Assembly (NCBI RefSeq): GCF_000403845.2
Contig: NZ_KE159567.1
Location: 814,911 to 878,910 of the forward strand
DNA from: Eubacterium sp. 14-2
GTDB taxonomy: Bacteria > Bacillota > Clostridia > Lachnospirales > Lachnospiraceae
Reading direction: 5' to 3'
DNA: 64,000 nt
Positions 1 through 64,000 of the stretch are shown piece by piece; position 1 is the first letter of the stretch, and each line of letters opens with the position of its first letter. A program made the translations under genes and the position numbers. The notes below the pieces were generated by a model. It was not told where the DNA came from, did no database searches, and worked only from the letters and a program-made list of their open reading frames with translations.

Positions 1-73
1 AAGGCATATCTTATTGAATCATATCTATTTCATTTTGCGTTTTCCAAAATATTCAAGAAATATTTTTTAGTTT

Positions 74-145
74 TAAGACCGCAGTAGTATTGACGGAGGT
101 TTAAGACTGTGGTAGTATGTATGCGTGGCCACTACTACAGTCTTA
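74..145 (+). promoter_or_regulatory. promoter with three BlaI-type operator copies
   Basis: A promoter with TTGACG at 90-95, a 17 bp spacer and TAGTAT at 113-118 is framed by three copies of one 15-mer. Two are direct, TAAGACCGCAGTAGT at 74-88 and TAAGACTGTGGTAGT at 102-116. One is inverted, ACTACTACAGTCTTA at 131-145. The second and third form a dyad with one mismatch over 15 bp, and the second covers the -10 box. The TACTACAG core resembles known BlaI/MecI operators. Because the next gene encodes a BlaI-family repressor, autorepression of the 165-1848 operon is the natural reading (inference). Confidence 0.8.
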
Positions 146-164
146 AAAAAGGAGGTGCTGTTAA

Positions 165-524
165 ATGGACGTCAAGCTGTTCGATTCTGAACTGAAAGTG
201 ATGTCTGTCCTTTGGCGTGATGGCGATGTTCCGGCTAAGTATATCGCCAAGCTGCTTACCGAGGAATTGGGATGGAATGTAAACACAACCTATACCCTGA
301 TCAAGCGTTGTATTAAAAAAGGAGCGATTGAACGTTCTGAGCCCGGTTTCATGTGCCATGCGCTCGTTCCGAAAGAGGAAGTCCAGGAGGCAGAGACAAA
401 TGAGCTGATTGACAAAGTGTATGACGGCTCCGTTGATAAGCTGTTTGCCGCTTTGCTGGGGAGGAAAAAGTTGAGCGCCGCACAAATTGAAAAGCTGAAA
501 CAGATTGTCAATGATCTGGAGTGA
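165..524 (+). CDS. BlaI/MecI/CopY-family transcriptional repressor
   Basis: 119-residue winged-helix repressor of the BlaI/MecI family, a usual length for it. The DNA-binding part is about residues 5-75: LFDSELKVMSVLW opens helix 1 and WNVNTTYTLIKRCIKKG is the recognition helix and start of the wing. The C-terminal helices (about 78-119) would dimerise it. The ATG follows GGAGG at 151-155. It lies 10 bp upstream of an M56 membrane peptidase gene, the standard repressor/sensor pairing. In BlaI/MecI systems the repressor is inactivated by proteolysis once the sensor is triggered. The operator copies just upstream suggest it controls its own operon. The inducing signal is unknown and need not be a beta-lactam. 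Confidence 0.9.
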   Translation: MDVKLFDSELKVMSVLWRDGDVPAKYIAKLLTEELGWNVNTTYTLIKRCIKKGAIERSEPGFMCHALVPKEEVQEAETNELIDKVYDGSVDKLFAALLGRKKLSAAQIEKLKQIVNDLE

Positions 525-534
525 GGTGATGTGA

Positions 535-1848
535 ATGAGTCTGTTGCAGATGAGTTTTACCGGGGGCATACTGATTTTAGCGGTCATCGTCATACGTGCT
601 TTGGCAATCAATATGTTACCCAAAAAGGCTTTTAATGCACTTTGGTGGATATCAGTTGTGCGGCTGATGATTCCCTTTTCTATCCCGTCTGCGTTTAGTG
701 TGTATTCGCTGATGGGTAGTCATGCACCTGGCAATGGTTCACAGGCCATTCGCGTACTGCCGATTGGGGCATCCGGGCAGGCAGCGTCTATGCCGGACAG
801 CATCACAAATGCGGTTTCCACATGGACGGTTGTATGGGCTGCTGGCGTGTTGGTCTGTGCGGTGTTATTTAGTCTGGCATATTGGAAATGTCGGAAGGAG
901 TTCCAGACATCCATTCCGGTGGGGAATGACTTCACTGAAAACTGGTTAAGCGTCCATCAGCAGGGGCGCAGGATTTCCATCCGGCAGTCTGGCCGGTTTT
1001 CTGCACCGCTTACATATGGCGTACTTCACCCGGTGATTTTGATGCCTACGTCTACAAAGTGGGAAAATACAGATTCATTGGCATATGTTCTGGCCCACGA
1101 ATATGTGCATATCCGGCGTTTTGACAGCATCAGGAAATTGGTCTTGATCGTGGTGCTGTGCGTGCATTGGTTCAACCCGCTGGTATGGGTTATGTATATC
1201 CTTGCGAACAGGGATATTGAACTGTCATGTGATGAGGCGGTTGTCCGCTTTTTCGGCGAAAATACAAAAGCGGCCTATGCACGGGCATTGATCAGTATGG
1301 AGGAGACACGGAGCGGGTTGACCCCTCTGTGCAGTAGTTTTAGCAAAAATGCGATTGAAGAAAGGATAACTGCGATTATGAAGATTAAGAAAACTACAGT
1401 TTTTTCACTTGTTTTGGCAGGATTTATTGTTGTAGGAACTGCAACAGCGTTTGCCACTTCTGCAAATGCACAGCAGGCCGAATCTGTGGGGCAGGGCAGT
1501 GGGACAGAAATAGTAACCAAGCCGGATTCCATTCCGCAGGTTGACGACAGTTTTGGGATTTTTTTCAAGGACGGTGGAAGAACTGCGGGTGCTGACACAG
1601 AAGATATGAAAACGGCTGTCCCGGTGCAGTCAGATGATATTTATGGCGCACCTGTAGAAAAAACCAGTGCTTTGGCAGATGACCTGTCTGGAGACAATAT
1701 TATCTACTTTAACACAGAAGAAGAGCGTGATGAACACTTCCGGGCATTGGAGGCAAATGTGGAGAAAGGCTTGGATCGCTATGCGGGATTTGAGGAAATG
1801 TATAAAGGCATAGATACCTCTGCGCCTGTGACGTATATTGTGAAGTAA
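535..1848 (+). CDS. BlaR1/MecR1-like M56 family membrane metallopeptidase
   Basis: 437-residue antirepressor/sensor of peptidase family M56. Predicted membrane helices lie at about residues 5-25, 33-57, 92-116 and 284-305. The zinc site is visible as HEYVH at 188-192 with a downstream glutamate at about 229 in ELSCDEAVV, typical of the family, in a cytoplasmic loop. The roughly 130 residues after the last helix are predicted extracytoplasmic. They are acidic and low in complexity and lack the penicillin-binding SxxK domain of true BlaR1, so the sensed ligand is probably not a beta-lactam. It is co-transcribed with the repressor at 165. By family knowledge it would cleave that repressor, directly or indirectly, on signal. 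Confidence 0.87.
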   Translation: MSLLQMSFTGGILILAVIVIRALAINMLPKKAFNALWWISVVRLMIPFSIPSAFSVYSLMGSHAPGNGSQAIRVLPIGASGQAASMPDSITNAVSTWTVVWAAGVLVCAVLFSLAYWKCRKEFQTSIPVGNDFTENWLSVHQQGRRISIRQSGRFSAPLTYGVLHPVILMPTSTKWENTDSLAYVLAHEYVHIRRFDSIRKLVLIVVLCVHWFNPLVWVMYILANRDIELSCDEAVVRFFGENTKAAYARALISMEETRSGLTPLCSSFSKNAIEERITAIMKIKKTTVFSLVLAGFIVVGTATAFATSANAQQAESVGQGSGTEIVTKPDSIPQVDDSFGIFFKDGGRTAGADTEDMKTAVPVQSDDIYGAPVEKTSALADDLSGDNIIYFNTEEERDEHFRALEANVEKGLDRYAGFEEMYKGIDTSAPVTYIVK

Positions 1849-1894
1849 AAATGCCGGGACGGGATAGCTTGTAATGAAGCAACCATGTAAAAGT

Positions 1895-1938
1895 AACCGC
1901 CGCTATGGTTCACTCCATATGCGGCGGTTTTCCGTTTT
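1895..1938 (+). terminator. rho-independent terminator after the first BlaI/BlaR1 operon
   Basis: AACCGCCGC at 1895-1903 pairs with GCGGCGGTT at 1921-1929. The pairing extends inward through TATGG / CCATA with one bulge, and a T-rich tract ending at 1937 follows. It closes the 165-1848 operon. Confidence 0.8.
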
Positions 1939-2133
1939 AACACATCGGCTTAGGTGTTGTCTTGCAGGGTATTGCAAAAGGGCTGTTGATGTCTCTTTTT
2001 CAGTTTCCTGATATGGCAGATGCCATTTATGAACATGACAAGATAGGATGACTGAGCTGTTCCGTACAATAGAAAGCTACTAAATAACATATTTGTTGGC
2101 GCTGTTTAAAAGAGTGGGATGCAGGAAAGCCAG

Positions 2134-2502
2134 TCAAGGTTCTCCGGCTGATTTTTTTGTGCAGCATGGCGGCTGGATGTCCAGCCCGTCCAAAAAGCCC
2201 GCGCCCCAATCGCACATGGCATCCAGCACCGGGATAATGCTCCTGCCAAATGGGGTGAGGGAGTACAGTGTCCGAGGCGGCTTGTCCGGGATGACTTCCC
2301 GGTGTAGCATCCTGCATTCTTCCAAATCATGTAACTGCTGCGACAGCATTTTGGGTGTCGCTTTCGGGATCATGCGCTGCAGCTCCATGTAGTGGAGCGG
2401 TTTTTCTATCAGGTACCAGAGGATGAGGGGCTTGTATTTCCCGCCGATCAAAAACAGCGTGGCCTCCACCGGGCAGTTAAACTGGTCTTTTGAATATTCC
2501 AT
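2134..2502 (-). CDS. HxlR-family winged-helix transcriptional regulator
   Basis: 122-residue regulator of the HxlR (MarR-like) family. The hallmark pattern is present: a cysteine near the N-terminus (NCPVEATL), GGKYKPLILWYL, the recognition helix MLSQQLHDLEE and the wing segment PPRTLYSLTPFG. In several relatives the N-terminal cysteine senses electrophiles or oxidants, which fits the divergent nitroreductase gene it presumably controls. The C-terminal tail, with a Cys-Cys pair near residue 113, is longer than usual. Read on the minus strand it is divergent from the gene at 2652, with about 150 bp of shared regulatory DNA. Confidence 0.88.
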   Translation of the reverse strand: MEYSKDQFNCPVEATLFLIGGKYKPLILWYLIEKPLHYMELQRMIPKATPKMLSQQLHDLEECRMLHREVIPDKPPRTLYSLTPFGRSIIPVLDAMCDWGAGFLDGLDIQPPCCTKKSAGEP

Positions 2503-2596
2503 TATCTGTATCCTCTCCTTTTTATAGCTACCCTTTTGGGAAGTATCTACCCAAAAAGTGCATTCTTGCAGAATTTCTGTATCCTGCTAAAATTTA

Positions 2597-2630
2597 GGTC
2601 AACGGTTGACCAACACGTTCAGTATACAAT
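2597..2630 (+). promoter_or_regulatory. palindromic operator and promoter of the nitroreductase gene
   Basis: A perfect palindrome, GGTCAAC-G-GTTGACC at 2597-2611, sits 14 bp upstream of a TACAAT -10 box at 2625-2630, so it covers the -35 region. It lies between the divergent HxlR gene and the nitroreductase gene and is the best visible operator for that regulator. The pairing with this particular regulator is inference. Confidence 0.55.
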
Positions 2631-2651
2631 AGAAAGAGAGGATTTGCCACT

Positions 2652-3170
2652 ATGGATTTTATCGAAATTGCAAAGAAGCGTTCTTCCGTCCGGGGCTATA
2701 AGGACAGAAAGGTGGAGGAGGAAAAGCTGAAAAAGATACTGGAGGCCGCCCACGTTGCGCCGACTGCGGCCAACCTCCAGCCCGTCCGGCTGATTGTTGT
2801 GCAGAGCAGTGAGGGACTTGCGAAGATCGGGAAAGGGGCGAACCTTTACGGAGCGCCGCTGGCGGTCATCGTCTGCGCCGACCACGGAAAGGCATGGGTG
2901 CGCCCGTTTGATAAGAAGCAGACCGCCGATATAGACGCCTCCATACTGACAGACCACATGATGCTGCAGGCAACGGAATTAGGGCTCGGCTCCGTGTGGA
3001 TTTGCTATTTCAAGCCGGATGTTATCAGCAGGGAGTTTGGACTTCCTGAAAATCTGGAGCCGGTCAATATCCTTGCAGTCGGGTATTCGGACGAGGAAGC
3101 GGCAGACCCGGAGCGCCACTCACAGACCAGAATCCCGGTGGAAGAACTGGTTTCTTACGAAACGGTATAG
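2652..3170 (+). CDS. nitroreductase family protein (FMN-dependent)
   Basis: 172-residue flavoprotein of the nitroreductase fold. The N-terminal KKRSSVRGY (about residues 8-16) is the classic FMN-phosphate binding start, APTAANLQPV (about 36-45) is the second flavin motif, and GLGSVWICYF (about 113-122) with LAVGYSDEEA closes the fold. At 172 residues it falls in the short class that works as a homodimer. Such enzymes reduce nitro compounds, quinones or other electrophiles with NAD(P)H; the substrate cannot be read from sequence. The ATG follows GAGAGG at 2636-2641. The divergent HxlR gene is probably its regulator. Confidence 0.88.
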   Translation: MDFIEIAKKRSSVRGYKDRKVEEEKLKKILEAAHVAPTAANLQPVRLIVVQSSEGLAKIGKGANLYGAPLAVIVCADHGKAWVRPFDKKQTADIDASILTDHMMLQATELGLGSVWICYFKPDVISREFGLPENLEPVNILAVGYSDEEAADPERHSQTRIPVEELVSYETV

Positions 3171-3194
3171 ACAGTTTTTTACAACTTAATACTG

Positions 3195-3255
3195 GCATCT
3201 GCAGGGCAGGGTGAGATTCCAAAACCGACAGTATAGTCTGGATAGAAGAAGATGA
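3195..3255 (+). ncRNA. internally deleted FMN riboswitch (RFN element) remnant
   Basis: The 3' half of the FMN aptamer is nearly canonical here: GGTGAGATTCC, then CCGACAGTATAGTCTGGAT, then GAAGAAGATG at about 3210-3254. The 5' strand of P1 and the first conserved block (CATCT at 3196-3200, GGGCAGGGTG) are also present and CATCT can pair with AGATG at 3250-3254. The middle of the aptamer is missing: the two conserved GGTGAnATTCC-type blocks are fused into one. That would arise from deletion between these two similar blocks (inference). FMN binding is unlikely in this form. Confidence 0.75.
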
Positions 3256-3307
3256 GAACGGGTCTTAAACCGGAAGCCGCCTGTCTATTATCTAAAGGCA
3301 GAATGAA

Positions 3308-3346
3308 AGCCTGTGTTGGCATGGCATTGCAGCGCAGGCTCTTTTT
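3308..3346 (+). terminator. terminator, probable expression platform of the broken FMN riboswitch
   Basis: AGCCTGTG at 3308-3315 pairs with CGCAGGCT at 3333-3340 (one G-T pair), followed by CTTTTT. It sits about 55 nt after the riboswitch remnant, the usual position of the riboswitch terminator. No plus-strand gene follows. On the opposite strand the hairpin lies just beyond the end of the HxlR gene at 3357. Confidence 0.7.
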
Positions 3347-3356
3347 GCGGTTCAGT

Positions 3357-3683
3357 TTACATCAGATGTGTATCACTCCAGCTTTTCATATCCTTCAATA
3401 TGGGGATGAAACTTTTTCCAAGATCAGTCAGGGAATACTCCACCTTTGGCGGCACTTCCTGATAGATATAGCGGGAAATAAAGCCGTCCTGTTCCAGTTC
3501 GCGGAGCTGCTTGGTAAGGGTGGACTGCGTGATGTCCCCAAGCCTCCGCCTCAGTTCCCCGAACCTCTGCACTTCATATTCCGCGATGTACCATAATATC
3601 GTTATCTTCCATTTCCCGCTCAGGATGTTCTGTACTCTGACCATAGCCGCGCATTGGGGCAGTGGCGCTTTCATGTTGCTCAT
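3357..3683 (-). CDS. HxlR-family winged-helix transcriptional regulator
   Basis: 108-residue HxlR regulator starting MSNMKAPLPQCAAMVRVQNIL. The conserved near-N-terminal cysteine (residue 10), GKWKITILWYI, the recognition helix STLTKQLRELEQDG and the wing EVPPKVEYSLTDLGKSF are all clear. The start at 3683 is chosen because GGAGGG lies 6 bp upstream on the minus strand; an ATG eight codons earlier lacks a ribosome site. A strong promoter lies at 3706-3734. It is divergent from pyrD and probably regulates itself and that unit through the palindrome at 3749-3762 (inference). Confidence 0.88.
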   Translation of the reverse strand: MSNMKAPLPQCAAMVRVQNILSGKWKITILWYIAEYEVQRFGELRRRLGDITQSTLTKQLRELEQDGFISRYIYQEVPPKVEYSLTDLGKSFIPILKDMKSWSDTHLM

Positions 3684-3705
3684 GTGGTTCCCTCCTTTTG
3701 GCAGC

Positions 3706-3734
3706 ATTATACGATATTTTATCTATAAGTGCAA
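3706..3734 (-). promoter_or_regulatory. promoter of the HxlR gene at 3683
   Basis: On the minus strand TTGCAC (3734-3729), a 17 bp spacer and a perfect TATAAT (3711-3706) precede the ribosome site and ATG. Confidence 0.75.
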
Positions 3735-3748
3735 GGTACTATGATTTT

Positions 3749-3762
3749 TGATACCGGTATCA
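3749..3762. promoter_or_regulatory. perfect 14 bp palindrome TGATACCGGTATCA, candidate HxlR operator
   Basis: TGATACCGGTATCA reads the same on both strands. It lies 15 bp upstream of the HxlR -35 box and about 50 bp upstream of the pyrD -10 box, in the divergent control region. GTATC half-sites have been described for some HxlR regulators, which fits; the assignment is inference. Confidence 0.55.
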
Positions 3763-3813
3763 TTTTTCGCACTATAAACGAAAAAAGACAGTACTTTTCT
3801 TTTTTCTGCCAGT

Positions 3814-3840
3814 TGCTATAATGTGATTCAAGAAAGGAGG
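3814..3840 (+). promoter_or_regulatory. extended -10 promoter and ribosome site for pyrD
   Basis: TGCTATAAT at 3814-3822 is an extended -10 element (TGn plus TATAAT) with only a weak -35. AAAGGAGG at 3833-3840 follows. The transcript would have a leader of barely 20 nt before the coding region. The ribosome site lies 8 nt from an ATA codon and 20 nt from the GTG used as pyrD start. Confidence 0.65.
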
Positions 3841-3860
3841 CGGACGGGATAAGCACATCA

Positions 3861-4751
3861 GTGGATATAGCAGGCATCACGTTAAAGAACCCGGTGATGC
3901 CTGCGTCCGGGACATTCGGCTCCGGACAGGAATACAGCGGGTTTGTGGACTTGAACCGGTTAGGCGCAGTGGTCACAAAAGGCGTGTCCCTTGTCCCGTG
4001 GGAGGGGAACTCCACACCAAGGATCATGGAAACTGCCAGCGGCATGATAAATGCGGTGGGGCTGCAGAATCCGGGGATTGACGTCCTTATCGAGAGGGAC
4101 CTTCCTTTCCTCAGAAAGTTTGACACGAAAGTCATTGTCAATGTCTGCGGCAGTACCGTAGCGGATTATCTGGAAGTTGTGGAACGGCTGGCCGGGCAGG
4201 AAATAGATATGCTGGAGATCAACATTTCCTGCCCGAACGTGGAGCATGGCGGGATAGCCTTCGGGCAGGAGCCGGGCATGGTAGAGTACATCACGAAGGA
4301 GATAAAAAAGAAAGCGGCGCAGCCCGTTTCCATGAAGCTGACACCGAATGTCACAGACATAACGGAGATTGCAAAAGCGGCAGAGGCAGGGGGAGCGGAT
4401 GCGCTCTCGCTGATCAATACCATCACGGGCATGAGGATTGACATAAAGAAAAGGGCATTCAGCGTGGCGAATAAGACGGGCGGGCTGTCCGGACCCGCAA
4501 TAAAACCGATTGCGCTGCGGATGGTATGGCAGACCTGCAGGGCAGTGAGCATCCCGGTTATAGGGATGGGAGGGATTCAGTCGGCGGAGGATGCCCTGGA
4601 ATTCATCATGGCCGGAGCTACGGCGGTGGCAGTCGGGACGGCAAATTTCAGGAACCCTTATGCCATGCCGGAGATTATCGAGGGGCTGGAAAAGTATATG
4701 GATGAAAACGGTATCAAGGATCTGCAGGAGATCAGGGGTATCGTCAGTTAG
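3861..4751 (+). CDS. pyrD: dihydroorotate dehydrogenase, class 1B catalytic subunit
   Basis: 296 residues from GTG, about the usual length for PyrD1B. The enzyme oxidises dihydroorotate to orotate with FMN, step four of pyrimidine synthesis, in the cytoplasm. The barrel opens ITLKNPVMPASGTFGSG. NISCPNVEHGG carries the catalytic cysteine of class 1B, LINTITGM follows, and GMGGIQSAEDALEFIMAGA is the FMN phosphate end. Class 1B normally works with the electron-transfer subunit PyrK, which is not nearby. Start problem: GTG 3861 is 20 nt from the AAAGGAGG site, whereas an in-frame ATA at 3849 is at ideal distance and would add STSV. Either ATA is used or a former ATG has mutated. The gene sits beside an HxlR regulator and a radical SAM gene rather than other pyr genes. 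Confidence 0.92.
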   Translation: MDIAGITLKNPVMPASGTFGSGQEYSGFVDLNRLGAVVTKGVSLVPWEGNSTPRIMETASGMINAVGLQNPGIDVLIERDLPFLRKFDTKVIVNVCGSTVADYLEVVERLAGQEIDMLEINISCPNVEHGGIAFGQEPGMVEYITKEIKKKAAQPVSMKLTPNVTDITEIAKAAEAGGADALSLINTITGMRIDIKKRAFSVANKTGGLSGPAIKPIALRMVWQTCRAVSIPVIGMGGIQSAEDALEFIMAGATAVAVGTANFRNPYAMPEIIEGLEKYMDENGIKDLQEIRGIVS

Positions 4752-4782
4752 AGATTTTACGGACAGGAAGGAGAAATGACTT

Positions 4783-5667
4783 ATGCATTACACAGGAACG
4801 ATATGGAGGCCGCCCTATGAGGCATGCAGCGCGCTGATTCAGGTAACGGCAGGCTGCACACACCACAAATGTAAATTCTGCACGCTTTATGAGGACGTGC
4901 CGTTTAAATTCCGTATGTCGCCTTTATCAGAGGTGGAAGCGGACCTGAAGGAAATGAGCCGTTATTACAGGAACGCAAAGAGGGTATTCTTTACCGGGGC
5001 AAACCCCTTCGTCTTAAGTTTTGACAAGCTGAAAACGCTGGCAGGACTGGTAAGGAAATATTACCCGAAAGTGCAGTCTATCGGCTGTTTTGCCCGCATC
5101 ACAGATATCACACCGAAGACCGCGGAGCAGTTGAGAGAACTCCGGGAGATGGGGTACAACAGCCTTACCATAGGCGTGGAGGCTGGTGACGAGGAATCCC
5201 TGTCCTTCATGCATAAAGGGTTCGGCACGAAGGAAATCATAGAAGAATGCAGAAGGCTGGATGAAGCTGGGATGGATTATAACTTCTTCTACCTTGCCGG
5301 GATATACGGCTCCGGGCATATGGAGGAAGGGGTGAGGAATACGGCGGAGGTGTTCAACCAGCTCCATCCGAAGATCATCGTTTCATCCATGCTGACGGTC
5401 TACCCATCCTCGGAGCTGTACCAAGAGATTCAGGATGGGAACTGGACGGAGGAAACGGAGATAGAAAAGCTGTATGAACTGAGGATGCTGATTGAAAAAC
5501 TGAGCATTGACACCTATTTTGCCACGATGGGCGCATCGAACTGCGTCAATGTGGAAGGCCGCCTGCCGAAGGACAGGAAAAAAATGATAAAGTGGCTGGA
5601 TGAGGTCATTGGCTCCGTGGATGAGAAGGAGCTGCGCAGATACCGTGAGAACCTGCGGCATCTATAA
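4783..5667 (+). CDS. radical SAM protein with CX4CX2C cluster motif
   Basis: 294-residue radical SAM enzyme. The cluster site is CTHHKCKFC (about residues 24-32), spaced CX4CX2C rather than the usual CX3CX2C. The rest of the barrel is normal: VFFTGANPF at the SAM-binding second strand, GYNSLTIGVEAGDEESL (glycine-rich and ribose-binding), and NFFYLAGIYGSGH. There is no B12 domain and no extra C-terminal cysteine cluster. It would cleave SAM to a 5'-deoxyadenosyl radical, substrate unknown. It begins 31 bp after pyrD with AAGGAG upstream, so it is probably co-transcribed with it. Confidence 0.85.
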   Translation: MHYTGTIWRPPYEACSALIQVTAGCTHHKCKFCTLYEDVPFKFRMSPLSEVEADLKEMSRYYRNAKRVFFTGANPFVLSFDKLKTLAGLVRKYYPKVQSIGCFARITDITPKTAEQLRELREMGYNSLTIGVEAGDEESLSFMHKGFGTKEIIEECRRLDEAGMDYNFFYLAGIYGSGHMEEGVRNTAEVFNQLHPKIIVSSMLTVYPSSELYQEIQDGNWTEETEIEKLYELRMLIEKLSIDTYFATMGASNCVNVEGRLPKDRKKMIKWLDEVIGSVDEKELRRYRENLRHL

Positions 5668-5697
5668 AAATAGCAGGGCATACGAAAGACAAAGAGG

Positions 5698-5719
5698 AAA
5701 AGGGCTCACAGGCCCTTTT
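5698..5719 (+). terminator. terminator after the radical SAM gene
   Basis: AAAGGGC and GCCCTTT form a 7 bp stem around a short loop, followed by a T-rich run. It ends the pyrD / radical SAM unit. Confidence 0.7.
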
Positions 5720-5991
5720 TCCGTATGCGGCGGTCTGCCGTTTCCGCTGGCCGGCCGGGCGGCCTGATAAGGGGAATTGCTTGGATAGTGGGGAAGTCAG
5801 AGGTAATATGCTTACACCGCGGTTTGCGTTTGTGACGCCTTGTGGGGCATCCGCCACTATATCGGACGGATGGCGATATGCCATATTCGGGTGGTGGCGC
5901 CTTCTTTGTAAAAACGTCAACAGCTCTTAATAATTAACAGTAATTGACCGATATATAAAGTGACGAAATAAAACGAAAGGAAGGAAGCGGT
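5720..5991. other. intergenic region upstream of the second BlaI/BlaR1 pair
   Basis: About 270 bp without a convincing gene. A TTGACC at 5944-5949 with an AAATAA-like -10 at 5967-5972 is the only promoter candidate and is weak. No copy of the TACTACAG operator found upstream of the first BlaI gene is present, so the two systems probably do not share control sites. Confidence 0.4.
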
Positions 5992-6414
5992 ATGGCAAAG
6001 GAAGAGATTACACCGAGTGAATGGCAGATCATGGAAGTCCTGTGGACGTGCGGGGAACCTTTGACATCCTCTGAGGTTTACAAGAGGATGCAGGGGAATG
6101 TGGATATGTCGATGAGGATGGTGCGGGTGCTGATGAATCGCCTGAACCAGAAGGATGTCCTCGCCTACACGGTAGATGAGCGTGATTCAAGGGTTTACCA
6201 CTATTATGTGCAGAGGTCAAGGGAGGAATGCGTGAAGGAGAAAAGCAGGAAGTTTGTGGACAGCTATTTTTCCGGCAGTGGGACAAATGCGATGGCGGCA
6301 TTGTTGCAGAGTTTCGCTCTGACGGATGAACAGATAAAGGAACTGGAAGAGATTCTGGAGAAAAGCAAAGACCGTGGTACAAAGTCCCCGGACGAGGGTG
6401 GATCCCATGCCTGA
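5992..6414 (+). CDS. BlaI/MecI/CopY-family transcriptional repressor
   Basis: 140-residue winged-helix repressor. ITPSEWQIMEVLW opens helix 1, SMRMVRVLMNRLNQKDVLAY is the recognition helix with the following turn, and the wing ends RVYHYYVQRSREE. The C-terminal dimer helices run to about 128, with a short hydrophilic tail overlapping the next gene. The ATG is preceded by GGAAGGAAG. It overlaps the M56 peptidase gene by 8 bp, so the two are translationally coupled. It is only distantly like the repressor at 165 (compare helix 1), so it is a separate acquisition rather than a recent duplicate. Confidence 0.88.
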   Translation: MAKEEITPSEWQIMEVLWTCGEPLTSSEVYKRMQGNVDMSMRMVRVLMNRLNQKDVLAYTVDERDSRVYHYYVQRSREECVKEKSRKFVDSYFSGSGTNAMAALLQSFALTDEQIKELEEILEKSKDRGTKSPDEGGSHA

Positions 6415-7651
6415 CTGGTCACAGATCGGCAGTCTTATGGATTTTTGCACAGTGTATTTCACCACTCAGCTTGTGCGATGCGTAGCTTTTTCCTTTATAT
6501 TTGCCGGGCTTGTGATGCTGCTTCGGAAGATGTTTTTTTCAGGATGGACTTTCTTAAGGGGACTGTTATGGTCATCATTCCTGCTCATCCCGTTCCTTGG
6601 AAAGCTGAAGCTGTATTATGAAAATAAGGCTGTGTTGAACATAACGTGGCGGCTGACAACAGCAACCATGTCATGGATTTGGGCTGACCGTATTTATATG
6701 GCAGGCATTTTTATAGCTGCCATCTTCATATTCGGAAAACGGCTTCGCCTTCGGAAATCTGTAGCAGGGATGGAAAAGTCTTCCCTGGATAATATCCAGA
6801 TCAGAGTTACAGACATGAATGTCACGCCGTTCACGGTCGGGCTGCTGAAACCAAAGATTGTCATTCCTAAAGTAATGCTGGGGAGCCACGGCAGGGATGA
6901 ATTAAGGACTGTTGTACAGCATGAACAGACGCATATTCGGTTAGGGCATTTATGGTTCGGTCTTGCATGGGATATCCTGCGCTGCCTTTTGTGGGTGAAC
7001 CCATTCCTGACGATCTTCCAGAAACAGTTCCGTGCGGATATGGAGGATGTCTGCGACAGGGTGTGCATACAAAGCAGCGGGAGAACGGCGCACGAATATG
7101 GTCTGGCATTGCTGAAAACCCTGAAACTGCTGCGCTCTGGCTCAGATGATACGCCTTCCGCCGTTACCTATGCTGGGGAAAGGGAATTTACAGACATGAA
7201 AAGGCGGATGGGTGAAATTGCCAGTTTCCGCCCATACAAAAAAAGGATGTGTGTGGGCATGGCAGCCGTAGCTTTTCTGATGATTGCGGCCATTTTACTG
7301 GCGGTACATACACATTCCTATGCACGATGCAATGAAAGCAGAGAAATTATGGTTGGAAATTATGACGGGAAATCCCCAATTATTTCCTACGATACCGAAG
7401 AATTAAGCCAGATGATTTCATATGATGACAGATACGTTTATGTTAAGAGGCAAGCCTTTGAGGATTTTTTAGAAGAAAACAATGCAGAAGGGGAAATATG
7501 GATTGTTTTCGGCGGGTTTTACAAGCTGCCAGGTTTAACTGGCATAGCACAAAGTTGTATTTACGAAAACAATTCAGAGGATGAGGTAGTGCGGATTCCT
7601 TATGAAAGCATCACGGACGACTGGTATTTTTGGTTACTTAAAATGTTATAA
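6407..7651 (+). CDS. BlaR1-like M56 family membrane metallopeptidase
   Basis: 414 residues from ATG 6407, which has GAGGGTGG upstream and overlaps the repressor stop; a GTG 33 bp earlier is less likely. Membrane helices lie near residues 20-40, 45-65 and 82-105 and at about 280-303. The metal site is HEQTH at 172-176 with E213 in MEDVCDRVC. The C-terminal 110 residues, after the last helix, are predicted outside. They are rich in Tyr, Asp and Glu and show no penicillin-binding motif. It is the sensor/protease partner of the repressor at 5992, with an unknown signal. Confidence 0.84.
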   Translation: MPDWSQIGSLMDFCTVYFTTQLVRCVAFSFIFAGLVMLLRKMFFSGWTFLRGLLWSSFLLIPFLGKLKLYYENKAVLNITWRLTTATMSWIWADRIYMAGIFIAAIFIFGKRLRLRKSVAGMEKSSLDNIQIRVTDMNVTPFTVGLLKPKIVIPKVMLGSHGRDELRTVVQHEQTHIRLGHLWFGLAWDILRCLLWVNPFLTIFQKQFRADMEDVCDRVCIQSSGRTAHEYGLALLKTLKLLRSGSDDTPSAVTYAGEREFTDMKRRMGEIASFRPYKKRMCVGMAAVAFLMIAAILLAVHTHSYARCNESREIMVGNYDGKSPIISYDTEELSQMISYDDRYVYVKRQAFEDFLEENNAEGEIWIVFGGFYKLPGLTGIAQSCIYENNSEDEVVRIPYESITDDWYFWLLKML

Positions 7652-7708
7652 GCATTTCGTGTAAAAGAAATGGATTTCAACTAAATTTATTATCAAGGAG
7701 GAAAAATT

Positions 7709-8464
7709 ATGGCAATGGAGATTACAAACAATTACAGCAGCTATGCGGCACAGAGCAATGCGGCAGGCAGCACGAAAAAGAAGGAAACTGAAAGCACATC
7801 AGAAACAGCAGGGAGCAGCAAGTCAAGAAGCACATCGGATTATGTGAATGAACTGGCAAAACTTGTTCCAAGTGTGGAACTTAAGGTTGGGAATTCTTTT
7901 TCAACAGCTAAAAGCGGTAAAACATTGACGATCAATCCGCAGCTTTTGGAAAAGATGCAGAATGATCCGGAGAAGGAAAAAGAAATGAAAGAATTGATTA
8001 AAGGTGTTGAATCGGCGGTGAATATGCTGGACAGCGTAATGAATGCCAGTGGATGGAATGTGGTATTTAAGCATGATTATATAGATGAAAACGGAAAATA
8101 CCGCCAGATTGCCCTTGTCAGAAATGACTTTATGCTGAATATGAGCGACAAGCTCCGGGAAGAAAGACGGAAAAATTCTGAAAAATTTATTGAAAAAACG
8201 AAAGAAAAGGCAGCAGAAAAGAAAGTAAAATTAGAGGAAACATTAGAAGAAAAGAAAGCGGAGAATGCAGAGGATGGAACGGTAACTCCGAACAAAGCAG
8301 AGCAGCTTTTACATGAAAAAATGGATGATTCCAAAGACGGGACAATTTATCTGAATGACACAGATATCCGGACGATTATCGAAGCCGCCCAGGAAGAGGA
8401 TGCGGGCAAAACCGTAGTGAAAGATCAGCCGCAGGTTGGTGCAAATCTGGATTTGAAGATATAA
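7709..8464 (+). CDS. DUF6033-like hypothetical protein
   Basis: 251 residues, no signal peptide and no membrane segment. The N-terminus (about 1-48) is rich in Ser, Thr, Asn and Ala with a Lys/Glu patch and looks disordered. A folded core (about 49-150) contains YVNELAKLVPSVELKVG, a Gly/Lys/Thr stretch and IALVRNDFMLNMSDKL. Residues 150-205 form a long charged helix of Lys/Glu heptads, probably coiled coil. I recall this core as the DUF6033 family; function unknown. It starts 57 bp after the M56 gene, after AAGGAGG, and heads a three-gene run with the genes at 8479 and 9047. Confidence 0.7.
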   Translation: MAMEITNNYSSYAAQSNAAGSTKKKETESTSETAGSSKSRSTSDYVNELAKLVPSVELKVGNSFSTAKSGKTLTINPQLLEKMQNDPEKEKEMKELIKGVESAVNMLDSVMNASGWNVVFKHDYIDENGKYRQIALVRNDFMLNMSDKLREERRKNSEKFIEKTKEKAAEKKVKLEETLEEKKAENAEDGTVTPNKAEQLLHEKMDDSKDGTIYLNDTDIRTIIEAAQEEDAGKTVVKDQPQVGANLDLKI

Positions 8465-8478
8465 GAGGAGGCGAGGAT

Positions 8479-9024
8479 ATGAATATCAGCAGTAACAATA
8501 TGAGAGGGTTTTCGCAGTATTCCCTTTTGAATAAACTGTTTTCGCAGAAGAATGGAAATAAATCTGGCGTTTCCAATCAGACGGGTGCGAATGTCAGTGG
8601 AGGGGTGAAGTATAAGCACAGCTATTTGCATTATAACGAGGATGGTGTTCCATGCTTTTCCAAAGAACACGCTGAAAGATGCCTTAAAGGAAGAAGTGAT
8701 TACAAAAAAATCGTGCCTGTGTCGGAACAGGTAAAAGCAGATTTGGCAGAAGTAGTGAAGCAGGATTTCATTAGCACCAATGGAAAAGGAATACCAGAGG
8801 GAAGCAAAAGGCATGATGTAGTTAATAAGTATTTGAGTACAATTTCTGCCAAAGAGTGCGCATCCGCTTCATGGACATTGATTAAAATGGCAGGGGATTA
8901 TGCTACAAGAATGGAAAAATTAGTAAGGGAAAACAATCCGGGATGGAAGCCGGGGGACGCTTTTGACACGAGCATTTTAAACCAGCTTGACGGAACGCTC
9001 GGCGGAGTGGATTTCAGGGCGTAA
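8479..9024 (+). CDS. DUF3879-like hypothetical protein
   Basis: 181 residues. It opens MNISSNNMRGFSQYSLLN, a Ser/Asn-rich start like that of its neighbour. A core follows with YLHYNEDGVPCFSKEHAERC, VSEQVKADLAEVVKQDF and a C-terminal NPGWKPGDAFDTSILNQLD. I recall this arrangement as DUF3879, a family frequent in Lachnospiraceae; no function is known to me. The gene starts 14 bp after the previous stop with AGAGGAGG upstream, so the two are coupled. There is no signal peptide. The free N-terminal polar stretch might be an export signal, which is speculation. Confidence 0.68.
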   Translation: MNISSNNMRGFSQYSLLNKLFSQKNGNKSGVSNQTGANVSGGVKYKHSYLHYNEDGVPCFSKEHAERCLKGRSDYKKIVPVSEQVKADLAEVVKQDFISTNGKGIPEGSKRHDVVNKYLSTISAKECASASWTLIKMAGDYATRMEKLVRENNPGWKPGDAFDTSILNQLDGTLGGVDFRA

Positions 9025-9046
9025 ATTTGGAAATGGAGGATTTGGT

Positions 9047-9829
9047 ATGTCAGTAAATATTGAAGGAAATGTGGGGCAGACCAGTGCGGCAAGCGGCTGG
9101 TATCAGAATGGCAGGGTGGTTAGCGCACAGGAAAAGGAAAAAGATGCACCGCAGCCGAAGGCGGACAATGCGGTGAAGGTTTCCGTTTCGCAGGAGGGAA
9201 TTGAGAACTATCGGAAACAGATCCGTGAAAAAGGGATATCGGGCAGGGTTGTTGCAAAAGGGAACAAGGAGAGTGTTATAAGGCAGGCAAAACAGGCCAC
9301 AAACGCACTGTCTGCAAACGCCTATGGCGGCGAACTGGCAGGGGAGCTGAAAAAGCTGAAAGGGCAGAGGACAGGAAGCGCATACGGCATTGCAGACGAG
9401 ATGGAGGATTCCGTCAGGGCTTATGCGAACCTTTATGATGAGATTGTGCAGGGCTATCAGGACGGCACAAGGGAGCGTTATGTGGAGGATGAAAATTCAG
9501 AGACGGGTTTCCGCAAAATGACAATGGAGGAAGAATTAAGCAGGCTTGACCGGGCATTCCAGAAGATGGCGGACAGAGCGGATGCCAAGGAAATGATTGA
9601 GGGCGAGTTTAAGCGGCTCAGAACTGAAGGAGGGAAAGGGCTTTCCACGAATGCCTCTAAAAAGCCGCAGGGGACGGATGAAAACGTCCCGGAAACAACC
9701 GGGCAGAAAATGAAAAGGCTGGCGCAGGAATGGAGGGATGCTTACAAGACTTCTGGCTCTAAGGAAAGCGGTATGGAGAAAGTGCTATCCATGCTGAATA
9801 GTATGTTTGGCATTAGTAAAAAGGTATAA
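9047..9829 (+). CDS. hypothetical protein of the DUF6033/DUF3879 cassette
   Basis: 260 residues from ATG 9047, chosen because TGGAGG precedes it; an in-frame start 60 bp earlier overlaps the previous gene and lacks a ribosome site. I do not recognise the family. The first 60 residues are polar and low in complexity, then VKVSVSQEGIENYRKQIREK starts a mostly helical core. A helix with MTMEEELSRLDRAFQKMADR follows, and a final helix with LAQEWRDAYKTSGSKESGME. No membrane segment or signal peptide. It shares short polar N-termini and operon position with the two genes before it, which suggests proteins that act together. Confidence 0.65.
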   Translation: MSVNIEGNVGQTSAASGWYQNGRVVSAQEKEKDAPQPKADNAVKVSVSQEGIENYRKQIREKGISGRVVAKGNKESVIRQAKQATNALSANAYGGELAGELKKLKGQRTGSAYGIADEMEDSVRAYANLYDEIVQGYQDGTRERYVEDENSETGFRKMTMEEELSRLDRAFQKMADRADAKEMIEGEFKRLRTEGGKGLSTNASKKPQGTDENVPETTGQKMKRLAQEWRDAYKTSGSKESGMEKVLSMLNSMFGISKKV

Positions 9830-9862
9830 TTGGATATACAGATATAACCTTTACGCCCTATT

Positions 9863-9894
9863 CCGCAGAGGCGCATAAAACTCTGCCTCTGCGG
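9863..9894 (+). terminator. strong hairpin after the three-gene cassette
   Basis: CCGCAGAGGC at 9863-9872 pairs perfectly with GCCTCTGCGG at 9885-9894 around a 12 nt loop. There is no T run, so it may be an mRNA-stabilising or attenuating stem rather than a full terminator. Confidence 0.5.
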
Positions 9895-9952
9895 ACTGCG
9901 AGGGTGCAGGGGAGGCTCTGAACGGGAGAGGGGCTATATAACGGGAGGGATT

Positions 9953-10438
9953 ATGGAAGCAAGTATCAAAAGCAGATACAGCAACGAGGTTTTAGACAGG
10001 ATATTCAGTTATTTTATGAGGATGGTTTTACACTTGCAGAATAGTGGTATTGAGAAACTGCCATTAGAAAATAATTTTGAAGAACCTTTGAAATCTTTTA
10101 TGGACATTGCGGTTGGCTTGATTATTGATGGCCAACCTCCTGAAATAGCAAGCCTGATTTTGGACGCGGAATATGATGCCATATTAAGTGGATCTGCAGT
10201 CAGCGTAAAAACAGCCATGAGCCTGCGGCTGATAAAGGAACTATCATGGCATATCCATTATGATAAAGATTATTATGGTTATCTGCTGTCTACAGTAAAT
10301 TTGTGGGGGAATGAAGTTTTTAAATATGCTTCCCGGACATTTTACCCAAATCCTTCAGAAGAGATAAAGGAAAGGTATCAAATCCACGATTTGATAAAGT
10401 ATATGCCAAAAGAAGCATTCAGATTAGATGATTATTGA
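9953..10438 (+). CDS. hypothetical protein with a MotA-like segment
   Basis: 161 residues, helical, no signal peptide and no clear membrane segment. The stretch DIAVGLIIDGQPPEIASLIL (about residues 51-70) resembles a helix in the cytoplasmic part of MotA/PomA-type stator proteins, but the membrane helices of MotA are absent. I would not call it a motor protein. It begins after GGGAGG at about 9944. It lies between the DUF cassette and the GGADGPT protein and is probably part of the same accessory group. Confidence 0.6.
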   Translation: MEASIKSRYSNEVLDRIFSYFMRMVLHLQNSGIEKLPLENNFEEPLKSFMDIAVGLIIDGQPPEIASLILDAEYDAILSGSAVSVKTAMSLRLIKELSWHIHYDKDYYGYLLSTVNLWGNEVFKYASRTFYPNPSEEIKERYQIHDLIKYMPKEAFRLDDY

Positions 10439-10572
10439 AGGAGAATATATTTCCGTCAGCAACATATCCCCAATAAGCCACAGACTGGCAAGAGCAAAGG
10501 CAGGCATCCCTGGCGTTCTGGCAGATTGGGGAATCGGGAGCAGGATTTATTTTTTGAATGGGAGATGTAGAT

Positions 10573-11223
10573 ATGGGAAAGGGCGAAGGCAGTATATCCA
10601 TTATAGGTGGTGCAGATGGACCTACAAGTATTTTTATCGCCGGAAAAAGCGATAAGGTGAAGCTGACAACACGCATACAAAATTATTTCCGCAAATTAAA
10701 AAGCAACAGAGTAAAAAAGCGGATAACCGCGAATCCCCATACGCTGGAGGAAGTCGTGGAACTGATGAAAAGGGAATACGGCGCTGAGGAGGTTTCGCAG
10801 CATTCTTTTAATTATCAGGAACAGAGAAAGTGCTTAAAGGCATCCCTTGTAATGCGTCACCGCCCGGATTTACTTGGTGAATTGATGGATTTGGAGCCGC
10901 CCGAAAGGGACGATGTGGAGGCTCTAAAGACATTCTTTGAACAGATTCAGAAGCGGGAGAAAATAGCAGCGGAAATTGCAGACGACATCTTACCATTAGA
11001 TTTTCACATATATGAAATTAAGTGTCCTGGGAACTGCATAATGCAGATAGGGGTGGAAACTGTCTGGCAGGTGATAGAAGGCTCATTCAGCGGGGAAAAG
11101 AAAACCATGAAGGAGATGAAGAAGCTGTTCAGGGAAATATATCTGTATTACGGAGTCACTGCCGAAGATATAAAAAATGAGACGGAAAGGTATAAGTCAC
11201 TTTTAGCGGCATTGTGTTCGTAG
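10573..11223 (+). CDS. hypothetical protein with N-terminal GGADGPT motif
   Basis: 216 residues from ATG 10573, which has GGGAG 8 bp upstream; an ATG at 10558 is possible but lacks a ribosome site. The N-terminus reads SISIIGGADGPTSIFIAGK, resembling a conserved segment I recall from the beta subunit of sodium-pumping decarboxylases. The rest has no membrane helices and is no transporter. The remainder is soluble and charged, with HTLEEVVELMKREYGAEEVS and MHKIYE-like helices, and I do not recognise it. The same kind of motif recurs in the unrelated protein at 52545-53549 on the other side of the prophage. Confidence 0.65.
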   Translation: MGKGEGSISIIGGADGPTSIFIAGKSDKVKLTTRIQNYFRKLKSNRVKKRITANPHTLEEVVELMKREYGAEEVSQHSFNYQEQRKCLKASLVMRHRPDLLGELMDLEPPERDDVEALKTFFEQIQKREKIAAEIADDILPLDFHIYEIKCPGNCIMQIGVETVWQVIEGSFSGEKKTMKEMKKLFREIYLYYGVTAEDIKNETERYKSLLAALCS

Positions 11224-11516
11224 ATGCCAGACGTTCCGGCAGGGAAGGAGTTTGCAGTGGGTATTACAGAAATAACAAAAAGCCATCAGGCGAATAGCAC
11301 TGCGGCAGGGAAAGGTATCATCCAAGAAGGAATGGAAGCTGTCTGATTCCCTCCGGGAGAAGATAACAGGATGCGGTGCAGAATGTGTATATGGGGAATA
11401 AGTTCCTCACCCTGCGGAAAAGCGAGGTCGCCAAAGTAGCCCCGGACAGGGCTGGACTTTGACACGAGGGCATAAGTCCAACGGGCTTCACAAATTAACT
11501 TTTCAGGAGGCATGGT
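11224..11516 (+). pseudogene. probable decayed coding remnants
   Basis: A 40-codon frame (11224-11346) begins MPDVPAGKEFAVGITEITKS and then stops. Two further frames continue with coding-like peptides (KLSDSLREKITGCGAEC and NKFLTLRKSEVAKVAPDRAG), each ended by a stop. The GITEITKSHQANSTAA segment recalls the polar N-termini of the cassette proteins at 7709 and 8479. I read it as a degraded member of that group with frameshifts. The evidence is short and could be chance. Confidence 0.35.
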
Positions 11517-11723
11517 GTGAAAAAGAAACTCATTATTGTTTTTGCAGTAATAGCGGTGATTCTGCTGCTGATTCCGGTCAAAAAAGTCTATGAGGATGGC
11601 GGGACGCGGACCTATACATCCCTGACTTATAAAGTGATTGTCTGGAAGCAGATAGACGGGAAAACAGGAACGGAATTTTACATATTCCCTAATAATTTCC
11701 ACCAGTTAGATTATTATGAGTGA
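11517..11723 (+). CDS. small membrane-anchored hypothetical protein
   Basis: 68 residues from GTG 11517, 6 bp after AGGAGG at 11505-11510. One N-terminal membrane helix (KKKLIIVFAVIAVILLLIPV) is followed by KVYEDGGTRTYTSLTYKVIVWKQ and a short polar end. It looks like a family of small Clostridia proteins with a single helix and an outer beta-rich domain, often found near DUF and toxin-like islands. Function unknown. A hairpin closes the unit at 11745. Confidence 0.7.
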   Translation: MKKKLIIVFAVIAVILLLIPVKKVYEDGGTRTYTSLTYKVIVWKQIDGKTGTEFYIFPNNFHQLDYYE

Positions 11724-11744
11724 TTTTTAATACACAAACGATAA

Positions 11745-11788
11745 AAGGGAACCAAGCAGAGCGTAACTGTTGCCTGCCTGGTTCCCTT
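11745..11788 (+). terminator. long hairpin after the small membrane protein gene
   Basis: AAGGGAACCA at 11745-11754 pairs perfectly with TGGTTCCCTT at 11779-11788 around a 24 nt loop. The T tract is weak. It is the first of five hairpins in this stretch. Confidence 0.55.
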
Positions 11789-11819
11789 GTTACATATCAG
11801 TGCGGGGAGGCGGTTGTCA

Positions 11820-11933
11820 GTGGAAAGGATCAGATGCCCGAACCCGAAGTGCGGGCGGCACATCCTTGACATTGAGGAGATGCCGCCGGGCAGGACGGTG
11901 CTTGATTCCCCGCAATACATTAAAAAACGGTAA
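11820..11933 (+). CDS. 37-residue Com-like zinc-knuckle microprotein
   Basis: Short frame from GTG 11820 with GGGGAGG 10 bp upstream, reading MERIRCPNPKCGRHILDIEE, then a Pro/Arg-rich end and a Lys-Lys-Arg C-terminus. CPNPKC is a two-cysteine metal-binding turn like the start of Com-type small proteins (the phage Mu com family) that often sit in front of phage or conjugative element genes. Only one cysteine pair is present, so metal binding would need a dimer or the histidine at residue 13. A good ribosome site and a clean frame argue for a real gene. Confidence 0.55.
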   Translation: MERIRCPNPKCGRHILDIEEMPPGRTVLDSPQYIKKR

Positions 11934-11956
11934 ACAAAAGCGATACATACATTTTG

Positions 11957-12008
11957 GCGGGCGTACTGCTTTTCACGATGAATGTGGATTGCAGTGCGCC
12001 CGCTTTTT
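11957..12008 (+). terminator. rho-independent terminator
   Basis: GCGGGCGTACTGC at 11957-11969 pairs with GCAGTGCGCCCGC at 11991-12003 (one T-G), followed by TTTTT at 12004-12008. It ends the zinc-knuckle unit. Confidence 0.8.
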
Positions 12009-12043
12009 CCAGTTACAGCCAGTAAAAAGATAAACTACGACAC

Positions 12044-12091
12044 ACACCCGATAAAAGCAGCTTGAGCGTTGCTTTATATGTCGGGTGTTTT
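12044..12091 (+). terminator. rho-independent terminator-like hairpin
   Basis: ACACCCGATAAAAGCA (12044-12059) pairs with TGCTTTATATGTCGGGTGT (ending at 12088) with a small bulge, then TTT. No gene lies between this hairpin and the one before it. Confidence 0.6.
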
Positions 12092-12271
12092 CTATTGTTC
12101 AGAGAAAGGACAGGCTATCAGGCGGAACGGCCCCGCAGGATGGCACCGGCAGGCTGCCGGGGAAGCCGGAACAAAATGCTGTCCCCATGAAAGGGGACAC
12201 TATGGCCATTACACGGGCAGGGAACGGATTCCCGACACCCGTAGACAAACATCATATTTTTTCTGTACATA
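12092..12271 (+). other. structured GC-rich non-coding stretch
   Basis: No convincing gene. CCGGCAG-G-CTGCCGG near 12150 and GTCCCC-atgaaa-GGGGAC at 12181-12198 are perfect small hairpins in a locally GC-rich segment. Open frames across it have no family features. It may be a structured leader or small RNA between two terminators. Confidence 0.4.
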
Positions 12272-12307
12272 CCGCAGTTCCTTCCAAGGGGGCTGCGGGC
12301 TTTTTTT
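12272..12307 (+). terminator. rho-independent terminator
   Basis: CCGCAG at 12272-12277 pairs with CTGCGG at 12293-12298, extended by CCTT/AAGG inside, followed by GC and seven T. Confidence 0.75.
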
Positions 12308-12370
12308 ATTCGACACATTTCTATTTTATCCCCGGACATATTACAAAGGAATACATGGTTTTCATTATGG

Positions 12371-12403
12371 GCGTGCCTGCCATTGTGCGGGTGCGCTTTT
12401 TTT
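12371..12403 (+). terminator. rho-independent terminator-like hairpin upstream of the prophage
   Basis: GCGTGCCT at 12371-12378 pairs with GGGTGCGC at 12389-12396 using G-T pairs, followed by seven T (12397-12403). It is the last of the hairpin series and lies about 90 bp upstream of the first phage gene. Confidence 0.6.
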
Positions 12404-12494
12404 GCGTTTTGGTGTATGCGCCTTACAGGGCACGTGCGCCGCCGCTCTGGTCTTGAAACTGTTTAAGCAAATTTCAAGACTGGAGGGAATCTGA

Positions 12495-12887
12495 ATGAAA
12501 ATTGAATACAAGGATGCGGACGGCAGGGTGATGGAACTGGATGTTTCGGATGAGATCGGGCAGTTTTACCTGTCTTCCGTGGAAGAGGCAGAAAAGAGCG
12601 ACAGGAGGAACACAAGGCCGGACCGCCACACATCACTGGAAACCTTTGTGTATGAGGACCAGAGGTTTTTTGCATCCGCCTCAAATCCAATGAAGGAGGT
12701 CGTGGATGACTGCGAGGTTGAGCGGCTGCTTTCCTGCCTGAATGACCGCCAGAGGGAGCTTGTGCGCCGATGCGTGATCGAAGGGTGGAGCTACACGGAG
12801 ATAGCCGCCCAGGAAGGCAAGGACGAATCGGCGGTGCGCCATGCGGTAAAAAGGGCGCTGAAGAAAATGAAAAAAACTTTTTTCTGA
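12495..12887 (+). CDS. sigma-70 region 4-like HTH protein
   Basis: 130 residues. The C-terminal half (about 75-130) is a sigma region 4-type helix-turn-helix: EVERLLSCLNDRQRELVRRC, then GWSYTEIAAQEGKDESAVRH, then KRALKKMKK. The N-terminal part is short and unlike sigma region 2, so it is a partial sigma-like activator rather than a full sigma factor. GGAGGG at 12482-12487 precedes the ATG. As the first gene of the early operon it may bind -35 regions, as small phage transcription regulators do (inference). Confidence 0.78.
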   Translation: MKIEYKDADGRVMELDVSDEIGQFYLSSVEEAEKSDRRNTRPDRHTSLETFVYEDQRFFASASNPMKEVVDDCEVERLLSCLNDRQRELVRRCVIEGWSYTEIAAQEGKDESAVRHAVKRALKKMKKTFF

Positions 12888-12962
12888 CCGTCCGAAAGTG
12901 CGTCCTCCCATGGCTTATGTCAGAGGGTACGGCAAGAACCCTCGGAAATGGAGGAGATGGGC

Positions 12963-13181
12963 ATGGAACACACATTGAGGATCAGTGTTTCAAAAGAGCC
13001 GGCTGACGGCGGGATCGTGAGCTGCCGCAACGTCTCCGTGAGGGAGCGCCTGGTGCGCTTCCTCCTTGGGGAGAAGCGGAGCCTGACCATTATCGTGCCG
13101 GGCGGTTCCGTCCGGGAACTGGCAGTGAGTGAAGTCATGGAAGGAGGAAACGTACATGGGAAAAGTGAAGTTACTGCTTGA
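12963..13181 (+). CDS. small phage hypothetical protein
   Basis: 72 residues from ATG 12963 with GGAGGAG upstream. MEHTLRISVSKEPADGGIVS opens a compact beta-rich protein, followed by CRNVSVRERLVRFLLGEKRS and LTIIVPGGSVRELAVSEV. I recall this small protein from the early regions of other Lachnospiraceae phages; function unknown. Its 3' end overlaps the start of the next gene by 26 bp in another frame, so the two are translationally coupled. Confidence 0.72.
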   Translation: MEHTLRISVSKEPADGGIVSCRNVSVRERLVRFLLGEKRSLTIIVPGGSVRELAVSEVMEGGNVHGKSEVTA

Positions 13182-13542
13182 TGTCATCGGGGACCTGCGT
13201 TCCCTTGCGGACAGCCTGCAGGCCGTTGCGGATGCGGTGGCAGACAGTGGGGCGGCAGAGGCGGAGATGACGACCACGAAGGAGCCGGAGGAAACCGGGA
13301 AAGCGGGCAGGGCCGGGAAGACCGCAAAGAACACGGCGAAGAAGGAAGCAAAGGCGGCAAAGCAGGAGCCGGAGGAAAAGCCGCTGACGCTGGAGGAAGT
13401 ACGCGCGGTGCTGGCGGAGAAGTCCCGCTCCGGGCACACGGAGGAAGTGAGGGCACTGCTGAATAAGCACGGCGCGGATAAGCTGTCGGAGATCGACCCG
13501 GCGGAATATGCGGCGCTGCTTGCGGAAACGGAGGTGCTGTGA
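13156..13542 (+). CDS. phage early hypothetical protein
   Basis: 128 residues from ATG 13156, 7 bp after AAGGAGG; an earlier in-frame ATG lacks a ribosome site. An N-terminal helix (MGKVKLLLDVIGDLRSLADS) leads into a Lys/Ala/Glu-rich linker. A conserved C-terminal helical domain has LTLEEVRAVLAEKSRSGHTE and LLNKHGADKLSEIDPAEYAA. This end is common in phage proteins that sit beside DUF2800 and DUF2815 genes, which suggests a helper of the replication or recombination module. The stop overlaps the next start (TGATG). Confidence 0.7.
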   Translation: MGKVKLLLDVIGDLRSLADSLQAVADAVADSGAAEAEMTTTKEPEETGKAGRAGKTAKNTAKKEAKAAKQEPEEKPLTLEEVRAVLAEKSRSGHTEEVRALLNKHGADKLSEIDPAEYAALLAETEVL

Positions 13543-14669
13543 TGGGAAAACACGCATTACTGTCGGCATCCTCCAGCCACCGGTGGCTTGCCTGCCCGCC
13601 GTCCGCAAGGCTCTGTGAGAACTACGAGGACACGGGCAGCGAATACGCGCAGCAGGGCACCGACGCCCACAGCCTGGGCGAACACAAGCTGAAGCTGTCA
13701 CTTGGGATGGAAACTAAAGACCCTACGGAGGGGCTTGAGTTCTACGATGAGGAGATGGAGGAGTGCGCCTGCGGATATGCGGAGTATGTCCTCTCGTTGG
13801 TGGAAGAGGCAAAGAAAACTTGCAAGGACCCGGTGGTGCTGATTGAGCAGCGGCTGGACTTCTCACGGTATGTGGAGGAAGGCTTCGGCACCGGTGACTG
13901 TGTGATCATTGCGGATGGGACGCTGTATATCATCGACTACAAGCATGGCAAGGGTGTGGAGGTCTCCGCAGAGGGGAACCCACAGATGATGCTGTATGCC
14001 CTGGGCGCGCTGGAGCTGTTCGACGGCATCTATGACATTGACGCTGTCCGCATGGCGATCTACCAGCCGCGCCGGGAGAACGTCAGCGTGTATGGGATGG
14101 CGAAAGAGGACCTTCTCCAGTGGGCGGAGGGTGAGCTTACCGAGAGGGCGAAGCTGGCCTATGCCGGGGAGGGCGAGTTCTGCGCCGGGGAACACTGCAA
14201 ATTCTGCAAGGCGAAGGCGGTCTGCAGGAAACGGGCGGAATACAACCTGCAGCTTGCGAAGTATGACTTCGAGATGCCCGCCACGCTGGAGGATGACGAG
14301 ATTGCGGCAATCCTCGTGAAAGCGGATGAGCTGGCGGCATGGGCGGCGGATGTGAAGGAGTTCGCTTTGCAGCAGGCGCTCTCTGGCGTGAAGTATGCCG
14401 GGTTCAAGGTGGTAGCCGGGAGGTCGAACCGGAAGTACACGGACGAGGATGCCGTTGCGGATACCGTGAAGAAGGCTGGCTTCGACCCGTATGAGCCGAA
14501 GCTCTTAGGCATCACGGCCATGGAGAAGCTGCTGGGCAAGAAGAAGTTTGCGGAGATTTTGAAGGGCCTTGTGGAGAAACCGCAGGGCAAGCCCGTCCTT
14601 GTGCTTGAGACGGATAAGCGCCCGGAAATGAACACGGCAGAGCAGGATTTCCGTGAGGAAGAGAAGTGA
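13542..14669 (+). CDS. DUF2800 family protein, RecB/Cas4-like nuclease fold
   Basis: 375 residues from ATG 13542, overlapping the previous stop. It opens ALLSASSSHRWLACPPSARL, the usual start of DUF2800. The nuclease core shows E39-type region YAQQGTDAHSLGEHKLKL, then GTGDCVIIADGTLYIIDYKH, a PD-(D/E)xK signature with Asp and Asp-x-Lys. A four-cysteine cluster at about residues 215-228 (C, HCKFC, VC) would hold an iron-sulphur centre as in AddB and Cas4. Together with the DUF2815 protein it probably forms the phage's recombination or end-processing pair (inference). Confidence 0.85.
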   Translation: MGKHALLSASSSHRWLACPPSARLCENYEDTGSEYAQQGTDAHSLGEHKLKLSLGMETKDPTEGLEFYDEEMEECACGYAEYVLSLVEEAKKTCKDPVVLIEQRLDFSRYVEEGFGTGDCVIIADGTLYIIDYKHGKGVEVSAEGNPQMMLYALGALELFDGIYDIDAVRMAIYQPRRENVSVYGMAKEDLLQWAEGELTERAKLAYAGEGEFCAGEHCKFCKAKAVCRKRAEYNLQLAKYDFEMPATLEDDEIAAILVKADELAAWAADVKEFALQQALSGVKYAGFKVVAGRSNRKYTDEDAVADTVKKAGFDPYEPKLLGITAMEKLLGKKKFAEILKGLVEKPQGKPVLVLETDKRPEMNTAEQDFREEEK

Positions 14670-15142
14670 GGGAGATACCGCTGGCAAAGGGGAAGGCGGC
14701 AATTGTGGATGATGCGGATTATGAAAGGCTGGGCATCCACCACTGGAGCTGCAGCAAAGCCGGCTATGCAATGCGGGGATTCCGGGAGAATGGGAAAATG
14801 GTGTATCTGAAAATGCACCACGCAATACTTGGAAAGCCGCCGCGGGGGTTTGTCGTTGACCATATTAACGGGAACAGGCTGGATAACAGGAGGGGCAACC
14901 TCCGGTTTGTCACGCACCAGCAGAATGCGTTCAATACACGCAAGCACCGGGTGGAAAACGGCACATCCCGGTTCAAGGGCGTTTCGTATATGAGGGATAA
15001 GCATAAATGGCGCAGCAGGATCATGATAGGCGGCAGGGAGAAACACATCGGCCTTTACGGTACAGAAGAGGAAGCCGCCCTCGCGTATAACGAGGCGGCA
15101 AAGAGTTATTTTGGCGAATATGCAAAACTGAATGAAATTTAG
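14666..15142 (+). CDS. HNH homing endonuclease with AP2-type DNA-binding domain
   Basis: 158 residues from a GTG at 14666 that overlaps the stop of the DUF2800 gene. The HNH core is MHHAILGKPPRGFVVDHING followed by NRLDNRRGNLRFVTHQQNAFN (residues about 50-90). The C-terminus is an AP2-like DNA-binding domain with SRFKGVSYMRDKHKWRSRI and IGLYGTEEEAALAYNEAAK. This pairing is typical of free-standing phage homing endonucleases. It is wedged between DUF2800 and DUF2815 genes that are normally adjacent, which marks it as a selfish insertion. Confidence 0.9.
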   Translation: MREIPLAKGKAAIVDDADYERLGIHHWSCSKAGYAMRGFRENGKMVYLKMHHAILGKPPRGFVVDHINGNRLDNRRGNLRFVTHQQNAFNTRKHRVENGTSRFKGVSYMRDKHKWRSRIMIGGREKHIGLYGTEEEAALAYNEAAKSYFGEYAKLNEI

Positions 15143-15154
15143 GAGGAAAATCAT

Positions 15155-15727
15155 ATGTCAAACACAGCCAACAATCCAACAAAAGTAATCACCGGGCCGA
15201 ACACCCGGTGGAGCTACTGCAACGCATGGGAAGCGAAGGCAATCAACGGCGGCACGCCGAAGTTCTCCGTGTCGCTCATCATCCCGAAGTCGGATAAGAA
15301 GACCATTGCCAGGATCGAGGAAGCAATCAAGGCGGCGTACCGCGAGGGCGAGGCGAAGCTGAAGGGAAACGGCAGGAGCGTCCCTGCCCTTTCCGTTTTG
15401 AAGACCCCGCTGCGTGACGGGGACGTGGAGCGCCCGGATGATGAAGCTTATGCGGATTCGTATTTCGTCAATGCCAACAGCTCCACGGCTCCGGGAATCG
15501 TGGACGCGGACCGGCAGCCGATCCTGGACCATTCCGAGGTGTACAGCGGCGTATACGGCAGGGCGAGCATCAATTTCTATGCCTTCAATTCCAACGGGAA
15601 TAAGGGTATCGCCTGCGGGCTGAACAATTTACAGAAAATCCGTGACGGGGAGCCGCTTGGCGGGCGTTCCCGTGCGGAGGATGACTTTGCGGATGAAGCC
15701 GGGGACGATGAGGATTTCCTCTCCTGA
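15155..15727 (+). CDS. DUF2815 family phage single-strand DNA-binding protein
   Basis: 190 residues. TGPNTRWSYCNAWEAKAING and FSVSLIIPKSDKKTIARIEE open an OB-like fold. SVYSGVYGRASINFYAF-like and KGIACGLNNLQKIRDGE elements complete it, and the tail is acidic (EDDFADEAGDDEDF), as in single-strand binding proteins that recruit partners. DUF2815 proteins resemble the T7 gp2.5 class. AGGAGG lies 7 bp before the ATG. It sits directly before the DNA polymerase gene. Confidence 0.85.
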   Translation: MSNTANNPTKVITGPNTRWSYCNAWEAKAINGGTPKFSVSLIIPKSDKKTIARIEEAIKAAYREGEAKLKGNGRSVPALSVLKTPLRDGDVERPDDEAYADSYFVNANSSTAPGIVDADRQPILDHSEVYSGVYGRASINFYAFNSNGNKGIACGLNNLQKIRDGEPLGGRSRAEDDFADEAGDDEDFLS

Positions 15728-15816
15728 CGGCATAGCGGGGATATACTGCCGGGTGGCGGGGAGGGGCGTCTGCCTTTTCCCTGCCGCCCTTAAGGCGGTG
15801 AAAGGAGCTGGTGGAA

Positions 15817-17745
15817 TTGAAGTCTATCGAAATTGATATTGAATCGTACAGTGATGTGGATTTGTACAAATGCGGTGTTTATAAATATTCCTCTTCGCCG
15901 AATTTTGAGATTTTATTATTCGGATACAGCGTGGATGGCGGGGATGTGAAGGTGGCTGACCTTGCCTGCGGGGAGGAAATCCCTGCGGAAATACTGGCGG
16001 CGCTTTCCGATGAGTCCGTCACGAAATGGGCGTTCAATGCCATGTTCGAGAGGGTGTGTTTATCAAATTATCTTGGGGAATGGCTGGAGCCGGAATCGTG
16101 GAAATGCTCCATGGTCTGGTCTGCCACCCTTGGCCTTCCGCTGTCTTTGGAGAATGTTGGCACAGTGCTTGGGCTGGAAAAGCAGAAATTGTCAGAAGGA
16201 AAAGACCTGATACGGTATTTCTGTGTCCCCTGCAAGCCGACCAAGGCGAACGGCGGCCGGATACGGAACCTGCCGGAGCATGACAGGGAGAAATGGGAGC
16301 GGTTCAAGGCATACAACCTCCGTGACGTGGAGGCGGAGATGCAGATACAGCAGAGGCTTTTCAAGTTCCCCGTGCCGGATTTTGTGTGGGAGGAATACTG
16401 GCAGGACCAGGAGATCAACGACCGGGGTATCGGCGTGGACATGGGGATGGTCACACAGGCAATCGCCATGGACGGCCGTTCCAAGGCAGAGCTGTCAGGC
16501 GCCATGCAGGAACTGACGGAACTGGAGAACCCAAACTCCGTGCAGCAGATGAAGCAGTGGCTTTCGGAGAACGGGGTGGAGACGGATTCGCTGGATAAAA
16601 AGGCGGTGGCGGAACTGTTAAAGACTGCGCCGGAGCCTTTGGGGGAGGCGCTTGCCCTGCGGCAGCAGCTTGCCAGGTCATCTGTTAAGAAATACCAGGC
16701 AATGGAGAATGCGGTGTGTGCGGACAGCCGTGCGCACGGAATGTTTCAATTCTACGGTGCTAACAGGACCGGCCGGTACAGCGGGCGCATTATACAGTTG
16801 CAGAACCTTCCGCAGAACCATATCCCGGATTTGGCACAGGCACGGGAGCTGGTGAAAGCCGGGGATTTTGATGCCCTCTCCATGCTCTATGAGGATATCC
16901 CGGATACGCTCTCGCAGCTCATCCGCACGGCTTTCGTTCCGCAGGATGGGAGGAAGTTCATCGTGGCGGACTTTTCCGCAATCGAGGCGAGGGTGATCGC
17001 CTGGATAGCGGGGGAGCGGTGGCGGCTGAAAGTGTTCGAGGGCGGCGGTGACATTTACTGCGCCTCGGCAAGCCAGATGTTCCATGTCCCGGTGGAAAAG
17101 CACGGCGTGAACGGGCATCTGCGGCAGAAAGGGAAGATTGCCGAATTAGCCCTCGGCTATGGCGGATCAGTCGGGGCATTGAAATCCATGGGCGCGCTGG
17201 AGATGGGACTTGCGGAAGAAGAGCTGCAGCCGCTTGTGTCGGCATGGCGGGATTCCAACCCAAGCATCACGGAGTTCTGGTGGGCGGTTGACCGCGCTGT
17301 AAAGGAATGCATCAAAAAGAGGGTCTCAACGGAAACACACGGCATCCGTTTTGATTACCAGAGCGGGATGCTGTTCATCACTTTGTTTTCCGGACGGCGG
17401 CTTGCCTATGTGAAGCCGAGAATTGGCGAGAACCGGTTTGGCGGGGAGTCCGTCACTTACATGGGCGTGGGCGGCACGAAGAAGTGGGAGCGGCTGGAAA
17501 GCTATGGTCCCAAGTTCGTGGAGAACATTGTGCAGGCGGTCAGCCGGGATATCCTCTGCTATGCCATGCGGACGCTTAAGAACTGTGCGATTGTGGCTCA
17601 TGTACATGATGAGGTCATCATCGAGGCGGACAGGAGGATGTCCCTTCCTGCCGTATGTGAACAGATGGGAAGGACGCCGCTCTGGGCGAAAGGGCTGCTG
17701 CTCCGGGCGGATGGTTACGAATGTTCGTTTTACCAGAAGGATTAG
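15817..17745 (+). CDS. phage DNA polymerase, family A
   Basis: 642 residues from TTG 15817; AAAGGAG at 15801-15807 is 9 bp away, while a GTG at 15811 would be only 3 bp away. The N-terminus is a 3'-5' exonuclease (SIEIDIESYSDVDLYKCG, then WAFNAMFERVCL). The polymerase part shows motif A DFSAIEARVIAW at about 385, motif B RQKGKIAELALGYGG and motif C HVHDEVIIE at about 596. There is no 5' nuclease domain, as usual for phage polymerases. It is the replicative enzyme working with the primase/helicase at 18686. Confidence 0.93.
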   Translation: MKSIEIDIESYSDVDLYKCGVYKYSSSPNFEILLFGYSVDGGDVKVADLACGEEIPAEILAALSDESVTKWAFNAMFERVCLSNYLGEWLEPESWKCSMVWSATLGLPLSLENVGTVLGLEKQKLSEGKDLIRYFCVPCKPTKANGGRIRNLPEHDREKWERFKAYNLRDVEAEMQIQQRLFKFPVPDFVWEEYWQDQEINDRGIGVDMGMVTQAIAMDGRSKAELSGAMQELTELENPNSVQQMKQWLSENGVETDSLDKKAVAELLKTAPEPLGEALALRQQLARSSVKKYQAMENAVCADSRAHGMFQFYGANRTGRYSGRIIQLQNLPQNHIPDLAQARELVKAGDFDALSMLYEDIPDTLSQLIRTAFVPQDGRKFIVADFSAIEARVIAWIAGERWRLKVFEGGGDIYCASASQMFHVPVEKHGVNGHLRQKGKIAELALGYGGSVGALKSMGALEMGLAEEELQPLVSAWRDSNPSITEFWWAVDRAVKECIKKRVSTETHGIRFDYQSGMLFITLFSGRRLAYVKPRIGENRFGGESVTYMGVGGTKKWERLESYGPKFVENIVQAVSRDILCYAMRTLKNCAIVAHVHDEVIIEADRRMSLPAVCEQMGRTPLWAKGLLLRADGYECSFYQKD

Positions 17746-17756
17746 GCAGGGGGTGC

Positions 17757-18089
17757 ATGATGGAACGGCTGCGGATTGAATACGGGACGGGATACATGGA
17801 GCTGAACGTGGAGATGTTTTTCCCCTGCAAGATGCCGGCGATGAGGAAAGCCGCAAGGCTCATCAATGCATACTGCACAGACGAGGCGAGGGCGGGGCTG
17901 CTCTCGGAACTGCGGGAGATGGCGGATGGTTATAAGGCTTTATGTGGTATGTACAGGCAGAAGATGGAGGAACTTTTGGAGGAGCCGGCTGCGTACCGTC
18001 ACTGGAGGGCGCAGTTCAACAAAACGGAAGTCCTCCACAGACGGATGAAAAATAATATCAAATTAATTTCAGGAGGCAAGAAGGGATGA
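17757..18089 (+). CDS. phage hypothetical protein of the replication region
   Basis: 110 residues starting MMERLRIEYGTGYMELNVEM; ATG 17757 and 17760 are both possible after AGGGGG. It is helical, with FFPCKMPAMRKAARLINAYC and REMADGYKALCGMYRQKMEE, and a charged end. I do not know a function. Its stop overlaps the start of the small gene at 18086, as throughout this tightly packed operon. Confidence 0.68.
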   Translation: MMERLRIEYGTGYMELNVEMFFPCKMPAMRKAARLINAYCTDEARAGLLSELREMADGYKALCGMYRQKMEELLEEPAAYRHWRAQFNKTEVLHRRMKNNIKLISGGKKG

Positions 18090-18271
18090 GCAGGGCGGCA
18101 ATGCAGGGGTGCAGGGCACACGGCGACTGTTTCGCAAACAGGGGCGGTGTCTGCACCTGCTTAAAGGACAATGATTTTGGCGGGAGGGACTGCCCGTTTT
18201 ATAAGCCTGCGGACACGGTCCGGAAAGAAAACCACAGGCAGGATGGAGGTAAGTTTCATGGGAATCAGTAA
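18086..18271 (+). CDS. small cysteine-rich phage protein
   Basis: 61 residues with six cysteines: MQGCRAHGDCFANRGGVCTC, then LKDNDFGGRDCPFYKP. The spacing suggests a metal-binding knuckle. It overlaps the previous gene by 4 bp and extends 14 bp into the next. Similar small cysteine-rich frames are common before deoxyribosyltransferase-like genes in this phage group. Function unknown. Confidence 0.62.
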   Translation: MSRAAMQGCRAHGDCFANRGGVCTCLKDNDFGGRDCPFYKPADTVRKENHRQDGGKFHGNQ

Positions 18272-18689
18272 ATTCAACAGCGAGGGATACAGCGACCCGA
18301 CCAGCCATGCGGCGCTGTCGGGGATCAGGAGGGAAGAAAGGGCGGCGAGGCGGGCATACCGGCCGCTGGTCTATATATGCTCCCCGTTTGCCGGGGACAC
18401 GGAAGGCAATACGCAGAAGGCGAGGCGGTACAGCCGGTTTGCGGTGAAGAACGGCGCGATCCCATTTGCCCCGCACCTGCTCTTTCCGCAGTTCCTGGAT
18501 GACGGGAAGCCTGCGGAGCGGGCAATTGGGATGTTCATGGGGATGGTGTTGCTCGGCAAATGTGAGCAGTTGTGGGTGTTCGGCAGTACCATATCCACAG
18601 GGATGGCGGCGGAGATTGAGAAGGCGGAAAAGCGGGATATGGTAATCCGTTACTTTACAGAAAACTGCGAGGAGGTCTGCAAATTATGA
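18258..18689 (+). CDS. DUF4406-like (nucleoside deoxyribosyltransferase-related) protein
   Basis: 143 residues from ATG 18258, 7 bp after GGAGGT. After a 35-residue polar N-terminus, YRPLVYICSPFAGDTEGNTQ is the phosphate/nucleotide loop of the DUF4406 and deoxyribosyltransferase fold. NGAIPFAPHLLFPQFLDD and LGKCEQLWVFGSTISTGMAA then give the second half. It may act in nucleotide salvage or modification during phage replication. Substrate unknown. Confidence 0.78.
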   Translation: MGISKFNSEGYSDPTSHAALSGIRREERAARRAYRPLVYICSPFAGDTEGNTQKARRYSRFAVKNGAIPFAPHLLFPQFLDDGKPAERAIGMFMGMVLLGKCEQLWVFGSTISTGMAAEIEKAEKRDMVIRYFTENCEEVCKL

Positions 18690-20926
18690 GGATGACATTT
18701 TACACGGCGAACTGCAGGGGAAACGCAAAGAACAGCTTATATCCCAACAGGCGCGTCATTGACAATGAGGATGACTGCATGGAGGTGGTGGCGTTCGACC
18801 ATGTGTGCGCAGAGTTTAAAAACTGCCGCAGGAGTGGGGATAACTTCCTCTCCTGCGATGTCGACGTGATGGACTGCGACAACAGCCATTCCGATAATCC
18901 GGCGGACTGGATTCATCCGGGGGATTTGGAAGAAAAAATAGGGAAGGATGTGGCGTTTGCTGTGGTGCCGAGCCGGAATAACATGAAGCCGAAGGAGGGG
19001 AAGTCCGCAAGGCCGAGGTTCCATGCATACTTTCCGCATGATCCAATCCATGACGGGGAGGCGTGCGCCGCTCTGAAGAAAGCCATACAGCAGAAGTTCC
19101 CGTTCTTCGATGCCAAGGCTCTGGATTCCGCACGGTTCATCTTCGGGCATCCGGCGGATTCCATCCTGTGGCACGAGGGCGAGATCACCATTGACTGCAT
19201 CGTGAAGCCCCAGGGCGGCAGGGAGATACCGCAGGGGCAGAGGAATGCCACCATGTCTCATTTTGCGGGGCGCGTGGTGAAGAGGTACGGCGCGACGGAA
19301 CGGGCGCATGAGATTTTCATGGAGGAGGCGGCGAAGTGCAATCCGCCTCTTGAGGATGCGGAGCTTGCCATGATCTGGCAGAGCGCCTGCCGCTTTGCGG
19401 AAAAGATCCAGGGGCAGGAGGGCTATGTGGCGCCGGATGCCTATAATGACGAGTTCGGTCGGGAATCGTTGAAGCCGGGGGACTATTCCGACATCGGGCA
19501 GGCGAAGGTTCTGACGAGGGAGTACGGCGTGGAGCTTCGGTACACGGCGGCCACGGACTACCTTCGTTTCTGCGGGCAGTATTGGGTGGAGTCCAAGCAG
19601 CAGGCAGTGGGCGCGGCGGAGGAATTCCTCGACCTGCAGCTTGCGGATGCGAAGGATGAAATCACACGGGCGAAACAGGCGCTCATGGACACGGGCATTT
19701 CGGAGGATGCCATCACCTCCGGCGGAAAGTCGCTGGAGAAGAAGATAAGCGGCGGGCAGATGGACGCCTACCTTGCGTATCTGTCCGCCCAGGCGTATAA
19801 GGCGTTCGTGATGAAGCGGCGTGACATGAAGTATGTGGTATCCGCCCTGCAGGCGGCGAAGCCGATGCTGGAGATCAGCGTGTCCGACCTGGATAAAGAC
19901 GGTTTCCTGCTGAACACGCCGGACGGCACCTATTACCTCCCGGACGGGCTGGCGGGGAAGCGCGACCACAGCCCGGAGGACTATATCACGAAAATAACGG
20001 CGGCAGCTCCCGGCGATAAAGGGGAGAAGCTGTGGCTGGATTCCCTGAATACTATTTTCTGCGGTGATGCGGAATTGATTGACTATGTACAGCAGATTGT
20101 GGGCATGGCTGCGGTGGGGCGCGTCTACATGGAATCGCTGGTCATTGCCTACGGGGAGGGAAGGAACGGCAAATCCACCTTCTGGAATACCATAGCCCGT
20201 GTGCTTGGCACCTACAGCGGGAATATGTCCGCCGACACCCTGACCGTGGGCTGCAAGCGGAACGTGAAGCCGGAGCTTGCCGAGGCAAAGGGCAAACGGC
20301 TCATCATAGCCGCCGAGCTGGAGGAGGGGATGCGCCTGAACACTTCCGTGGTGAAACAGATGTGTTCCACGGATGAGATTTTTGCGGAGAAAAAGTACAA
20401 AGACCCTTTCAGCTTCACGCCGAGCCATACCCTCGTGCTGTACACCAACCATCTGCCAAGGGTGGGAGCGAATGACCCTGGGACGTGGCGGCGTTTGATC
20501 GTGATCCCCTTCCATGCCAGGATAGAGGGCGCTGGGGACGTGAAGAACTATGCCGATTTCCTCGTTTCGGAGGCAGCCCCGGCTGTCATGGCGTGGATCA
20601 TTGAGGGAGCAAAAAAAGCCATCGACCGGAATTTCCATATCCCCTGTCCTGCCTGCGTGGAGGAAGCCATCAAATCGTACCGGGAGGACAATGACTGGCT
20701 TGGGCATTTCATGCATGAGTGCTGCGAGGCTGACAGGGGCAGCATGGCAAAGTCCGGGGAGATGTATAAGGAGTACCGCGCCTACTGCCAGCAGACGGGG
20801 GAGTACACCAGAAGCACGGCAGATTTTTACAATGCGCTGGAAACGGCGGGCTTCAAGAAGCAGAAGAAAAAGGATGGTGCGTATATTATCGGGATACGGC
20901 TGAAAACCGCTGATTTCGTGGGCTGA
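18686..20926 (+). CDS. phage/plasmid primase-helicase, P4 family with D5-type C-terminus
   Basis: 746 residues; the ATG overlaps the previous stop (ATGA). The N-terminal 230 residues are a primase-like region with CDVDVMDCDNSHSDNPADWI. The middle carries the D5_N region, followed by the superfamily 3 helicase core with Walker A GEGRNGKSTFWNTIARVLG and motif LIIAAELEEGMRLN. HTLVLYTNHLPRVGANDPGT then supplies sensor 1 and the arginine finger region. A winged end closes it. It unwinds and primes the phage DNA; the inverted iterons just after it are the likely origin. Confidence 0.92.
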   Translation: MRMTFYTANCRGNAKNSLYPNRRVIDNEDDCMEVVAFDHVCAEFKNCRRSGDNFLSCDVDVMDCDNSHSDNPADWIHPGDLEEKIGKDVAFAVVPSRNNMKPKEGKSARPRFHAYFPHDPIHDGEACAALKKAIQQKFPFFDAKALDSARFIFGHPADSILWHEGEITIDCIVKPQGGREIPQGQRNATMSHFAGRVVKRYGATERAHEIFMEEAAKCNPPLEDAELAMIWQSACRFAEKIQGQEGYVAPDAYNDEFGRESLKPGDYSDIGQAKVLTREYGVELRYTAATDYLRFCGQYWVESKQQAVGAAEEFLDLQLADAKDEITRAKQALMDTGISEDAITSGGKSLEKKISGGQMDAYLAYLSAQAYKAFVMKRRDMKYVVSALQAAKPMLEISVSDLDKDGFLLNTPDGTYYLPDGLAGKRDHSPEDYITKITAAAPGDKGEKLWLDSLNTIFCGDAELIDYVQQIVGMAAVGRVYMESLVIAYGEGRNGKSTFWNTIARVLGTYSGNMSADTLTVGCKRNVKPELAEAKGKRLIIAAELEEGMRLNTSVVKQMCSTDEIFAEKKYKDPFSFTPSHTLVLYTNHLPRVGANDPGTWRRLIVIPFHARIEGAGDVKNYADFLVSEAAPAVMAWIIEGAKKAIDRNFHIPCPACVEEAIKSYREDNDWLGHFMHECCEADRGSMAKSGEMYKEYRAYCQQTGEYTRSTADFYNALETAGFKKQKKKDGAYIIGIRLKTADFVG

Positions 20927-20935
20927 GGGCAAAAA

Positions 20936-21043
20936 GGGTGACGGTCGTTGACGGTCGCAGTATAAACCCCCTTTAGGGCAGTTTTTTCAGTAAAAAAACA
21001 CTTATAGAGGACTTTATGGTACGACTGTCAACGACCGTCACCC
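20936..21043. repeat. inverted iterons flanking an AT-rich spacer, candidate replication origin
   Basis: GGGTGACGGTCGTTGACGGTCG at 20936-20957 (given here in two parts: GGGTGACGGTCGT, TGACGGTCG) recurs inverted at 21022-21043 with one mismatch over 22 bp. Each arm holds two tandem TGACGGTCG-type 9-mers 10 bp apart. The 64 bp spacer is AT-rich and contains GTTTTTT-cagt-AAAAAAAC. It lies immediately after the primase/helicase gene, where phage origins commonly are. It could alternatively be a protein-binding operator. Confidence 0.65.
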
Positions 21044-21088
21044 GAAAGTCTGGAACGCTTGAAAAATAAAGGGATTGGAGGCATCTGC

Positions 21089-21370
21089 ATGAGAGAGAAA
21101 ACCATAGAGCAGAAATTCAGGGCGGCAGTCAAGGCCGCCGGGGGCTTGGCAGTAAAGTTCACATCGCTCGGTTTTGATGGGGTGCCTGACAGACTGGCAC
21201 TTCTCCCGGATGGAAAAATGGCATTCGTGGAGGTCAAGGCTCCGGGGGAAAAGCCCCGCCCCCTGCAGCTTTCCCGCCACAGGCTCCTGCGGCGGCTTGG
21301 GTTTAAGGTGTATGTGCTGGATGACGAATCGCAGATTGGAGGGATCATTGATGAGATACAGTCCACATGA
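21089..21370 (+). CDS. VRR-NUC domain nuclease
   Basis: 93 residues from ATG 21089 after TGGAGG. The whole protein is one VRR-NUC domain: EQKFRAAVKAAGGLAVKF, then GVPDRLALLPDGKMAFVEVK with the catalytic Asp and Glu-x-Lys, then PLQLSRHRLLRRLGFKVYVL. Such small nucleases are standard in phage replication modules next to SNF2-type helicases. Its end overlaps the helicase start by 20 bp. Confidence 0.9.
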   Translation: MREKTIEQKFRAAVKAAGGLAVKFTSLGFDGVPDRLALLPDGKMAFVEVKAPGEKPRPLQLSRHRLLRRLGFKVYVLDDESQIGGIIDEIQST

Positions 21371-22727
21371 ATACCAGAGATACGCAGCGGAGTATATCAA
21401 GGCGCACCCGGCAGCGGCGGTATTCCTCGCTTGCGGGCTTGGCAAGACGAGCATCACGCTGACGGCGGTCAACGACCTGATGTTTGACAGCTTTGAGATC
21501 CACAGGGTGCTTGTTGTGGCCCCAATCCGGGTGGCCTCCTTCAGTTGGCCGGCAGAGATTGAAAAGTGGGACCACCTTGCGGGGCTTAAGTACAGCGTGG
21601 CGGTCGGCACGGCGGCGGAGAGGCTGGCGGCGTTAAAGAAACAGGCGGACATTTACCTCATCAACCGTGAGAACGTGCAGTGGCTGATCACGGAGAGCGG
21701 CATCCCGTTTGATTTTGACATGGTGGTGATTGATGAGCTGTCATCTTTCAAGAACCACCAGACGAAGCGGTTTAAGGCATTGATGAAAGTCCGGCCGAAG
21801 GTAAAACGCATCGTGGGGCTGACCGGCACGCCTTCCAGCAACGGCCTCATGGATCTGTGGGCGGAGTTCCGGCTGCTGGACATGGGGGAGCGGCTTGGCC
21901 GGTTCATCGGGCAGTACCGCACCTCCTATTTCCGGCCGGATAAGCAGAACGGGCAGGTGGTATTTTCCTACAAGCCGCTGCCGGGGGCGGAGAAACAGAT
22001 ATATGGCAAAATCTCCGACATCACCATTTCCATGAAGTCCACCGACCACCTGCGGATGCCGGAGCTGGTGGATTCCAGGTACACGGTGTACCTTTCCGAA
22101 ATGGAGCGGGAGAAATACGAGGAGCTGAAAAAAGACCTCGTCCTGCAGCTACCGGATGGGGAAATCACAGCCGCCAATGCCGCGTCCCTTTCCGGGAAAC
22201 TGTCGCAGATGGCGGACGGGGCAATATACACCGATTCGGGCGGGATCATTGCTATCCATGAGAGGAAGCTGGACGCACTGGAGGACATCATCGAGGCGGC
22301 ATACGGCAGGCCGGTGCTTGTGGCCTACTGGTTCCGGCATGACTTGGAACGGATCACGGAGCGGCTCCAAAAACTGAAAATCCCGTATGCCAGGCTGGAC
22401 ACGGACGGCAGCATCCGGAAATGGAACGCCGGGGAAATCCCGGTGGCATTGATCCACCCGGCATCCGCAGGACACGGCCTGAACCTCCAGGGCGGAGGGA
22501 ACACCCTTGTGTGGTTCGGCCTTACCTGGTCGCTGGAATTATACCAGCAGACGGTGGCGAGGCTGTGGCGGCAGGGGCAGGAATCGGAAACCGTGGTGGT
22601 GCAGCACATCATCACGAAAGGCACCATAGACGAGCGGATCATGAAGGCATTATCCGAGAAGGACACCACGCAGGCCGCACTGATCGATGCGGTGAAAGCT
22701 GACCTGAAAATAAAAGCCAATCAATGA
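21351..22727 (+). CDS. SNF2-type DEAD/DEAH helicase
   Basis: 458 residues from ATG 21351 (GGAGGG upstream). Motif Q-like start YSPHEYQRYAAEYI, Walker A ACGLGKTSITL, motif II MVVIDELSSFK, motif III GLTGTPSSNG, and in the second RecA lobe HPASAGHGLNLQGGGNTLVW and motif VI QTVARLWRQGQ. The set defines a superfamily 2 SNF2-like helicase of the phage type. It works with the VRR-NUC protein upstream, probably in replication or recombination of branched DNA. Confidence 0.9.
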   Translation: MRYSPHEYQRYAAEYIKAHPAAAVFLACGLGKTSITLTAVNDLMFDSFEIHRVLVVAPIRVASFSWPAEIEKWDHLAGLKYSVAVGTAAERLAALKKQADIYLINRENVQWLITESGIPFDFDMVVIDELSSFKNHQTKRFKALMKVRPKVKRIVGLTGTPSSNGLMDLWAEFRLLDMGERLGRFIGQYRTSYFRPDKQNGQVVFSYKPLPGAEKQIYGKISDITISMKSTDHLRMPELVDSRYTVYLSEMEREKYEELKKDLVLQLPDGEITAANAASLSGKLSQMADGAIYTDSGGIIAIHERKLDALEDIIEAAYGRPVLVAYWFRHDLERITERLQKLKIPYARLDTDGSIRKWNAGEIPVALIHPASAGHGLNLQGGGNTLVWFGLTWSLELYQQTVARLWRQGQESETVVVQHIITKGTIDERIMKALSEKDTTQAALIDAVKADLKIKANQ

Positions 22728-22778
22728 CAATCTGAGCCAATCCGAGGGAAACAAAAATATTTTAAGGAGGCATCAGCT

Positions 22779-23228
22779 ATGGGAATCATATGGCAGTATT
22801 TAGACAAAAGGGGTGCGACCGCCAACGCGCTGAGGGATTACGGGAGGATGGAATTCATCATCAGCCACACGGATGACGAGGTAAAAGCGGTGCATGAAAA
22901 AATGGGCGGCATCAGCAGCCCGCAGTTTGACGGGATGCCGCATACGCACAACCCCCATGCGGCAGAGGACAGGATGGCGGAAGGGATGGATGAGATCAGC
23001 GTCCTGCGGGAGCGGTACCGGGAAGCCGTGGAGTTCATGGGGTGGTTCAAGCCCGCATGGGAAGAGCTGACGGAGGATGAGCGGTATGTGCTGGAATGTT
23101 TCTACATGGGAGCGGACGGGCCAGCAGTCAGCGCCGTCTGCGAACGGTTCCAGATTGAGAGGAATTCGGCATACCGCAGGAAGAACCGGGCGCTGTCGAA
23201 ACTGTCCGTCATGCTGTACGGGAAATAA
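22779..23228 (+). CDS. sigma region 4-like phage transcription regulator
   Basis: 149 residues, GGAGG 9 bp before the ATG. The C-terminal 60 residues are a sigma-70 region 4-type helix-turn-helix: EELTEDERYVLECFYMG, then AVSAVCERFQIERNSAYRRK, then NRALSKLSVML. The N-terminal 85 residues are helical and unrelated to sigma region 2. Its place at the boundary between early and late genes is where many phages of Gram-positive hosts encode the late activator (ArpU-like). A role in late gene switch-on is inference. Confidence 0.75.
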   Translation: MGIIWQYLDKRGATANALRDYGRMEFIISHTDDEVKAVHEKMGGISSPQFDGMPHTHNPHAAEDRMAEGMDEISVLRERYREAVEFMGWFKPAWEELTEDERYVLECFYMGADGPAVSAVCERFQIERNSAYRRKNRALSKLSVMLYGK

Positions 23229-23247
23229 AAGTGTCCACTTTGCGGGC

Positions 23248-23276
23248 ATGACATTTGGCTTTGGGCGTGGTATGCT
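23248..23276 (+). promoter_or_regulatory. possible late promoter
   Basis: ATGACA at 23248-23253, a 17 bp spacer and TATGCT at 23271-23276 lie between the region 4-like regulator and the HNH/terminase genes. The match to a housekeeping promoter is partial, as expected for one that needs an activator. Confidence 0.4.
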
Positions 23277-23363
23277 GATAGCATGAAAAAATGTCAAGAG
23301 GGCCTTCGCGGGAGCAAAAGAATCCTGTGGGGGCTTTCTTTATGCCGTGAGGAGGTGAGGCAG

Positions 23364-23723
23364 ATGCCAAGGAAACCGAAGAGGCCGTGTTCCTTCCCCG
23401 GCTGTCCCAGGCTGACGGAGGGACGGTTCTGTGAGGAGCATGGGAAGCAGGAGAACCGCCGCTACGAGAAGTACGACCGTGACCCGGCTGTACGCCGTAG
23501 GTATGGGAGGGCGTGGAAGCGTATCCGTGACCGCTACGCAGCCAAGCACCCGTTCTGTGAGGAATGCCAGAAGAAGGGGCTGCTGCGGCCGGTGGAGGAG
23601 GTACACCACAGGCTGCCATTGGCAGAGGGCGGGACGCATGACGAGGGAAACCTTGTGTCGCTGTGCCAGCCGTGCCATGCGAGGATTCATGCGGAGCGCG
23701 GCGACCGCTGGAATAAGCGTTAG
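23364..23723 (+). CDS. phage HNH endonuclease
   Basis: 119 residues from ATG 23364, after GAGGAGGTGA. PCSFPGCPRLTEGRFCEEH is an N-terminal zinc knuckle. YAAKHPFCEECQKKGLLRP, EVHHRLPLAEGGTHDEGN and LVSLCQPCHARIHAE supply the second zinc pair and the HNH site. HNH proteins of this type sit directly upstream of terminase in HK97-like phages and are needed for DNA packaging with the terminase in studied examples. Confidence 0.9.
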   Translation: MPRKPKRPCSFPGCPRLTEGRFCEEHGKQENRRYEKYDRDPAVRRRYGRAWKRIRDRYAAKHPFCEECQKKGLLRPVEEVHHRLPLAEGGTHDEGNLVSLCQPCHARIHAERGDRWNKR

Positions 23724-23776
23724 GTCATTGTGCGCAGGTTCCTTGTGAAGATTTCTGCCAGCCGGGAGGGGCGGTC

Positions 23777-23869
23777 GAAATCTCCACAAGGGATCCGCCG
23801 GGGAACGGGCGTGGGGCCACACGCATAAAAATCGGAAATCAAACGGGGGATTGCCCGCCCGGAGATTTC
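23777..23869. repeat. inverted pair GAAATCTCC / GGAGATTTC, candidate cos region
   Basis: GAAATCTCC at 23777-23785 and GGAGATTTC at 23861-23869 are exact reverse complements 75 bp apart in the gap between the HNH and small terminase genes. In HK97-type phages the cos site usually lies here. The cohesive ends themselves cannot be told from sequence. Confidence 0.45.
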
Positions 23870-23923
23870 CCTGAAATAAAGGCTTTTAAGGTGCTGCGGC
23901 GTTTGATTTCCGCAGCATTTTTT
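23833..23923 (+). promoter_or_regulatory. terminator with an upstream antiterminator-like arm before terS
   Basis: TGCTGCGG (23892-23899) and CCGCAGCA (23910-23917) form a stem followed by TTTTTT: a clear terminator 30 bp before the small terminase. CGGAAATCAAACG at 23833-23845 is the exact complement of CGTTTGATTTCCG at 23900-23912, which covers the loop and part of the 3' arm. The two structures exclude each other, the pattern of an attenuator. Function as a switch is inference. Confidence 0.6.
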
Positions 23924-23954
23924 CAAAGAAAATCAAAGAAACGGGGTGGAAACG

Positions 23955-24488
23955 GTGGCAAAAGACGGCAGCGGGCGCGGCGGCGCAAGACCGGGGGCGG
24001 GGCGGAAGCCCAAGGCGCTCACGGAGAAGATCAGCGAGGGGAAAACAGCGGAAGTGCTGATGGAGCCCGCCGAACTGGAGGGCGTGGATGTGCCGCCCGT
24101 GAAGGACTTCCTCAAGTCCCCGCAGAAGAGCGGGCGGGAGCTGGTGGCGGAGGAGGTTTTCAACGAAACGTATGCATGGCTGAAGGCGAGGGGATGTGAG
24201 AAGCTTGTCACCGTGCAGATGGTGGAGCAGTACGCCATGAGCGTGTCCCGGTGGATTCAGTGTGAGGAGATCGTGTCATCCACTGGCTTCCTTGCGAAGC
24301 ACCCGACCACGGGTGCCGCCATCGCCTCCCCTTATGTTTCCATGAGCCAGTCCTATATGAAACAGACAAATTACTGCTGGATGCAGATATACCAGATTGT
24401 GAAGGAGAACTGCTCGGTGGAGTTCCAGGGGAACACGCCCCAGGATGACGTGATGGAGCGGCTGCTCTGCGCAAGGAAAGGAGTGTAG
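23955..24488 (+). CDS. terS: phage terminase small subunit, P27 family
   Basis: 177 residues from GTG 23955, preceded by GGGGTGG; a GTG three codons earlier is also possible. The Gly/Arg-rich start GSGRGGARPGAGRKPKAL is typical of P27 small terminases. The helical core has PPVKDFLKSPQKSGRELVAE, YAMSVSRWIQCEEIVS and SYMKQTNYCWMQIYQIVKEN. It recognises the packaging site. Unusually, the large subunit gene is 6 kb downstream, past two methyltransferases and cargo genes. Confidence 0.88.
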   Translation: MAKDGSGRGGARPGAGRKPKALTEKISEGKTAEVLMEPAELEGVDVPPVKDFLKSPQKSGRELVAEEVFNETYAWLKARGCEKLVTVQMVEQYAMSVSRWIQCEEIVSSTGFLAKHPTTGAAIASPYVSMSQSYMKQTNYCWMQIYQIVKENCSVEFQGNTPQDDVMERLLCARKGV

Positions 24489-24494
24489 AGGAAA

Positions 24495-25778
24495 ATGGGA
24501 AAGACAACAACCGAGATGCAGCTTGTGCCGCTCTCCAGATTAGTGCCGTATGTGAATAACGCGCGGACACACTCGCCAGAGCAGCTCACGAAGCTCCGCT
24601 CGTCCCTGCGGGAGTTCGGCTTCATCAACCCGGTCATCATCGACCGGGAGTTCAATGTCATCGCGGGGCATGGCAGGATCATGGCGGCGAAGGAAGAAGG
24701 GATTGCAGAGGTTCCGTGTGTGTTCGTGGATTATCTGACGGAGGCGCAGAAGAAAGCCTACATCCTTGCGGACAACCGCATGGCTTTGGACGCGGGATGG
24801 GATGAGGAGCTGCTCCGCATCGAGATTGAAAGTCTGCAGGGTGCGGATTTTGATGTATCCCTGACGGGCTTCGGCGAGGATGAGATTGCCGACCTTTTTG
24901 CCGGAGATGGGGAAAAAGATGTGAAAGATGATGACTTTGACCTTTCCGCTGCACTGGAGAAAGCGGCGTTCGTGGAGCGGGGCGATATCTGGACGGTGGG
25001 CAGGCACCGGCTGATGTGCGGCGATGCCACAAGTGTGGAAGATGTGGCAGCGCTCATGGACGGGAAGAAAGCAAACCTCATCGTGACGGACCCGCCGTAT
25101 GGCGTATCCTTCAAAAGCGGCAGCGGGCTTTCCATCCAGAATGACAGCATGAAAGGGGATGAATTCTACACATTTCTGTACAATTCATTTTCACAGATGG
25201 CGGCGCACCTGGAGAACGGCGGCGCGGCATATGTGTTCCATGCGGATACGGAGGGCTTGAATTTCCGTAAAGCGTTTGTGGACGCAGGGTTCCACCTTGC
25301 CGGGGTGTGCATATGGGTGAAGAATTCCCTCGTGCTTGGACGCTCGGATTACCAGTGGCAACATGAGCCTGTGCTGTACGGCTTTCTGAAGAACGGCAAG
25401 CACCCGTGGTATTCCGACCGGAAGCAGACCACCATCTGGAACTACGACAAGCCGAAGCGGAACAAGAACCATCCGACTTCCAAGCCGCTTGACCTGCTCG
25501 GATACCCGATCTGCAATTCCTCCCAGGAGAACGCCATCGTGATAGACACTTTCGGCGGCAGCGGCTCCACGATGATGGCGTGCGAGCAGACGGACCGCAT
25601 CTGCTGCATGATGGAACTGGATGAGAAATATGCGTCTGTGATTCTGCGGAGGTATGTGGAGGATACCGGGGATTCGGAAAATGTGTATGTGGAGCGGGGC
25701 GGGGAGAAGATCCCATATTCCGCACTGGTGAAGGAGGTGGAGACGGATGCAGATGCAGGACAGGGAACTGATGGCTGA
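24495..25778 (+). CDS. ParB/Srx-type domain fused to DNA N6-adenine/N4-cytosine methyltransferase
   Basis: 427 residues. Residues 1-115 are a ParB-like nuclease fold: VPLSRLVPYVNNARTHS, PVIIDREFNVIAGHGRIMAA and AYILADNRMALDAGWDEELL. The methyltransferase follows with catalytic TDPPYGV (about 200) and the SAM-binding FGGSGSTMMACEQTDRICCM (about 355-374). The order with DPPY before the SAM motif marks a beta-class enzyme. Phages use such enzymes to mask sites from host restriction. No cognate restriction nuclease is nearby. Confidence 0.92.
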   Translation: MGKTTTEMQLVPLSRLVPYVNNARTHSPEQLTKLRSSLREFGFINPVIIDREFNVIAGHGRIMAAKEEGIAEVPCVFVDYLTEAQKKAYILADNRMALDAGWDEELLRIEIESLQGADFDVSLTGFGEDEIADLFAGDGEKDVKDDDFDLSAALEKAAFVERGDIWTVGRHRLMCGDATSVEDVAALMDGKKANLIVTDPPYGVSFKSGSGLSIQNDSMKGDEFYTFLYNSFSQMAAHLENGGAAYVFHADTEGLNFRKAFVDAGFHLAGVCIWVKNSLVLGRSDYQWQHEPVLYGFLKNGKHPWYSDRKQTTIWNYDKPKRNKNHPTSKPLDLLGYPICNSSQENAIVIDTFGGSGSTMMACEQTDRICCMMELDEKYASVILRRYVEDTGDSENVYVERGGEKIPYSALVKEVETDADAGQGTDG

Positions 25779-25935
25779 GATATTCCGCAGGATACACGCC
25801 CTTGGCGGCTGTGACGCCTCGGAGCAGTTTGACCGGGGATGGGACGCGGCGGTGGCGTCCTGTGAGGATGTGCTGACGGAGTTGACTGGCATCTCCTATG
25901 ATGATCTGGAAGATGGAGGCGGTGCGGATGGATAA
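25747..25935 (+). CDS. small phage protein between the two methyltransferases
   Basis: 62 residues, overlapping both neighbours in another frame. It reads MQMQDRELMAEIFRRIHALG, then a mostly helical acidic protein with EQFDRGWDAAVASCEDVLTE. Similar short helical frames occur at the same place in other phage methylase clusters as far as I recall. No function known. The tight overlap indicates translational coupling to the first methylase. Confidence 0.6.
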   Translation: MQMQDRELMAEIFRRIHALGGCDASEQFDRGWDAAVASCEDVLTELTGISYDDLEDGGGADG

Positions 25936-27922
25936 TGTGAATACAGAAAAGAAGCTGACCCTCGGAAGCCTGTTTGACGGCTCCGGGGGTTTTCCGCTCG
26001 CCGGCCTGCTGGCGGGGATACGCCCGGTCTGGGCTTCAGAAATAGAGCCGTTCCCCATCCGGGTGACCACGAAGCGGCTGCCGTTTGTGAAACACCTGGG
26101 CGACATCAACGGCATATGTGGGGATGAGATAGAGCCGGTGGACATCATCACCTTCGGCTCGCCCTGCACCGACATGTCGGTGGCGGGAAAGCGGGCGGGG
26201 CTTGGCGGGAAGCAGTCCAGCCTGTTCTACGAGGCAATCAGGATCATAAAGGAAATGAGGTGTGCGACAGATGGAAAATATCCAAGGTTCATCGTGTGGG
26301 AGAATGTCCCCGGTGCCTTCTCATCCAACAAAGGGGAGGACTTCCGCTGCGTCCTCGAAGAAGTCTGCTCTGTCAGGGATGAGGGCGTTTCTGTTCCTGG
26401 ACCTCCGAAGGGGAAGTGGCCAAACGCAGGGGAGATCGTGGGTGACGGATACTCCGTGGCCTTCAGGCAGATCGATGCGCAATTGTGGGGAGTTCCCCAG
26501 CGAAGGAAACGCATCTACCTTGTCGGGGATTTTGCAGGGTGGGGTGCCGGAAAAATATTATTTGAGTCCGAAGGCGTGTCTGGGTATTCTGCGGAGGGCT
26601 TCCGCGCGTGGCAAGGAGCTGCCCGCCATACTGAGGAAGGCGCTGGAGCGGCAGGCGGCGTCCGGGGAGTAGTGGCCTGCCTCTGCGACCAGGGCGGGCA
26701 GAGGATGGATGTGATGGAGGACATGGCCTGCACCCTGCGGGCGGAGGCGCACCATCCGCCGTGTGTCCTGGATGCGGCGGGGTTCTGCACGGAACATTCC
26801 GCACAGGCGCGGGGCATCGGCTATGAAGAGGAAACTTCGCCTACGCTCCGCGCCGGGACGGTTCCGGCTGCGATATGCTATGAAAACCATAGCCAGGATA
26901 CCAGATACACGGGACCGCTGGAAACTGCGCCTACAGTCAGCGCCACATATGGGATGGGCGGCAACAACCAGCCGTTCGTGGTGGAGCCGGAAACACCCAA
27001 GACCATGAAGGTGAGGGCTGGAAAATCCGGCGGGGGCAAAGGCATTTTAGTCCAGGAGGACAGGTCGGCGACGCTCTCCTGCAATAACGACCAGACGGTG
27101 TTCGTGCCGGTGCAGGCATACGGCATCTGCTCCAAGGACAGCAATGCCATGAAGTCGGATAACCCGCACAGCGGATTTTACGAGGCGGCAACTGCCCGGA
27201 CGCTGGATGGGAACGGAGGAAATCCATCCTGCAACCAGGGTGGGATTGCCGTTGTGGAGCCGGAGGGGATGTCCGCGTTCCACATCAACCAGAGGGACGA
27301 GGTCATCGACCTGCATGGGAAATCCGGGGCATTGATGGCGACCCGCAATATGCAGATGCAGACTTTCGTCCTCCAGGGCTCCATGATCGGGCGGGGCGAC
27401 AAAAACGGGCCGCAGGGCAGCGGCATCAATGAGGATGTGGCTTTTTCCCTCACGGCCGCAGACCGCCACGCCGTGGCGCAGCCGACCTACTGCACCAGCA
27501 AGAATTCCCATTTCACGCGGGCGGAGAAGGAACTGGCGAACACGCTGGTGGCTACGGATTATAAGGACCCGCCCGTCATCAACGATGTGAAGGAGGAGCC
27601 AGACTATATCGTGAGGAGGCTGACGCCCACGGAATGCGCGAGGCTGCAGGGCTTCCCGGACTGGTGGTGTGACGGCCTTGGCACGGAGAACCCCGCAGAG
27701 GATGAGCTTGCGTTCTGGCGGGAGGTCTTTGAGACCCACCGGAAAGTCATGGGGACTTCCAAAAAGCCGAAGACCGACAGGCAGATACTGAAATGGCTGA
27801 AAGACCCGCATTCCGATTCGGCGGAATACCGTATGTGGGGGAATGGCATCGCGTTGCCGAACGCTTATTTCGTGCTTGCGGGCATTGTGTACTACGCCCA
27901 GTTCCCGGACTTTTTATTGTGA
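25928..27922 (+). CDS. C5-cytosine DNA methyltransferase with repeated insert
   Basis: 664 residues from ATG 25928 (GGAGGCGG upstream). Motif I is GSLFDGSGGFPLAG, motif IV GSPCTDMS with catalytic C80, motif VI ENVPG, motif VIII QRRKRIYLVG, then motifs IX-X at the end (RRLTPTECARLQGFPDWW, YRMWGNGIALPNA). Between VIII and IX, about residues 249-558, lies a 310-residue insert built of about seven units, each containing a TL-x-A-like strand. The insert replaces a normal target recognition domain of about 100-150 residues. It may give several target specificities (inference). The enzyme probably protects phage DNA. Confidence 0.92.
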   Translation: MDNVNTEKKLTLGSLFDGSGGFPLAGLLAGIRPVWASEIEPFPIRVTTKRLPFVKHLGDINGICGDEIEPVDIITFGSPCTDMSVAGKRAGLGGKQSSLFYEAIRIIKEMRCATDGKYPRFIVWENVPGAFSSNKGEDFRCVLEEVCSVRDEGVSVPGPPKGKWPNAGEIVGDGYSVAFRQIDAQLWGVPQRRKRIYLVGDFAGWGAGKILFESEGVSGYSAEGFRAWQGAARHTEEGAGAAGGVRGVVACLCDQGGQRMDVMEDMACTLRAEAHHPPCVLDAAGFCTEHSAQARGIGYEEETSPTLRAGTVPAAICYENHSQDTRYTGPLETAPTVSATYGMGGNNQPFVVEPETPKTMKVRAGKSGGGKGILVQEDRSATLSCNNDQTVFVPVQAYGICSKDSNAMKSDNPHSGFYEAATARTLDGNGGNPSCNQGGIAVVEPEGMSAFHINQRDEVIDLHGKSGALMATRNMQMQTFVLQGSMIGRGDKNGPQGSGINEDVAFSLTAADRHAVAQPTYCTSKNSHFTRAEKELANTLVATDYKDPPVINDVKEEPDYIVRRLTPTECARLQGFPDWWCDGLGTENPAEDELAFWREVFETHRKVMGTSKKPKTDRQILKWLKDPHSDSAEYRMWGNGIALPNAYFVLAGIVYYAQFPDFLL

Positions 27923-27980
27923 CATTTTTCCTGCGGTTTCCCTTGCTATTTTTACCACTTTGAGTGATTAATGTAGTACC
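27916..27980 (+). promoter_or_regulatory. cargo promoter module, copy A
   Basis: ATTGTGA half-site at 27916-27922, TTGCTA at 27943-27948, 17 bp, GATTAA at 27966-27971, then GTAGTACC. The left half-site position falls inside the methyltransferase gene and does not match. It drives the 28004 gene and the three small genes after it. Confidence 0.7.
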
Positions 27981-28003
27981 ACAAAAAAAGGAGGGCAAAC
28001 AGT

Positions 28004-28768
28004 ATGGAAAGAAGATTCAACGTGACAGGGGAACGCAGGAAAGAGATGGTAAAGGTCATTTCCGGGATCGTCGGGATGAAGGCGGTCTACATGAAGATGC
28101 CGACCTGCGCATACGCCATCAGCAATTTTACGGTCAGCAAAGAAGGAACCCTGGTCTGGGATGAACGCACGGACAGCGGTACGGTGGAAAAGGTTCTGGC
28201 AGGGCTGGCGCAGGCGGGATTCACGGCAGAGCTGGAGGAAACCGCAGAGGCACAGGCAGAGCCGCAGGATTCCGCAGAAGAAACGGCAGAGGCACAGATG
28301 GAGCCAGAGGCTCCCACGGAAGAACCGCAGGAGGGCATCGGGCTTACGGTGTCGCTGCCGAGGGAGTCCTTCACGGACGCCGCCCTGGAGAACCTGCACA
28401 GGCTGGTGGACGCCAAGGCCGCCCTGATCAAAAAGGCGCTGGCGGTTGAAAGCCTCCCGGTTGAGGCGGATGAGGAGAAGGTCTCCTTCCCCTGGTTCGC
28501 GGACGGGCAGGATGGCGATGCGGCGAAGGCATACACGCATTTCATCACCGCCCTCTGCGACATGGCGCGGAAGCAGAAGCGCGTCACGGCGAAGGAGCGG
28601 CCGGCGGACAATGAGAAATACGCCTTCCGGTGCTTCCTGCTCCGGCTCGGCTTCATCGGGGAGGAGTACAAGGGCGAGCGGAAGGTCCTGCTGAAGAACC
28701 TTTCCGGCAACGGCAGCTTCAAGAGCGGGGCGAGGAAGGGGGCGGCAGACAATGACATTTCCGAGTAG
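28004..28768 (+). CDS. phage accessory protein, 'virulence protein'-type, function unknown
   Basis: 254 residues, AAGGAGGG upstream. The N-terminal part (1-75) begins MERRFNVTGERRKEMVKVIS and has GMKAVYMKMPTCAYAISNFT. A low-complexity Glu/Ala/Gln linker (about 78-110) follows. The C-terminal domain has LTVSLPRESFTDAALENLHR and FRCFLLRLGFIGEEYKGERK with LLKNLSGNGSFKSG. Databases often label relatives 'virulence protein' without evidence. Driven by promoter module copy A, it looks like cargo expressed apart from the structural operon. Confidence 0.75.
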   Translation: MERRFNVTGERRKEMVKVISGIVGMKAVYMKMPTCAYAISNFTVSKEGTLVWDERTDSGTVEKVLAGLAQAGFTAELEETAEAQAEPQDSAEETAEAQMEPEAPTEEPQEGIGLTVSLPRESFTDAALENLHRLVDAKAALIKKALAVESLPVEADEEKVSFPWFADGQDGDAAKAYTHFITALCDMARKQKRVTAKERPADNEKYAFRCFLLRLGFIGEEYKGERKVLLKNLSGNGSFKSGARKGAADNDISE

Positions 28769-28970
28769 GGAGATCGTGGAGCGCGTCCGCAGGGAGTACC
28801 CTGCGGGGACGCGTGTCCGCCTCGAAAAAATGGACGACTGCCAGGCCCCTCCGATTGGGACGGAGGGCGTGGTGGAAGGTGTGGACGACACGGCTTCTTT
28901 GATGGTCCGCTGGAGCAACGGCTCCCACCTCCATGTAATCTACGGCGAGGACGAAGTCCGCAGGATATAG
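28752..28970 (+). CDS. DUF4314 family protein
   Basis: 72 residues beginning inside the end of the previous gene (17 bp overlap). The core YPAGTRVRLEKMDDCQAPPI with GTEGVVEGVDDTASLMVRW and SNGSHLHVIYGEDEVRRI is the DUF4314 domain, an SH3-like small barrel frequent in mobile elements of Firmicutes. It may bind nucleic acid. Same transcription unit as the 28004 gene. Confidence 0.82.
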   Translation: MTFPSREIVERVRREYPAGTRVRLEKMDDCQAPPIGTEGVVEGVDDTASLMVRWSNGSHLHVIYGEDEVRRI

Positions 28971-28998
28971 CGGCGCTTGGAAGGGAGGCGGATGCGGA

Positions 28999-29211
28999 AT
29001 GAAACACACGGACAGGAAAAAGAGGATATGCCCAAGGTGTGGTCAGGTTTACTACGGGAGGCCGGCAGTCTCACGGAAGGACAATGAGACGCAGCTCTGC
29101 CCGGACTGCGGAACCAGGGAGGCGCTGGAGGGCATCGGCGTGGGCGCGGCGGAGCAGGAACAGATCCTTGAAGCCATCCACAGGTGTTACGGAAGGGGGC
29201 AGGAAGGATGA
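28999..29211 (+). CDS. small zinc-ribbon protein
   Basis: 70 residues. Two CxxC pairs, RICPRCGQ and LCPDCGTRE, form a zinc ribbon, followed by a helix ending EQILEAIHRCYGRGQEG. This small ribbon usually follows DUF4314 in related elements. The next ATG overlaps its stop (ATGA). Confidence 0.75.
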   Translation: MKHTDRKKRICPRCGQVYYGRPAVSRKDNETQLCPDCGTREALEGIGVGAAEQEQILEAIHRCYGRGQEG

Positions 29212-29399
29212 AGGCATATGGCAGGAACCTCCGGTGGATCGAGGACCACCAGTACGGGGATGAGATGCACACCGGGATTGCCATGCCCGCGTCCGGGAAA
29301 AGGCGCGGGCAGAGGCGGAGGCGCTACAAGCGGCCGTTCAAAAAGTCGGAGCGGCAGCACTCCAGACACATGATCCGCCGGGAGCTTGGCGGGGATTAG
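29208..29399 (+). CDS. small basic phage protein
   Basis: 63 residues, strongly basic: MKAYGRNLRWIEDHQYGDEM, then GKRRGQRRRRYKRPFKKSER. The start ATG overlaps the stop of the zinc-ribbon gene. It shares its plan with the 54-residue protein at 32279 (MKxYG start, RRWKRPLKK-like basic patch), so the two are probable paralogues. Nucleic-acid binding is plausible. Confidence 0.65.
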   Translation: MKAYGRNLRWIEDHQYGDEMHTGIAMPASGKRRGQRRRRYKRPFKKSERQHSRHMIRRELGGD

Positions 29400-29411
29400 C
29401 CCGCCATAAAC

Positions 29412-29500
29412 TACACAATTCCCGGCGCGGATATTTGTACAGTTTAATGCCCGAAATTGACTTGATAATATGTGCTTTTAGAGCGAATATGTGTACTACC
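29412..29500 (+). promoter_or_regulatory. cargo promoter module, copy B
   Basis: TACACAA 29412-29418, TTTGTAC 29434-29440, TTGATA 29462-29467, 17 bp, GAATAT 29485-29490, then GTGTACTACC. The in-frame GTG at 29491 reads MYYRKGK but lies within the module and is not the gene start. Confidence 0.85.
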
Positions 29501-29538
29501 GAAAGGGAAAACAAAAAAACAAAACGGAGGTACACACC

Positions 29539-29976
29539 ATGAAAAAGGACATTTTTGCAGAAACCTACGCACAGGTGCAGGAGCTTAAGAAAGCCTACGA
29601 CGCGGCAGCGGACGAGGCGGGGAAGGAAAAGGCCAGGGCCGGATACCACGCCCTGATGGAAGGCATCGAGGGGCTTGGGGCTGCCGCCTGCCGCATCTGG
29701 AGGGAATACGAGACCGCCATGGAGAACGGGAACGCCCGCCTTGACATCAGCGAAGTGGTCTGGGAGAAGGATGTGGAAAGCCTCATCTCCTGCATGAGGG
29801 AGAACGGGATCAGCGAGTTCACCTTTTCTTCCGGCTGGAGCAGCGCGGTGGAGACCGCATGGCTTTTCACACAGAACGGCTGCGAAGTGGCCGGGATGGC
29901 CGAGGTGAACGGGGGCATGAACCATTTTGCGGGGGAACGTGAGAAAAAGCACGGATACCTTTTCAGGGTAAAATAA
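29539..29976 (+). CDS. phage cargo protein of unknown function
   Basis: 145 residues from ATG 29539 (GGAGGT upstream). Helical N-terminal half MKKDIFAETYAQVQELKKAY, then ISEVVWEKDVESLISCMREN and a C-terminal alpha/beta part ISEFTFSSGWSSAVETAWLF with CEVAGMAEVNGG. The last part resembles small regulatory folds found in Firmicutes phage cargo proteins. I do not know its role. Promoter module copy B is directly upstream. Confidence 0.68.
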   Translation: MKKDIFAETYAQVQELKKAYDAAADEAGKEKARAGYHALMEGIEGLGAAACRIWREYETAMENGNARLDISEVVWEKDVESLISCMRENGISEFTFSSGWSSAVETAWLFTQNGCEVAGMAEVNGGMNHFAGEREKKHGYLFRVK

Positions 29977-30021
29977 CTATCCCGGACCGGCGGAGCCGGA
30001 AGGCTCCGCTGGCCGCAGATA

Positions 30022-30109
30022 TACACAATTCCCGCAGCAGATGTTTGTGTACTTTATGCTCCGGTTCTGCTTGCTATTACCGGCAGAAAGAGCGAATATG
30101 TGTACTACC
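30022..30109 (+). promoter_or_regulatory. cargo promoter module, copy C
   Basis: TACACAA 30022-30028, TTTGTGT 30044-30050, TTGCTA 30071-30076, 17 bp, GAATAT 30094-30099, then GTGTACTACC. Drives the 30142 gene. Confidence 0.85.
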
Positions 30110-30141
30110 GAAAAGGGAAAACAAAAAGGAGGACACAGACC

Positions 30142-30417
30142 ATGAAGATTAACGATGCAATGAAAACCTACAGACTGCCGAACTCCACCACGCCGGAAGA
30201 CCTGGAATGCAGATGGGGCAAGCTGCTGACCTTTGGCGACAGGGTGGTCATCGCCGGGTACTTTTTCAACGGCCCAAACAAACCCTGCTATTTCGGGGCG
30301 GTTTACGAATTCCTGGGTGATGACCATACCTGCGAAGGCACCATCGGTCTCCGGGCGGCAAGCGGAGTCGAGTTCGAGGATGACGGCCACGCAATCGCCT
30401 GGGCGATGCAGCAGTAA
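30142..30417 (+). CDS. phage cargo protein of unknown function
   Basis: 91 residues from ATG 30142 after AGGAGG. It begins MKINDAMKTYRLPNSTTPED and continues as a compact beta-rich fold with FGDRVVIAGYFFNGPNKPCY and GTIGLRAASGVEFEDDGHAI. No recognised family. Preceded by promoter module copy C and followed by a hairpin before the large terminase gene. Confidence 0.65.
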   Translation: MKINDAMKTYRLPNSTTPEDLECRWGKLLTFGDRVVIAGYFFNGPNKPCYFGAVYEFLGDDHTCEGTIGLRAASGVEFEDDGHAIAWAMQQ

Positions 30418-30482
30418 ACACCAATGAAGAACATTTCAAGAGCGGGGCCGGAAGGCCCTGTGTCTTGTACTGATAGATTGGG

Positions 30483-30507
30483 GGCTTGCCGATGGCAGGC
30501 CATTTTT
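30483..30507 (+). terminator. short terminator before the large terminase
   Basis: GGCTTGCC (30483-30490) pairs with GGCAGGCC (30494-30501) followed by ATTTTT. It separates the cargo unit from terL. Confidence 0.55.
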
Positions 30508-30532
30508 ATGCCATCTTCTGGAGGTGATGCCG

Positions 30533-32140
30533 ATGGCTATGCGGAAGCTGAAAAAATACAGGCCGACAAAGTTCAAGGCGAAGGACAGCTGCTATGATAA
30601 GGCCGCCGCCGATTTTGCCGTGATGTTCATCGAGAGCCTCTGCCACACCAAGGGGACATGGGCGGGGAAGCCTTTTGAGCTGATCGACTGGCAGGAGCAG
30701 ATCATCCGGGATATTTTTGGCACTCTGAAACCGAACGGCTACCGGCAGTTCAACACGGCCTACGTGGAGATCCCGAAGAAACAGGGCAAGTCGGAGCTGG
30801 CCGCCGCCGTGGCGTTGCTTTTGACCTGCGGGGACGGGGAGGAGCGGGCGGAGGTGTACGGGTGCGCCGCCGACCGGCAGCAGGCCACCATCGTCTTTGA
30901 CGTGGCGGCGGACATGGTGCGGATGTGCCCTGCGCTGAATAAGCGGGTGAAGATACTCGCCTCGCAGAAGCGGATCATCTACACGCCCACCAATTCCTTC
31001 TACCAGGTGCTTTCGGCGGAGGCGTATTCCAAGCACGGCTTCAACATCCACGGCGTGGTATTCGACGAGCTGCACACGCAGCCGAACCGGAAGCTGTTTG
31101 ACGTCATGACCAAGGGCTCCGGGGACGCCCGGATGCAGCCGCTGTATTTCCTCATCACCACGGCGGGGACGGACACCCATTCCATCTGCTACGAAACGCA
31201 CCAGAAGGCGAAGGATATCCTGGAGGGCAGGAAGATCGACCCGACCTTCTATCCCGTCATCTACGGCGCGGATGAGGCGGACGACTGGACGGACCCGAAG
31301 GTGTGGAAGAAAGCCAATCCTTCGCTGAACATCACGGTGGGGATTGACAAGGTGGAGGCAGCCTGTGAGTCGGCAAAGCAGAATCCGGGGGAGGAGAACA
31401 GCTTCCGGCAGCTCCGCCTGAACCAGTGGGTGAAACAGGCGGTGCGGTGGATGCCCATGGATCGATGGGATGCCTGCGCCTTCCCCGTTTCCGAGGACGG
31501 CCTGGAAGGGCGTGTCTGCTACGGCGGGCTGGACTTGTCCTCCACCACGGACATCACGGCGTTCGTGCTGGTGTTCCCGCCGCTGGATGAGGAGGACAAA
31601 TACTGTATCCTGCCGTACTTCTGGGTGCCTGAGGAGACGCTGGAGCTGCGTGTGAGGCGCGACCATGTCCCCTACGATGTGTGGGAGCGGCAGGGGAAGC
31701 TGATGACCACGGAAGGGAACGTGGTGCATTACGGCTATATTGAGAAATACATTGAGCGGCTTGGGGAGAGGTTCAACATCCGGGAGATCGCCTTCGACCG
31801 TTGGGGCGCTGTGCAGATGGTGCAGAACCTGGAGGGCATGGGCTTCACGGTGGTCCCGTTCGGGCAGGGTTTCAAGGATATGTCCCCGCCCACCAAGGAG
31901 CTGATGAAGCTGGTGCTGGAACAGATGGTCGCCCATGGCGGGCATCCGGTCCTGCGGTGGATGATGGACAACATCTTCATCCGCACCGACCCGGCGGGCA
32001 ATATCAAGGCGGACAAGGAAAAATCTACGGAGAAGATTGACGGGGCGGTGGCCGCGATTATGGGGCTTGACCGGGCGATCCGCTGCGGGAACATCTCCTC
32101 TGAGAGCGTCTACGATACCCGCGGTTTGATTGTATTCTGA
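30533..32140 (+). CDS. terL: phage terminase large subunit
   Basis: 535 residues from ATG 30533, 8 bp after GGAGG. ATPase: Walker A EIPKKQGKSELAAAVALLL (about 77-95), Walker B GVVFDELHTQ with coupling motif LITTAGT. Nuclease: YGGLDLSSTTDITAFVLVF gives the first acidic site, and the later acidic residues follow. It is the packaging motor that cuts and fills heads, paired with the small subunit at 23955. The start follows the usual MRKLKKYRPTKFKAKDS-type N-terminus of this terminase group. Confidence 0.93.
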   Translation: MAMRKLKKYRPTKFKAKDSCYDKAAADFAVMFIESLCHTKGTWAGKPFELIDWQEQIIRDIFGTLKPNGYRQFNTAYVEIPKKQGKSELAAAVALLLTCGDGEERAEVYGCAADRQQATIVFDVAADMVRMCPALNKRVKILASQKRIIYTPTNSFYQVLSAEAYSKHGFNIHGVVFDELHTQPNRKLFDVMTKGSGDARMQPLYFLITTAGTDTHSICYETHQKAKDILEGRKIDPTFYPVIYGADEADDWTDPKVWKKANPSLNITVGIDKVEAACESAKQNPGEENSFRQLRLNQWVKQAVRWMPMDRWDACAFPVSEDGLEGRVCYGGLDLSSTTDITAFVLVFPPLDEEDKYCILPYFWVPEETLELRVRRDHVPYDVWERQGKLMTTEGNVVHYGYIEKYIERLGERFNIREIAFDRWGAVQMVQNLEGMGFTVVPFGQGFKDMSPPTKELMKLVLEQMVAHGGHPVLRWMMDNIFIRTDPAGNIKADKEKSTEKIDGAVAAIMGLDRAIRCGNISSESVYDTRGLIVF

Positions 32141-32149
32141 CCGTAAAAA

Positions 32150-32235
32150 TGCACAAACCCCGCTGAAAATGTTTGTCTAAGATACTGCCGGAATCCGCTT
32201 GCTATCCTGTGGCTTCAGAGCGAATATGTCACTTA
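32150..32235 (+). promoter_or_regulatory. cargo promoter module, copy D
   Basis: TGCACAA 32150-32156, TTTGTCT 32172-32178, TTGCTA 32199-32204, 17 bp, GAATAT 32222-32227, then GTCACTTACC. Drives the small gene at 32279. Confidence 0.8.
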
Positions 32236-32278
32236 CCGGGAGGATATCCCGGAAATTATCTGGATGGAGGGATTTCTG

Positions 32279-32443
32279 ATGAAGCCATATGGAGCGGAAG
32301 AAAGGTTTGGAAAATATGAGTGGGAGGATTTCGGCGGCTGGTCAAGGAACCACACAAAAGCGGTATCCATCCGCAGGTGGAAGCGGCCGCTGAAAAAGAG
32401 GGCGAGGCAGGTGTGCCGTACCGCTCTGAGACGGCTGGTCTGA
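32279..32443 (+). CDS. small basic phage cargo protein
   Basis: 54 residues from ATG 32279 with GGAGGG upstream. MKPYGAEERFGKYEWEDFGG, then AVSIRRWKRPLKKRARQ and a basic end. It resembles the 63-residue protein at 29208 in its start and its central Arg/Lys patch, so the pair looks paralogous. It lies between terL and portal under promoter module copy D. Confidence 0.6.
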   Translation: MKPYGAEERFGKYEWEDFGGWSRNHTKAVSIRRWKRPLKKRARQVCRTALRRLV

Positions 32444-32466
32444 GACGGCTTTTCCGGGGCATAAAC

Positions 32467-32554
32467 CACACAAAAACTGCCCCGGATGTTTGTGTACTTT
32501 ATGGCGGGAATTGACTTGCTATTACCGGCATTCAGAGCGAATATGTGTACTACC
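32467..32554 (+). promoter_or_regulatory. cargo promoter module, copy E
   Basis: CACACAA 32467-32473, TTTGTGT 32489-32495, TTGCTA 32516-32521, 17 bp, GAATAT 32539-32544, then GTGTACTACC. Nearly identical to copy C from the -10 box onward. Confidence 0.85.
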
Positions 32555-32592
32555 GAAAAGGGAAATCAAAAAAGAAAACGGAGGTAACGCAC

Positions 32593-32778
32593 ATGAAGGT
32601 ACACGAATTTATTGCAAAGCACAAGATCAAGGAATCCAGGATGCGGATCTACGACGCGGAGCTTGGGGATGAGGTCTACGGGATCTACGAGATGGGCCTC
32701 TACCGTGACTGCGAGGTGGTCAGGGCATACCCGCACAACGGAGACACGGTTTTAGAGGTTGCATCGGTAAACGGCTAA
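32593..32778 (+). CDS. small phage cargo protein
   Basis: 61 residues from ATG 32593, GGAGGT upstream. MKVHEFIAKHKIKESRMRIY, then an acidic middle and YRDCEVVRAYPHNGDTVLEV. No known family. The fold appears alpha then beta. Driven by promoter module copy E and placed just before the portal gene. Confidence 0.62.
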   Translation: MKVHEFIAKHKIKESRMRIYDAELGDEVYGIYEMGLYRDCEVVRAYPHNGDTVLEVASVNG

Positions 32779-32852
32779 GACGGGACGGCACAGGGGGCGC
32801 TGCTTCGGCGGCGCCTTCCTGCTGTCCGTTTTTGGAAAGGAGCGTGGTATTT

Positions 32853-34199
32853 ATGGGATTATTCAGCGGCTTGTTCCGGGCGAGGGATGCTCCCCAGAAC
32901 AGGACGTCGGGGAGCGCCTACAGCTTTTTCCTTGGGAACAGCACATCTGGGAAAAGGGTGAACGAGCGCACCTCCATGCAGATGACGGCAGTGTACTCCT
33001 GCGTCCGGATTCTGTCGGAGGCGGTGGCGGGGCTGCCGCTGCACTTTTATAAATACACGGAGGACGGCGGGAAGGAAAAGGCAGCGGAACATCCGCTGTA
33101 TTTTTTACTGCACGATGAGCCGAACCCGGAGATGACTTCCTTCGTTTTCCGTGAAACGCTGATGACGCACCTGCTCCTTTGGGGGAACGCCTACGCGCAG
33201 ATCATCCGAAACGGCAAGGGCGAGGTTATCGGGCTGTACCCGCTGATGCCGGACCGGATGGGCGTGGAGCGGGACTCCAAAGGGCAGCTCTATTACGAGT
33301 ACACGGTCAGCATGGAAGACGCGCCTACGGTAAAGGGCAGCACGGTCGTCCTGCCGCCCACAGAGGTGCTGCACATCCCCGGCCTTGGCTTTGACGGGCT
33401 GGTGGGCTATTCCCCTATTGCCATGGCAAAGAACGCCATCGGCATGGCGATAGCCTGTGAGGAGTACGGGGCGAAGTTCTTCGCCAATGGAGCGCAGCCG
33501 AGCGGTGTGCTGGAGCATCCGGGGACCATCAAGGACCCGACCAGGGTAAGGGAAAGCTGGCAGTCCACCTTCGGCGGCAGCCACAACGCCAACAAGGTGG
33601 CCGTTTTGGAGGAGGGGATGAAATACACTCCGATCTCCATCTCGCCGGAACAGGCGCAGTTTCTGGAAACGCGGAAGTTCCAGATCAATGAGATCGCGCG
33701 GATATTCCGTGTGCCTCCGCACATGGTGGGCGACCTGGAAAAGAGCAGCTTCTCCAACATCGAGCAGCAGAGCCTTGAGTTCGTGAAATACACCCTGGAC
33801 CCGTGGGTGTCGAGGTGGGAGCAGTCCATGGCGCGTTCGCTGCTGACGGCGGAGGAGAAAAAGAAATACTTTGTGAAGTTCAACGTGGACGGCCTGCTCC
33901 GGGGCGACTACCAGAGCCGCATGAACGGATATGCCGTGGGGCGGCAGAACGGGTGGATGTCCGCAAACGACATCCGGGAGCTTGAGAACCTTGACCGCAT
34001 CCCGGAGGAAGCAGGCGGCGACCTGTACCTCATCAACGGGAACATGATGCCGCTTTCCATGTCCGGGGCGGCATATCAAAAAGGGAAGGAGGAACCCAAT
34101 GAAAATGAAGAAGTTCTGGAACTGGAAGAAGGCGAAAAACCAGGAAACGGGGGCGGAAGAGCGCATCCTGGAACTGAGCGGCACCATCGCGGAAGATAG
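32853..34199 (+). CDS. phage portal protein, HK97 family
   Basis: 448 residues from ATG 32853 (AAAGGAG upstream). MGLFSGLFRARDAP leads into TSMQMTAVYSCVRILSEAVA, the usual HK97 portal start. LPPTEVLHIPGLGFDGLVGY and the EIARIFRVPPHMVGD segment are family hallmarks. It forms the dodecamer through which DNA enters the head. Its 3' end overlaps the protease gene by 101 bp. Confidence 0.92.
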   Translation: MGLFSGLFRARDAPQNRTSGSAYSFFLGNSTSGKRVNERTSMQMTAVYSCVRILSEAVAGLPLHFYKYTEDGGKEKAAEHPLYFLLHDEPNPEMTSFVFRETLMTHLLLWGNAYAQIIRNGKGEVIGLYPLMPDRMGVERDSKGQLYYEYTVSMEDAPTVKGSTVVLPPTEVLHIPGLGFDGLVGYSPIAMAKNAIGMAIACEEYGAKFFANGAQPSGVLEHPGTIKDPTRVRESWQSTFGGSHNANKVAVLEEGMKYTPISISPEQAQFLETRKFQINEIARIFRVPPHMVGDLEKSSFSNIEQQSLEFVKYTLDPWVSRWEQSMARSLLTAEEKKKYFVKFNVDGLLRGDYQSRMNGYAVGRQNGWMSANDIRELENLDRIPEEAGGDLYLINGNMMPLSMSGAAYQKGKEEPNENEEVLELEEGEKPGNGGGRAHPGTERHHRGR

Positions 34200-34938
34200 C
34201 TGGTTTGACGATGACGTCACGCCGCAGCTTTTCAAGGATGAGCTGAACAGCGGCACGGGTGACATTACCGTGTGGATTAACTCACCGGGCGGCGACTGCG
34301 TGGCGGCGGCACAGATTTATAATATGCTTTCCAACTACAAGGGGAAAGTCACCGTGAAGATAGATGGCATCGCTGCAAGCGCCGCCAGTGTGATCGCCAT
34401 GGCGGGCGACACAGTTTTGGTATCCCCGGTTTCCATGCTGATGATCCACAACCCCGCCACCATGGCATGGGGCGACCACGCCGAGATGCAGAAAGCGATG
34501 GATATGCTCTCCGAGGTGAAGGAGTCCATCATCAACGCCTATGTGTTAAAGACCGGGCTTTCCCGCCCGAAGCTGTCGCACCTGATGGACGCGGAGACCT
34601 GGATGGACGCAAACAAGGCGGTGGAGCTTGGCTTTGCGGATGACATCATGGCGCGGGCAAAAACGGAACCGGGGGAAAATGGCGAGGGGGATACGAACGG
34701 GGAGGAAAATGGGGACGGGAAAAAGCCGTCCGTCCACAGCTCCATGCTGTTCTCCCGCAGGGCGGCGGACAATGCCCTGCTGAATAAAGTCATTGCCAGA
34801 TACGGGGAGAAAAAGCCCAAGGCGGGCATCGGGGAGCAGGCGAAGATCCCGGCCCCAGTGGGAAAAGGCACACCAAAAACAGAAACCGGCCGTTCCGTGG
34901 ACGCACTCATGGAGCGGCTTAATTTATTAAAGCGATGA
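34099..34938 (+). CDS. ClpP-like phage head maturation protease
   Basis: 279 residues, GGAGG before the ATG. ClpP fold: VWINSPGGDCVAAAQIYNML, then IDGIAASAASVIAMAGD with the catalytic Ser (GIAASAAS), MLMIHNPATMAWG with the His, and an Asp in MDAETWMDANKAVELGFADD. A 100-residue low-complexity C-terminal tail follows, acting as scaffold or linker. It cleaves the capsid precursor. It overlaps the portal gene by 101 bp in another frame. Confidence 0.92.
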   Translation: MKMKKFWNWKKAKNQETGAEERILELSGTIAEDSWFDDDVTPQLFKDELNSGTGDITVWINSPGGDCVAAAQIYNMLSNYKGKVTVKIDGIAASAASVIAMAGDTVLVSPVSMLMIHNPATMAWGDHAEMQKAMDMLSEVKESIINAYVLKTGLSRPKLSHLMDAETWMDANKAVELGFADDIMARAKTEPGENGEGDTNGEENGDGKKPSVHSSMLFSRRAADNALLNKVIARYGEKKPKAGIGEQAKIPAPVGKGTPKTETGRSVDALMERLNLLKR

Positions 34939-34954
34939 GAAGGAGGATTCCATT

Positions 34955-36175
34955 ATGACGATTCTTGAACTGCGTGAGAAACGCGCGAAGGCATGGGAGG
35001 CGGCAAAGGCGTTTTTAGATTCCCACAGGAAGGAGAACGGTGTCCTTTCCGCAGAGGACGACGCCGCATACACGAGGATGGAGCAGGAGATCACGGACCT
35101 TGGGAAAGAGATTGCCCGCCTGGAGCGGCAGGAGGCATTGGATGCGGAACTGGACCGCCCGGTCAACAAGCCCCTCACGGGGAAGCCGGGCGGAAAGGCG
35201 GACGCGGACGGCGGGGAGGATAAGACCGGGCGGGCTTCAGACGACTACCGGAAGAACTTCTGGAATGTGATGCGCTCCAAGGTTCCGATGCCCGCAGTCA
35301 CCAACGCCCTGCAGGTCGGCACGGATTCCGAGGGCGGCTACCTGGTGCCGGATGAGTATGAGAGGACGCTGGTGGAGGCTTTGGAGGAGGAGAACATCTT
35401 CCGCCAGATGGCGAAGGTCATCAGGACCTCCAGCGGCGACAGGAAGATCCCGGTGGTGGCAAGCAAAGGCACGGCGTCCTGGATTGACGAGGAGGGCGCA
35501 ATCCCGGAGAGCGACGACGCCTTTGGGCAGGTCTCCATCGGGGCGTATAAGCTGGGGACGATGATCAAGGTCTCCGAGGAGCTGTTAAACGACAGCGTTT
35601 TTGACCTGCAGTCCTATATCTCCCGCGAGTTTGCCCGCAGGATCGGGGCGAGGGAAGAGGAGGCGTTCTTCAATGGGGACGGCAAGGGCAAGCCGTTAGG
35701 GGTGCTTGCGGCCGCAGGAGGCGCGGAAACGGGCGCGACCGCGGCATCCGCCACGGCCGTGACGGCAGATGAGCTGATGGATTTATTCTATTCGCTGAAA
35801 GCCCCGTACCGCAGGAAGTCCGTGTGGGTGTTAAATGATTCCACCATCAAGGCCATCCGCAAGCTGAAGGACAATAACGGGCAGTACCTGTGGCAGCCGT
35901 CCCTGGCAGCCGGGACGCCGGACATGATCTTAGGCCGCCCCATCAAGACCTCGGCGTACATGCCGGCCATGGCCGCGGGCGCAAAGACCATCGCTTTCGG
36001 TGATTTCAGCTATTATTGGATTGCTGACAGGCAGGGACGTTCCTTCAAGCGCCTGAATGAGCTGTTCGCGGCGACCGGGCAGGTGGGCTTCCTCGCCACG
36101 CAGCGTGTGGACGGCAAGCTGATCCTTGCGGAAGCGGTGAAGGTGCTGGCGCAGAAAGCGGCATCCGGCTCATAA
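34955..36175 (+). CDS. phage major capsid protein, HK97 family
   Basis: 406 residues, GAAGGAGG before the ATG. N-terminal coiled-coil delta domain (MTILELREKRAKAWEAAKAF to about 70), removed by the protease, then a Gly/Asp/Lys-rich cleavage region near 75-100. The mature fold starts at about 105: LQVGTDSEGGYLVPDEYERT, IRTSSGDRKIPVV, IKVSEELLNDSVFDLQSYIS, GVLAAAGGA. The C-terminus is VGFLATQRVDGKLILAEAVK. Confidence 0.95.
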   Translation: MTILELREKRAKAWEAAKAFLDSHRKENGVLSAEDDAAYTRMEQEITDLGKEIARLERQEALDAELDRPVNKPLTGKPGGKADADGGEDKTGRASDDYRKNFWNVMRSKVPMPAVTNALQVGTDSEGGYLVPDEYERTLVEALEEENIFRQMAKVIRTSSGDRKIPVVASKGTASWIDEEGAIPESDDAFGQVSIGAYKLGTMIKVSEELLNDSVFDLQSYISREFARRIGAREEEAFFNGDGKGKPLGVLAAAGGAETGATAASATAVTADELMDLFYSLKAPYRRKSVWVLNDSTIKAIRKLKDNNGQYLWQPSLAAGTPDMILGRPIKTSAYMPAMAAGAKTIAFGDFSYYWIADRQGRSFKRLNELFAATGQVGFLATQRVDGKLILAEAVKVLAQKAASGS

Positions 36176-36209
36176 AAAAATACAGATTTTGATGGAAGGC
36201 GGTGGCGGC

Positions 36210-36485
36210 ATGGTGGTGACGCTTAACGAGATGAAGAACTACCTCCGTGTGGACTATGACGAGGATGACGCCCTGATTGAAAGCATCATCGGGGCGTCGG
36301 AACGCCTCTGCATGGACGTGGTGCGGATGGATTCACTGGAAGAGTTTTCTGCCGTGGAGAACGCAAAAATCTCCGTGCTGTATGCGGCGGCCTACCTCTA
36401 CGAACACCGGGAGGAGGCCGACCACCGCGCCCTCACGCTCACCCTGCGGGCATTGCTCTTTGGGGCAAGGAAGGAGGCGTTCTGA
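36210..36485 (+). CDS. head-tail connector protein (gp6-like)
   Basis: 91 residues from ATG 36210. MVVTLNEMKNYLRVDYDEDD and LIESIIGASERLCMDVV give the small helical connector fold of HK97 gp6, and YAAAYLYEHREEADHRAL its central helix. It joins portal and tail. Its stop overlaps the next start. Confidence 0.87.
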   Translation: MVVTLNEMKNYLRVDYDEDDALIESIIGASERLCMDVVRMDSLEEFSAVENAKISVLYAAAYLYEHREEADHRALTLTLRALLFGARKEAF

Positions 36486-36826
36486 TGGATGTGGCGGCAA
36501 TGAACGTGCGGATCATGTTCCAGAAAAATGAAATGGTGTCCGATGCCATCGGGAACCATGAAAATGTGTGGACGGACTACTATTCCTGCCATGCCACCAT
36601 CAGCGATTCCCAGGGGAAGTCCTCTGCGGAAACCGGGGCGGCGGGACAGACCGTGGCGCACCCGGACATCAGCTTCACGGTGCGTTTCTGCAGGAAAGCA
36701 AAGGCTGTGGACACCACGGGCTTCCGTATCCTGTGGGACGGCGGCATTTATGACATTTTAAAGGTAGACCATCTGAACAATAAGAAACGGGCATTGAAAT
36801 TCAAATGTGAGAAAGCGGGGCGGTGA
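36485..36826 (+). CDS. phage head closure / head-tail adaptor protein
   Basis: 113 residues, ATG overlapping the previous stop. Beta-rich adaptor fold of the SPP1 gp16 type: VRIMFQKNEMVSDAIGNHEN, WTDYYSCHATISD, FTVRFCRKAKAVDTTGFRIL, YDILKVDHLNNKKRALKF. It seals the portal exit before tail joining. Confidence 0.85.
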   Translation: MDVAAMNVRIMFQKNEMVSDAIGNHENVWTDYYSCHATISDSQGKSSAETGAAGQTVAHPDISFTVRFCRKAKAVDTTGFRILWDGGIYDILKVDHLNNKKRALKFKCEKAGR

Positions 36827-37209
36827 TGATGCCGGACAGGGTAAGGATTGACCAGCTCGCGGCCGCAGTGATGGAAGGGCTGACGGAGTATGCGGATCTT
36901 GCGGCGGATGAGCTGAAAAAGGCAGTAAAAAAAGCGGGGAATTCCGTGAAGAAGGATATCCAGGAGGGCGCGCCGAAGGACACGGGCGCCTATGCGAAGA
37001 GCTGGTCAGTGAAGAATGTAAAAGAGACTTCCAACTCCATCGAGCTGGTGGTGCATTCCCGGAACCGCTACCAGCTCTCGCACCTCCTGGAATTCGGCCA
37101 CGCCAAGCGCGGCGGCGGGCGCGTCCCCGGAAGGGCGCATATCGCGCCTGCGGAGGAAAGGGCGGAACGGACGCTGGAGCAGGAGATTGAAAAGGCTTTA
37201 AGGGGGTGA
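36826..37209 (+). CDS. HK97 gp10-like tail completion protein
   Basis: 127 residues from ATG 36826, next to a second ATG at 36829. MPDRVRIDQLAAAVMEGLTE, then a long helix and GAPKDTGAYAKSWSVKNVKE with LVVHSRNRYQLSHLLEFGHA. HVLEFG-like glycine turn and the charged tail are typical of the gp10 family. It links head and tail. Confidence 0.87.
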   Translation: MMPDRVRIDQLAAAVMEGLTEYADLAADELKKAVKKAGNSVKKDIQEGAPKDTGAYAKSWSVKNVKETSNSIELVVHSRNRYQLSHLLEFGHAKRGGGRVPGRAHIAPAEERAERTLEQEIEKALRG

Positions 37210-37216
37210 TGTATTT

Positions 37217-37534
37217 GTGGAAAAACTTGTAAGCATGATCGCGGAGATGGGGCTGCCTTTCGCCTATGACCATTTTGCGGAAGGGGAGTCTCCGGAGCCG
37301 CCGTTCCTCTGTTACCTCATTCCGGGGAGCGATAACTTCGCGGCGGACGGGAAGGTGTACCACAAGGGCGCAAACGTCCATGTGGAAATCTACACCGATA
37401 AGAAAGACCTGGCGGTGGAGAAAAAAGTGGAGGATGTGCTGGATGCGCACGAAGTCTTCTACAACAAATCGGAAACATGGATCAGCAGCGAGCGGCTTTA
37501 TGAAGTTCTGTATATTTTTGGATGGGAGGCATGA
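37217..37534 (+). CDS. phage tail terminator / minor head-tail protein
   Basis: 105 residues from a GTG at 37217. MEKLVSMIAEMGLPFAYDHF, then PPFLCYLIPGSDNFAADGK, NVHVEIYTDKKDLAVEKKVE and a C-terminal strand LYEVLYIFGWEA. The alternating pattern and position between gp10 and tail tube match the tail terminator that stops tube growth. Confidence 0.8.
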   Translation: MEKLVSMIAEMGLPFAYDHFAEGESPEPPFLCYLIPGSDNFAADGKVYHKGANVHVEIYTDKKDLAVEKKVEDVLDAHEVFYNKSETWISSERLYEVLYIFGWEA

Positions 37535-37537
37535 CGG

Positions 37538-38155
37538 ATGCAGAATAAAAAGAACAAAGTGAAATACAACCTTAAGAACACGCACTATGCGATGCTCACG
37601 GTTTCGGAAGACGGGGCGGTGTCCTATGGCACGCCCGTCCCGATGCCCGGCTCGGTGTCCATCTCGCTGGACGCCAACGGCGAGCCTGAAAATTTCTATG
37701 CGGACGGGACGGCGTACTATGTCATCAACAATAACATGGGCTATGACGGCGACCTGGAGCTTGCCATGATCCCGGAGTCCTTCCGCAGGGACGCTTTAAG
37801 GGAGGAACTGGATGCCAAGGGCGTATTGATAGAGAACGCCTCGGCGGAGCTTGCGGCGTTTGCCCTGCTCTTTGAGTTTGACGGCGACCAGCGGCACATC
37901 CGCCACGTCCTCTACAACTGCTCCGCGTCCCGCCCCGGCATCGAGGGCAAGACCAACGAGGAAAGCCGGGAGGTGCAGACGGAGACGCTGACCGTCAAGG
38001 CAACGCCCCTGGCGGACGGCATGGTGAAGGCGAAGACCGGGGATTCCACGGATGAGACGGTGTATAACGACTGGTACAAGGCGGTGTATATGCCCACGGC
38101 TGCGGCTGAGACAGGCGGCGGGGAAGATCAGGATAACGGGGAGGAAAGCGTATGA
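37538..38155 (+). CDS. phage major tail tube protein
   Basis: 205 residues. VKYNLKNTHYAMLTVSEDGA, then YGTPVPMPGSVSISLDANGE and a characteristic beta-barrel with NMGYDGDLELAMIPESFRRD, LFEFDGDQRHIRHVLYNCSA. The C-terminus is Gly/Glu-rich. It matches the phi13/major tail protein family and forms the tube. Confidence 0.9.
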   Translation: MQNKKNKVKYNLKNTHYAMLTVSEDGAVSYGTPVPMPGSVSISLDANGEPENFYADGTAYYVINNNMGYDGDLELAMIPESFRRDALREELDAKGVLIENASAELAAFALLFEFDGDQRHIRHVLYNCSASRPGIEGKTNEESREVQTETLTVKATPLADGMVKAKTGDSTDETVYNDWYKAVYMPTAAAETGGGEDQDNGEESV

Positions 38156-38529
38156 GCATGACAAGGAAGATTGAGATTGACGGGAAAGAGGTGCCTTTCC
38201 GGGCATCGGCGGCCGTGCCGCGCATTTACCGGATCAAGTTCCACCGGGACATCTATAAGGACCTAAGCGCGCTGGAGAAGAGCATCGGGAAGAGTGACGA
38301 GGAGAATTCCAACCTGGATTTATTTTCTTTGGAGCTGTTCGAGAACATCGCCTTCATCATGGCGAAGCACGCCGACCCTTCCATCCCGGACACGCCGGAG
38401 GAATGGCTGGACGGCTTCGGCACGTTCTCCATCTACCAGGTGCTGCCGCAACTCATTGAACTGTGGGGGCTGAACATGAAGACCGATGTGGAGGCTAAAA
38501 AAAACTTCGCGCAACTGACCGCCCGATGA
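38152..38529 (+). CDS. tail assembly chaperone gpG, with -1 frameshift site
   Basis: 125 residues. RKIEIDGKEVPFRASAAVPR with the following helices is the tail assembly chaperone fold. At its end the sequence A AAA AAC (38499-38505), inside eight A at 38497-38504, is a classic -1 slippery heptamer in the correct phase. A -1 slip at 38505 continues through 61 further codons to 38690 without a stop, giving a gpGT-like product of about 179 residues. Confidence 0.92.
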   Translation: MSMTRKIEIDGKEVPFRASAAVPRIYRIKFHRDIYKDLSALEKSIGKSDEENSNLDLFSLELFENIAFIMAKHADPSIPDTPEEWLDGFGTFSIYQVLPQLIELWGLNMKTDVEAKKNFAQLTAR

Positions 38530-38690
38530 CCACGCCGCTGTTCCTGCTGCGGTGTGTGCAGCTCGGCATCTCCATCCGGGATTTAGATTTGCTGACCATC
38601 GGCATGGTCAACGATATGTACGCGGAGAGCAGCAATGACAGCGCGGACTACTCCATTATCGCAGGGCAGGACGAGTTTGATTTATTTTAA
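38526..38690 (+). CDS. tail assembly chaperone T extension (gpGT 3' part)
   Basis: 54 codons from ATG 38526, which overlaps the gpG stop. It is in the -1 frame and would mainly be made as a fusion to gpG through the slippery site at 38499-38505. MTTPLFLLRCVQLGISIRDL and a C-terminal acidic GQDEFDLF, as in the T domain that binds tape measure and tube in lambda-like phages. Confidence 0.85.
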   Translation: MTTPLFLLRCVQLGISIRDLDLLTIGMVNDMYAESSNDSADYSIIAGQDEFDLF

Positions 38691-38716
38691 CCGCAGATTT
38701 GGATTTTTTTGATAAC

Positions 38717-38739
38717 GCCTGGGCAGCCGGGCTTTTTTT
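38717..38739 (+). terminator. terminator between chaperone and tape measure genes
   Basis: GCCTGG and CCGGGC pair around GCAG, followed by seven T (38733-38739). Confidence 0.65.
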
Positions 38740-38761
38740 GCGCCGTTAAGGGGGTGTTGGT

Positions 38762-41698
38762 GTGGCGGCAAACAGGATAAAAGGGATTACGGTAGAGATC
38801 GGCGGCGACACCACGAAGCTCCAGACGGCGCTAAAAGGCGTGAACACGGAGATACGGAACACGCAGTCACAGCTTAAGGACGTGGAGAAGCTGCTGAAGC
38901 TCGACCCCGGCAACACGGAGCTGATGGCGCAGAAGCACCGGCTGCTCGGCCAGGCGGTTTCGGAAACGAAGGAAAAGCTGGAGACGCTGAAAACGGCGGC
39001 GGAGCAGGCGAATGACGCGCTGGCAAGGGGCGAGATTTCCCAGAGCCAGTACGATGCCCTCCAGCGGGAGATCATCGAGACGGAAAACAACCTGCGTGAC
39101 CTGGAGCGGCAGGCGGGGCAGTCCGCCGTGGCTTTGCAGAAGATTGCCGCCACGGGGGAGAAGTTAAAGACGGTCGGCTCCGCCATTGAGGGCGTGGGGC
39201 AGAAGCTGATGCCCGTCACTGCGGCGGTGGGCGGGCTTGGCGCGGCTGCCGTGAAGGTGGCTTCCGACTTCGACTCCGCCATGAGCCAGGTGGCGGCTGT
39301 GTCCGGGGCGACCGGGAAGGACCTGGAAGCCCTGCGGGATAAGGCCCGTGAGATGGGCAGCAAGACCAAGTTCTCCGCATCCGAGGCGGCGGAGGCGATG
39401 AACTACATGGCCATGGCCGGCTGGAAGACGAACGATATGCTCTCCGGCATCGAGGGCATCATGAACCTTGCCGCAGCCTCCGGGGAGGATCTGGCGACCA
39501 CCTCGGACATCGTGACGGACGCGCTGACCGCCCTGGGGCTGTCGGCGGAGGATTCCGGGCATTTCGCGGATATCCTTGCGGCGGCAAGCTCGAACGCCAA
39601 CACGAACGTATCCATGATGGGCGAGACGTTCAAATACTGTGCGCCCGTGGCTGGCGCGCTCGGCTTTTCCGCAGAGGATACAGCGGAAGCCATCGGCCTG
39701 ATGGCGAACGCGGGCATCAAGTCCTCCCAGGCAGGCACAGCCATGCGCTCCATGATGACGAACCTCACCGGGGAAGTGAAGTTTGTCGGGGACGCTTTCG
39801 GCGAGCTGACCATCCAGACCACGAACACGGACGGCAGCATGAGGAGCCTTGGGGACATCCTGGCAGACTGCCGTGCAGCATTCGCACAGATGTCCGAGTC
39901 GGAGAAGGCCGCCAATGCGGAAGCTCTGGTCGGGAAGAACGCCATGTCCGGCTTCCTTGCGGTGATGAACGCTGCTCCAGGGGACATTGAGAAATTAAAC
40001 AACGCCATCAACAACTGTGACGGCACGGCGGAGAAGATGGCGGCCACCATGCAGGATAACCTTGCGGGGCAGCTCACCATCCTAAAGAGCCAGCTTGAGG
40101 AACTGGCGATATCCATAGGCGAAATCCTGATGCCGTACATCCGGCAGATTGTTGGCTGGATACAGGGGCTTGTGGACTGGCTGAACAGCCTGGACGAAGG
40201 CACGAAGAAGATTATTGTCACGGTCGCCCTTGTGGCTGCGGCGCTCGGCCCCGTCCTGATCGTCATCGGGAAAGTGGTCGGGGCAATCGGAACAATTATG
40301 ACCGTGGTGCCGCAGATCGCCAGTGCCATTTCCGGCGTGATTGCTTTCGTGTCCGGGACGGTGATTCCGGCGATCTCCGCCGTGGTGGCGGCTATCGGCT
40401 GGGTGCCCCTGGCGATTGCGGCAGTGGTGGCGATACTTGTGGTGCTGTACAACAAGTGTGAGTGGTTCCGGGATGCGGTGAACGCCATCTGGACGCAGAT
40501 CAAGGAATTTTTTGTTTCCGCATGGGAAGTCATCTGTTCTTTCTTTACGGAGACCATACCGAATGCCTGGAATTCCCTGGTCTCATTCTTCCAGGGCATC
40601 CCGGCATGGTGGAGCGGGCTGTGGCAGTCCGTGGGAGACTTTTTCAGCAATATCTGGACGAACATGATGAACAATCCCGTGCTGACGGGGATCGTGGACA
40701 TGATACGCTCCCTGTGGGAGAACCTCTCCACAACGCTGCAGGGCATCTGGAACGGGATAAAGACAGCGGCTTCCGGGGCATGGGAGCTGATAAAGAACGT
40801 AGTGCTTGGACCGGTGCTTCTTCTTATCGACCTGGTGACCGGGAATTTTACCAAGCTGAAGGAGGACGCCGCCAACATCTGGAACAACATCAAGAATGCG
40901 GCGTCCAATATCTGGAACGGCATCAAGCAGGTGGTCGGCTCACTGGCGCAGGGGCTTGTGAACCATGTTTCCATCCTGTTTAATGGGCTGAAAACTACGA
41001 TTGCCAATATCTGGACGGCAATAAAGAACACGGCCTCGTCCGCATGGAACGGGCTGAAAAATTTAGTGTCGTCTATTGCGTCCAACTTAAAGCAGGCGGC
41101 GGTGAACGCTTTCAAGGCCATGGTGTCCGGGATACGCTCCGCGCTTTCCTCCCTGGGGAGCGTGGTGCAGTCCGGGTTCCAGTCCGCCGTCAGCTTCATC
41201 ACCTCGCTGCCGGGGAAAGCCCTGGAGTGGGGGAAGGACTTCATCAACGGCATTGCGGACGGCATCCGCAGCGCCATCGGCAACGTGATAAACGCGGTGT
41301 CGGACGTGGCGGATAAGATACGCTCCTTCCTGCACTTCTCCGTGCCGGACGAGGGGCCGCTGACAGACTACGAAAGCTGGATGCCGGACTTCATGTCCGG
41401 GCTGGCAAAGGGCATCGAAAAGAGCCGGGGCATGGTGAAGAAGGCCGTGTCCGGCGTGGCATCCGACTTAATGCTCCAGCCACAGGCGACTGTCCAGGGG
41501 ATGCAGGGCGGACGGGATTCCTCCGGGGATTCTTCCGTGGGCGAGCTTTTAGGAGGGCTCCGGGAGATGCTTTCCGGCCTGCAGGAAATGGCGGGCGGCG
41601 GGACCATCTGCATCCCCGTGTATGTGGGCGGGACGCTGCTGGACGAAGTGGTGGTGGATGCCCAGGCAAGGCAGAACTTAAGGTCGGGAGGGAGGTAA
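38762..41698 (+). CDS. phage tail tape measure protein
   Basis: 978 residues from GTG 38762. The N-terminal 130 residues are coiled coil (ANRIKGITVEIGGDTTKLQT). The core PhageMin_Tail domain follows with VASDFDSAMSQVAAVSGATG, FSASEAAEAMNYMAMAGWKT and GIKSSQAGTAMRSMMTNLTG. A hydrophobic region (about 470-560) with several membrane-like stretches precedes a repeat-rich part: about five units of the type NIWNNIKNAASNIWNGIKQ. A tail of about 150 residues ends it. Length sets tail length, about 150 nm by the usual ratio (inference). Confidence 0.95.
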   Translation: MAANRIKGITVEIGGDTTKLQTALKGVNTEIRNTQSQLKDVEKLLKLDPGNTELMAQKHRLLGQAVSETKEKLETLKTAAEQANDALARGEISQSQYDALQREIIETENNLRDLERQAGQSAVALQKIAATGEKLKTVGSAIEGVGQKLMPVTAAVGGLGAAAVKVASDFDSAMSQVAAVSGATGKDLEALRDKAREMGSKTKFSASEAAEAMNYMAMAGWKTNDMLSGIEGIMNLAAASGEDLATTSDIVTDALTALGLSAEDSGHFADILAAASSNANTNVSMMGETFKYCAPVAGALGFSAEDTAEAIGLMANAGIKSSQAGTAMRSMMTNLTGEVKFVGDAFGELTIQTTNTDGSMRSLGDILADCRAAFAQMSESEKAANAEALVGKNAMSGFLAVMNAAPGDIEKLNNAINNCDGTAEKMAATMQDNLAGQLTILKSQLEELAISIGEILMPYIRQIVGWIQGLVDWLNSLDEGTKKIIVTVALVAAALGPVLIVIGKVVGAIGTIMTVVPQIASAISGVIAFVSGTVIPAISAVVAAIGWVPLAIAAVVAILVVLYNKCEWFRDAVNAIWTQIKEFFVSAWEVICSFFTETIPNAWNSLVSFFQGIPAWWSGLWQSVGDFFSNIWTNMMNNPVLTGIVDMIRSLWENLSTTLQGIWNGIKTAASGAWELIKNVVLGPVLLLIDLVTGNFTKLKEDAANIWNNIKNAASNIWNGIKQVVGSLAQGLVNHVSILFNGLKTTIANIWTAIKNTASSAWNGLKNLVSSIASNLKQAAVNAFKAMVSGIRSALSSLGSVVQSGFQSAVSFITSLPGKALEWGKDFINGIADGIRSAIGNVINAVSDVADKIRSFLHFSVPDEGPLTDYESWMPDFMSGLAKGIEKSRGMVKKAVSGVASDLMLQPQATVQGMQGGRDSSGDSSVGELLGGLREMLSGLQEMAGGGTICIPVYVGGTLLDEVVVDAQARQNLRSGGR

Positions 41699-41704
41699 AG
41701 CGGT

Positions 41705-42067
41705 ATGGCATATATACAGTATCTGGCAATTGACGGTGTGCCGCTCCCCCTGCCCGATTCCTATGAGGTGCAGATGGCAGATGTTGAGGCGGACTCCGGG
41801 GGCGAGACGGAGGCCGGGACCACGCAGAGGGACGTGGTGCGGATGGGCGTGGTGTCCATCCCCGCCGCTTTCTCCGTTTCCCCGAAATGGCTGAAAATGC
41901 TGACGGGGTTTAAACAGAAAGAAAAACTGACTGTGGACTACTTTGACACGGAGACGCTGGAAATGAAGCGGACGGAGATGTTTATCAGCGGCTATAAGGC
42001 GGCTCTTGTGAAAGACACATCCTATAAAGGATTGTGGAAAGTGTCGTTTACTTTGAAGGAACTGTAG
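41705..42067 (+). CDS. phage distal tail / baseplate protein
   Basis: 120 residues, ATG 41705 following GGGAGG. IQYLAIDGVPLPLPDSYEVQ, then RMGVVSIPAAFSVSPKWLKM and DTETLEMKRTEMFISGYKAA with VKDTSYKGLWKVSFTLKEL. The beta-rich order fits a small distal tail (Dit-like) protein that links tape measure and hub. I do not know the exact family. Confidence 0.7.
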   Translation: MAYIQYLAIDGVPLPLPDSYEVQMADVEADSGGETEAGTTQRDVVRMGVVSIPAAFSVSPKWLKMLTGFKQKEKLTVDYFDTETLEMKRTEMFISGYKAALVKDTSYKGLWKVSFTLKEL

Positions 42068-42085
42068 GGGGAGGTGGGCATCCGG

Positions 42086-43942
42086 ATGTACCCGGTGAGC
42101 GAGGCATTCCTGCGGGCGGTGCAGGAGAACACACGGAACTACCGCTGGACGGGGCAGATCACGACAAAGGGCGGCGCTGTATACCCATTCGTTTACAAAG
42201 ATATCGTGAAAGGGAGCGGGTACATCACGGCGCAGTGCTGCGGCAGCGCAGAGATCGAGCTGGGGACGGTGTACGCCGCCGAGATGGGCGTCACGCTCTT
42301 TTCCCAGATTGACCGCTACACATTGGAAGGGGCGAAGGTGCGGCTTTCCTACCACCTGCGGCTTGCGGACGGGAGTTTCGAGGAAGTGCCGATGGGCATC
42401 TTCGAGGTCAGCGAGGCGAACCGGACGGCGCACTGCCTGGAGCTGAAAGCCTACGACTATATGCTCCGCTTTGAGAAAAGTTTCAATGGATTTGAGACCG
42501 TGGGCAATGCCTACGCTTTTCTTGATTTATGCTGCAAAGCCTGTGCCGTGGAGCTGGCGCACACACAGGCGGAGATCGAGGCCATGCCCAACGGCACGGA
42601 GCTGCTCTCCATCTACCCGGAGAATGACATTGAGACGTACCGTGACGTGCTGTACTTCGTGGGGCAGGTGCTTGGCGGCTTTTTCTGCATCAGCCGGGAG
42701 GGGAAGCTGGAGCTGCGCAAATACGGGACACAGCCGGTGATGGAGGTAAAGAGCAGGCACCGGTTCACCAGCAGCTTTTCCGACTTCATCACCCGGTACA
42801 CTGCGGTCAGCTCCACGAACCTGCGCACACAGACGGCGGAGTATTACGCCCTGGAGCCGGACGACGGGCTGACCATGAACCTGGCGGTGAACCCGCTCCT
42901 GCAGTTCGGGCTGGAGGAGACGCGGGAGCAGCTCTGCCGGAACATTTTAAATGATCTGGCGGTGGTCAGTTATGTGCCTTTTGATTCCAGCACCATCGGC
43001 AATCCGGCGCTTGACCTGGGGGATGTGCTGACCTTCACGGGCGGGCAGGCGGATGGGAGCCAGGTTGCGTGTATCACTTCCTTTAACTGTAAGATCGGGG
43101 GAAAACATACGCTGAAATGCGTGGGGAAGAACCCAAGGCTGGCGCAGGCGAAATCGAAAAATGACAAGAACATCTCCGGCCTCTTAAACCAGATCGAGGC
43201 GGGGAAGATGGGGCTGTTCACCTACACCAACGCGAAGGCGTACAGCCTTTCCAAAGCCAGGTGCGCGGTCATCAGCATGGAGTTCGCGTCCTCCCAGGAG
43301 ACGGACGCGCAGTTCATCGGCCAGGTGATGCTTGAAATCTCCGCCGCCCAGGTGGAGCGGCAGGCGTCCGCAGAGGGGAAAGTCACCGTGCCGCTCCCCG
43401 CAGAATCCGGCGGGGCTGTGGATTCCGGGGAAGGAAACGGGGGTGTGGAAACGGAAACAGCGGGGAGTACAGATGTGGAAGTGGATGTCTCGCTGCCCGT
43501 GAAGTGGAAGGAGGACGGGAGGGTTTCCATCCTTGCCGCCTATGAGTTTGACGACAACGAGATCCTGTCGGTTTACCCGGAAGAAACTTTCGGCAGCGGC
43601 AGGCACATCCTCTCCCTCTATTACCCGCTGGCGGGAATTGTGCAGGAACGGATGCACACGTTCCGCGTGTACCTTTCGGCGGAAGGCGGGGAGGCGGCGG
43701 TCCCTGCGGGCGGGTGCATCGCCTCCATCAGCGGCCAGGCGATGGCGGGCGCGACGAAGAACTGGGACGGGACGCTGGAATTCGAGGAGTATTTCCCGGC
43801 GGCCATGCTTACGCAGAAACAATGCCTGAGGCCGGCGGAAGAGCGGCTTGCCGTTTCATGGCCGCAGGAAAAAGCCGTCCGCCACACAGAAACATTCCCA
43901 AAAGTTATTACAGGGTTTACCGGCCTTGTGCTGCCGGAGTAA
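42086..43942 (+). CDS. phage baseplate hub / tail-associated protein
   Basis: 618 residues from ATG 42086, with GGGGGAGG 12 bp upstream. A GTG at 42074 would be too near the ribosome site. MYPVSEAFLRAVQENTRNYR and YPFVYKDIVKGSGYITAQC open a hub-like fold. A conserved NDIETYRDVLYFVGQVLGGF follows, then VGKNPRLAQAKSKNDKNISG and a fibre-like end. Like the gp27/gp44 hub group it sits between distal tail and fibre genes. Confidence 0.8.
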   Translation: MYPVSEAFLRAVQENTRNYRWTGQITTKGGAVYPFVYKDIVKGSGYITAQCCGSAEIELGTVYAAEMGVTLFSQIDRYTLEGAKVRLSYHLRLADGSFEEVPMGIFEVSEANRTAHCLELKAYDYMLRFEKSFNGFETVGNAYAFLDLCCKACAVELAHTQAEIEAMPNGTELLSIYPENDIETYRDVLYFVGQVLGGFFCISREGKLELRKYGTQPVMEVKSRHRFTSSFSDFITRYTAVSSTNLRTQTAEYYALEPDDGLTMNLAVNPLLQFGLEETREQLCRNILNDLAVVSYVPFDSSTIGNPALDLGDVLTFTGGQADGSQVACITSFNCKIGGKHTLKCVGKNPRLAQAKSKNDKNISGLLNQIEAGKMGLFTYTNAKAYSLSKARCAVISMEFASSQETDAQFIGQVMLEISAAQVERQASAEGKVTVPLPAESGGAVDSGEGNGGVETETAGSTDVEVDVSLPVKWKEDGRVSILAAYEFDDNEILSVYPEETFGSGRHILSLYYPLAGIVQERMHTFRVYLSAEGGEAAVPAGGCIASISGQAMAGATKNWDGTLEFEEYFPAAMLTQKQCLRPAEERLAVSWPQEKAVRHTETFPKVITGFTGLVLPE

Positions 43943-43952
43943 GGAGGGCATC

Positions 43953-45338
43953 ATGAAACTGAAAGGGACTATGACGATTGAACTGACGGATGCGGGCAGC
44001 GGGGAGACAGAAACCATCCGGGAGGAGAACATGGTCACGGACGCCGTGGACAACATCCTTGGGAGCAACCTGCTGGGGGTGTATTTCGACTCCGGCACAA
44101 GCTCGAAGAACATCACGGTGAACAGCCAGCTCCTGCCCATCTGCCCGAACACGCTGGGCGGCATCCTGCTGTTTGCGGATACGCTGGAGGAGCGGAAGGA
44201 TAACCTCTACCCCATGTCCGCGAACTACCCCGTGGCCTACGCCTCCAACGACGTGAACCTTGGGACGGACACGGCGCGGGGCAGCATGAACCAGACGGAG
44301 AGCGGCCCCATCGACAGGGGCTATAAATTCGTGTGGGACTTCACCACGAGCCAGGGCAACGGCACGATAGCCGCGGCCGCCCTCACAAGCTCCTGGGGCG
44401 GCAAGAACGTGTATGGGAGCGAAACAGAGGACGGCACTGCGTTCGTGGTCATGAAGGCGGTCTCCATTGCCGGATGCACGAACCGGAAGCGGTGGCTCTT
44501 AAGCAACGCCATAGAATGCGATTTTGAGAAGGAGGAGGTCTGGTCCATCAACTGCAGCAACACAAACATCATCACCATCAGCAGGTCCAGGCTCCCCATG
44601 GTGAGCCTGTGCGTCAACGAGAAGCTGAACGACAGCTCCGTGCAGGAGCTGGAAAGCTGGGAGATCGAGCCGTCCGTGTTCGGCTTTAAGAAGAACGTGT
44701 ATTATTACGGCTTTTTCCTGAACGGATGGGACGGGTACTGGTACGGGTTCTGCAACAGCCCGAATTCCTCCGGGAACGCCTCGGTGAAATGGATAAAGAT
44801 AGACCGCACGGACTTCAGCTACACGGAAGGCACATGGACGCTCACCAACGTCCAGCTCCCGACCATGGGGTACCGCGACACCAACTACGAGCTGTACAAG
44901 ACCTGGACCCGCGCCAGCATCCGGGGCGGGTACCTCTACACGTTCAACTACGGCTACACCGGGTTCTACAAGATATGCCTTACGAACCCGTCCGACGTCA
45001 CGTTTATCCCGGCGGGGTTCACGGCAAGGGGGAACGCCCTGGGAGGGAGCCTTGCGGGGAACGCCATGGAGCTGATGGGGGACATCATCGTGGGGTATGA
45101 CTTCCTGCTGTTCGCGGACGACACGGTCAGGCAGAACAAGGGGAACAAAAAGACGGAGGACGTGCAGACGCCTTTGTTCTGTTATAAAAACTTCTGCATC
45201 TCCTGGGCGTATGACGCGAGGTATATGTTCCTGCGCACGCCATACCTGGGCACCATAAACAACCTGTCCTCGGCGGTGGTGAAGACGGCGGACAAGACGA
45301 TGAAGATCACCTACACGCTGACGGACGAGGGGCAGTGA
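43953..45338 (+). CDS. phage tail fibre / receptor-binding candidate
   Basis: 461 residues from ATG 43953 (AAGGAGGG upstream). An N-terminal conserved region (MKLKGTMTIELTDAGSGETE, then NMVTDAVDNILGSNLLGVYF) anchors it to the baseplate. A Gly/Tyr/Trp/Asn-rich beta region forms the rest (ENYYYGFFLNGWDGYWYGF-like stretches). Gene position and composition suggest receptor binding. The stop is followed by a strong hairpin and a convergent gene. Confidence 0.72.
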   Translation: MKLKGTMTIELTDAGSGETETIREENMVTDAVDNILGSNLLGVYFDSGTSSKNITVNSQLLPICPNTLGGILLFADTLEERKDNLYPMSANYPVAYASNDVNLGTDTARGSMNQTESGPIDRGYKFVWDFTTSQGNGTIAAAALTSSWGGKNVYGSETEDGTAFVVMKAVSIAGCTNRKRWLLSNAIECDFEKEEVWSINCSNTNIITISRSRLPMVSLCVNEKLNDSSVQELESWEIEPSVFGFKKNVYYYGFFLNGWDGYWYGFCNSPNSSGNASVKWIKIDRTDFSYTEGTWTLTNVQLPTMGYRDTNYELYKTWTRASIRGGYLYTFNYGYTGFYKICLTNPSDVTFIPAGFTARGNALGGSLAGNAMELMGDIIVGYDFLLFADDTVRQNKGNKKTEDVQTPLFCYKNFCISWAYDARYMFLRTPYLGTINNLSSAVVKTADKTMKITYTLTDEGQ

Positions 45339-45345
45339 CGGCTTT

Positions 45346-45374
45346 ACGGCAGGGGGAGGCGTTTCCCCTGCCGT
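45346..45374. terminator. hairpin between convergent tail fibre and SymE-like genes
   Basis: ACGGCAGGGG (45346-45355) pairs perfectly with CCCCTGCCGT (45365-45374). Without a clear T run it could serve both strands. Confidence 0.55.
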
Positions 45375-45417
45375 GGTAAAAGGGATGTGTGTATGCCGGG
45401 GGAATCCCGGCGGGGAT

Positions 45418-45774
45418 TTACTGCTGTGCGGCGTACCTGTCAGACGGCTCTGCGACCATGGAGAGGGATGCGGCTTCTTTTTCCGCGCGGCGCTTCATCT
45501 TTTCAAGTTCCGCAATCCTGCGGGAAATCTCCGCCTGCGTCTCCCGCTGTTCTTTTGCCGCCAGTTCTTCGGCGGTGAGGGTGCGGATGCGGATGAAGCC
45601 CTCTTCGTATTCAACGATGAGCGGGGTGCCGATGGAAAAGCCGAGGGCTTCCAGCCACTTCCCCTCCATCTGTATCTTCGGCACCGTGCAGCACGGGCCG
45701 GAGCCGGTGCGCAGGATTCCGCCGCTCTGGGAATAGCGGCTGCTGTATAAGACTTTGATATTTTTTGTTTTCAT
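45418..45774 (-). CDS. SymE-like protein (type I toxin SymE family)
   Basis: 118 residues on the minus strand from ATG 45774, after AAGGAGG. KVLYSSRYSQSGGILRTGSG and VPKIQMEGKWLEALGFSIGT with PLIVEYEEGFIRIRTL match the SymE fold, an AbrB-like barrel with GxWLExxGF. A charged C-terminal helix of about 45 residues is added. SymE of E. coli is an SOS-induced, antisense-RNA-controlled toxin that may act on RNA or the nucleoid. It is the only minus-strand gene in the prophage, under promoter module copy F. Confidence 0.8.
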   Translation of the reverse strand: MKTKNIKVLYSSRYSQSGGILRTGSGPCCTVPKIQMEGKWLEALGFSIGTPLIVEYEEGFIRIRTLTAEELAAKEQRETQAEISRRIAELEKMKRRAEKEAASLSMVAEPSDRYAAQQ

Positions 45775-45840
45775 AGGGTGTCCTCCTTGCATTTTTATTT
45801 CCCGTGCCGCCTCCCGTTTTCCGGGCAGGCGGGGCTTTGG

Positions 45841-45927
45841 GTAGTGTTATTAATCACTCTGAAGCCGTGAAATAGCAAGGAAAACAGGGGCATAAATGTG
45901 ACAAAGATTCCCACAGATACTTGTGTA
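45841..45927 (-). promoter_or_regulatory. cargo promoter module, copy F (minus strand)
   Basis: Read on the minus strand: TACACAA (45927-45921), TTTGTCA (45905-45899), TTGCTA (45878-45873), 17 bp, GATTAA (45855-45850), then ACACTACC. It drives the SymE-like gene, showing that the module works as a movable unit in either orientation. Confidence 0.8.
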
Positions 45928-45959
45928 AACGACACAAATAAATATCCTTTTGGATACGG

Positions 45960-45988
45960 GGCTGTCCGCCATTGGCGGGCGGCCTTTT
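45960..45988 (+). terminator. terminator before the holin gene
   Basis: GGCTGTCCGCC (45960-45970) pairs with GGCGGGCGGCC (45974-45984), then TTTT. Confidence 0.6.
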
Positions 45989-46022
45989 ATCATACAAAAA
46001 ATCATTTAAAGGAGGTTTCAAC

Positions 46023-46442
46023 ATGAAGGAATTCTGGAACACGATCCAACTCATCTTTACGGCCATCGGGGGATGGCTCGGCTGGTTCTTAGGCGGCTGT
46101 GACGGCCTGCTGTACGCGCTTGTCGTATTTGTCGTGGTGGACTATGTCACGGGCGTGATGTGCGCCGCGGCGGATAAGAAGCTGTCCAGCGAGGTGGGAT
46201 TTAAGGGCATCGCAAAGAAGGTGCTGATCTTCCTGCTGGTGGGGATCGCCAACATCCTCGATGTGCAGGTCATCGGGAACGGCTCTGTCCTGCGGACGGC
46301 GGTTATCTTTTTCTATATTTCCAATGAGGGCGTGAGCCTTTTAGAGAACGCCGGACACCTTGGGCTGCCCATCCCGGAAAAGCTGAAGGATATCCTGGAG
46401 CAGCTCCATGACAGGGCAGAGGACGGGAAGGGGGATGAATAA
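46023..46442 (+). CDS. phage holin
   Basis: 139 residues from ATG 46023 (GGAGGT upstream). Membrane helices at about 8-26 (LIFTAIGGWLGWFLGGCDGL), 27-48 (YALVVFVVVDYVTGVMCAA), 70-86 and 92-112. DYVTGVMCAA is the hallmark of the holin 4 / toxin-secretion holin family. A short charged C-terminal tail follows. It makes the membrane holes through which the amidase leaves; it ends just 2 bp before that gene. Confidence 0.9.
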   Translation: MKEFWNTIQLIFTAIGGWLGWFLGGCDGLLYALVVFVVVDYVTGVMCAAADKKLSSEVGFKGIAKKVLIFLLVGIANILDVQVIGNGSVLRTAVIFFYISNEGVSLLENAGHLGLPIPEKLKDILEQLHDRAEDGKGDE

Positions 46443-46444
46443 TC

Positions 46445-47956
46445 GTGAAACTGGTGGAAAGCATCCTGACAAGGAACCCCTGCTATACGGCAGGGCGGAA
46501 GATCACGGTGAAGGGGCTGATGCTCCATTCCGTGGGCTGCCCGCAGCCGAAGGCATCCGCTTTCATCAATAGCTGGAATAGCCCGGCGCACGATAGTTCC
46601 TGCGTCCACGGTTTCATTGACGGGAACGATGGCGCAGTGTACCAGACGCTCCCGTGGAACCACAGGGGATGGCACTGCGGAAGCGGGAATAAGGGGAGCG
46701 GGAACAATACCCATATCGGGGTGGAGATGTGCGAGCCTGCGTGTATCCGGTACACGGCAGGCTCTAACTTTACCTGCTCCGATGTGGCCGCGGCAAAAGC
46801 GGTGGCAAAAAGAACCTATGAGGCAGCGGTGGAGCTGTTCGCCATGCTCTGTAAAAAATACAGCCTGAATCCATTGGAGGATGGCGTAGTCATCAGCCAC
46901 AAAGAGGGACACAGACGGGGCATTGCCAGCAACCACGGCGACCCGGAGCATTTATGGACGCAGCTTGGCGCGGGGTACACGATGGACGGGTTCCGCAAAG
47001 CAGTCAAGGCGGCGATGGGAGGCGCATCCTCCGGCACGGGCAGATACACGAAGATCATGGGGGATTCCGCGGCAACGGCAGAGCAGATGAGGAATTATAT
47101 CAAAGGGAAGAATCCGGCAGTGGCGCAGTCTGTCCTCGATACGGTTCCGCTGTATCTCTCCGAGGGTAAGGCGGAGGGAGTCCGGGGCGACGTCGCCTTT
47201 GCACAGTCCTGCCTTGAGACCGGCAATTTTACCTTTTCCGGCTCTGCGGTCACGCTTTCACAGAACAATTTCTGCGGCATGGGCGTGACTTCCAATGGTA
47301 TGAAGGGAAATTCCTTTGGCACGCCGCAGCTCGGCATCCGGGCGCAGGTGCAGCATTTGAAAGCCTACGCCTCCACGGACGAACTGAAGAACGCCTGCAT
47401 TGACCCGCGTTTTAAGTATGTCACGAGGGGCTGTGCGGAATATGTGGAGTGGCTTGGGCAGAAAGAAAATCCGGCCGGGAAAGGATGGGCGGCGGGAGCT
47501 GGCTATGGGGAGAAAATCCTCTCCATCCTGAAAGGCATCCTTGGCACGGCGGGAGGCTCACCAAAGCCTGCTCCCGCAGAGACCGAAGCCTGGTACCGCG
47601 TCCGGAAGTCGTGGGCGGACGCATCCTCGCAGAAAGGGGCGTTCAAGTCGCTGGGGAACGCCAAGAAGTGTGCGGACGAAAATCCGGGGCATTCCGTGTT
47701 TGATGAATCGGGGAAGGCGGTGTATACCAGGGCGGCGGCATTCCAGCCGTACCTTGTGCGGGTGTCCATCCCCGACCTGAACATCCGGGAAGCGCCTGGG
47801 ACGGATAAGCCCAAGACCGGGAAGGTGACTGGTATGGGTGTATTTACCATTGTTGAGGAAGCGGACGGGAAAGGCGCATCCCGGTGGGGGCTGCTGAAAT
47901 CCTACCGGGAAAAGAGAAACGGATGGATTTCGCTCGATCACGCCAGCCGGATATAA
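46445..47956 (+). CDS. endolysin: N-acetylmuramoyl-L-alanine amidase with added domains
   Basis: 503 residues from a GTG. Residues 1-170 are an Amidase_2/PGRP domain: MLHSVGCPQPKASAFINSWN, THIGVEMCEPA and the HKEGHRRGIASNHGDPEHLW zinc part. Residues about 210-345 resemble a glucosaminidase (FlgJ-like) domain: VRGDVAFAQSCLETGNFTFS, NNFCGMG, GIRAQVQHLKAYAS. A SPOR-like section, VRKSWADASSQKGAFKSLGN, follows. The end is an SH3b wall-binding domain with LNIREAPGTDKPKTGKVTGM. Two enzyme domains on one lysin. Confidence 0.88.
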   Translation: MKLVESILTRNPCYTAGRKITVKGLMLHSVGCPQPKASAFINSWNSPAHDSSCVHGFIDGNDGAVYQTLPWNHRGWHCGSGNKGSGNNTHIGVEMCEPACIRYTAGSNFTCSDVAAAKAVAKRTYEAAVELFAMLCKKYSLNPLEDGVVISHKEGHRRGIASNHGDPEHLWTQLGAGYTMDGFRKAVKAAMGGASSGTGRYTKIMGDSAATAEQMRNYIKGKNPAVAQSVLDTVPLYLSEGKAEGVRGDVAFAQSCLETGNFTFSGSAVTLSQNNFCGMGVTSNGMKGNSFGTPQLGIRAQVQHLKAYASTDELKNACIDPRFKYVTRGCAEYVEWLGQKENPAGKGWAAGAGYGEKILSILKGILGTAGGSPKPAPAETEAWYRVRKSWADASSQKGAFKSLGNAKKCADENPGHSVFDESGKAVYTRAAAFQPYLVRVSIPDLNIREAPGTDKPKTGKVTGMGVFTIVEEADGKGASRWGLLKSYREKRNGWISLDHASRI

Positions 47957-47968
47957 ATACAGACAGCA

Positions 47969-48009
47969 GGGCCCGCGGCATTTTCCCATGTGCCGCGGGC
48001 CCGTTTTTT
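47969..48009 (+). terminator. strong terminator after the lysis genes
   Basis: GGGCCCGCGGCA (47969-47980) pairs perfectly with TGCCGCGGGCCC (47991-48002), followed by GTTTTTT. It closes the late operon. Confidence 0.88.
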
Positions 48010-48022
48010 AGTGGGTGTAAAC

Positions 48023-48112
48023 TACACAGGAAACGGATGGAAAGTTTGTGCATCTTATGGCGCAGATATGAGTGGATAATCTGCGGAATCTGATTTAACA
48101 TGGCACTACCCC
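48023..48112 (+). promoter_or_regulatory. cargo promoter module, copy G
   Basis: TACACAG 48023-48029, TTTGTGC 48045-48051, TGGATA 48073-48078, 17 bp, TAACAT 48096-48101, then GGCACTACC. The most divergent copy. Drives 48163 and 48228. Confidence 0.7.
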
Positions 48113-48162
48113 AAAGGGCGCTGCCGGGAACGGCGGCAGAAAAATAAAGGAGGCACACGCCT

Positions 48163-48228
48163 ATGAAAAAACAGTTTATGGAAACAGCCCGCCTGCCACG
48201 CAGGGGGCGGCGGAAGGAGGGATGCTGA
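48163..48228 (+). CDS. 21-residue leader peptide, coupled to the next gene
   Basis: MKKQFMETARLPRRGRRKEGC with AAAGGAGG upstream of its ATG. Its TGA overlaps the ATG of the next gene (TGATG at 48226-48230), so ribosomes ending here can re-initiate. Basic, no known function; perhaps a translational coupler. Confidence 0.5.
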   Translation: MKKQFMETARLPRRGRRKEGC

Positions 48229-48506
48229 TGTTCACTGCGAAAGAACGCACACTTCTCACTTCCCCTTACTTCCGGCTCATCCGCCAGACGGATGACTTCT
48301 TTGAGGTCCAGTCCAGATGCACCAAACACTGCTGGATCGTCCAGAAACTTTCCTATGACCGGTATCCGGTCCGCATCTACCACAAGCACACGAAGGGGAC
48401 GGCCTACTACCATAGGCACGGCCATGCCAGCACGGTATCCTCCGCCGTCCGGCAGATCAAGAGCCACGATGTGTGGCAGCTAAACGGGAGGCGCGCCATG
48501 GCGTAA
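48228..48506 (+). CDS. phage cargo protein of unknown function
   Basis: 92 residues from ATG 48228, with AGGAGG 7 bp upstream; an in-frame ATG at 48222 is too near. MFTAKERTLLTSPYFRLIRQ, then FFEVQSRCTKHCWIVQKLSY and HKHTKGTAYYHRHGHASTV. Alpha/beta with several His and Cys, so possibly a metal-binding protein. It is coupled to the 21-residue leader and lies under promoter module copy G. Confidence 0.62.
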   Translation: MFTAKERTLLTSPYFRLIRQTDDFFEVQSRCTKHCWIVQKLSYDRYPVRIYHKHTKGTAYYHRHGHASTVSSAVRQIKSHDVWQLNGRRAMA

Positions 48507-48528
48507 AGCCCGGCGCGAATAGTGACAA

Positions 48529-48563
48529 GCCCGCGGCACATAAAATGTCGTGGGCCATTTTTT
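48529..48563 (+). terminator. terminator after the last cargo unit
   Basis: GCCCGCGGCA (48529-48538) pairs with TGTCGTGGGC (48546-48555) with G-T pairs, then CCA and six T. Confidence 0.65.
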
Positions 48564-48706
48564 GATTTCAGGGGGTTCAGTTCCCCCGTTTCCGTGGCCT
48601 ATATGTGAAAGCTATTTTTCCGCACGGCGGGAGGCGCAGAAAAAATGCCGATGCAACCGTCCGATTCCCGTCCCTGCGGTGGCATATGGCAGGAGGTGTG
48701 TTTTTC

Positions 48707-49132
48707 ATGACGGAGGAACAGAAAAGGAAGGTTTCAGACCTGCGGCGGGCAGGCATGGGATATACGGAGACGGCAAGGCTGGCGGGCGTGTCCAGGGACG
48801 CGGTGCGCAGCTTCTGCAGGAGGAACGGCCTGGCGGGGCAGGCGGCGCAGGACGGGCAGGAGGACGCCCAGGCGCAGGAAGGCATCTGCCGGAAATGCGG
48901 GAAGCCGCTGCAGCAGACGGCGGGCGTGAAGCGGCGGGCGTTCTGCTCCAGGGAGTGCCGGGAGAAGTGGTGGCACGGGCATCCGGAGCAGATAAGGCAG
49001 AGGGCGGTCTATTCCTTCACCTGCGCCAGGTGCGGGGAGCAGTTTGACGTCTATGGGGATTCCAGGAGGAAATACTGCTCCCACGGGTGCTATATAAAAG
49101 CCAGGTTCGGGGGAGGCGGCGCAGATGAGTGA
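48707..49132 (+). CDS. HTH and zinc-finger regulator next to the recombinases
   Basis: 141 residues from ATG 48707, 10 bp after AGGAGG. Residues 1-42 are a helix-turn-helix like sigma region 4 or resolvase ends (KVSDLRRAGMGYTETARLAG, then VSRDAVRSFCRRNGL). Residues 57-90 hold CRKCGKPL with FCSRECREKWW. A second finger, FTCARCGEQFDVYGDSRRKY with CSHGCY, follows near 105-130. Similar proteins sit upstream of paired serine recombinases in Clostridia elements. Probably a regulator or a recombination helper. Confidence 0.72.
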   Translation: MTEEQKRKVSDLRRAGMGYTETARLAGVSRDAVRSFCRRNGLAGQAAQDGQEDAQAQEGICRKCGKPLQQTAGVKRRAFCSRECREKWWHGHPEQIRQRAVYSFTCARCGEQFDVYGDSRRKYCSHGCYIKARFGGGGADE

Positions 49133-49301
49133 GGGGGAATTCCGCGCGGAGATGCGCTACCGGATGTCGCTTGCCGTGGCGCGGGCGATGCTCGAAGAAG
49201 GCGCCATCACCAAAGAGGAATATTCGGAAATTGATACAATACTTTTGCAGAAACACCGGCCAATTCTGGGTACATTATTAGCCGGAAAAACCTTGCAATA
49301 A
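49125..49301 (+). CDS. small SHOCT-like protein of the integration module
   Basis: 58 residues overlapping the previous gene by 8 bp. MSEGEFRAEMRYRMSLAVAR and AMLEEGAITKEEYSEIDTIL resemble the short SHOCT helix pair; the end is KHRPILGTLLAGKTLQ. Small proteins of this type stand directly before serine recombinases in related elements, possibly as a recombination directionality factor (inference). Confidence 0.72.
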   Translation: MSEGEFRAEMRYRMSLAVARAMLEEGAITKEEYSEIDTILLQKHRPILGTLLAGKTLQ

Positions 49302-49346
49302 GTGCGGTCTGGAGTGATGAATGGTAGCGGAAAGGAGTGGTTTCTA

Positions 49347-50900
49347 TTGAAGAAAATCAGAAAAATCGAGCCGGCCATCCCCGCACTGGCAGGGCGGAAA
49401 AAGGTGGCCGCCTATGCCCGTGTTTCGAGGGACACGGAGCGGCTCATGAATTCCGTTTCCGCACAGATAAGCCATTACAGCGCGCTCATCCAGAACAATC
49501 CGGAATGGGAATACGCAGGGGTGTACGCGGACTGCGGGATATCCGGGACAGGGACGGCCAGGCGCGGCGAATTCTTAAGGATGCTCGCCGACTGCGAGGC
49601 GGGCAGGATCAACATCATCCTGACGAAATCCATCAGCCGCTTCGCAAGGAACACGGTCGACCTTCTGGAGACGGTCAGGCATTTGAAGTCCCTCGGCATC
49701 GAGGTGCGGTTCGAGAAGGAACACATCAATTCGCTTTCAGAGGATGGGGAGCTGATGCTCTCGCTCCTGGCGTCCTTTGCACAGGAGGAGAGCCGGAGCA
49801 TCTCGGAAAACGTGAAGTGGGGAGTCAGGCGGCGGTTCCAGTCCGGCGAGATCGGGACGGCGAACAAGCACATCCTCGGATACCGGTATGATGAGGATGA
49901 GAAAAAATATGTCATCATACCGGAAGAGGCGGAAGCAGTCCGCTGGATGTTCCAGATGTACATTGACGGCGTTTCCTTCCGCCGGATTGCGGAGAACATG
50001 AACAGGGTGGGCATCCGCACCACTCTTGGCAACGATTTCCAGGAAGCCTCGGTGCGGCAGCTCATTTTCAACGAGGTCTATGCCGGCGACATCCGGCGGC
50101 AGAAATGCTACATGGCGGACCCCATCACCAAGGCAAAGGTAAAGAACGGCGGGGAGCTGCCGCAGTATTACATGGCAGACTGCCATGAAGCCATCATTGA
50201 CCGGGAAACCTACGCAAAGGTCCAGGCGGAGATAGAACGGCGGGCGGGGCTTGTCAATCCCGCCTACCCTTTTACAGGGAAGATGAAATGCGGCGTCTGC
50301 GGGCAGCCGTTCACACGGAAGAAAGGGACCATAAGGGGGAAGACCTATGTACACTGGATATGCCGCTCCAAAAAGGAGACGGGCATGAGCTGCACCAGCG
50401 TGAATTTCAGCGAGGAAGAGCTGGAGCGGATTTCGGCGCGGATGCTTGGAATGGATGAGTTTGACGGGGCTGTGTTTGAAAAGGCTGTCCGGGGCATCAC
50501 CGTCATGGAAAACGGGGACCTGGAATTCCATCTCACCGGCGGGGAGACGAAAGTCTGGAAGAACCTGCACCTGGACCCGCCCAGGCACATCGCCACGGTC
50601 ACGGACTGCTTCCAGGGGAAGATACGGTGCGCCGCCTGCGGGAATACATACCACCGGGTGAACGGCGCGGGGAAGTGGGTGTACTGGTACTGCATCGGCA
50701 AGAAAAGGAAGAATGTGGAGTGCCATAACCCAAACTGCACCGATTACAAGCTGAGGCAGGTTTCCGCGCACATGATGGGGCTGGAGGAATTTGACGAAGC
50801 GGAGTTTGAAAAGCAGATAGAGGAAATCACGGCATTTCCGGATGGCAGCCTGGAATTCAATTTTTATGGAGGGAGGAAAGAGCGATGGCAAAGAGCGTGA
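49347..50900 (+). CDS. large serine recombinase (integrase) 1
   Basis: 517 residues from TTG 49347, with AAAGGAG 9 bp upstream; an upstream ATG at 49317 has no ribosome site. Catalytic domain: KKVAAYARVSRDTE with S27, then ISGTGTARRGEFLRMLADCE and LTKSISRFARNTVDLLETVR. The recombinase domain starts HILGYRYDEDEKKYVIIPEE. The zinc ribbon GKMKCGVCGQPFTRKKG recurs, as a second related ribbon GKIRCAACGNTYHRVNG near 430. Its stop overlaps the next gene by 16 bp. Confidence 0.93.
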   Translation: MKKIRKIEPAIPALAGRKKVAAYARVSRDTERLMNSVSAQISHYSALIQNNPEWEYAGVYADCGISGTGTARRGEFLRMLADCEAGRINIILTKSISRFARNTVDLLETVRHLKSLGIEVRFEKEHINSLSEDGELMLSLLASFAQEESRSISENVKWGVRRRFQSGEIGTANKHILGYRYDEDEKKYVIIPEEAEAVRWMFQMYIDGVSFRRIAENMNRVGIRTTLGNDFQEASVRQLIFNEVYAGDIRRQKCYMADPITKAKVKNGGELPQYYMADCHEAIIDRETYAKVQAEIERRAGLVNPAYPFTGKMKCGVCGQPFTRKKGTIRGKTYVHWICRSKKETGMSCTSVNFSEEELERISARMLGMDEFDGAVFEKAVRGITVMENGDLEFHLTGGETKVWKNLHLDPPRHIATVTDCFQGKIRCAACGNTYHRVNGAGKWVYWYCIGKKRKNVECHNPNCTDYKLRQVSAHMMGLEEFDEAEFEKQIEEITAFPDGSLEFNFYGGRKERWQRA

Positions 50901-52462
50901 TCACGATACCGGCCACGGTGAACAGGCACACGGCGGCGCCGATAGGCAGCTATAAAAAACGCAGGGTGGCCGCCTATGCCCGCGTCTCCACCGACCATGA
51001 GGAGCAGCAGAGCAGCTACGAGGCGCAGGTGGACTATTACACGAACTACATCAACGGGCGCGAGGATTGGGAATTCGTATCTGTATATGCGGACGAAGGC
51101 ATAACCGGCTGTAACACGAAAAAGCGCGACGGCTTCAACAAAATGGTGGAGGACGCGCTTTCCGGCGCCATCGACCTCATCATCACCAAGAGCGTCTCCC
51201 GCTTCGCAAGGAACACGGTGGACAGCCTCACGACCATCCGGAAGCTGAAGGAGAACAGGGTGGAGTGCTACTTCGAGAAAGAGAACATCTGGACGTTTGA
51301 CAGCAAGGGCGAGCTGCTCCTTACCATCATGTCCTCGCTGGCGCAGGAGGAGAGCCGGAGCATCTCGGAGAACTGCACCTGGGGGCAGAGGAAGCGGTTC
51401 GCGGACGGCAAGGTCACGGTGCCGTTCAAGCGGTTCCTGGGCTACGACCGGGGCGAAGATGGAAACCTCGTCATCAACGAGGAACAGGCGGAGACCGTCC
51501 GCAGGATTTACGGCCTCTTCCTGCAGGGGCGCTCGCCCCACGCAATCGCAAAACTGCTGACGGCGGAGGGCATCCCATCGCCCGGTGGCAAGGAGGCATG
51601 GTCTTCCAGCACGGTCAAAAGCATTCTTACCAACGAAAAATATAAAGGCGACGCTCTCCTGCAGAAGGTGTACACGGTGGACTTCCTCACCAAGCAGAAG
51701 AAGGTAAACGAGGGCGAGGTGCCGCAGTATTATGTGGAGAACAACCACCAGACCATCATCAGCCCCTCCGTGTTCGAGGAGGCGCAGCACCAGATGGCGG
51801 CCAGGCATTCCGGGAAGAACCGGGCGGGCAGCATGGGCGTATTCTCCGGCCGGATAAAATGTGCGGACTGCGGGGGCTGGTATGGCTCCAAGGTGTGGCA
51901 TTCCAACAGCAAGTACCGCAAGACCATCTGGCAGTGCAACCACAAGTTTGACGGCGGGGAGAAATGCGGCACGCCCCACCTTGACGAGGAAACCATCAAA
52001 CAGCTTTTCCTGAAAGCGGCCAATGCCATCTTTGCAGAAAAGGACGGGGTGCGGGAGGATTACGATTCCATAAAAGACACGCTTTTCGGCACCGCGGAGC
52101 TGGAGACGGAGCGCCTGCGGCTGCAGGAGGAGATGAACGTGGTGGCGGAGCTGATTGAACAGTGCGTGGCGGAGAATGCCCGCGTCGCCCTTGACCAGAC
52201 GGAGTACCAGAAAAAGTATGACGGGCTGGCGGGGCGGTTCAACAGGGCGAAGGGGCGGCTTTCGGAAGTCAGCCAGGCCATCACGGAGCGGCAGGCGAAG
52301 CGGGAGAAGATCGGGAGGTTTGTTTCCGCCCTGGAAAAGCGGGACGGCCCGCTCACGGAATTTAACGAGGACGACTGGTACAGCCTTGTGGAGTACGCCA
52401 CGGTGTACAGCAGGGAGGACATCCGCTTCACTTTCAAGAACGGGATGGAGATAAAGGCATGA
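50885..52462 (+). CDS. large serine recombinase (integrase) 2
   Basis: 525 residues. Catalytic domain RRVAAYARVSTDHEEQQS with S35, ITGCNTKKRDGFNKMVEDAL and ITKSVSRFARNTVDSLTTIR. FKRFLGYDRGEDGNLVINEE begins the recombinase domain. The zinc ribbon is GRIKCADCGGWYGSKVW, followed by a coiled coil at about 395-470. Both recombinases have all key residues, and adjacent pairs are known in Clostridia elements where both may be needed. They carry out integration and excision, probably with the SHOCT-like protein. Confidence 0.93.
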   Translation: MAKSVITIPATVNRHTAAPIGSYKKRRVAAYARVSTDHEEQQSSYEAQVDYYTNYINGREDWEFVSVYADEGITGCNTKKRDGFNKMVEDALSGAIDLIITKSVSRFARNTVDSLTTIRKLKENRVECYFEKENIWTFDSKGELLLTIMSSLAQEESRSISENCTWGQRKRFADGKVTVPFKRFLGYDRGEDGNLVINEEQAETVRRIYGLFLQGRSPHAIAKLLTAEGIPSPGGKEAWSSSTVKSILTNEKYKGDALLQKVYTVDFLTKQKKVNEGEVPQYYVENNHQTIISPSVFEEAQHQMAARHSGKNRAGSMGVFSGRIKCADCGGWYGSKVWHSNSKYRKTIWQCNHKFDGGEKCGTPHLDEETIKQLFLKAANAIFAEKDGVREDYDSIKDTLFGTAELETERLRLQEEMNVVAELIEQCVAENARVALDQTEYQKKYDGLAGRFNRAKGRLSEVSQAITERQAKREKIGRFVSALEKRDGPLTEFNEDDWYSLVEYATVYSREDIRFTFKNGMEIKA

Positions 52463-52471
52463 GAATATAGT

Positions 52472-52504
52472 CCCCCGGAGCAGGGAAGAAAACGGCTCCG
52501 GGGG
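52472..52504 (+). terminator. hairpin after the recombinase operon
   Basis: CCCCCGGAGC (52472-52481) pairs perfectly with GCTCCGGGGG (52495-52504). The T run is weak. Confidence 0.6.
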
Positions 52505-52544
52505 ATTCTGTGTGGTTAATGTTTATGCTGCTATTTGTGTGGGA

Positions 52545-53549
52545 TCATGCTTTGATGGGAAAGCTGATTTCTGCATCATTCTTTGGCTTTATCTGGAATA
52601 CCATCCGCCACTGCACTTCTGACACAGGCTCAAAATGCAGGGAGGAAGCTGCCATCCGTTTGTCAGGAGCGGCATTTTTCCCGGCCATAAAAACTGCTGT
52701 GGGGCCGTCTGGCCCGCCCGGCGGCCCTTGGGCATCACCCATTCTTGGGTGGTCGCCTTCTGCGCAGTCGCGGATGCAAAAAAGGCTGCGGTCTATTTCT
52801 GGTGCAATGCTGTAAGAGAGTATCTGGCAGTATTCTGGGTAAACCACACCTTTCGCTCCAATTTCTGCGAAGCTGTTCCTGATCTGTTCGCAACTATGCA
52901 GTGTCAGGGTGTATTCCTGACCGGTTATGGGATGGGCTGTCTTTACCGTTTTGCCATCACAGGAAACGTCAGAGGAAAAATGCCCCGCAGTGATGGAGAT
53001 TAAGTTTGCCCGGAAAGCAAGTGATATTTTCTGAGGGGACAGTATCGGTTCTCCGTCCCAATTATAGGAAAGCCGCTCAAAATACCAGCAGCATCCCTTG
53101 TCGCAGCCATAAGTCCCCATCCATTCCTCGGCAGATTTATTATTTTCAAATCCGTCCTCGCTGGCTGGATTGGCATTCCCCATCTGAATTATATTTTCCG
53201 GATACCATCTCAGGCTGCTGCTCATGCGGCGCACCAGTGGCGTACCATCAAGGCATATTTCTACGGCAAATTCCCTGCTTCCGGGGTTGTCCGCATCTAT
53301 CTGCTCAAATTCTTCTGGGGTTTTTAGGGACATCCGCCGCTCATAATCCCATTTTTTCAGAAATGCCGCCATATCTTCTATCGGGATTTTTGCGCATACA
53401 TCGAGGGCGGCGCCTGCTTTGCCTACATAGACTGTTGGGATAAGTATTTCCTGTTCTCCCCAAAGAAAAGAGTGATTGACAGGGAGGGCTGTCAGCTTGG
53501 TTTCAGGCGAGCCTTTCCCCCATATATTGTTATCATGGTATACGTCCAT
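52545..53549 (-). CDS. hypothetical protein with GGPDGPT motif
   Basis: 334 residues on the minus strand from ATG 53549 with AAGGAGG upstream. Soluble, no signal peptide. SETKLTALPVNHSFLW-like start, a middle DGTPLVRRMSSSLRWYPENI and a late segment GPPGGPDGPTAVFMAGKN (about residues 279-296), the same kind of motif as in the 10573 protein. The rest of the two proteins is unlike. I do not recognise a function. The promoter TATAAT lies at 53587-53582. Confidence 0.65.
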   Translation of the reverse strand: MDVYHDNNIWGKGSPETKLTALPVNHSFLWGEQEILIPTVYVGKAGAALDVCAKIPIEDMAAFLKKWDYERRMSLKTPEEFEQIDADNPGSREFAVEICLDGTPLVRRMSSSLRWYPENIIQMGNANPASEDGFENNKSAEEWMGTYGCDKGCCWYFERLSYNWDGEPILSPQKISLAFRANLISITAGHFSSDVSCDGKTVKTAHPITGQEYTLTLHSCEQIRNSFAEIGAKGVVYPEYCQILSYSIAPEIDRSLFCIRDCAEGDHPRMGDAQGPPGGPDGPTAVFMAGKNAAPDKRMAASSLHFEPVSEVQWRMVFQIKPKNDAEISFPIKA

Positions 53550-53581
53550 TCCGTGTGCCTCCTTAAGTGTTCAATGAAGCA

Positions 53582-53612
53582 ATTATACCACGGATGCCAG
53601 GATATTTCCAAA
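53582..53612 (-). promoter_or_regulatory. promoter of the GGPDGPT-motif gene
   Basis: On the minus strand TTGGAA, 18 bp, then a perfect TATAAT (53587-53582), 33 bp before the ATG, with AAGGAGG between. Confidence 0.6.
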
Positions 53613-53629
53613 GCTTTTGATTTTTTATG

Positions 53630-53763
53630 GGAAAAATCACGGAGTATAGGAAAAATCGTGGAGTATGGGGAAAAATCACGGGGTATAGGAAAATCATGGA
53701 GTATGATAAAAAATCGCGGGGTATCGGTAAAAAATCATGGGGTTTAAGGAAAAATCAAATTGT
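53630..53763 (+). repeat. seven tandem 19-21 bp repeats
   Basis: Seven imperfect units of consensus GGAAAAATCAYGGRGTATR start at 53630, 53649, 53669, 53688, 53707, 53728 and 53748. The last is partial. Units drift from each other by one to five bases and the period is not strictly constant. They end exactly where recombinase homology begins. Too irregular and spacer-less for CRISPR; they look like iterons or protein-binding arrays. Confidence 0.75.
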
Positions 53764-55251
53764 ATCAAAGACAGCGTTTACATAGATGACGGATATTCAG
53801 GCACCAACTTCAATAGACCATCGTTTCAACAAATGATTGCGGATATCGAAGCTGGGCACGTGGATTGCGTCATAACGGAAGACCTGTCCAGACTTGGCAG
53901 AAATTATCTAGAAAGCGGGGCATATATTGAGGTATTTTTCCCGAACCATCATGTCCGTTATATTGCTGTCAATGATGGTGTAGATTCAGCGAATAGCGGC
54001 GAGATGGACATCACTCCATTCAAGAACATCTTAAATGAATTTTATTCGCGGGATATTTCCAAAAAAGTAAAATCTGGCAAGTATATCCGTGCCTGCCAAG
54101 GCGAATTTATGGGAGTCCATGCTCCCTTCGGTTGCAAAAAAGACCCGGCAGACAAGAACCATCTGATTACGGATGAAGAGACAGCGCCGACAGTCCGTTA
54201 TATTTTCCAGCTTGCTTTGAAAGGCTATGGGAATAATAAAATCGGGAAAGTCCTTTATCAAGAGAAAATTCCGAAATCAGCCTATTATAAGCAGGAGTAT
54301 TTTGGGAAATTTTTGATTGCAGATGATGACGCTTATAACTGGAAACAGGAAACGGTTTTCCGTATTCTCCGCAATCCGCTGTATAAAGGTTATTTTTGGG
54401 TACAGAGGTATGATAAGAAGCATTTTAAACAGCAGACAAGAGGTTATATCCCGATTAAGGAACGTATAGTTATACCCAGCAACCATGAAGCCATTGTGGA
54501 CGAGCATACATGGAATACCGTGCAGGAAATCTTTGACAGGCATACAAAAGTGAAGCCTTGTACTTCTGGTTATGACAACAAGTTCCGAGGGATTTTAAAA
54601 TGCGCCGATTGTGGAAATAACCTGATTATCCATACGGACGGAAGGAACCCGAACAGACCTTTGCTTGAAAAGACGTATTACCAGTGCCGCATCTATCGTG
54701 TAAGAGGGACGAAGTTCTGCAGCCAGCACCGCATCAGCGCGGGGGCGCTGGAAGAATTGTTTTTTTCCGATATCCAGTTCCATGCAGGAAAAGTCATTAA
54801 AAACCGGGAGAAATTCATGAGGAAAGTGCTTGGCCAGATGGATATGTCATCGGCAAACAGGAGGACAAATATTGATAAAAAAGTGACTGTCTTAGAGAAA
54901 AAGTTAAAAGAATCTGATAAACAATTCATTAAGCTGTATAGTGACTGGTCGAAGCAGATGATATCGGAGCAACAGTTCCGGTTGCTGTCTGCGCATTTTG
55001 AGCAGGAAAAGAAAGACTATACAGAGCAAATCGAAAAGTTAAGAGCGATGGCAGAAAATTTGGAGGACAGCGCAGATAAAGCGGAACGCCTTGCCGATGA
55101 AATGGCGGAATGTGCCGAGATTAAGGAGTTGACCACAGAGATCGTCAATCGCCTGATCGAAAAGATTGAGGTTTCGGAACCTCAGACCATCAATGGAGAG
55201 AAAGTCCAGAATATTAGGATTTTCTATAAGTTTGTTGGGGAAATCAATTAA
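53737..55251 (+). pseudogene. serine recombinase lacking its catalytic N-terminus
   Basis: About 495 residues align with large serine recombinases from YIDDGYSGTNFNRPSFQQMI onward, then EDLSRLGRNYLESGAYIEVF. The first 60-70 residues, with the catalytic serine (usually in Y-x-R-x-S), are missing. An ATG at 53737 lies in the repeat array and is not a natural start. The remainder is intact: recombinase domain, zinc ribbon LKCADCGNNLIIHTDG, coiled coil. It is unrelated in detail to the two prophage recombinases and resembles the TnpX group of Tn4451-like elements. Confidence 0.85.
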
Positions 55252-55259
55252 AAATCCAT

Positions 55260-55856
55260 TTATGTATCTGCAATACTGGGGGCAGTGATTAAACTGGTAT
55301 AGTGTCCGGTGACAGCATGGGAATTCTGCTTCACCCAGTCATTTTTTTCTCCATACCACTGTTCAATCCCCTGCATCAGCCCGGAGTAATTCCATGCCAG
55401 ATTCTCAGCCCAGCTCTGCTGGTTATTTCTGCGGATACTGAAACAGGTCAGCCCGTTTGGACGGGTATGGCTTTCATTTACGGTACTTTCCGCCGCCCTG
55501 AGCTGTGCAATCCATTCCAGATCAGAGGACCATTTCATGGGCACATAATCTGCCATGGTGAGTTTTCGCCCGTTGGAAGGATTGGGATAGCCTTTTTCGC
55601 AGGCCTCTTTGCGGATGGCGTTGATTCTGTTGAGGATGGCAGATTTGTCTTTCTGCTCAAAGGTGCCGGAAACACCCACAAGGATATTGCCGTTCCCCGC
55701 TTTGCTCCTGTCCGAGGGGCGGGAGGGGGCTGCCTGAACGATGCCGGACATCTGAAACAGCGACAGCGTGAAAATCAGTAAAAACGTGATCAGTTTTGAC
55801 GGGCAATGTTTTCTTTCTGATGAAACGGGAAGGACAGTATGTTGGGGTTTGGTCAT
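55260..55856 (-). CDS. secreted CAP-domain protein, C-terminally truncated
   Basis: 198 residues on the minus strand. A long signal peptide (ITFLLIFTLSLFQMSGIVQA, cleavage near residue 42) precedes a CAP (SCP/PR1-like) domain: LNRINAIRKEACEKGYPNPS, LEWIAQLRAAESTVNESHTR, WAENLAWNYSGLMQGIEQWY, HAVTGHYTSLI. The CAP fold normally runs on after GHYTSLI with a final strand pair; here it ends with eight odd residues beside the recombinase remnant. The truncation therefore looks like insertion damage. AAAGGAG precedes the ATG. Confidence 0.78.
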   Translation of the reverse strand: MTKPQHTVLPVSSERKHCPSKLITFLLIFTLSLFQMSGIVQAAPSRPSDRSKAGNGNILVGVSGTFEQKDKSAILNRINAIRKEACEKGYPNPSNGRKLTMADYVPMKWSSDLEWIAQLRAAESTVNESHTRPNGLTCFSIRRNNQQSWAENLAWNYSGLMQGIEQWYGEKNDWVKQNSHAVTGHYTSLITAPSIADT

Positions 55857-55881
55857 TGTATTCTCCTTTCAGATAAAAATA

Positions 55882-55912
55882 TGGCAGGGTATGGGTGCTC
55901 CATACTCTGCCA
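55882..55912 (-). terminator. terminator of the ABC transporter operon
   Basis: TGGCAGGGTATGG (55882-55894) pairs with CCATACTCTGCCA (55900-55912) with one mismatch. On the minus strand a T-rich stretch follows. It closes the operon before the CAP gene. Confidence 0.75.
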
Positions 55913-55936
55913 CAGATGCTTTTATTATGTCAGTTT

Positions 55937-56803
55937 CTAGCCTTTTACACCACCGGATGCAAGACCGCTGACCAGATTCTTTTCGATAATTGCAAACAGA
56001 ATAACCACCGGAGCGATTGCAAACAGAGAAGCAGAGAACAGATACTGCCATTCAATCATGTTGTAACCGTTAAAGATGTTGATACCTACTGTCAGAGGCT
56101 TGTTCAGGTCATCTGAAATCAGTGTCAGCGCCACGGTATACTCGTTCCAGGCGTTGATAAATACAAAAATCAGAGTAGTTACAATACCAGGGGCCGCTAC
56201 CGGAAGCAGGATTTTTATCATGGCTTCCAGACGGTTGCAGCCGTCTATTTTGGCAGCCTGTTCCATCTCAGAAGAAATACTCATGAAAGTACCCCGCAGC
56301 AGCCAGATGGTAAATGCCTGATTAAAAGCGGCATTGATAAAGATTAATCCAAGAATGCTGTTAGTCAGGTTTAAGGTCATCATGACTTTGTAAATACCAA
56401 TCAGAAGAACTACCGGTGCAAACATCTGGGAAACAATAACAAAGCCCAGGAAAATAATATCGCCTTTGAATTTCATACGGGATAAAGCATAAGCTGCAGG
56501 AATTCCGCAGAGCAGAGCGATAATTGTGGAACCTCCTGCAATCAGAACAGAATTCAGCATGTATTTTGCCATGGGAGCTCTGTCCCATATATCCGTAAAG
56601 TTGGACCACAGAACGTTTTTCGGCAGAATAGTACCCTGTGCGGAGAATATCTCGGAACGATCCTTTAATGAAGTGCAGAGCATGGCAAAATACGGGTAAA
56701 GAATCAGTGCACATATAATAAATACAACCAGGTACAGGAGAATCTTCAGTGTAAGTTTTTTGCCGTTTACAGGCTTCTTTACGTTTTCATTCATTTTATT
56801 CAT
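55937..56803 (-). CDS. carbohydrate ABC transporter permease, MalG type
   Basis: 288 residues with six membrane helices. The EAA loop EMEQAAKIDGCNRLEAMIKI, ending LLPVAAPGI, contacts the ATPase. Last gene of a three-gene sugar import operon on the minus strand; it overlaps the previous permease by 8 bp. The ATPase is not encoded here and is presumably a shared MsmK-like protein. Substrate unknown. Confidence 0.93.
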   Translation of the reverse strand: MNKMNENVKKPVNGKKLTLKILLYLVVFIICALILYPYFAMLCTSLKDRSEIFSAQGTILPKNVLWSNFTDIWDRAPMAKYMLNSVLIAGGSTIIALLCGIPAAYALSRMKFKGDIIFLGFVIVSQMFAPVVLLIGIYKVMMTLNLTNSILGLIFINAAFNQAFTIWLLRGTFMSISSEMEQAAKIDGCNRLEAMIKILLPVAAPGIVTTLIFVFINAWNEYTVALTLISDDLNKPLTVGINIFNGYNMIEWQYLFSASLFAIAPVVILFAIIEKNLVSGLASGGVKG

Positions 56804-57674
56804 CTCCCTTCCTTAAGGTCACCACCATGTAGGCAGTTGCACAGACTAACAGAATCAGAAAGCCGATCACAGATACAGCCGCTGCCTCTCCCTGCTTACC
56901 ATTGTAAAAGGCAAGTTTGTACAGATAGGTAACCAGAGTGTCGGTACGGTTGCCGGGATCTCCTTTTGTCATATTCCAGATAATTGGGAATGAATTAAAT
57001 ACATAAATAATATTTAATACTGTGCTGACGGTCAGAGAAGAGCTTACCAGCGGGATCGTGATCTTAAACAGTTTCTGCCAGTAACTGGCACCGTCTACCG
57101 TTGCGGCTTCATAGTAGCTGCCATCGATGGACTGGAGACCGGACAGGACGGTAAAAGTAACAAAGGGAATGGTTACAAAAATACCGCAGGCAATTTCCCA
57201 GGCGAACCAGGCGCCGGCAGAAGGAGTCCAGTTTACTGCATGGTCGATAATGCCCAGCTTCATCAGCAGTGTATTCAGCGTACCATAGTCGGTGTCAATG
57301 ATAAATTTCCAGATACTTGCCTGTACAACCAGTGTGGTTGCCCATGGGAATACCACGATGGCTCTGGCAACTTTGCGGCCTTTAAATGCATTATTTAACA
57401 GGAGAGCCAGAATAAATCCGAGCAATGTGGAAAGACCCACTACCGTCACTGTCCATACCAGCGTATTTTTCAAAACCATGGAAAAAGTAGGAGTCGACAG
57501 GATTTTCGTAAAATTGGCTAATCCGGTGAATCCTTTAATCAGTCCGGCCCGGCTGACTTTACTCAGTGCCATTCGGAAAACAAATACGATGGGAACCAGA
57601 ATAAAGACAAGCATAAGCAGGACACTGGGCAAAATCCAGATATAAGGTTCTATTTTTCGAATTATTTTTTTCAC
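56796..57674 (-). CDS. carbohydrate ABC transporter permease, MalF type
   Basis: 292 residues with six membrane helices. It starts MKKIIRKIEPYIWILPSVLL. The EAA loop is SYYEAATVDGASYWQKLFKI with TIPLVSSSL. The short form, without the long MalF periplasmic loop, is standard in Firmicutes. Pairs with the permease at 55937 and the binding protein at 57790. Confidence 0.93.
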   Translation of the reverse strand: MKKIIRKIEPYIWILPSVLLMLVFILVPIVFVFRMALSKVSRAGLIKGFTGLANFTKILSTPTFSMVLKNTLVWTVTVVGLSTLLGFILALLLNNAFKGRKVARAIVVFPWATTLVVQASIWKFIIDTDYGTLNTLLMKLGIIDHAVNWTPSAGAWFAWEIACGIFVTIPFVTFTVLSGLQSIDGSYYEAATVDGASYWQKLFKITIPLVSSSLTVSTVLNIIYVFNSFPIIWNMTKGDPGNRTDTLVTYLYKLAFYNGKQGEAAAVSVIGFLILLVCATAYMVVTLRKGDE

Positions 57675-57699
57675 AGGTTCACCTCATCATTCTTATAAA

Positions 57700-57731
57700 A
57701 TGAGACCGGGCCTGTAACAGCCCGGCCTCAT
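57700..57731 (-). terminator. hairpin between binding-protein and permease genes
   Basis: ATGAGACCGGGC (57700-57711) pairs with GCCCGGCCTCAT (57720-57731) with one mismatch; a T-rich stretch follows on the minus strand. Such stems lower permease expression relative to the binding protein. Confidence 0.65.
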
Positions 57732-57789
57732 ATCTCGCCTTAATCGGGGCTTACGTGTTTACATCATGGGATGCAGGTGATACAAAATG

Positions 57790-59109
57790 TTACGGAGCAA
57801 TTTCTGCCTGTAAGCTGTCAAGCAGTTCCTGAACATTTCCGCCTAACAGTGCATTCTGTTCTGCGCTGATAACACCCTGTTTTACGTCTGCCCACTCAGT
57901 TTTTGCGGTAGGATAGAATTTACAGCTTCCTACGATCTCAATCCACTGAGCCATGGATTCATCTTTTGCTGCAAGAGCTTCGCCGCCGGTCTTGGTAGCA
58001 GGCAGGAAACCTTCCATTTCAACCCATGCAGAGTAGCGTTCGTCTTCAAAGAAATAATCAAAGAAAGTTTTGATTGCTTCCATTTCTTCGTCTGAGTATT
58101 CATTGTCAAAGCACATGAAACGGTCCATAACGCCGGCAGATACGGAAGTGCCGTTGTTGTTGGGGATAGGAGCCATGCCGTAGTTTACTTCATTGCCGCC
58201 GTCTTTTACATAGGTAGGAAGACTGTTAGGTGCGATCATCATGGCAACTTTACCGGTTCCGAACATATCCTGCAGGTCGTAACGTGTTTCATTGGCAGGA
58301 TCTGTGTTGGTATAACCATCATTGATAAGTCCTACAGCGTATTCGATAGCTTCTACATTTTCTGCGCTGTTCAGTGTCCAGTTTCCGTCAGCGTCTGTAA
58401 AGTCGCCGCCGTTGTTCCAGATATAGTATGCGAAAGCTGCCTGGCCTTCATCTGTTGTCATATCAATACCCCATGGGTAAACATCCGGATATTTTTCCTT
58501 GATTTTCTTGCAGGCTTCTGTCAGTTCATCCCATGTAGCGGGAGGAGCTTCCACGCCGGCGCCTTCCAGGATGTCTTTGTTGTAATACATGGCACGTGCA
58601 GAAGCAAGGTCCGGAATAGCCCAGATGGTTCCGTCAACGTTTGACTGCTCCAGGAACGCTTCATACATTTTGTTGTAGGTTTCTTCCGATACATAATCTT
58701 TTGCAGGAAGAAGCAGGTCGTCAGCCTGGTAATCTGCAAATACGTCAATGTTCAGAATATCAGGAGCCTGATTGTTGGCAACACGGGTGTTGACTGTGGT
58801 GGAAATATCATTCCAGGAAATAACTTCCACGTTCAGGTCAATTCCTTCGTTGTCTTTTTCAAAATCACTTTCAAAGGTTTTCCACCAGTCTGCAGTGTTC
58901 TGACCATACTGAGCTGCGATAACGCTGATTTCTGTTTTGCCGCTGCTGTCTTTTTTTGTTTCTTCGCCGCTGTTCTCCTGTGTGGTCTCCGTTTCCTCTT
59001 TTTTAGTATCATTGTTGGATGCGGGAGTGCTGCCGCATGCTGCAAGGGATAATGCTGCCGCCATACTCAGAGAGAGGGCGAGAACTTTTGTCAGGTTTTT
59101 CTTTTTCAT
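57790..59109 (-). CDS. carbohydrate ABC transporter substrate-binding lipoprotein
   Basis: 439 residues from ATG 59109 with GGAGG upstream. Signal peptide VLALSLSMAAALSLAAC with lipobox LAAC, then a Ser/Thr/Glu-rich linker. Family 1 solute-binding fold: EISVIAAQYGQNTADWWKTF, LPAKDYVSEETYNKMYEAFL, WAIPDLASARAMYYNKDILE, GKVAMMIAPNSLPTYVKDG. The sugar cannot be inferred. First gene of the operon, with two permeases behind it. Confidence 0.93.
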   Translation of the reverse strand: MKKKNLTKVLALSLSMAAALSLAACGSTPASNNDTKKEETETTQENSGEETKKDSSGKTEISVIAAQYGQNTADWWKTFESDFEKDNEGIDLNVEVISWNDISTTVNTRVANNQAPDILNIDVFADYQADDLLLPAKDYVSEETYNKMYEAFLEQSNVDGTIWAIPDLASARAMYYNKDILEGAGVEAPPATWDELTEACKKIKEKYPDVYPWGIDMTTDEGQAAFAYYIWNNGGDFTDADGNWTLNSAENVEAIEYAVGLINDGYTNTDPANETRYDLQDMFGTGKVAMMIAPNSLPTYVKDGGNEVNYGMAPIPNNNGTSVSAGVMDRFMCFDNEYSDEEMEAIKTFFDYFFEDERYSAWVEMEGFLPATKTGGEALAAKDESMAQWIEIVGSCKFYPTAKTEWADVKQGVISAEQNALLGGNVQELLDSLQAEIAP

Positions 59110-59417
59110 AGTTTTCCTCCTTATGAAAGGCAATGTAATGGTCAGAATACAGGATTCATTTTTGTCCCGGTGCAGCCGGGAATCCGGCACGCGGCCTGCC
59201 GCCGGGCAGGAATTGTACGGGAATCTCCGGTATATATGCAAAATAACAACTGGTTTACATATATGTCATAAAAAACTACTGCAAATAGTACAAAGAAAGA
59301 ATGGAATATACGCTGACATATGTACAAATTGCCAAAATTTTTGTAAATTAATATTACCATGTTATGACCAATGTGTCAATAAGGAAAATTTGATGACGGA
59401 TTTACCTCTTAAAAATC
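59110..59417. other. divergent control region of the ABC and carAB operons
   Basis: About 300 bp without a gene. AT-rich, with several weak promoter-like elements on the minus strand for the transporter operon. I see no riboswitch and no clear PyrR-type attenuator before carA. Confidence 0.45.
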
Positions 59418-59446
59418 TTGAAAAATGGTCTGCAGTGTGGTAAAAT
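59418..59446 (+). promoter_or_regulatory. carAB promoter
   Basis: TTGAAA (59418-59423), 17 bp, TAAAAT (59441-59446), about 110 bp before carA. Confidence 0.6.
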
Positions 59447-59559
59447 CTTTACAATTCAGGCATAAATAAATAATGGGTAAAGGAACAGGAAAAAGAATGC
59501 AATGATGCAGTGAACTCTTTTTTTTTTGCCAAAAATCAGACAGAAAGGGCGGTAAATAA

Positions 59560-60630
59560 ATGAAAGCATTTCTAATACTGGAGGATGGAACGGTGTTTGA
59601 GGGTACCGGCATTGGCTCCGCCAGGGAAGTAATCAGTGAAATTGTCTTTAATACTTCCATGACGGGATATCTGGAAGTTCTGACAGACCCCTCCTATGCC
59701 GGGCAGGCAGTTGCCATGACGTATCCCCTGATTGGAAATTACGGGATTACGCCGGATATGGAATCGGAACGGCCCTGGGCAGAAGGCTATATCGTCCGGG
59801 AACTGTCACGGGTTCCCAGTAATTTCCGCTGTCAGGGAACCATTCAGGATTTTCTGACCCAACACGATATTCCGGGAATTGCAGGAATTGATACCAGGGC
59901 TCTGACGAAAATTCTCAGGGAAAAGGGCACCATGAACGGTATGATTACCACCAACGGGGAATATCGGACAGAGGAAATCATTCCAAGACTGAAAGCATAC
60001 CGGACCGGAAATGTGGTGGAAAAGGTCACCTGCAGGGACAGCTTCACATTAAAGGGAAAAGGAAAAAAAGTGGCCCTTCTGGATCTGGGAGCCAAGAAAA
60101 ATATTGCAAAGTCCCTGCAGGACAGAGGATGCAGTGTTACCGTTTATCCGGCCCATACCGCCGGAGAAGAAATTCTGGATTCCTGTCCGGACGGAATTAT
60201 GCTGAGCAACGGGCCGGGAGATCCCAAAGACTGCAAAGATATCATAAGAGAGATCCGGAAATTATATGAATCGGGCATTCCGGTTTTTGCTATCTGCCTG
60301 GGCCATCAGCTTATGGCTCTGGCCAACGGGGCCGATACCCATAAGATGAAATACGGCCATCGGGGCGGCAACCATCCGGTGAAGGATCTGGAAACAGGAA
60401 GGGTATATATTTCTTCCCAGAACCATGGATATGTGGTGGATACGGAACATCTTGACAGATCTGTGGCGGTTCCGTCTTTTATCAATGTAAATGACGGAAC
60501 AAACGAGGGATTAAAATATATCGGGAAACCGGTATTTACTGTTCAGTTCCATCCGGAAGCATGTCCGGGACCCCAGGACAGCAGTTACCTGTTTGACCGG
60601 TTTATCAGTATGATGGGAGGGAACCAGTAA
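59560..60630 (+). CDS. carA: carbamoyl phosphate synthase small subunit
   Basis: 356 residues, the normal length. It releases ammonia from glutamine for the large subunit. N-terminal domain MKAFLILEDGTVFEGTGIGS; the C-terminal class I glutamine amidotransferase has nucleophile Cys in FAICLGHQLMALA, and the His-Glu pair in QFHPEACPG. Its stop overlaps the carB start (TAATG), so the two are coupled. Pyrimidine and arginine synthesis. Confidence 0.97.
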   Translation: MKAFLILEDGTVFEGTGIGSAREVISEIVFNTSMTGYLEVLTDPSYAGQAVAMTYPLIGNYGITPDMESERPWAEGYIVRELSRVPSNFRCQGTIQDFLTQHDIPGIAGIDTRALTKILREKGTMNGMITTNGEYRTEEIIPRLKAYRTGNVVEKVTCRDSFTLKGKGKKVALLDLGAKKNIAKSLQDRGCSVTVYPAHTAGEEILDSCPDGIMLSNGPGDPKDCKDIIREIRKLYESGIPVFAICLGHQLMALANGADTHKMKYGHRGGNHPVKDLETGRVYISSQNHGYVVDTEHLDRSVAVPSFINVNDGTNEGLKYIGKPVFTVQFHPEACPGPQDSSYLFDRFISMMGGNQ

Positions 60631-63600
60631 TGCCAAAAAATCCGGATATTAAAAAAGTATTAGTTATCGGCTCCGGCCCTATTGTCATTGGGCAGGCGGC
60701 GGAATTTGATTATGCGGGCACGCAGGCGTGCCGCTCGCTGAAAGAAGAAGGAGTGGAGGTGGTGTTGGTCAATTCCAACCCGGCCACCATTATGACAGAT
60801 AAGGAAATTGCAGATCGGGTGTATATTGAGCCCCTGACAGCAGGGGTGCTGGAGCAGATTATTATAAAGGAAAAGCCGGACAGCGTACTGCCCACCCTGG
60901 GAGGACAGGCAGGCCTGAATCTGGGCATGGAACTGGCGGAGTCCGGATTTCTGGAAAAACACGGAGTAAAGCTGATTGGAACCACAGCAGATACGATTTT
61001 CCGGGCGGAGGACAGGCAGGCCTTTAAAGATACCATGGAGAAAATCGGGGAGCCCTGTGCCCCTTCTCTGGTAGTGCATAATATAGAAGACGGTATTGCG
61101 TTTACCAATACCATCGGCTATCCGGTGGTGCTGCGTCCCGCTTATACCCTGGGCGGAAGCGGCGGCGGAATTGCCCGCAATGAAACGGAGTTAATGGAAA
61201 TCCTTGCCAATGGGCTGCGCTTAAGCCGGGTGGGGGAAGTGCTGGTGGAACGGTGCATTGCAGGCTGGAAGGAAATTGAATATGAAGTAATGAGAGATGG
61301 GGCAGGAAACTGTATCACCGTCTGCAATATGGAAAATATAGACCCGGTGGGAGTGCATACCGGGGACAGTATCGTGGTGGCTCCGTCTCAGACACTGGGA
61401 GATAAGGAATATCAGATGCTGCGTACATCTGCACTGAATATTATTTCCGAGCTGAATATTACCGGAGGCTGCAACGTCCAGTATGCCCTGCACCCCACCA
61501 GTTTTGAATACTGTGTGATTGAAGTGAATCCCCGTGTGAGCCGTTCTTCTGCACTGGCAAGCAAGGCCACGGGTTATCCCATTGCAAAGGTGGCGGCAAA
61601 AATTGCTCTGGGCTATACGCTGGATGAAATCAGAAATGCCATTACCGGAAAAACGTATGCCAGTTTTGAACCAATGCTGGATTACTGTGTGGTAAAAATC
61701 CCAAGACTTCCTTTTGATAAATTTATTACCGCAAAACGGAGTCTGACCACCCAGATGAAAGCCACCGGAGAGGTAATGAGTATCTGCACTGGTTTCGAGG
61801 GCGCTCTCATGAAAGCCATCCGTTCACTGGAACAGCATGTGGACAGTCTGATGAGCTATGATTTTTCCGGGCTTTCCCAGGAAGCACTGAAGGAGCGTCT
61901 GGAAAAAGTGGACGACCGGAGAATCTGGGTCATTGCGGAAGCGCTGCGTCAGGGAATTTCCCCTGAGGAAATCTATGAAATTACCAGAATAGACCTCTGG
62001 TTTATTGATAAAATATCTATTCTGGTGGAAATGGAAGAACGGCTGAAACAGGAAACCCTGACGCCGGAACTTCTGGAAGAGGCAAAGAGACTGGAATTTC
62101 CGGATTCTGTAATTGGGACGCTCACCGGGAAACAGGAACAGGAAATCCGTAATCTGCGTTATGAAAAGGGAATTACAGCGGCATTTAAAATGGTAGATAC
62201 CTGTGCGGCGGAATTTGCGGCGGAGACGCCTTATTACTATTCCTGTTTCGGCAGTGAAAATGAGGCCTGTGCTGACAGCGGGGCGGAAGTTTCCGGTGAG
62301 GAAAACGAAACATCCGGCAGGAAAAAGCGCAAAAAGGTGCTGGTACTGGGTTCCGGGCCCATTCGTATCGGCCAGGGGATTGAGTTTGACTACTGTTCCG
62401 TACACTGTACCTGGGCTTTTGCAAAAGAAGGTTATGAGACCATCATTATAAACAATAATCCGGAAACCGTGTCCACAGATTTTGACATTGCCCACAAACT
62501 GTATTTTGAACCGCTGACTCCGGAGGATGTGGAGAGTATTGTCCGTCTGGAAAAGCCGGACGGGGCGGTGGTGCAGTTCGGGGGCCAGACAGCCATCAAG
62601 CTGACGGAAAGCCTGATGAAAATGGGCGTTCCGATTTTCGGCACCAGGGCAGAAGATGTGGATGCGGCAGAAGATCGGGAACTGTTTGATAAAATTCTGG
62701 AACAGACGGAAATTCCGCGGGCGGCAGGAGGTACGGTATTTACCGCCGGGGAGGCGAAAGAAGTAGCCAGCCGCCTGGGTTATCCGGTACTGGTGCGCCC
62801 CTCCTATGTGCTGGGAGGCCAGGGGATGCAGATTGCGTATACCGATGAAGAAATTGAAGAATTTATGGAAATTATCAACCGGATTGCCCAGGACCATCCT
62901 ATTCTGGTGGACAAGTATCTGCAGGGAAAAGAAATTGAGGTGGACGCAGTCTGCGATGGCACAGATATTCTGATTCCCGGTATTATGGAGCATATTGAAC
63001 GAACGGGAGTTCACTCCGGTGACAGTATTTCCGTTTATCCTGCGCCTACCATCAGCCAGGAAGTAAAAAATAAAATTGTGGAATATACCAGGAGGCTGGC
63101 GCGGGCCCTTCATGTGGTGGGACTAATCAACATCCAGTTTATTGCCATGGGTGAGGATGTATATGTGATTGAGGTAAATCCCCGTTCTTCCAGAACCGTT
63201 CCCTATATCAGCAAAGTAACGGGAATTCCCATTGTGGATCTGGCTGCACGGGTCATTATGGGCAATACCTTAAAAGACATGGGCTATCCCACAGGCCTTG
63301 CGCCGGAAGCGGAGTACGTGGCCATTAAGATGCCGGTATTTTCCTTTGAAAAACTGCGCGGGGCGGAAATCAGCCTTGGGCCGGAAATGAAGTCTACCGG
63401 GGAATGTCTGGGAATTGCCCGGACCTTTGACGAGGCCCTGTACAAGGCATTTCTGGGGGCAGGCGTGCAGCTTCCGAAACATAAGCAGATGATTATGACG
63501 GTAAAAGATGCGGACAAGCCGGAAGCTGTGGATGTGGCAAGAAGATTCGAAGCGCTGGGCTATAAGATTTACGCTACCAGAAGTACCGCAAAATATCTGC

Positions 63601-63884
63601 AGAATCACGGGATCAGCGCAAGACGTATCAATAAAATATCTCAGGAATCCCCCAATGTGATGGATTTGATTCTGGGACATAAAATCGACCTTGTAATCGA
63701 CACCCCCACCCAGGGCCGGGATAAGAGCCGGGACGGATTTTTAATCCGCCGGAACGCCATCGAGACCGGGGTATACTGCATTACCGCCATGGATACGGCC
63801 AATGCTCTGGCAGAAAGTCTGGAACATGCCGGCGCCAGCGAAAAGCCGGACTTGATTGATATTGCAAAAGTGAAAAATATTTAA
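60630..63884 (+). CDS. carB: carbamoyl phosphate synthase large subunit
   Basis: 1084 residues, normal length. Two ATP-grasp halves: the first from KVLVIGSGPIVIGQAAEFDY, the second from VLVLGSGPIRIGQGIEFDYC. Both carry the phosphate and metal sites (VIEVNPRVSRSSALASKATG; VIEVNPRSSRTVPYISKVTG). A C-terminal MGS-like regulatory domain (from about 935) follows. It makes carbamoyl phosphate from bicarbonate, ATP and ammonia from CarA. Confidence 0.97.
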   Translation: MPKNPDIKKVLVIGSGPIVIGQAAEFDYAGTQACRSLKEEGVEVVLVNSNPATIMTDKEIADRVYIEPLTAGVLEQIIIKEKPDSVLPTLGGQAGLNLGMELAESGFLEKHGVKLIGTTADTIFRAEDRQAFKDTMEKIGEPCAPSLVVHNIEDGIAFTNTIGYPVVLRPAYTLGGSGGGIARNETELMEILANGLRLSRVGEVLVERCIAGWKEIEYEVMRDGAGNCITVCNMENIDPVGVHTGDSIVVAPSQTLGDKEYQMLRTSALNIISELNITGGCNVQYALHPTSFEYCVIEVNPRVSRSSALASKATGYPIAKVAAKIALGYTLDEIRNAITGKTYASFEPMLDYCVVKIPRLPFDKFITAKRSLTTQMKATGEVMSICTGFEGALMKAIRSLEQHVDSLMSYDFSGLSQEALKERLEKVDDRRIWVIAEALRQGISPEEIYEITRIDLWFIDKISILVEMEERLKQETLTPELLEEAKRLEFPDSVIGTLTGKQEQEIRNLRYEKGITAAFKMVDTCAAEFAAETPYYYSCFGSENEACADSGAEVSGEENETSGRKKRKKVLVLGSGPIRIGQGIEFDYCSVHCTWAFAKEGYETIIINNNPETVSTDFDIAHKLYFEPLTPEDVESIVRLEKPDGAVVQFGGQTAIKLTESLMKMGVPIFGTRAEDVDAAEDRELFDKILEQTEIPRAAGGTVFTAGEAKEVASRLGYPVLVRPSYVLGGQGMQIAYTDEEIEEFMEIINRIAQDHPILVDKYLQGKEIEVDAVCDGTDILIPGIMEHIERTGVHSGDSISVYPAPTISQEVKNKIVEYTRRLARALHVVGLINIQFIAMGEDVYVIEVNPRSSRTVPYISKVTGIPIVDLAARVIMGNTLKDMGYPTGLAPEAEYVAIKMPVFSFEKLRGAEISLGPEMKSTGECLGIARTFDEALYKAFLGAGVQLPKHKQMIMTVKDADKPEAVDVARRFEALGYKIYATRSTAKYLQNHGISARRINKISQESPNVMDLILGHKIDLVIDTPTQGRDKSRDGFLIRRNAIETGVYCITAMDTANALAESLEHAGASEKPDLIDIAKVKNI

Positions 63885-63915
63885 TGGATGACAGGAATAA
63901 AAATGAGAAGAACCA

Positions 63916-63944
63916 TTGATTTTGTTTTGGTATTCCTTTAAAAT
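63916..63944 (+). promoter_or_regulatory. promoter for the gene beyond the window
   Basis: TTGATT (63916-63921), 17 bp, TAAAAT (63939-63944), after the carB stop. Confidence 0.5.
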
Positions 63945-64000
63945 AGTGTATATGAAGTCAGCCTTCTGGCATCTGAACATTTGCCGGAGCGAGGGAGTTT

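Follow-up and report, generated by a model that had tools for sequence, protein, structure and literature searches.

Eight sites in a prophage of Eubacterium sp. 14-2 probably belong to a single promoter family of 'Ca. Heliusvirales'-type temperate phages, one that would give cargo units autonomous, co-regulated transcription. The window, that is, the whole stretch of DNA analysed, comprises 64,000 nt of this Lachnospiraceae genome (GCF_000403845.2, NZ_KE159567.1, positions 814,911-878,910, forward strand). Judged by gene content, its prophage is of the 'Ca. Heliusvirales' type, an assignment made from shared genes and their order; PMC9226167, which gives a nine-gene definition of the group, presents these as widespread gut phages linked to metabolic syndrome. 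L225, a record labelled Ca. Heliusvirales, matched 16 of 16 window proteins at 26-88% identity (terL 88%, portal 77%, polymerase 75%), and the order of genes was the same except for the third recombinase. Polymerase, helicases, HNH, terS, terL, portal, protease, capsid and serine recombinases are shared in that order. Gardnerella phage AB1 was 85% identical to the window in terL, 75% in portal, 67% in polymerase, 42% in capsid and 32% in the product of the gene at 28004, so the two are not very distant and part of the core conservation described below may be descent. The host genome also harbors a second prophage of the same type with five sites, and all six genomic matches to the main form of the motif (class A) fell inside these two prophages.

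The sites identified in the window were as follows.

27916-27980, plus strand: site 1, half-site ATTGTGACATTT, -35 CTTGCTA at 27942-27948, -10 GATTAA at 27966-27971, 46.0 bits
29412-29500, plus strand: site 2, dyad 29412-29441, -35 CTTGATA at 29461-29467, -10 GAATAT at 29485-29490, 63.1 bits
30022-30109, plus strand: site 3, dyad 30022-30051, -35 CTTGCTA at 30070-30076, -10 GAATAT at 30094-30099, 46.1 bits
32150-32237, plus strand: site 4, dyad 32150-32179, -35 CTTGCTA at 32198-32204, -10 GAATAT at 32222-32227, 48.2 bits
32467-32554, plus strand: site 5, dyad 32467-32496, -35 CTTGCTA at 32515-32521, -10 GAATAT at 32539-32544, 60.9 bits
45840-45927, minus strand: site 6, TACACAA and TTTGTCAC half-sites at 45898-45927, -35 CTTGCTA at 45873-45879, -10 GATTAA, 48.8 bits; its orientation is opposite to that of the late genes
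48023-48110, plus strand: site 7, dyad 48023-48052, -35 variant TGGATA at 48073-48078, -10 TAACAT at 48096-48101, 31.6 bits
49266-49328, plus strand: site 8, the weakest, -35 CTTGCAA at 49292-49298, -10 GATGAA at 49316-49321, 21.0 bits

Two matrices were used to score them. For the core matrix, 125 distinct cores were taken, all from outside the window; it placed six of the first seven sites at 31.7-56.1 bits, while 20 Markov copies of the window yielded nothing above 2; site 7 scored at most 5 bits and was recovered by a wider matrix. The latter was built from 103 non-redundant sites outside the window; some of these came from phages that are nearly identical to one another, and the host's second prophage supplied two. 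It found all seven sites at 31.6-63.1 bits and the eighth at 49293, against a null maximum of 8.3 (five Markov copies). A preliminary description of this DNA had reported seven promoter-like copies, which were thus borne out, as were their spacings: 15 bp from TACACAA to TTTGT in six of seven, 20-21 bp from there to the -35, and 17 bp between the hexamers in all seven. It had missed the site before the recombinase and the five in the second prophage. The general plan of the motif that it gave holds, with exceptions in its letters: site 1 lacks the distal TACACAA arm, its proximal arm reads ATTGT, and its final motif is AGTACC; site 4 has TGCACAA and, as final motif, CTTACC; and site 5 has CACACAA. 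Likewise its TTGnTA -35 fits the other sites, and site 7 carries TGGATA together with a TACACAG arm. Since randomised AT-rich records reached 16.4, 18.6 and 20.8 bits, site 8 depends on its relatives: sites precede the recombinase in L225, L243, L254, L255 and L256 as well, and also in L258, there below the null for that locus.

The genes behind the sites, and the terminator-like hairpins near them, are listed here in order of site and then of position.

28004-28768, plus strand: gene after site 1, 254 aa, elsewhere annotated as 'virulence-related' or amidoligase, phrog_2443
29539-29976, plus strand: cargo after site 2, DUF7698 (PF24753, E 2.2e-20)
30142-30417, plus strand: cargo after site 3, Nmad4 (PF18756, E 5.2e-22)
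32279-32443, plus strand: cargo after site 4, 54 aa, in the terL-portal gap, nothing found in Pfam or PHROG at E 0.01
32593-32778, plus strand: cargo after site 5, 61 aa, in the terL-portal gap, nothing found in Pfam or PHROG at E 0.01
45418-45774, minus strand: cargo after site 6, SymE-like (PF08845, E 2.5e-9; phrog_32044)
48163-48506, plus strand: uncharacterised cargo after site 7, a 21-codon ORF (48163-48228) and a 92-codon ORF (48228-48506)
49347-50900, plus strand: serine recombinase after site 8, TTG start taken from the sequence
30483-30511, plus strand: hairpin between the site 2/3 units and terL
32807-32836, plus strand: hairpin between the site 4/5 units and portal
47969-48012, plus strand: hairpin of 13 pairs after the lysis genes, directly before site 7
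48529-48565, plus strand: hairpin of 10 pairs after the site 7 unit

Of 50,697 phage records, 60 contained a homologue of the 28004 gene, Streptococcus accounting for 6 of these, and an AF2 model of its product (mean pLDDT 77.9) matched no solved fold at E up to 0.001. Site 8 overlaps the end of a SHOCT gene. The recombinase that follows it shares 44% identity with the place annotated at 38379-39977 in L225, and a longer ORF (49302-50900) had recombinase-type matches that were all under curated cut-offs. The site 7 unit is flanked by two strong terminator-like hairpins, and hairpins of this kind also close the site 2/3 and 4/5 units; the region around 30483 and 32807 held 9 hairpins versus 5.2 expected in shuffles, and that around 47969 and 48529 held 10 versus 3.8. 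The analysis supports what had been described as one conserved promoter-like module repeated before small, mostly uncharacterised genes amid structural genes. The module is not confined to cargo: it also precedes recombinase genes and the widespread gene at 28004.

We then examined what is conserved outside the window. The core consists of the -35 element CTTGCTAT, 17 bp between the hexamers, AGAGYGA leading into an AT-rich -10, and then, in most cases, TACC; the start codon usually lies 28-54 nt past the core end. Across 224 sequences, the window among them, 301 distinct sites scored above 5 bits, while the same sequences reversed gave a single site, of 4.5 bits. The training loci had been retrieved by motif patterns, so conservation is partly by construction, and two anchor counts serve as checks. 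Taking 84 distinct occurrences of GAGCGAATATGTGNACTACC as an unbiased anchor, we found TTGNTA exactly 17 bp upstream in 81 and TTGCAA in 3. Conversely, 27 distinct sites found through the upstream half-site and -35 only had AGAG in 27 of 27 and GAGCGAATAT in 23, at the same offset. Once duplicates had been removed, together with sites that lay close to a locus end or contained ambiguous letters, 201 non-redundant sites were left. Among them AGAG was present in 197, the -10 was GAATAT in 123, GATTAA in 45 and GATATA in 12, and the -35 was TGGATA in 5.

A start codon followed 20-60 nt downstream in 179 of the 201 sites, versus 11% at random places, and 193 of the 201 led to a Shine-Dalgarno sequence and ORF, versus 57% at random, which is the enrichment in related phages that the preliminary description had proposed as a check. 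Before redundancy was removed, 481 of 502 sites led to a Shine-Dalgarno sequence and ORF, with products in 41 BLAST clusters, mainly of small uncharacterised proteins; of the 21 without an ORF call, 13 were within 210 nt of a locus end. ORF calls were automatic and some are possibly wrong.

As far as we have seen, the motif appears confined to Heliusvirales-type phages. In 19 such records chosen by gene homology (15 through a 28004 homologue, 4 through a 48707 homologue), the core exceeded randomised controls in 18, and hosts of core-bearing records include Clostridia, Streptococcus, Erysipelothrix and Gardnerella. The core was absent (0/2) from the only controls used, a pair of further Streptococcus phages, and a host-genome locus with a partial 28004 homologue (L244) had no site. 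In Javan100, which has a 48707 homologue, the best sites reached 7.7 and 6.6 bits, below its null of 12.1; a core is visible there ahead of the recombinase despite these scores. Twenty-nine loci were without a packaging, structural or replication match, and 15 of these were re-examined; the viral loci L142, L143 and L145 have nothing but an endolysin in common with the reference phages. No viral contig gave an exact match to dyad and -35 combined.

Morons are autonomous promoter-gene-terminator units in prophages, each with an individual promoter around a non-essential gene that is expressed in the lysogen. The units described here resemble them in being small, putatively independent and set amid late genes, with the site 6 unit antisense to these and another unit between hairpins, and would differ in sharing one family-specific promoter, a sequence also found before the recombinase. 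Ordinary moron promoters read by host polymerase with sigma-A in the lysogen, an ancestral cassette promoter having been copied with each cargo gene, would account for the 17-bp spacing, the A at the second position of the common -10 variants, the promoter-gene-terminator layout of some units and the presence of the promoter in phages of many hosts, and core genes are still 43-85% identical to a Gardnerella phage. We nevertheless regard this account as rather unlikely. Apart from the spacing the sites depart from the sigma-70/sigma-A consensus: they match TTGACA at 4 of 6 positions in 177 of 201 and TATAAT at merely 3 of 6 in 184 of 201, and a sigma-70 scan (TTGACA and TATAAT 16-18 bp apart, 9 of 12 matches) called no site in 27800-33000 or 45200-49500. 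The AGAG block is near-invariant, even where it had not been required for retrieval, and sigma-A is not known to require it; the free bases between the blocks have diverged. A core kept across hosts of two phyla and off-consensus for sigma-70 makes a phage-encoded reader likelier than host sigma-A. Sigma-H/ComX promoters have a -10 like GAAT or CGAATA; GAATAT occurs in only 123 of the 201 sites here, and the -35 TTGCTA is off their consensus.

Cargo is swapped wholesale at a few spots between conserved genes. The two host prophages are 97% identical in terL and 95% in portal, with different genes in between, and 80 different neighbour pairs surround 192 sites. Such replacement between near-identical genes would suit a stretch that served mainly as a recombination linker, a short homology for cargo exchange with promoter function secondary. 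We consider this improbable, as two fixed blocks at promoter spacing with about ten free bases between them are needless for a linker, and the second prophage has no motif in the compared terL-portal spot.

The TACACAA/TTGTGTA dyad forms a further layer that only some sites have. It had been described as part of every copy, which did not hold: its arms pass in 109 of the 201 sites, versus 1.2% of shuffled upstream stretches, and in none of seven (0/7) in a Gardnerella and a Streptococcus phage. A 16-bp gap was found in 77 sites, versus 0.07% in shuffles, the arms covary weakly (z 2.5), and TACACAA-N13..17-TTTGT alone had 4 matches in the window versus 0.01 expected. A hairpin or RNA element was rejected: in 123 class A leaders, folding was barely more stable than in shuffles (mean z -0.64), and the greater stability of the dyad region (mean z -1.67) is what an inverted repeat would show. 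A repressor shared with an immunity region was also rejected, since the window has no dyads of this form apart from the promoter-linked ones (sites 2-5 and 7 by sequence). A half-site scan of L225 gave 15 matches, not above shuffles (2-14).

Three window genes were considered as regulators.

48707-49132, plus strand: best candidate, HTH and two cysteine clusters, phrog_2308; putative regulator
12495-12887, plus strand: second candidate, sigma-70 region 4-like, at the left end, PF08281 E 2.6e-13
22779-23228, plus strand: weakly ArpU-like regulator, phrog_36 and phrog_248, phage_arpU E 0.0088, below cut-off

The 48707 product matches HTH_28 (E 1.9e-5, 25.1 bits, cut-off 25), and its family was found in 142 of 50,697 phage records by either of two queries, 97 of them Streptococcus. 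It is the best conserved of the three HTH candidates, the only set among which its conservation stands out; the HTH is alike in Gardnerella, Streptococcus and gut phages, and the window and AB1 proteins are about 40% identical. In several relatives, as in the window, its gene adjoins the recombinase, and it could instead serve that neighbor. This HTH/zinc-cluster family is our best candidate for the reader, at odds well below even. The sigma-like proteins to which the 12495 product belongs are diverse among the relatives, and their recognition helices differ. As sole reader it was rejected: the window and L228 give a clear Pfam region 4 match, and in L225, L226, L229 and L230 the match is weak or absent.

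RinA/ArpU late promoters of Gram-positive phages pair a phage-encoded HTH protein with a phage-specific promoter, a likeness to the arrangement proposed here. Were the late regulator at 22779 to drive the sites, cargo would be expressed late, and such a gene does stand directly before HNH/terS in seven compared phages and AB1. However, the stretch after this gene is a separate element with no core match. Instead it bears TATAAT-like -10 boxes and TTGGCAC/T direct repeats, which are clear in L227 and AB1 and less strict in other phages, and the sites themselves are not of the RinA/ArpU type. The 22779 product probably serves a promoter in 23228-23283, and its control of the sites is very improbable.

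The closest precedent is formed by the Start-Associated Sequences (SAS) and Extended SAS (ESAS) of cluster K mycobacteriophages (PMC3203893). SAS, GGGATAGGAGCCC at the translation start, is likewise a short asymmetric motif before many genes of one phage group, conserved across subclusters, and ESAS adds an upstream inverted repeat in part of the copies; that paper names no acting factor. SAS lies immediately upstream of translation starts and is discussed there for translation, whereas the core here lies mostly 28-54 nt before the start codon. The Heliusvirales motif (CTTGCTAT...AGAGYGA...TACC) also differs from SAS in its two blocks, 17-bp promoter spacing, unrelated sequence and hosts mostly of another phylum, and does not belong with SAS/ESAS. 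No description of it was found in searches of open-licence papers, including PMC11253131 and PMC12427128. The main text of PMC9226167 contains 'promoter' 0 times, and the 8 uses in PMC11318856 include promoter passages that concern lysogeny modules.

In the promoter-family reading that we favor, the distribution of the family is observed directly and its function as a promoter is what we infer. The core would give each unit its own transcription start, and, as it stands ahead of 28004 and the recombinase, cargo and life-cycle genes probably share one control. Many gut-phage cargo units would have an added operator, TACACAA-N16-TTGTGTA, with its centre some 70 bp ahead of the predicted transcription start, to which an activator or repressor could bind. 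It is possible, though we would sooner expect otherwise, that the whole phage order has a private promoter code with a dedicated reader (the 48707 family or a sigma-like partner), placing acquired cargo, and with it the recombinase that decides between integration and excision, under phage control from Clostridia to Actinobacteria. A promoter whose form stayed constant while the host phylum changed would be an unusual instance of phage regulatory code independent of the host. As a signature marking putative independently transcribed units, it would allow cargo genes, many without known function, to be listed across metagenomes, and may provide a handle on when Heliusvirales cargo is expressed.

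Across 224 sequences, the window included, we found 301 distinct copies of a two-block element that is conserved, has promoter spacing and nearly always points into a nearby gene; reversed sequences gave one match, of 4.5 bits. At 201 non-redundant sites the -35 hexamer was TTGCTA in 170, TTGATA in 19 and TGGATA in 5, the -10 hexamer was GAATAT in 123, GATTAA in 45 and GATATA in 12, and AGAG lay directly 5′ of the -10 in 197. Many loci had been retrieved using patterns taken from the core blocks themselves, so two anchored checks, in which one block served as query and the other was read off, matter here. The -10 block as sole query returned 84 distinct places, with TTGNTA exactly 17 bp upstream in 81 and TTGCAA in three. 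With the upstream half-site and -35 as sole query, AGAG was present in all 27 distinct places and GAGCGAATAT in 23 of them, at one offset. About 10 free bases separate the two blocks. Common descent could explain part of this conservation, the phages being fairly closely related. Several leaders of class A, the main form of the core, contain GTGTACTACCGAAAGGGAAAACACAC (for example loci L002, L005 and L006), a predicted hairpin with the tip CC-GAAA-GG; class A leader folds were not clearly stabler than shuffles.

The preliminary description placed seven copies in the window prophage, and direct checking of the sequence found each of them in place. A core matrix trained on loci outside the window alone scored six of the seven at 31.7-56.1 bits and topped out at 2 bits or less in 20 Markov copies of the window. 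A wider matrix, built from 103 non-redundant sites from outside the window, recovered all seven (31.6-63.1 bits), against a best score of 8.3 in five Markov copies. It also marked an eighth site at 49293 (21.0 bits), 5′ of the serine recombinase gene 49347, which is the weakest of the eight and overlaps the end of a small SHOCT gene. Because randomised AT-rich records reached up to 16.4, 18.6 and 20.8 bits, scores of about 20 bits need support from recombinase sites in relatives; such sites scored 41.9 bits in L225 (a record labelled Ca. Heliusvirales), 34.1 in the host's second prophage, 27.0 in Gardnerella phage AB1, 25.9 in Javan105 and 21.1 in Javan255. Terminator-like hairpins flank the site 7 unit on both sides and also lie 3′ of the site 2/3 and site 4/5 units; in two regions they numbered 9 against 5.2 expected and 10 against 3.8. 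At 53629-53752 a 26-nt unit (GGGAAAAATCACGGAGTATAGGAAAA-like) occurs six times, spaced 18-21 bp, and runs into the start of a third serine recombinase ORF.

A Shine-Dalgarno sequence and ORF followed 481 of 502 sites, the start codon lying a median of 41 nt past the core. In the non-redundant set this held for 193/201 sites, versus 57% of random places in the same loci, and the start codon fell 20-60 nt past the core in 179/201, versus 11%; the enrichment in related phages that had been predicted was thus borne out. BLAST grouped the products into 41 clusters, some of which may stem from wrong ORF calls. The largest (262/481) was the family of 28004, the gene after site 1; others were DUF7698, Nmad4, DUF7678, DUF6900, DUF6329 or had no match, and one was a serine recombinase. 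The 28004 protein (gene at 28004-28768) had no match among solved folds; its family has many invariant basic residues and a C-terminal block common to proteins annotated as phage amidoligases.

Some units lie between the methyltransferases and terL or between terL and portal, others close to the lysis genes or by the recombinase; 192 sites joined 80 different neighbour pairs. The host's two prophages share 97% (terL) and 95% (portal) protein identity, with wholly different genes in between; the second prophage's gene there has no motif. The spot 3′ of terL (L230, L245, L246, L252, L256 and L259) held very diverse annotated cargo, including an aminoglycoside nucleotidyltransferase, a MerR regulator, DinJ-type proteins, a PAPS reductase and an abortive infection protein.

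As far as seen, the element is confined to one phage group. Window proteins matched L225 in 16 of 16 cases (terL 88%, portal 77%, polymerase 75%) and Gardnerella phage AB1 in 15 of 16 (terL 85%, portal 75%, polymerase 67%, 28004 32%). Among loci with both site and ORF, a packaging, structural or replication homologue lay in the fetched piece of 143/164 viral and 47/55 genome loci. Fifteen of the 29 loci lacking one were re-examined, and each of the 15 has at least one protein in common with the reference phages, an endolysin alone in L142, L143 and L145. We scanned 19 distinct Heliusvirales-type records, nine carrying that label and the others assigned on their gene content; 15 had been chosen via a 28004 homologue and four via a homologue of 48707, an HTH/cysteine-cluster protein. 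Of the 19, 18, including Streptococcus, Erysipelothrix, Terrisporobacter, Anaerosphaera, Peptoclostridium and Gardnerella records, had at least one site above their own nulls, versus neither of two controls, Sfi21 and MM1, which are Streptococcus phages but belong to other groups. The nineteenth, Javan100, scored below its null; the core is nevertheless visible 5′ of its recombinase.

Of 150 genomes drawn from across the family, the window's own was the one that matched a strict pattern, and a species-level genome set gave 55 matching stretches, mostly Lachnospiraceae and other Clostridia by title. The 3.99 Mb host genome holds six class A matches, three in the window prophage and three in a second Heliusvirales-type prophage (G000:C1, about 1769000-1818000), which carries five sites of the same promoter family; a partial 28004 homologue elsewhere in the genome has no site. 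One unit of the second prophage, absent from the window prophage, has ORFs whose translations resemble an amidoligase and a gamma-glutamyl cyclotransferase.

The sites had been described as a single promoter-operator module. The core is indeed general, but the dyad is an optional operator: a fixed test for TACACAA/TTGTGTA arms was passed by 109 of the 201 non-redundant sites, 77 of which had a gap of 16 bp, compared with 1.2% and 0.07% of shuffled upstream stretches. The proximal arm is mostly 26-27 bp 5′ of the -35. Arms accompanied GAATAT (84/123) more often than GATTAA (13/45) or GATATA (3/12), and none of seven sites of AB1 and Javan105 passed. The single module thus becomes two layers.

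Transcription would start just 3′ of the -10. Most sites match sigma-70 poorly, at 4 of 6 positions (-35) and 3 of 6 (-10), and a consensus sigma-70 scan of the site regions called none of them; we therefore favour a reader protein encoded by the phages. Three candidate regulators were compared. The weakly ArpU-like 22779 adjoins a stretch of another type than the core sites, likely a separate late promoter. That stretch (23228-23283; L227 6786-6918; L254 12881-13034) has TATAAT-like -10 boxes; L227 and L254 show clear direct repeats of TTGGCAC/T, spaced about 10-11 bp, and other phages looser repeats. The sigma-like 12495 has a similarly placed protein in all seven relatives examined, with a recognition helix that differs among them. 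In the 48707 family the HTH and the cysteine pattern stay similar between phages of Gardnerella and those of Lachnospiraceae, and 142 of 50,697 phage records contain a member (a match to either of two queries; 60 of the 142 listed). Among four 48707-bearing phages with no full 28004 homologue, three had core sites above null and Javan100 did not. By association, 48707 is a candidate reader of the core sites; the protein could instead, or also, serve the adjacent recombinase.

The nearest precedent is the SAS/ESAS system of cluster K mycobacteriophages (PMC3203893), in which motifs linked to start sites recur, part of them accompanied by inverted repeats, and whose reader is given in that paper as unknown. 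Morons have a layout similar to the site-bearing units. Neither searches of open-licence literature nor the passages of papers examined gave a description of the motif. To our knowledge, neither SAS/ESAS nor morons have the core sequence or a promoter in common with a recombinase. We place the element among repeated phage-specific promoters, already a known kind.
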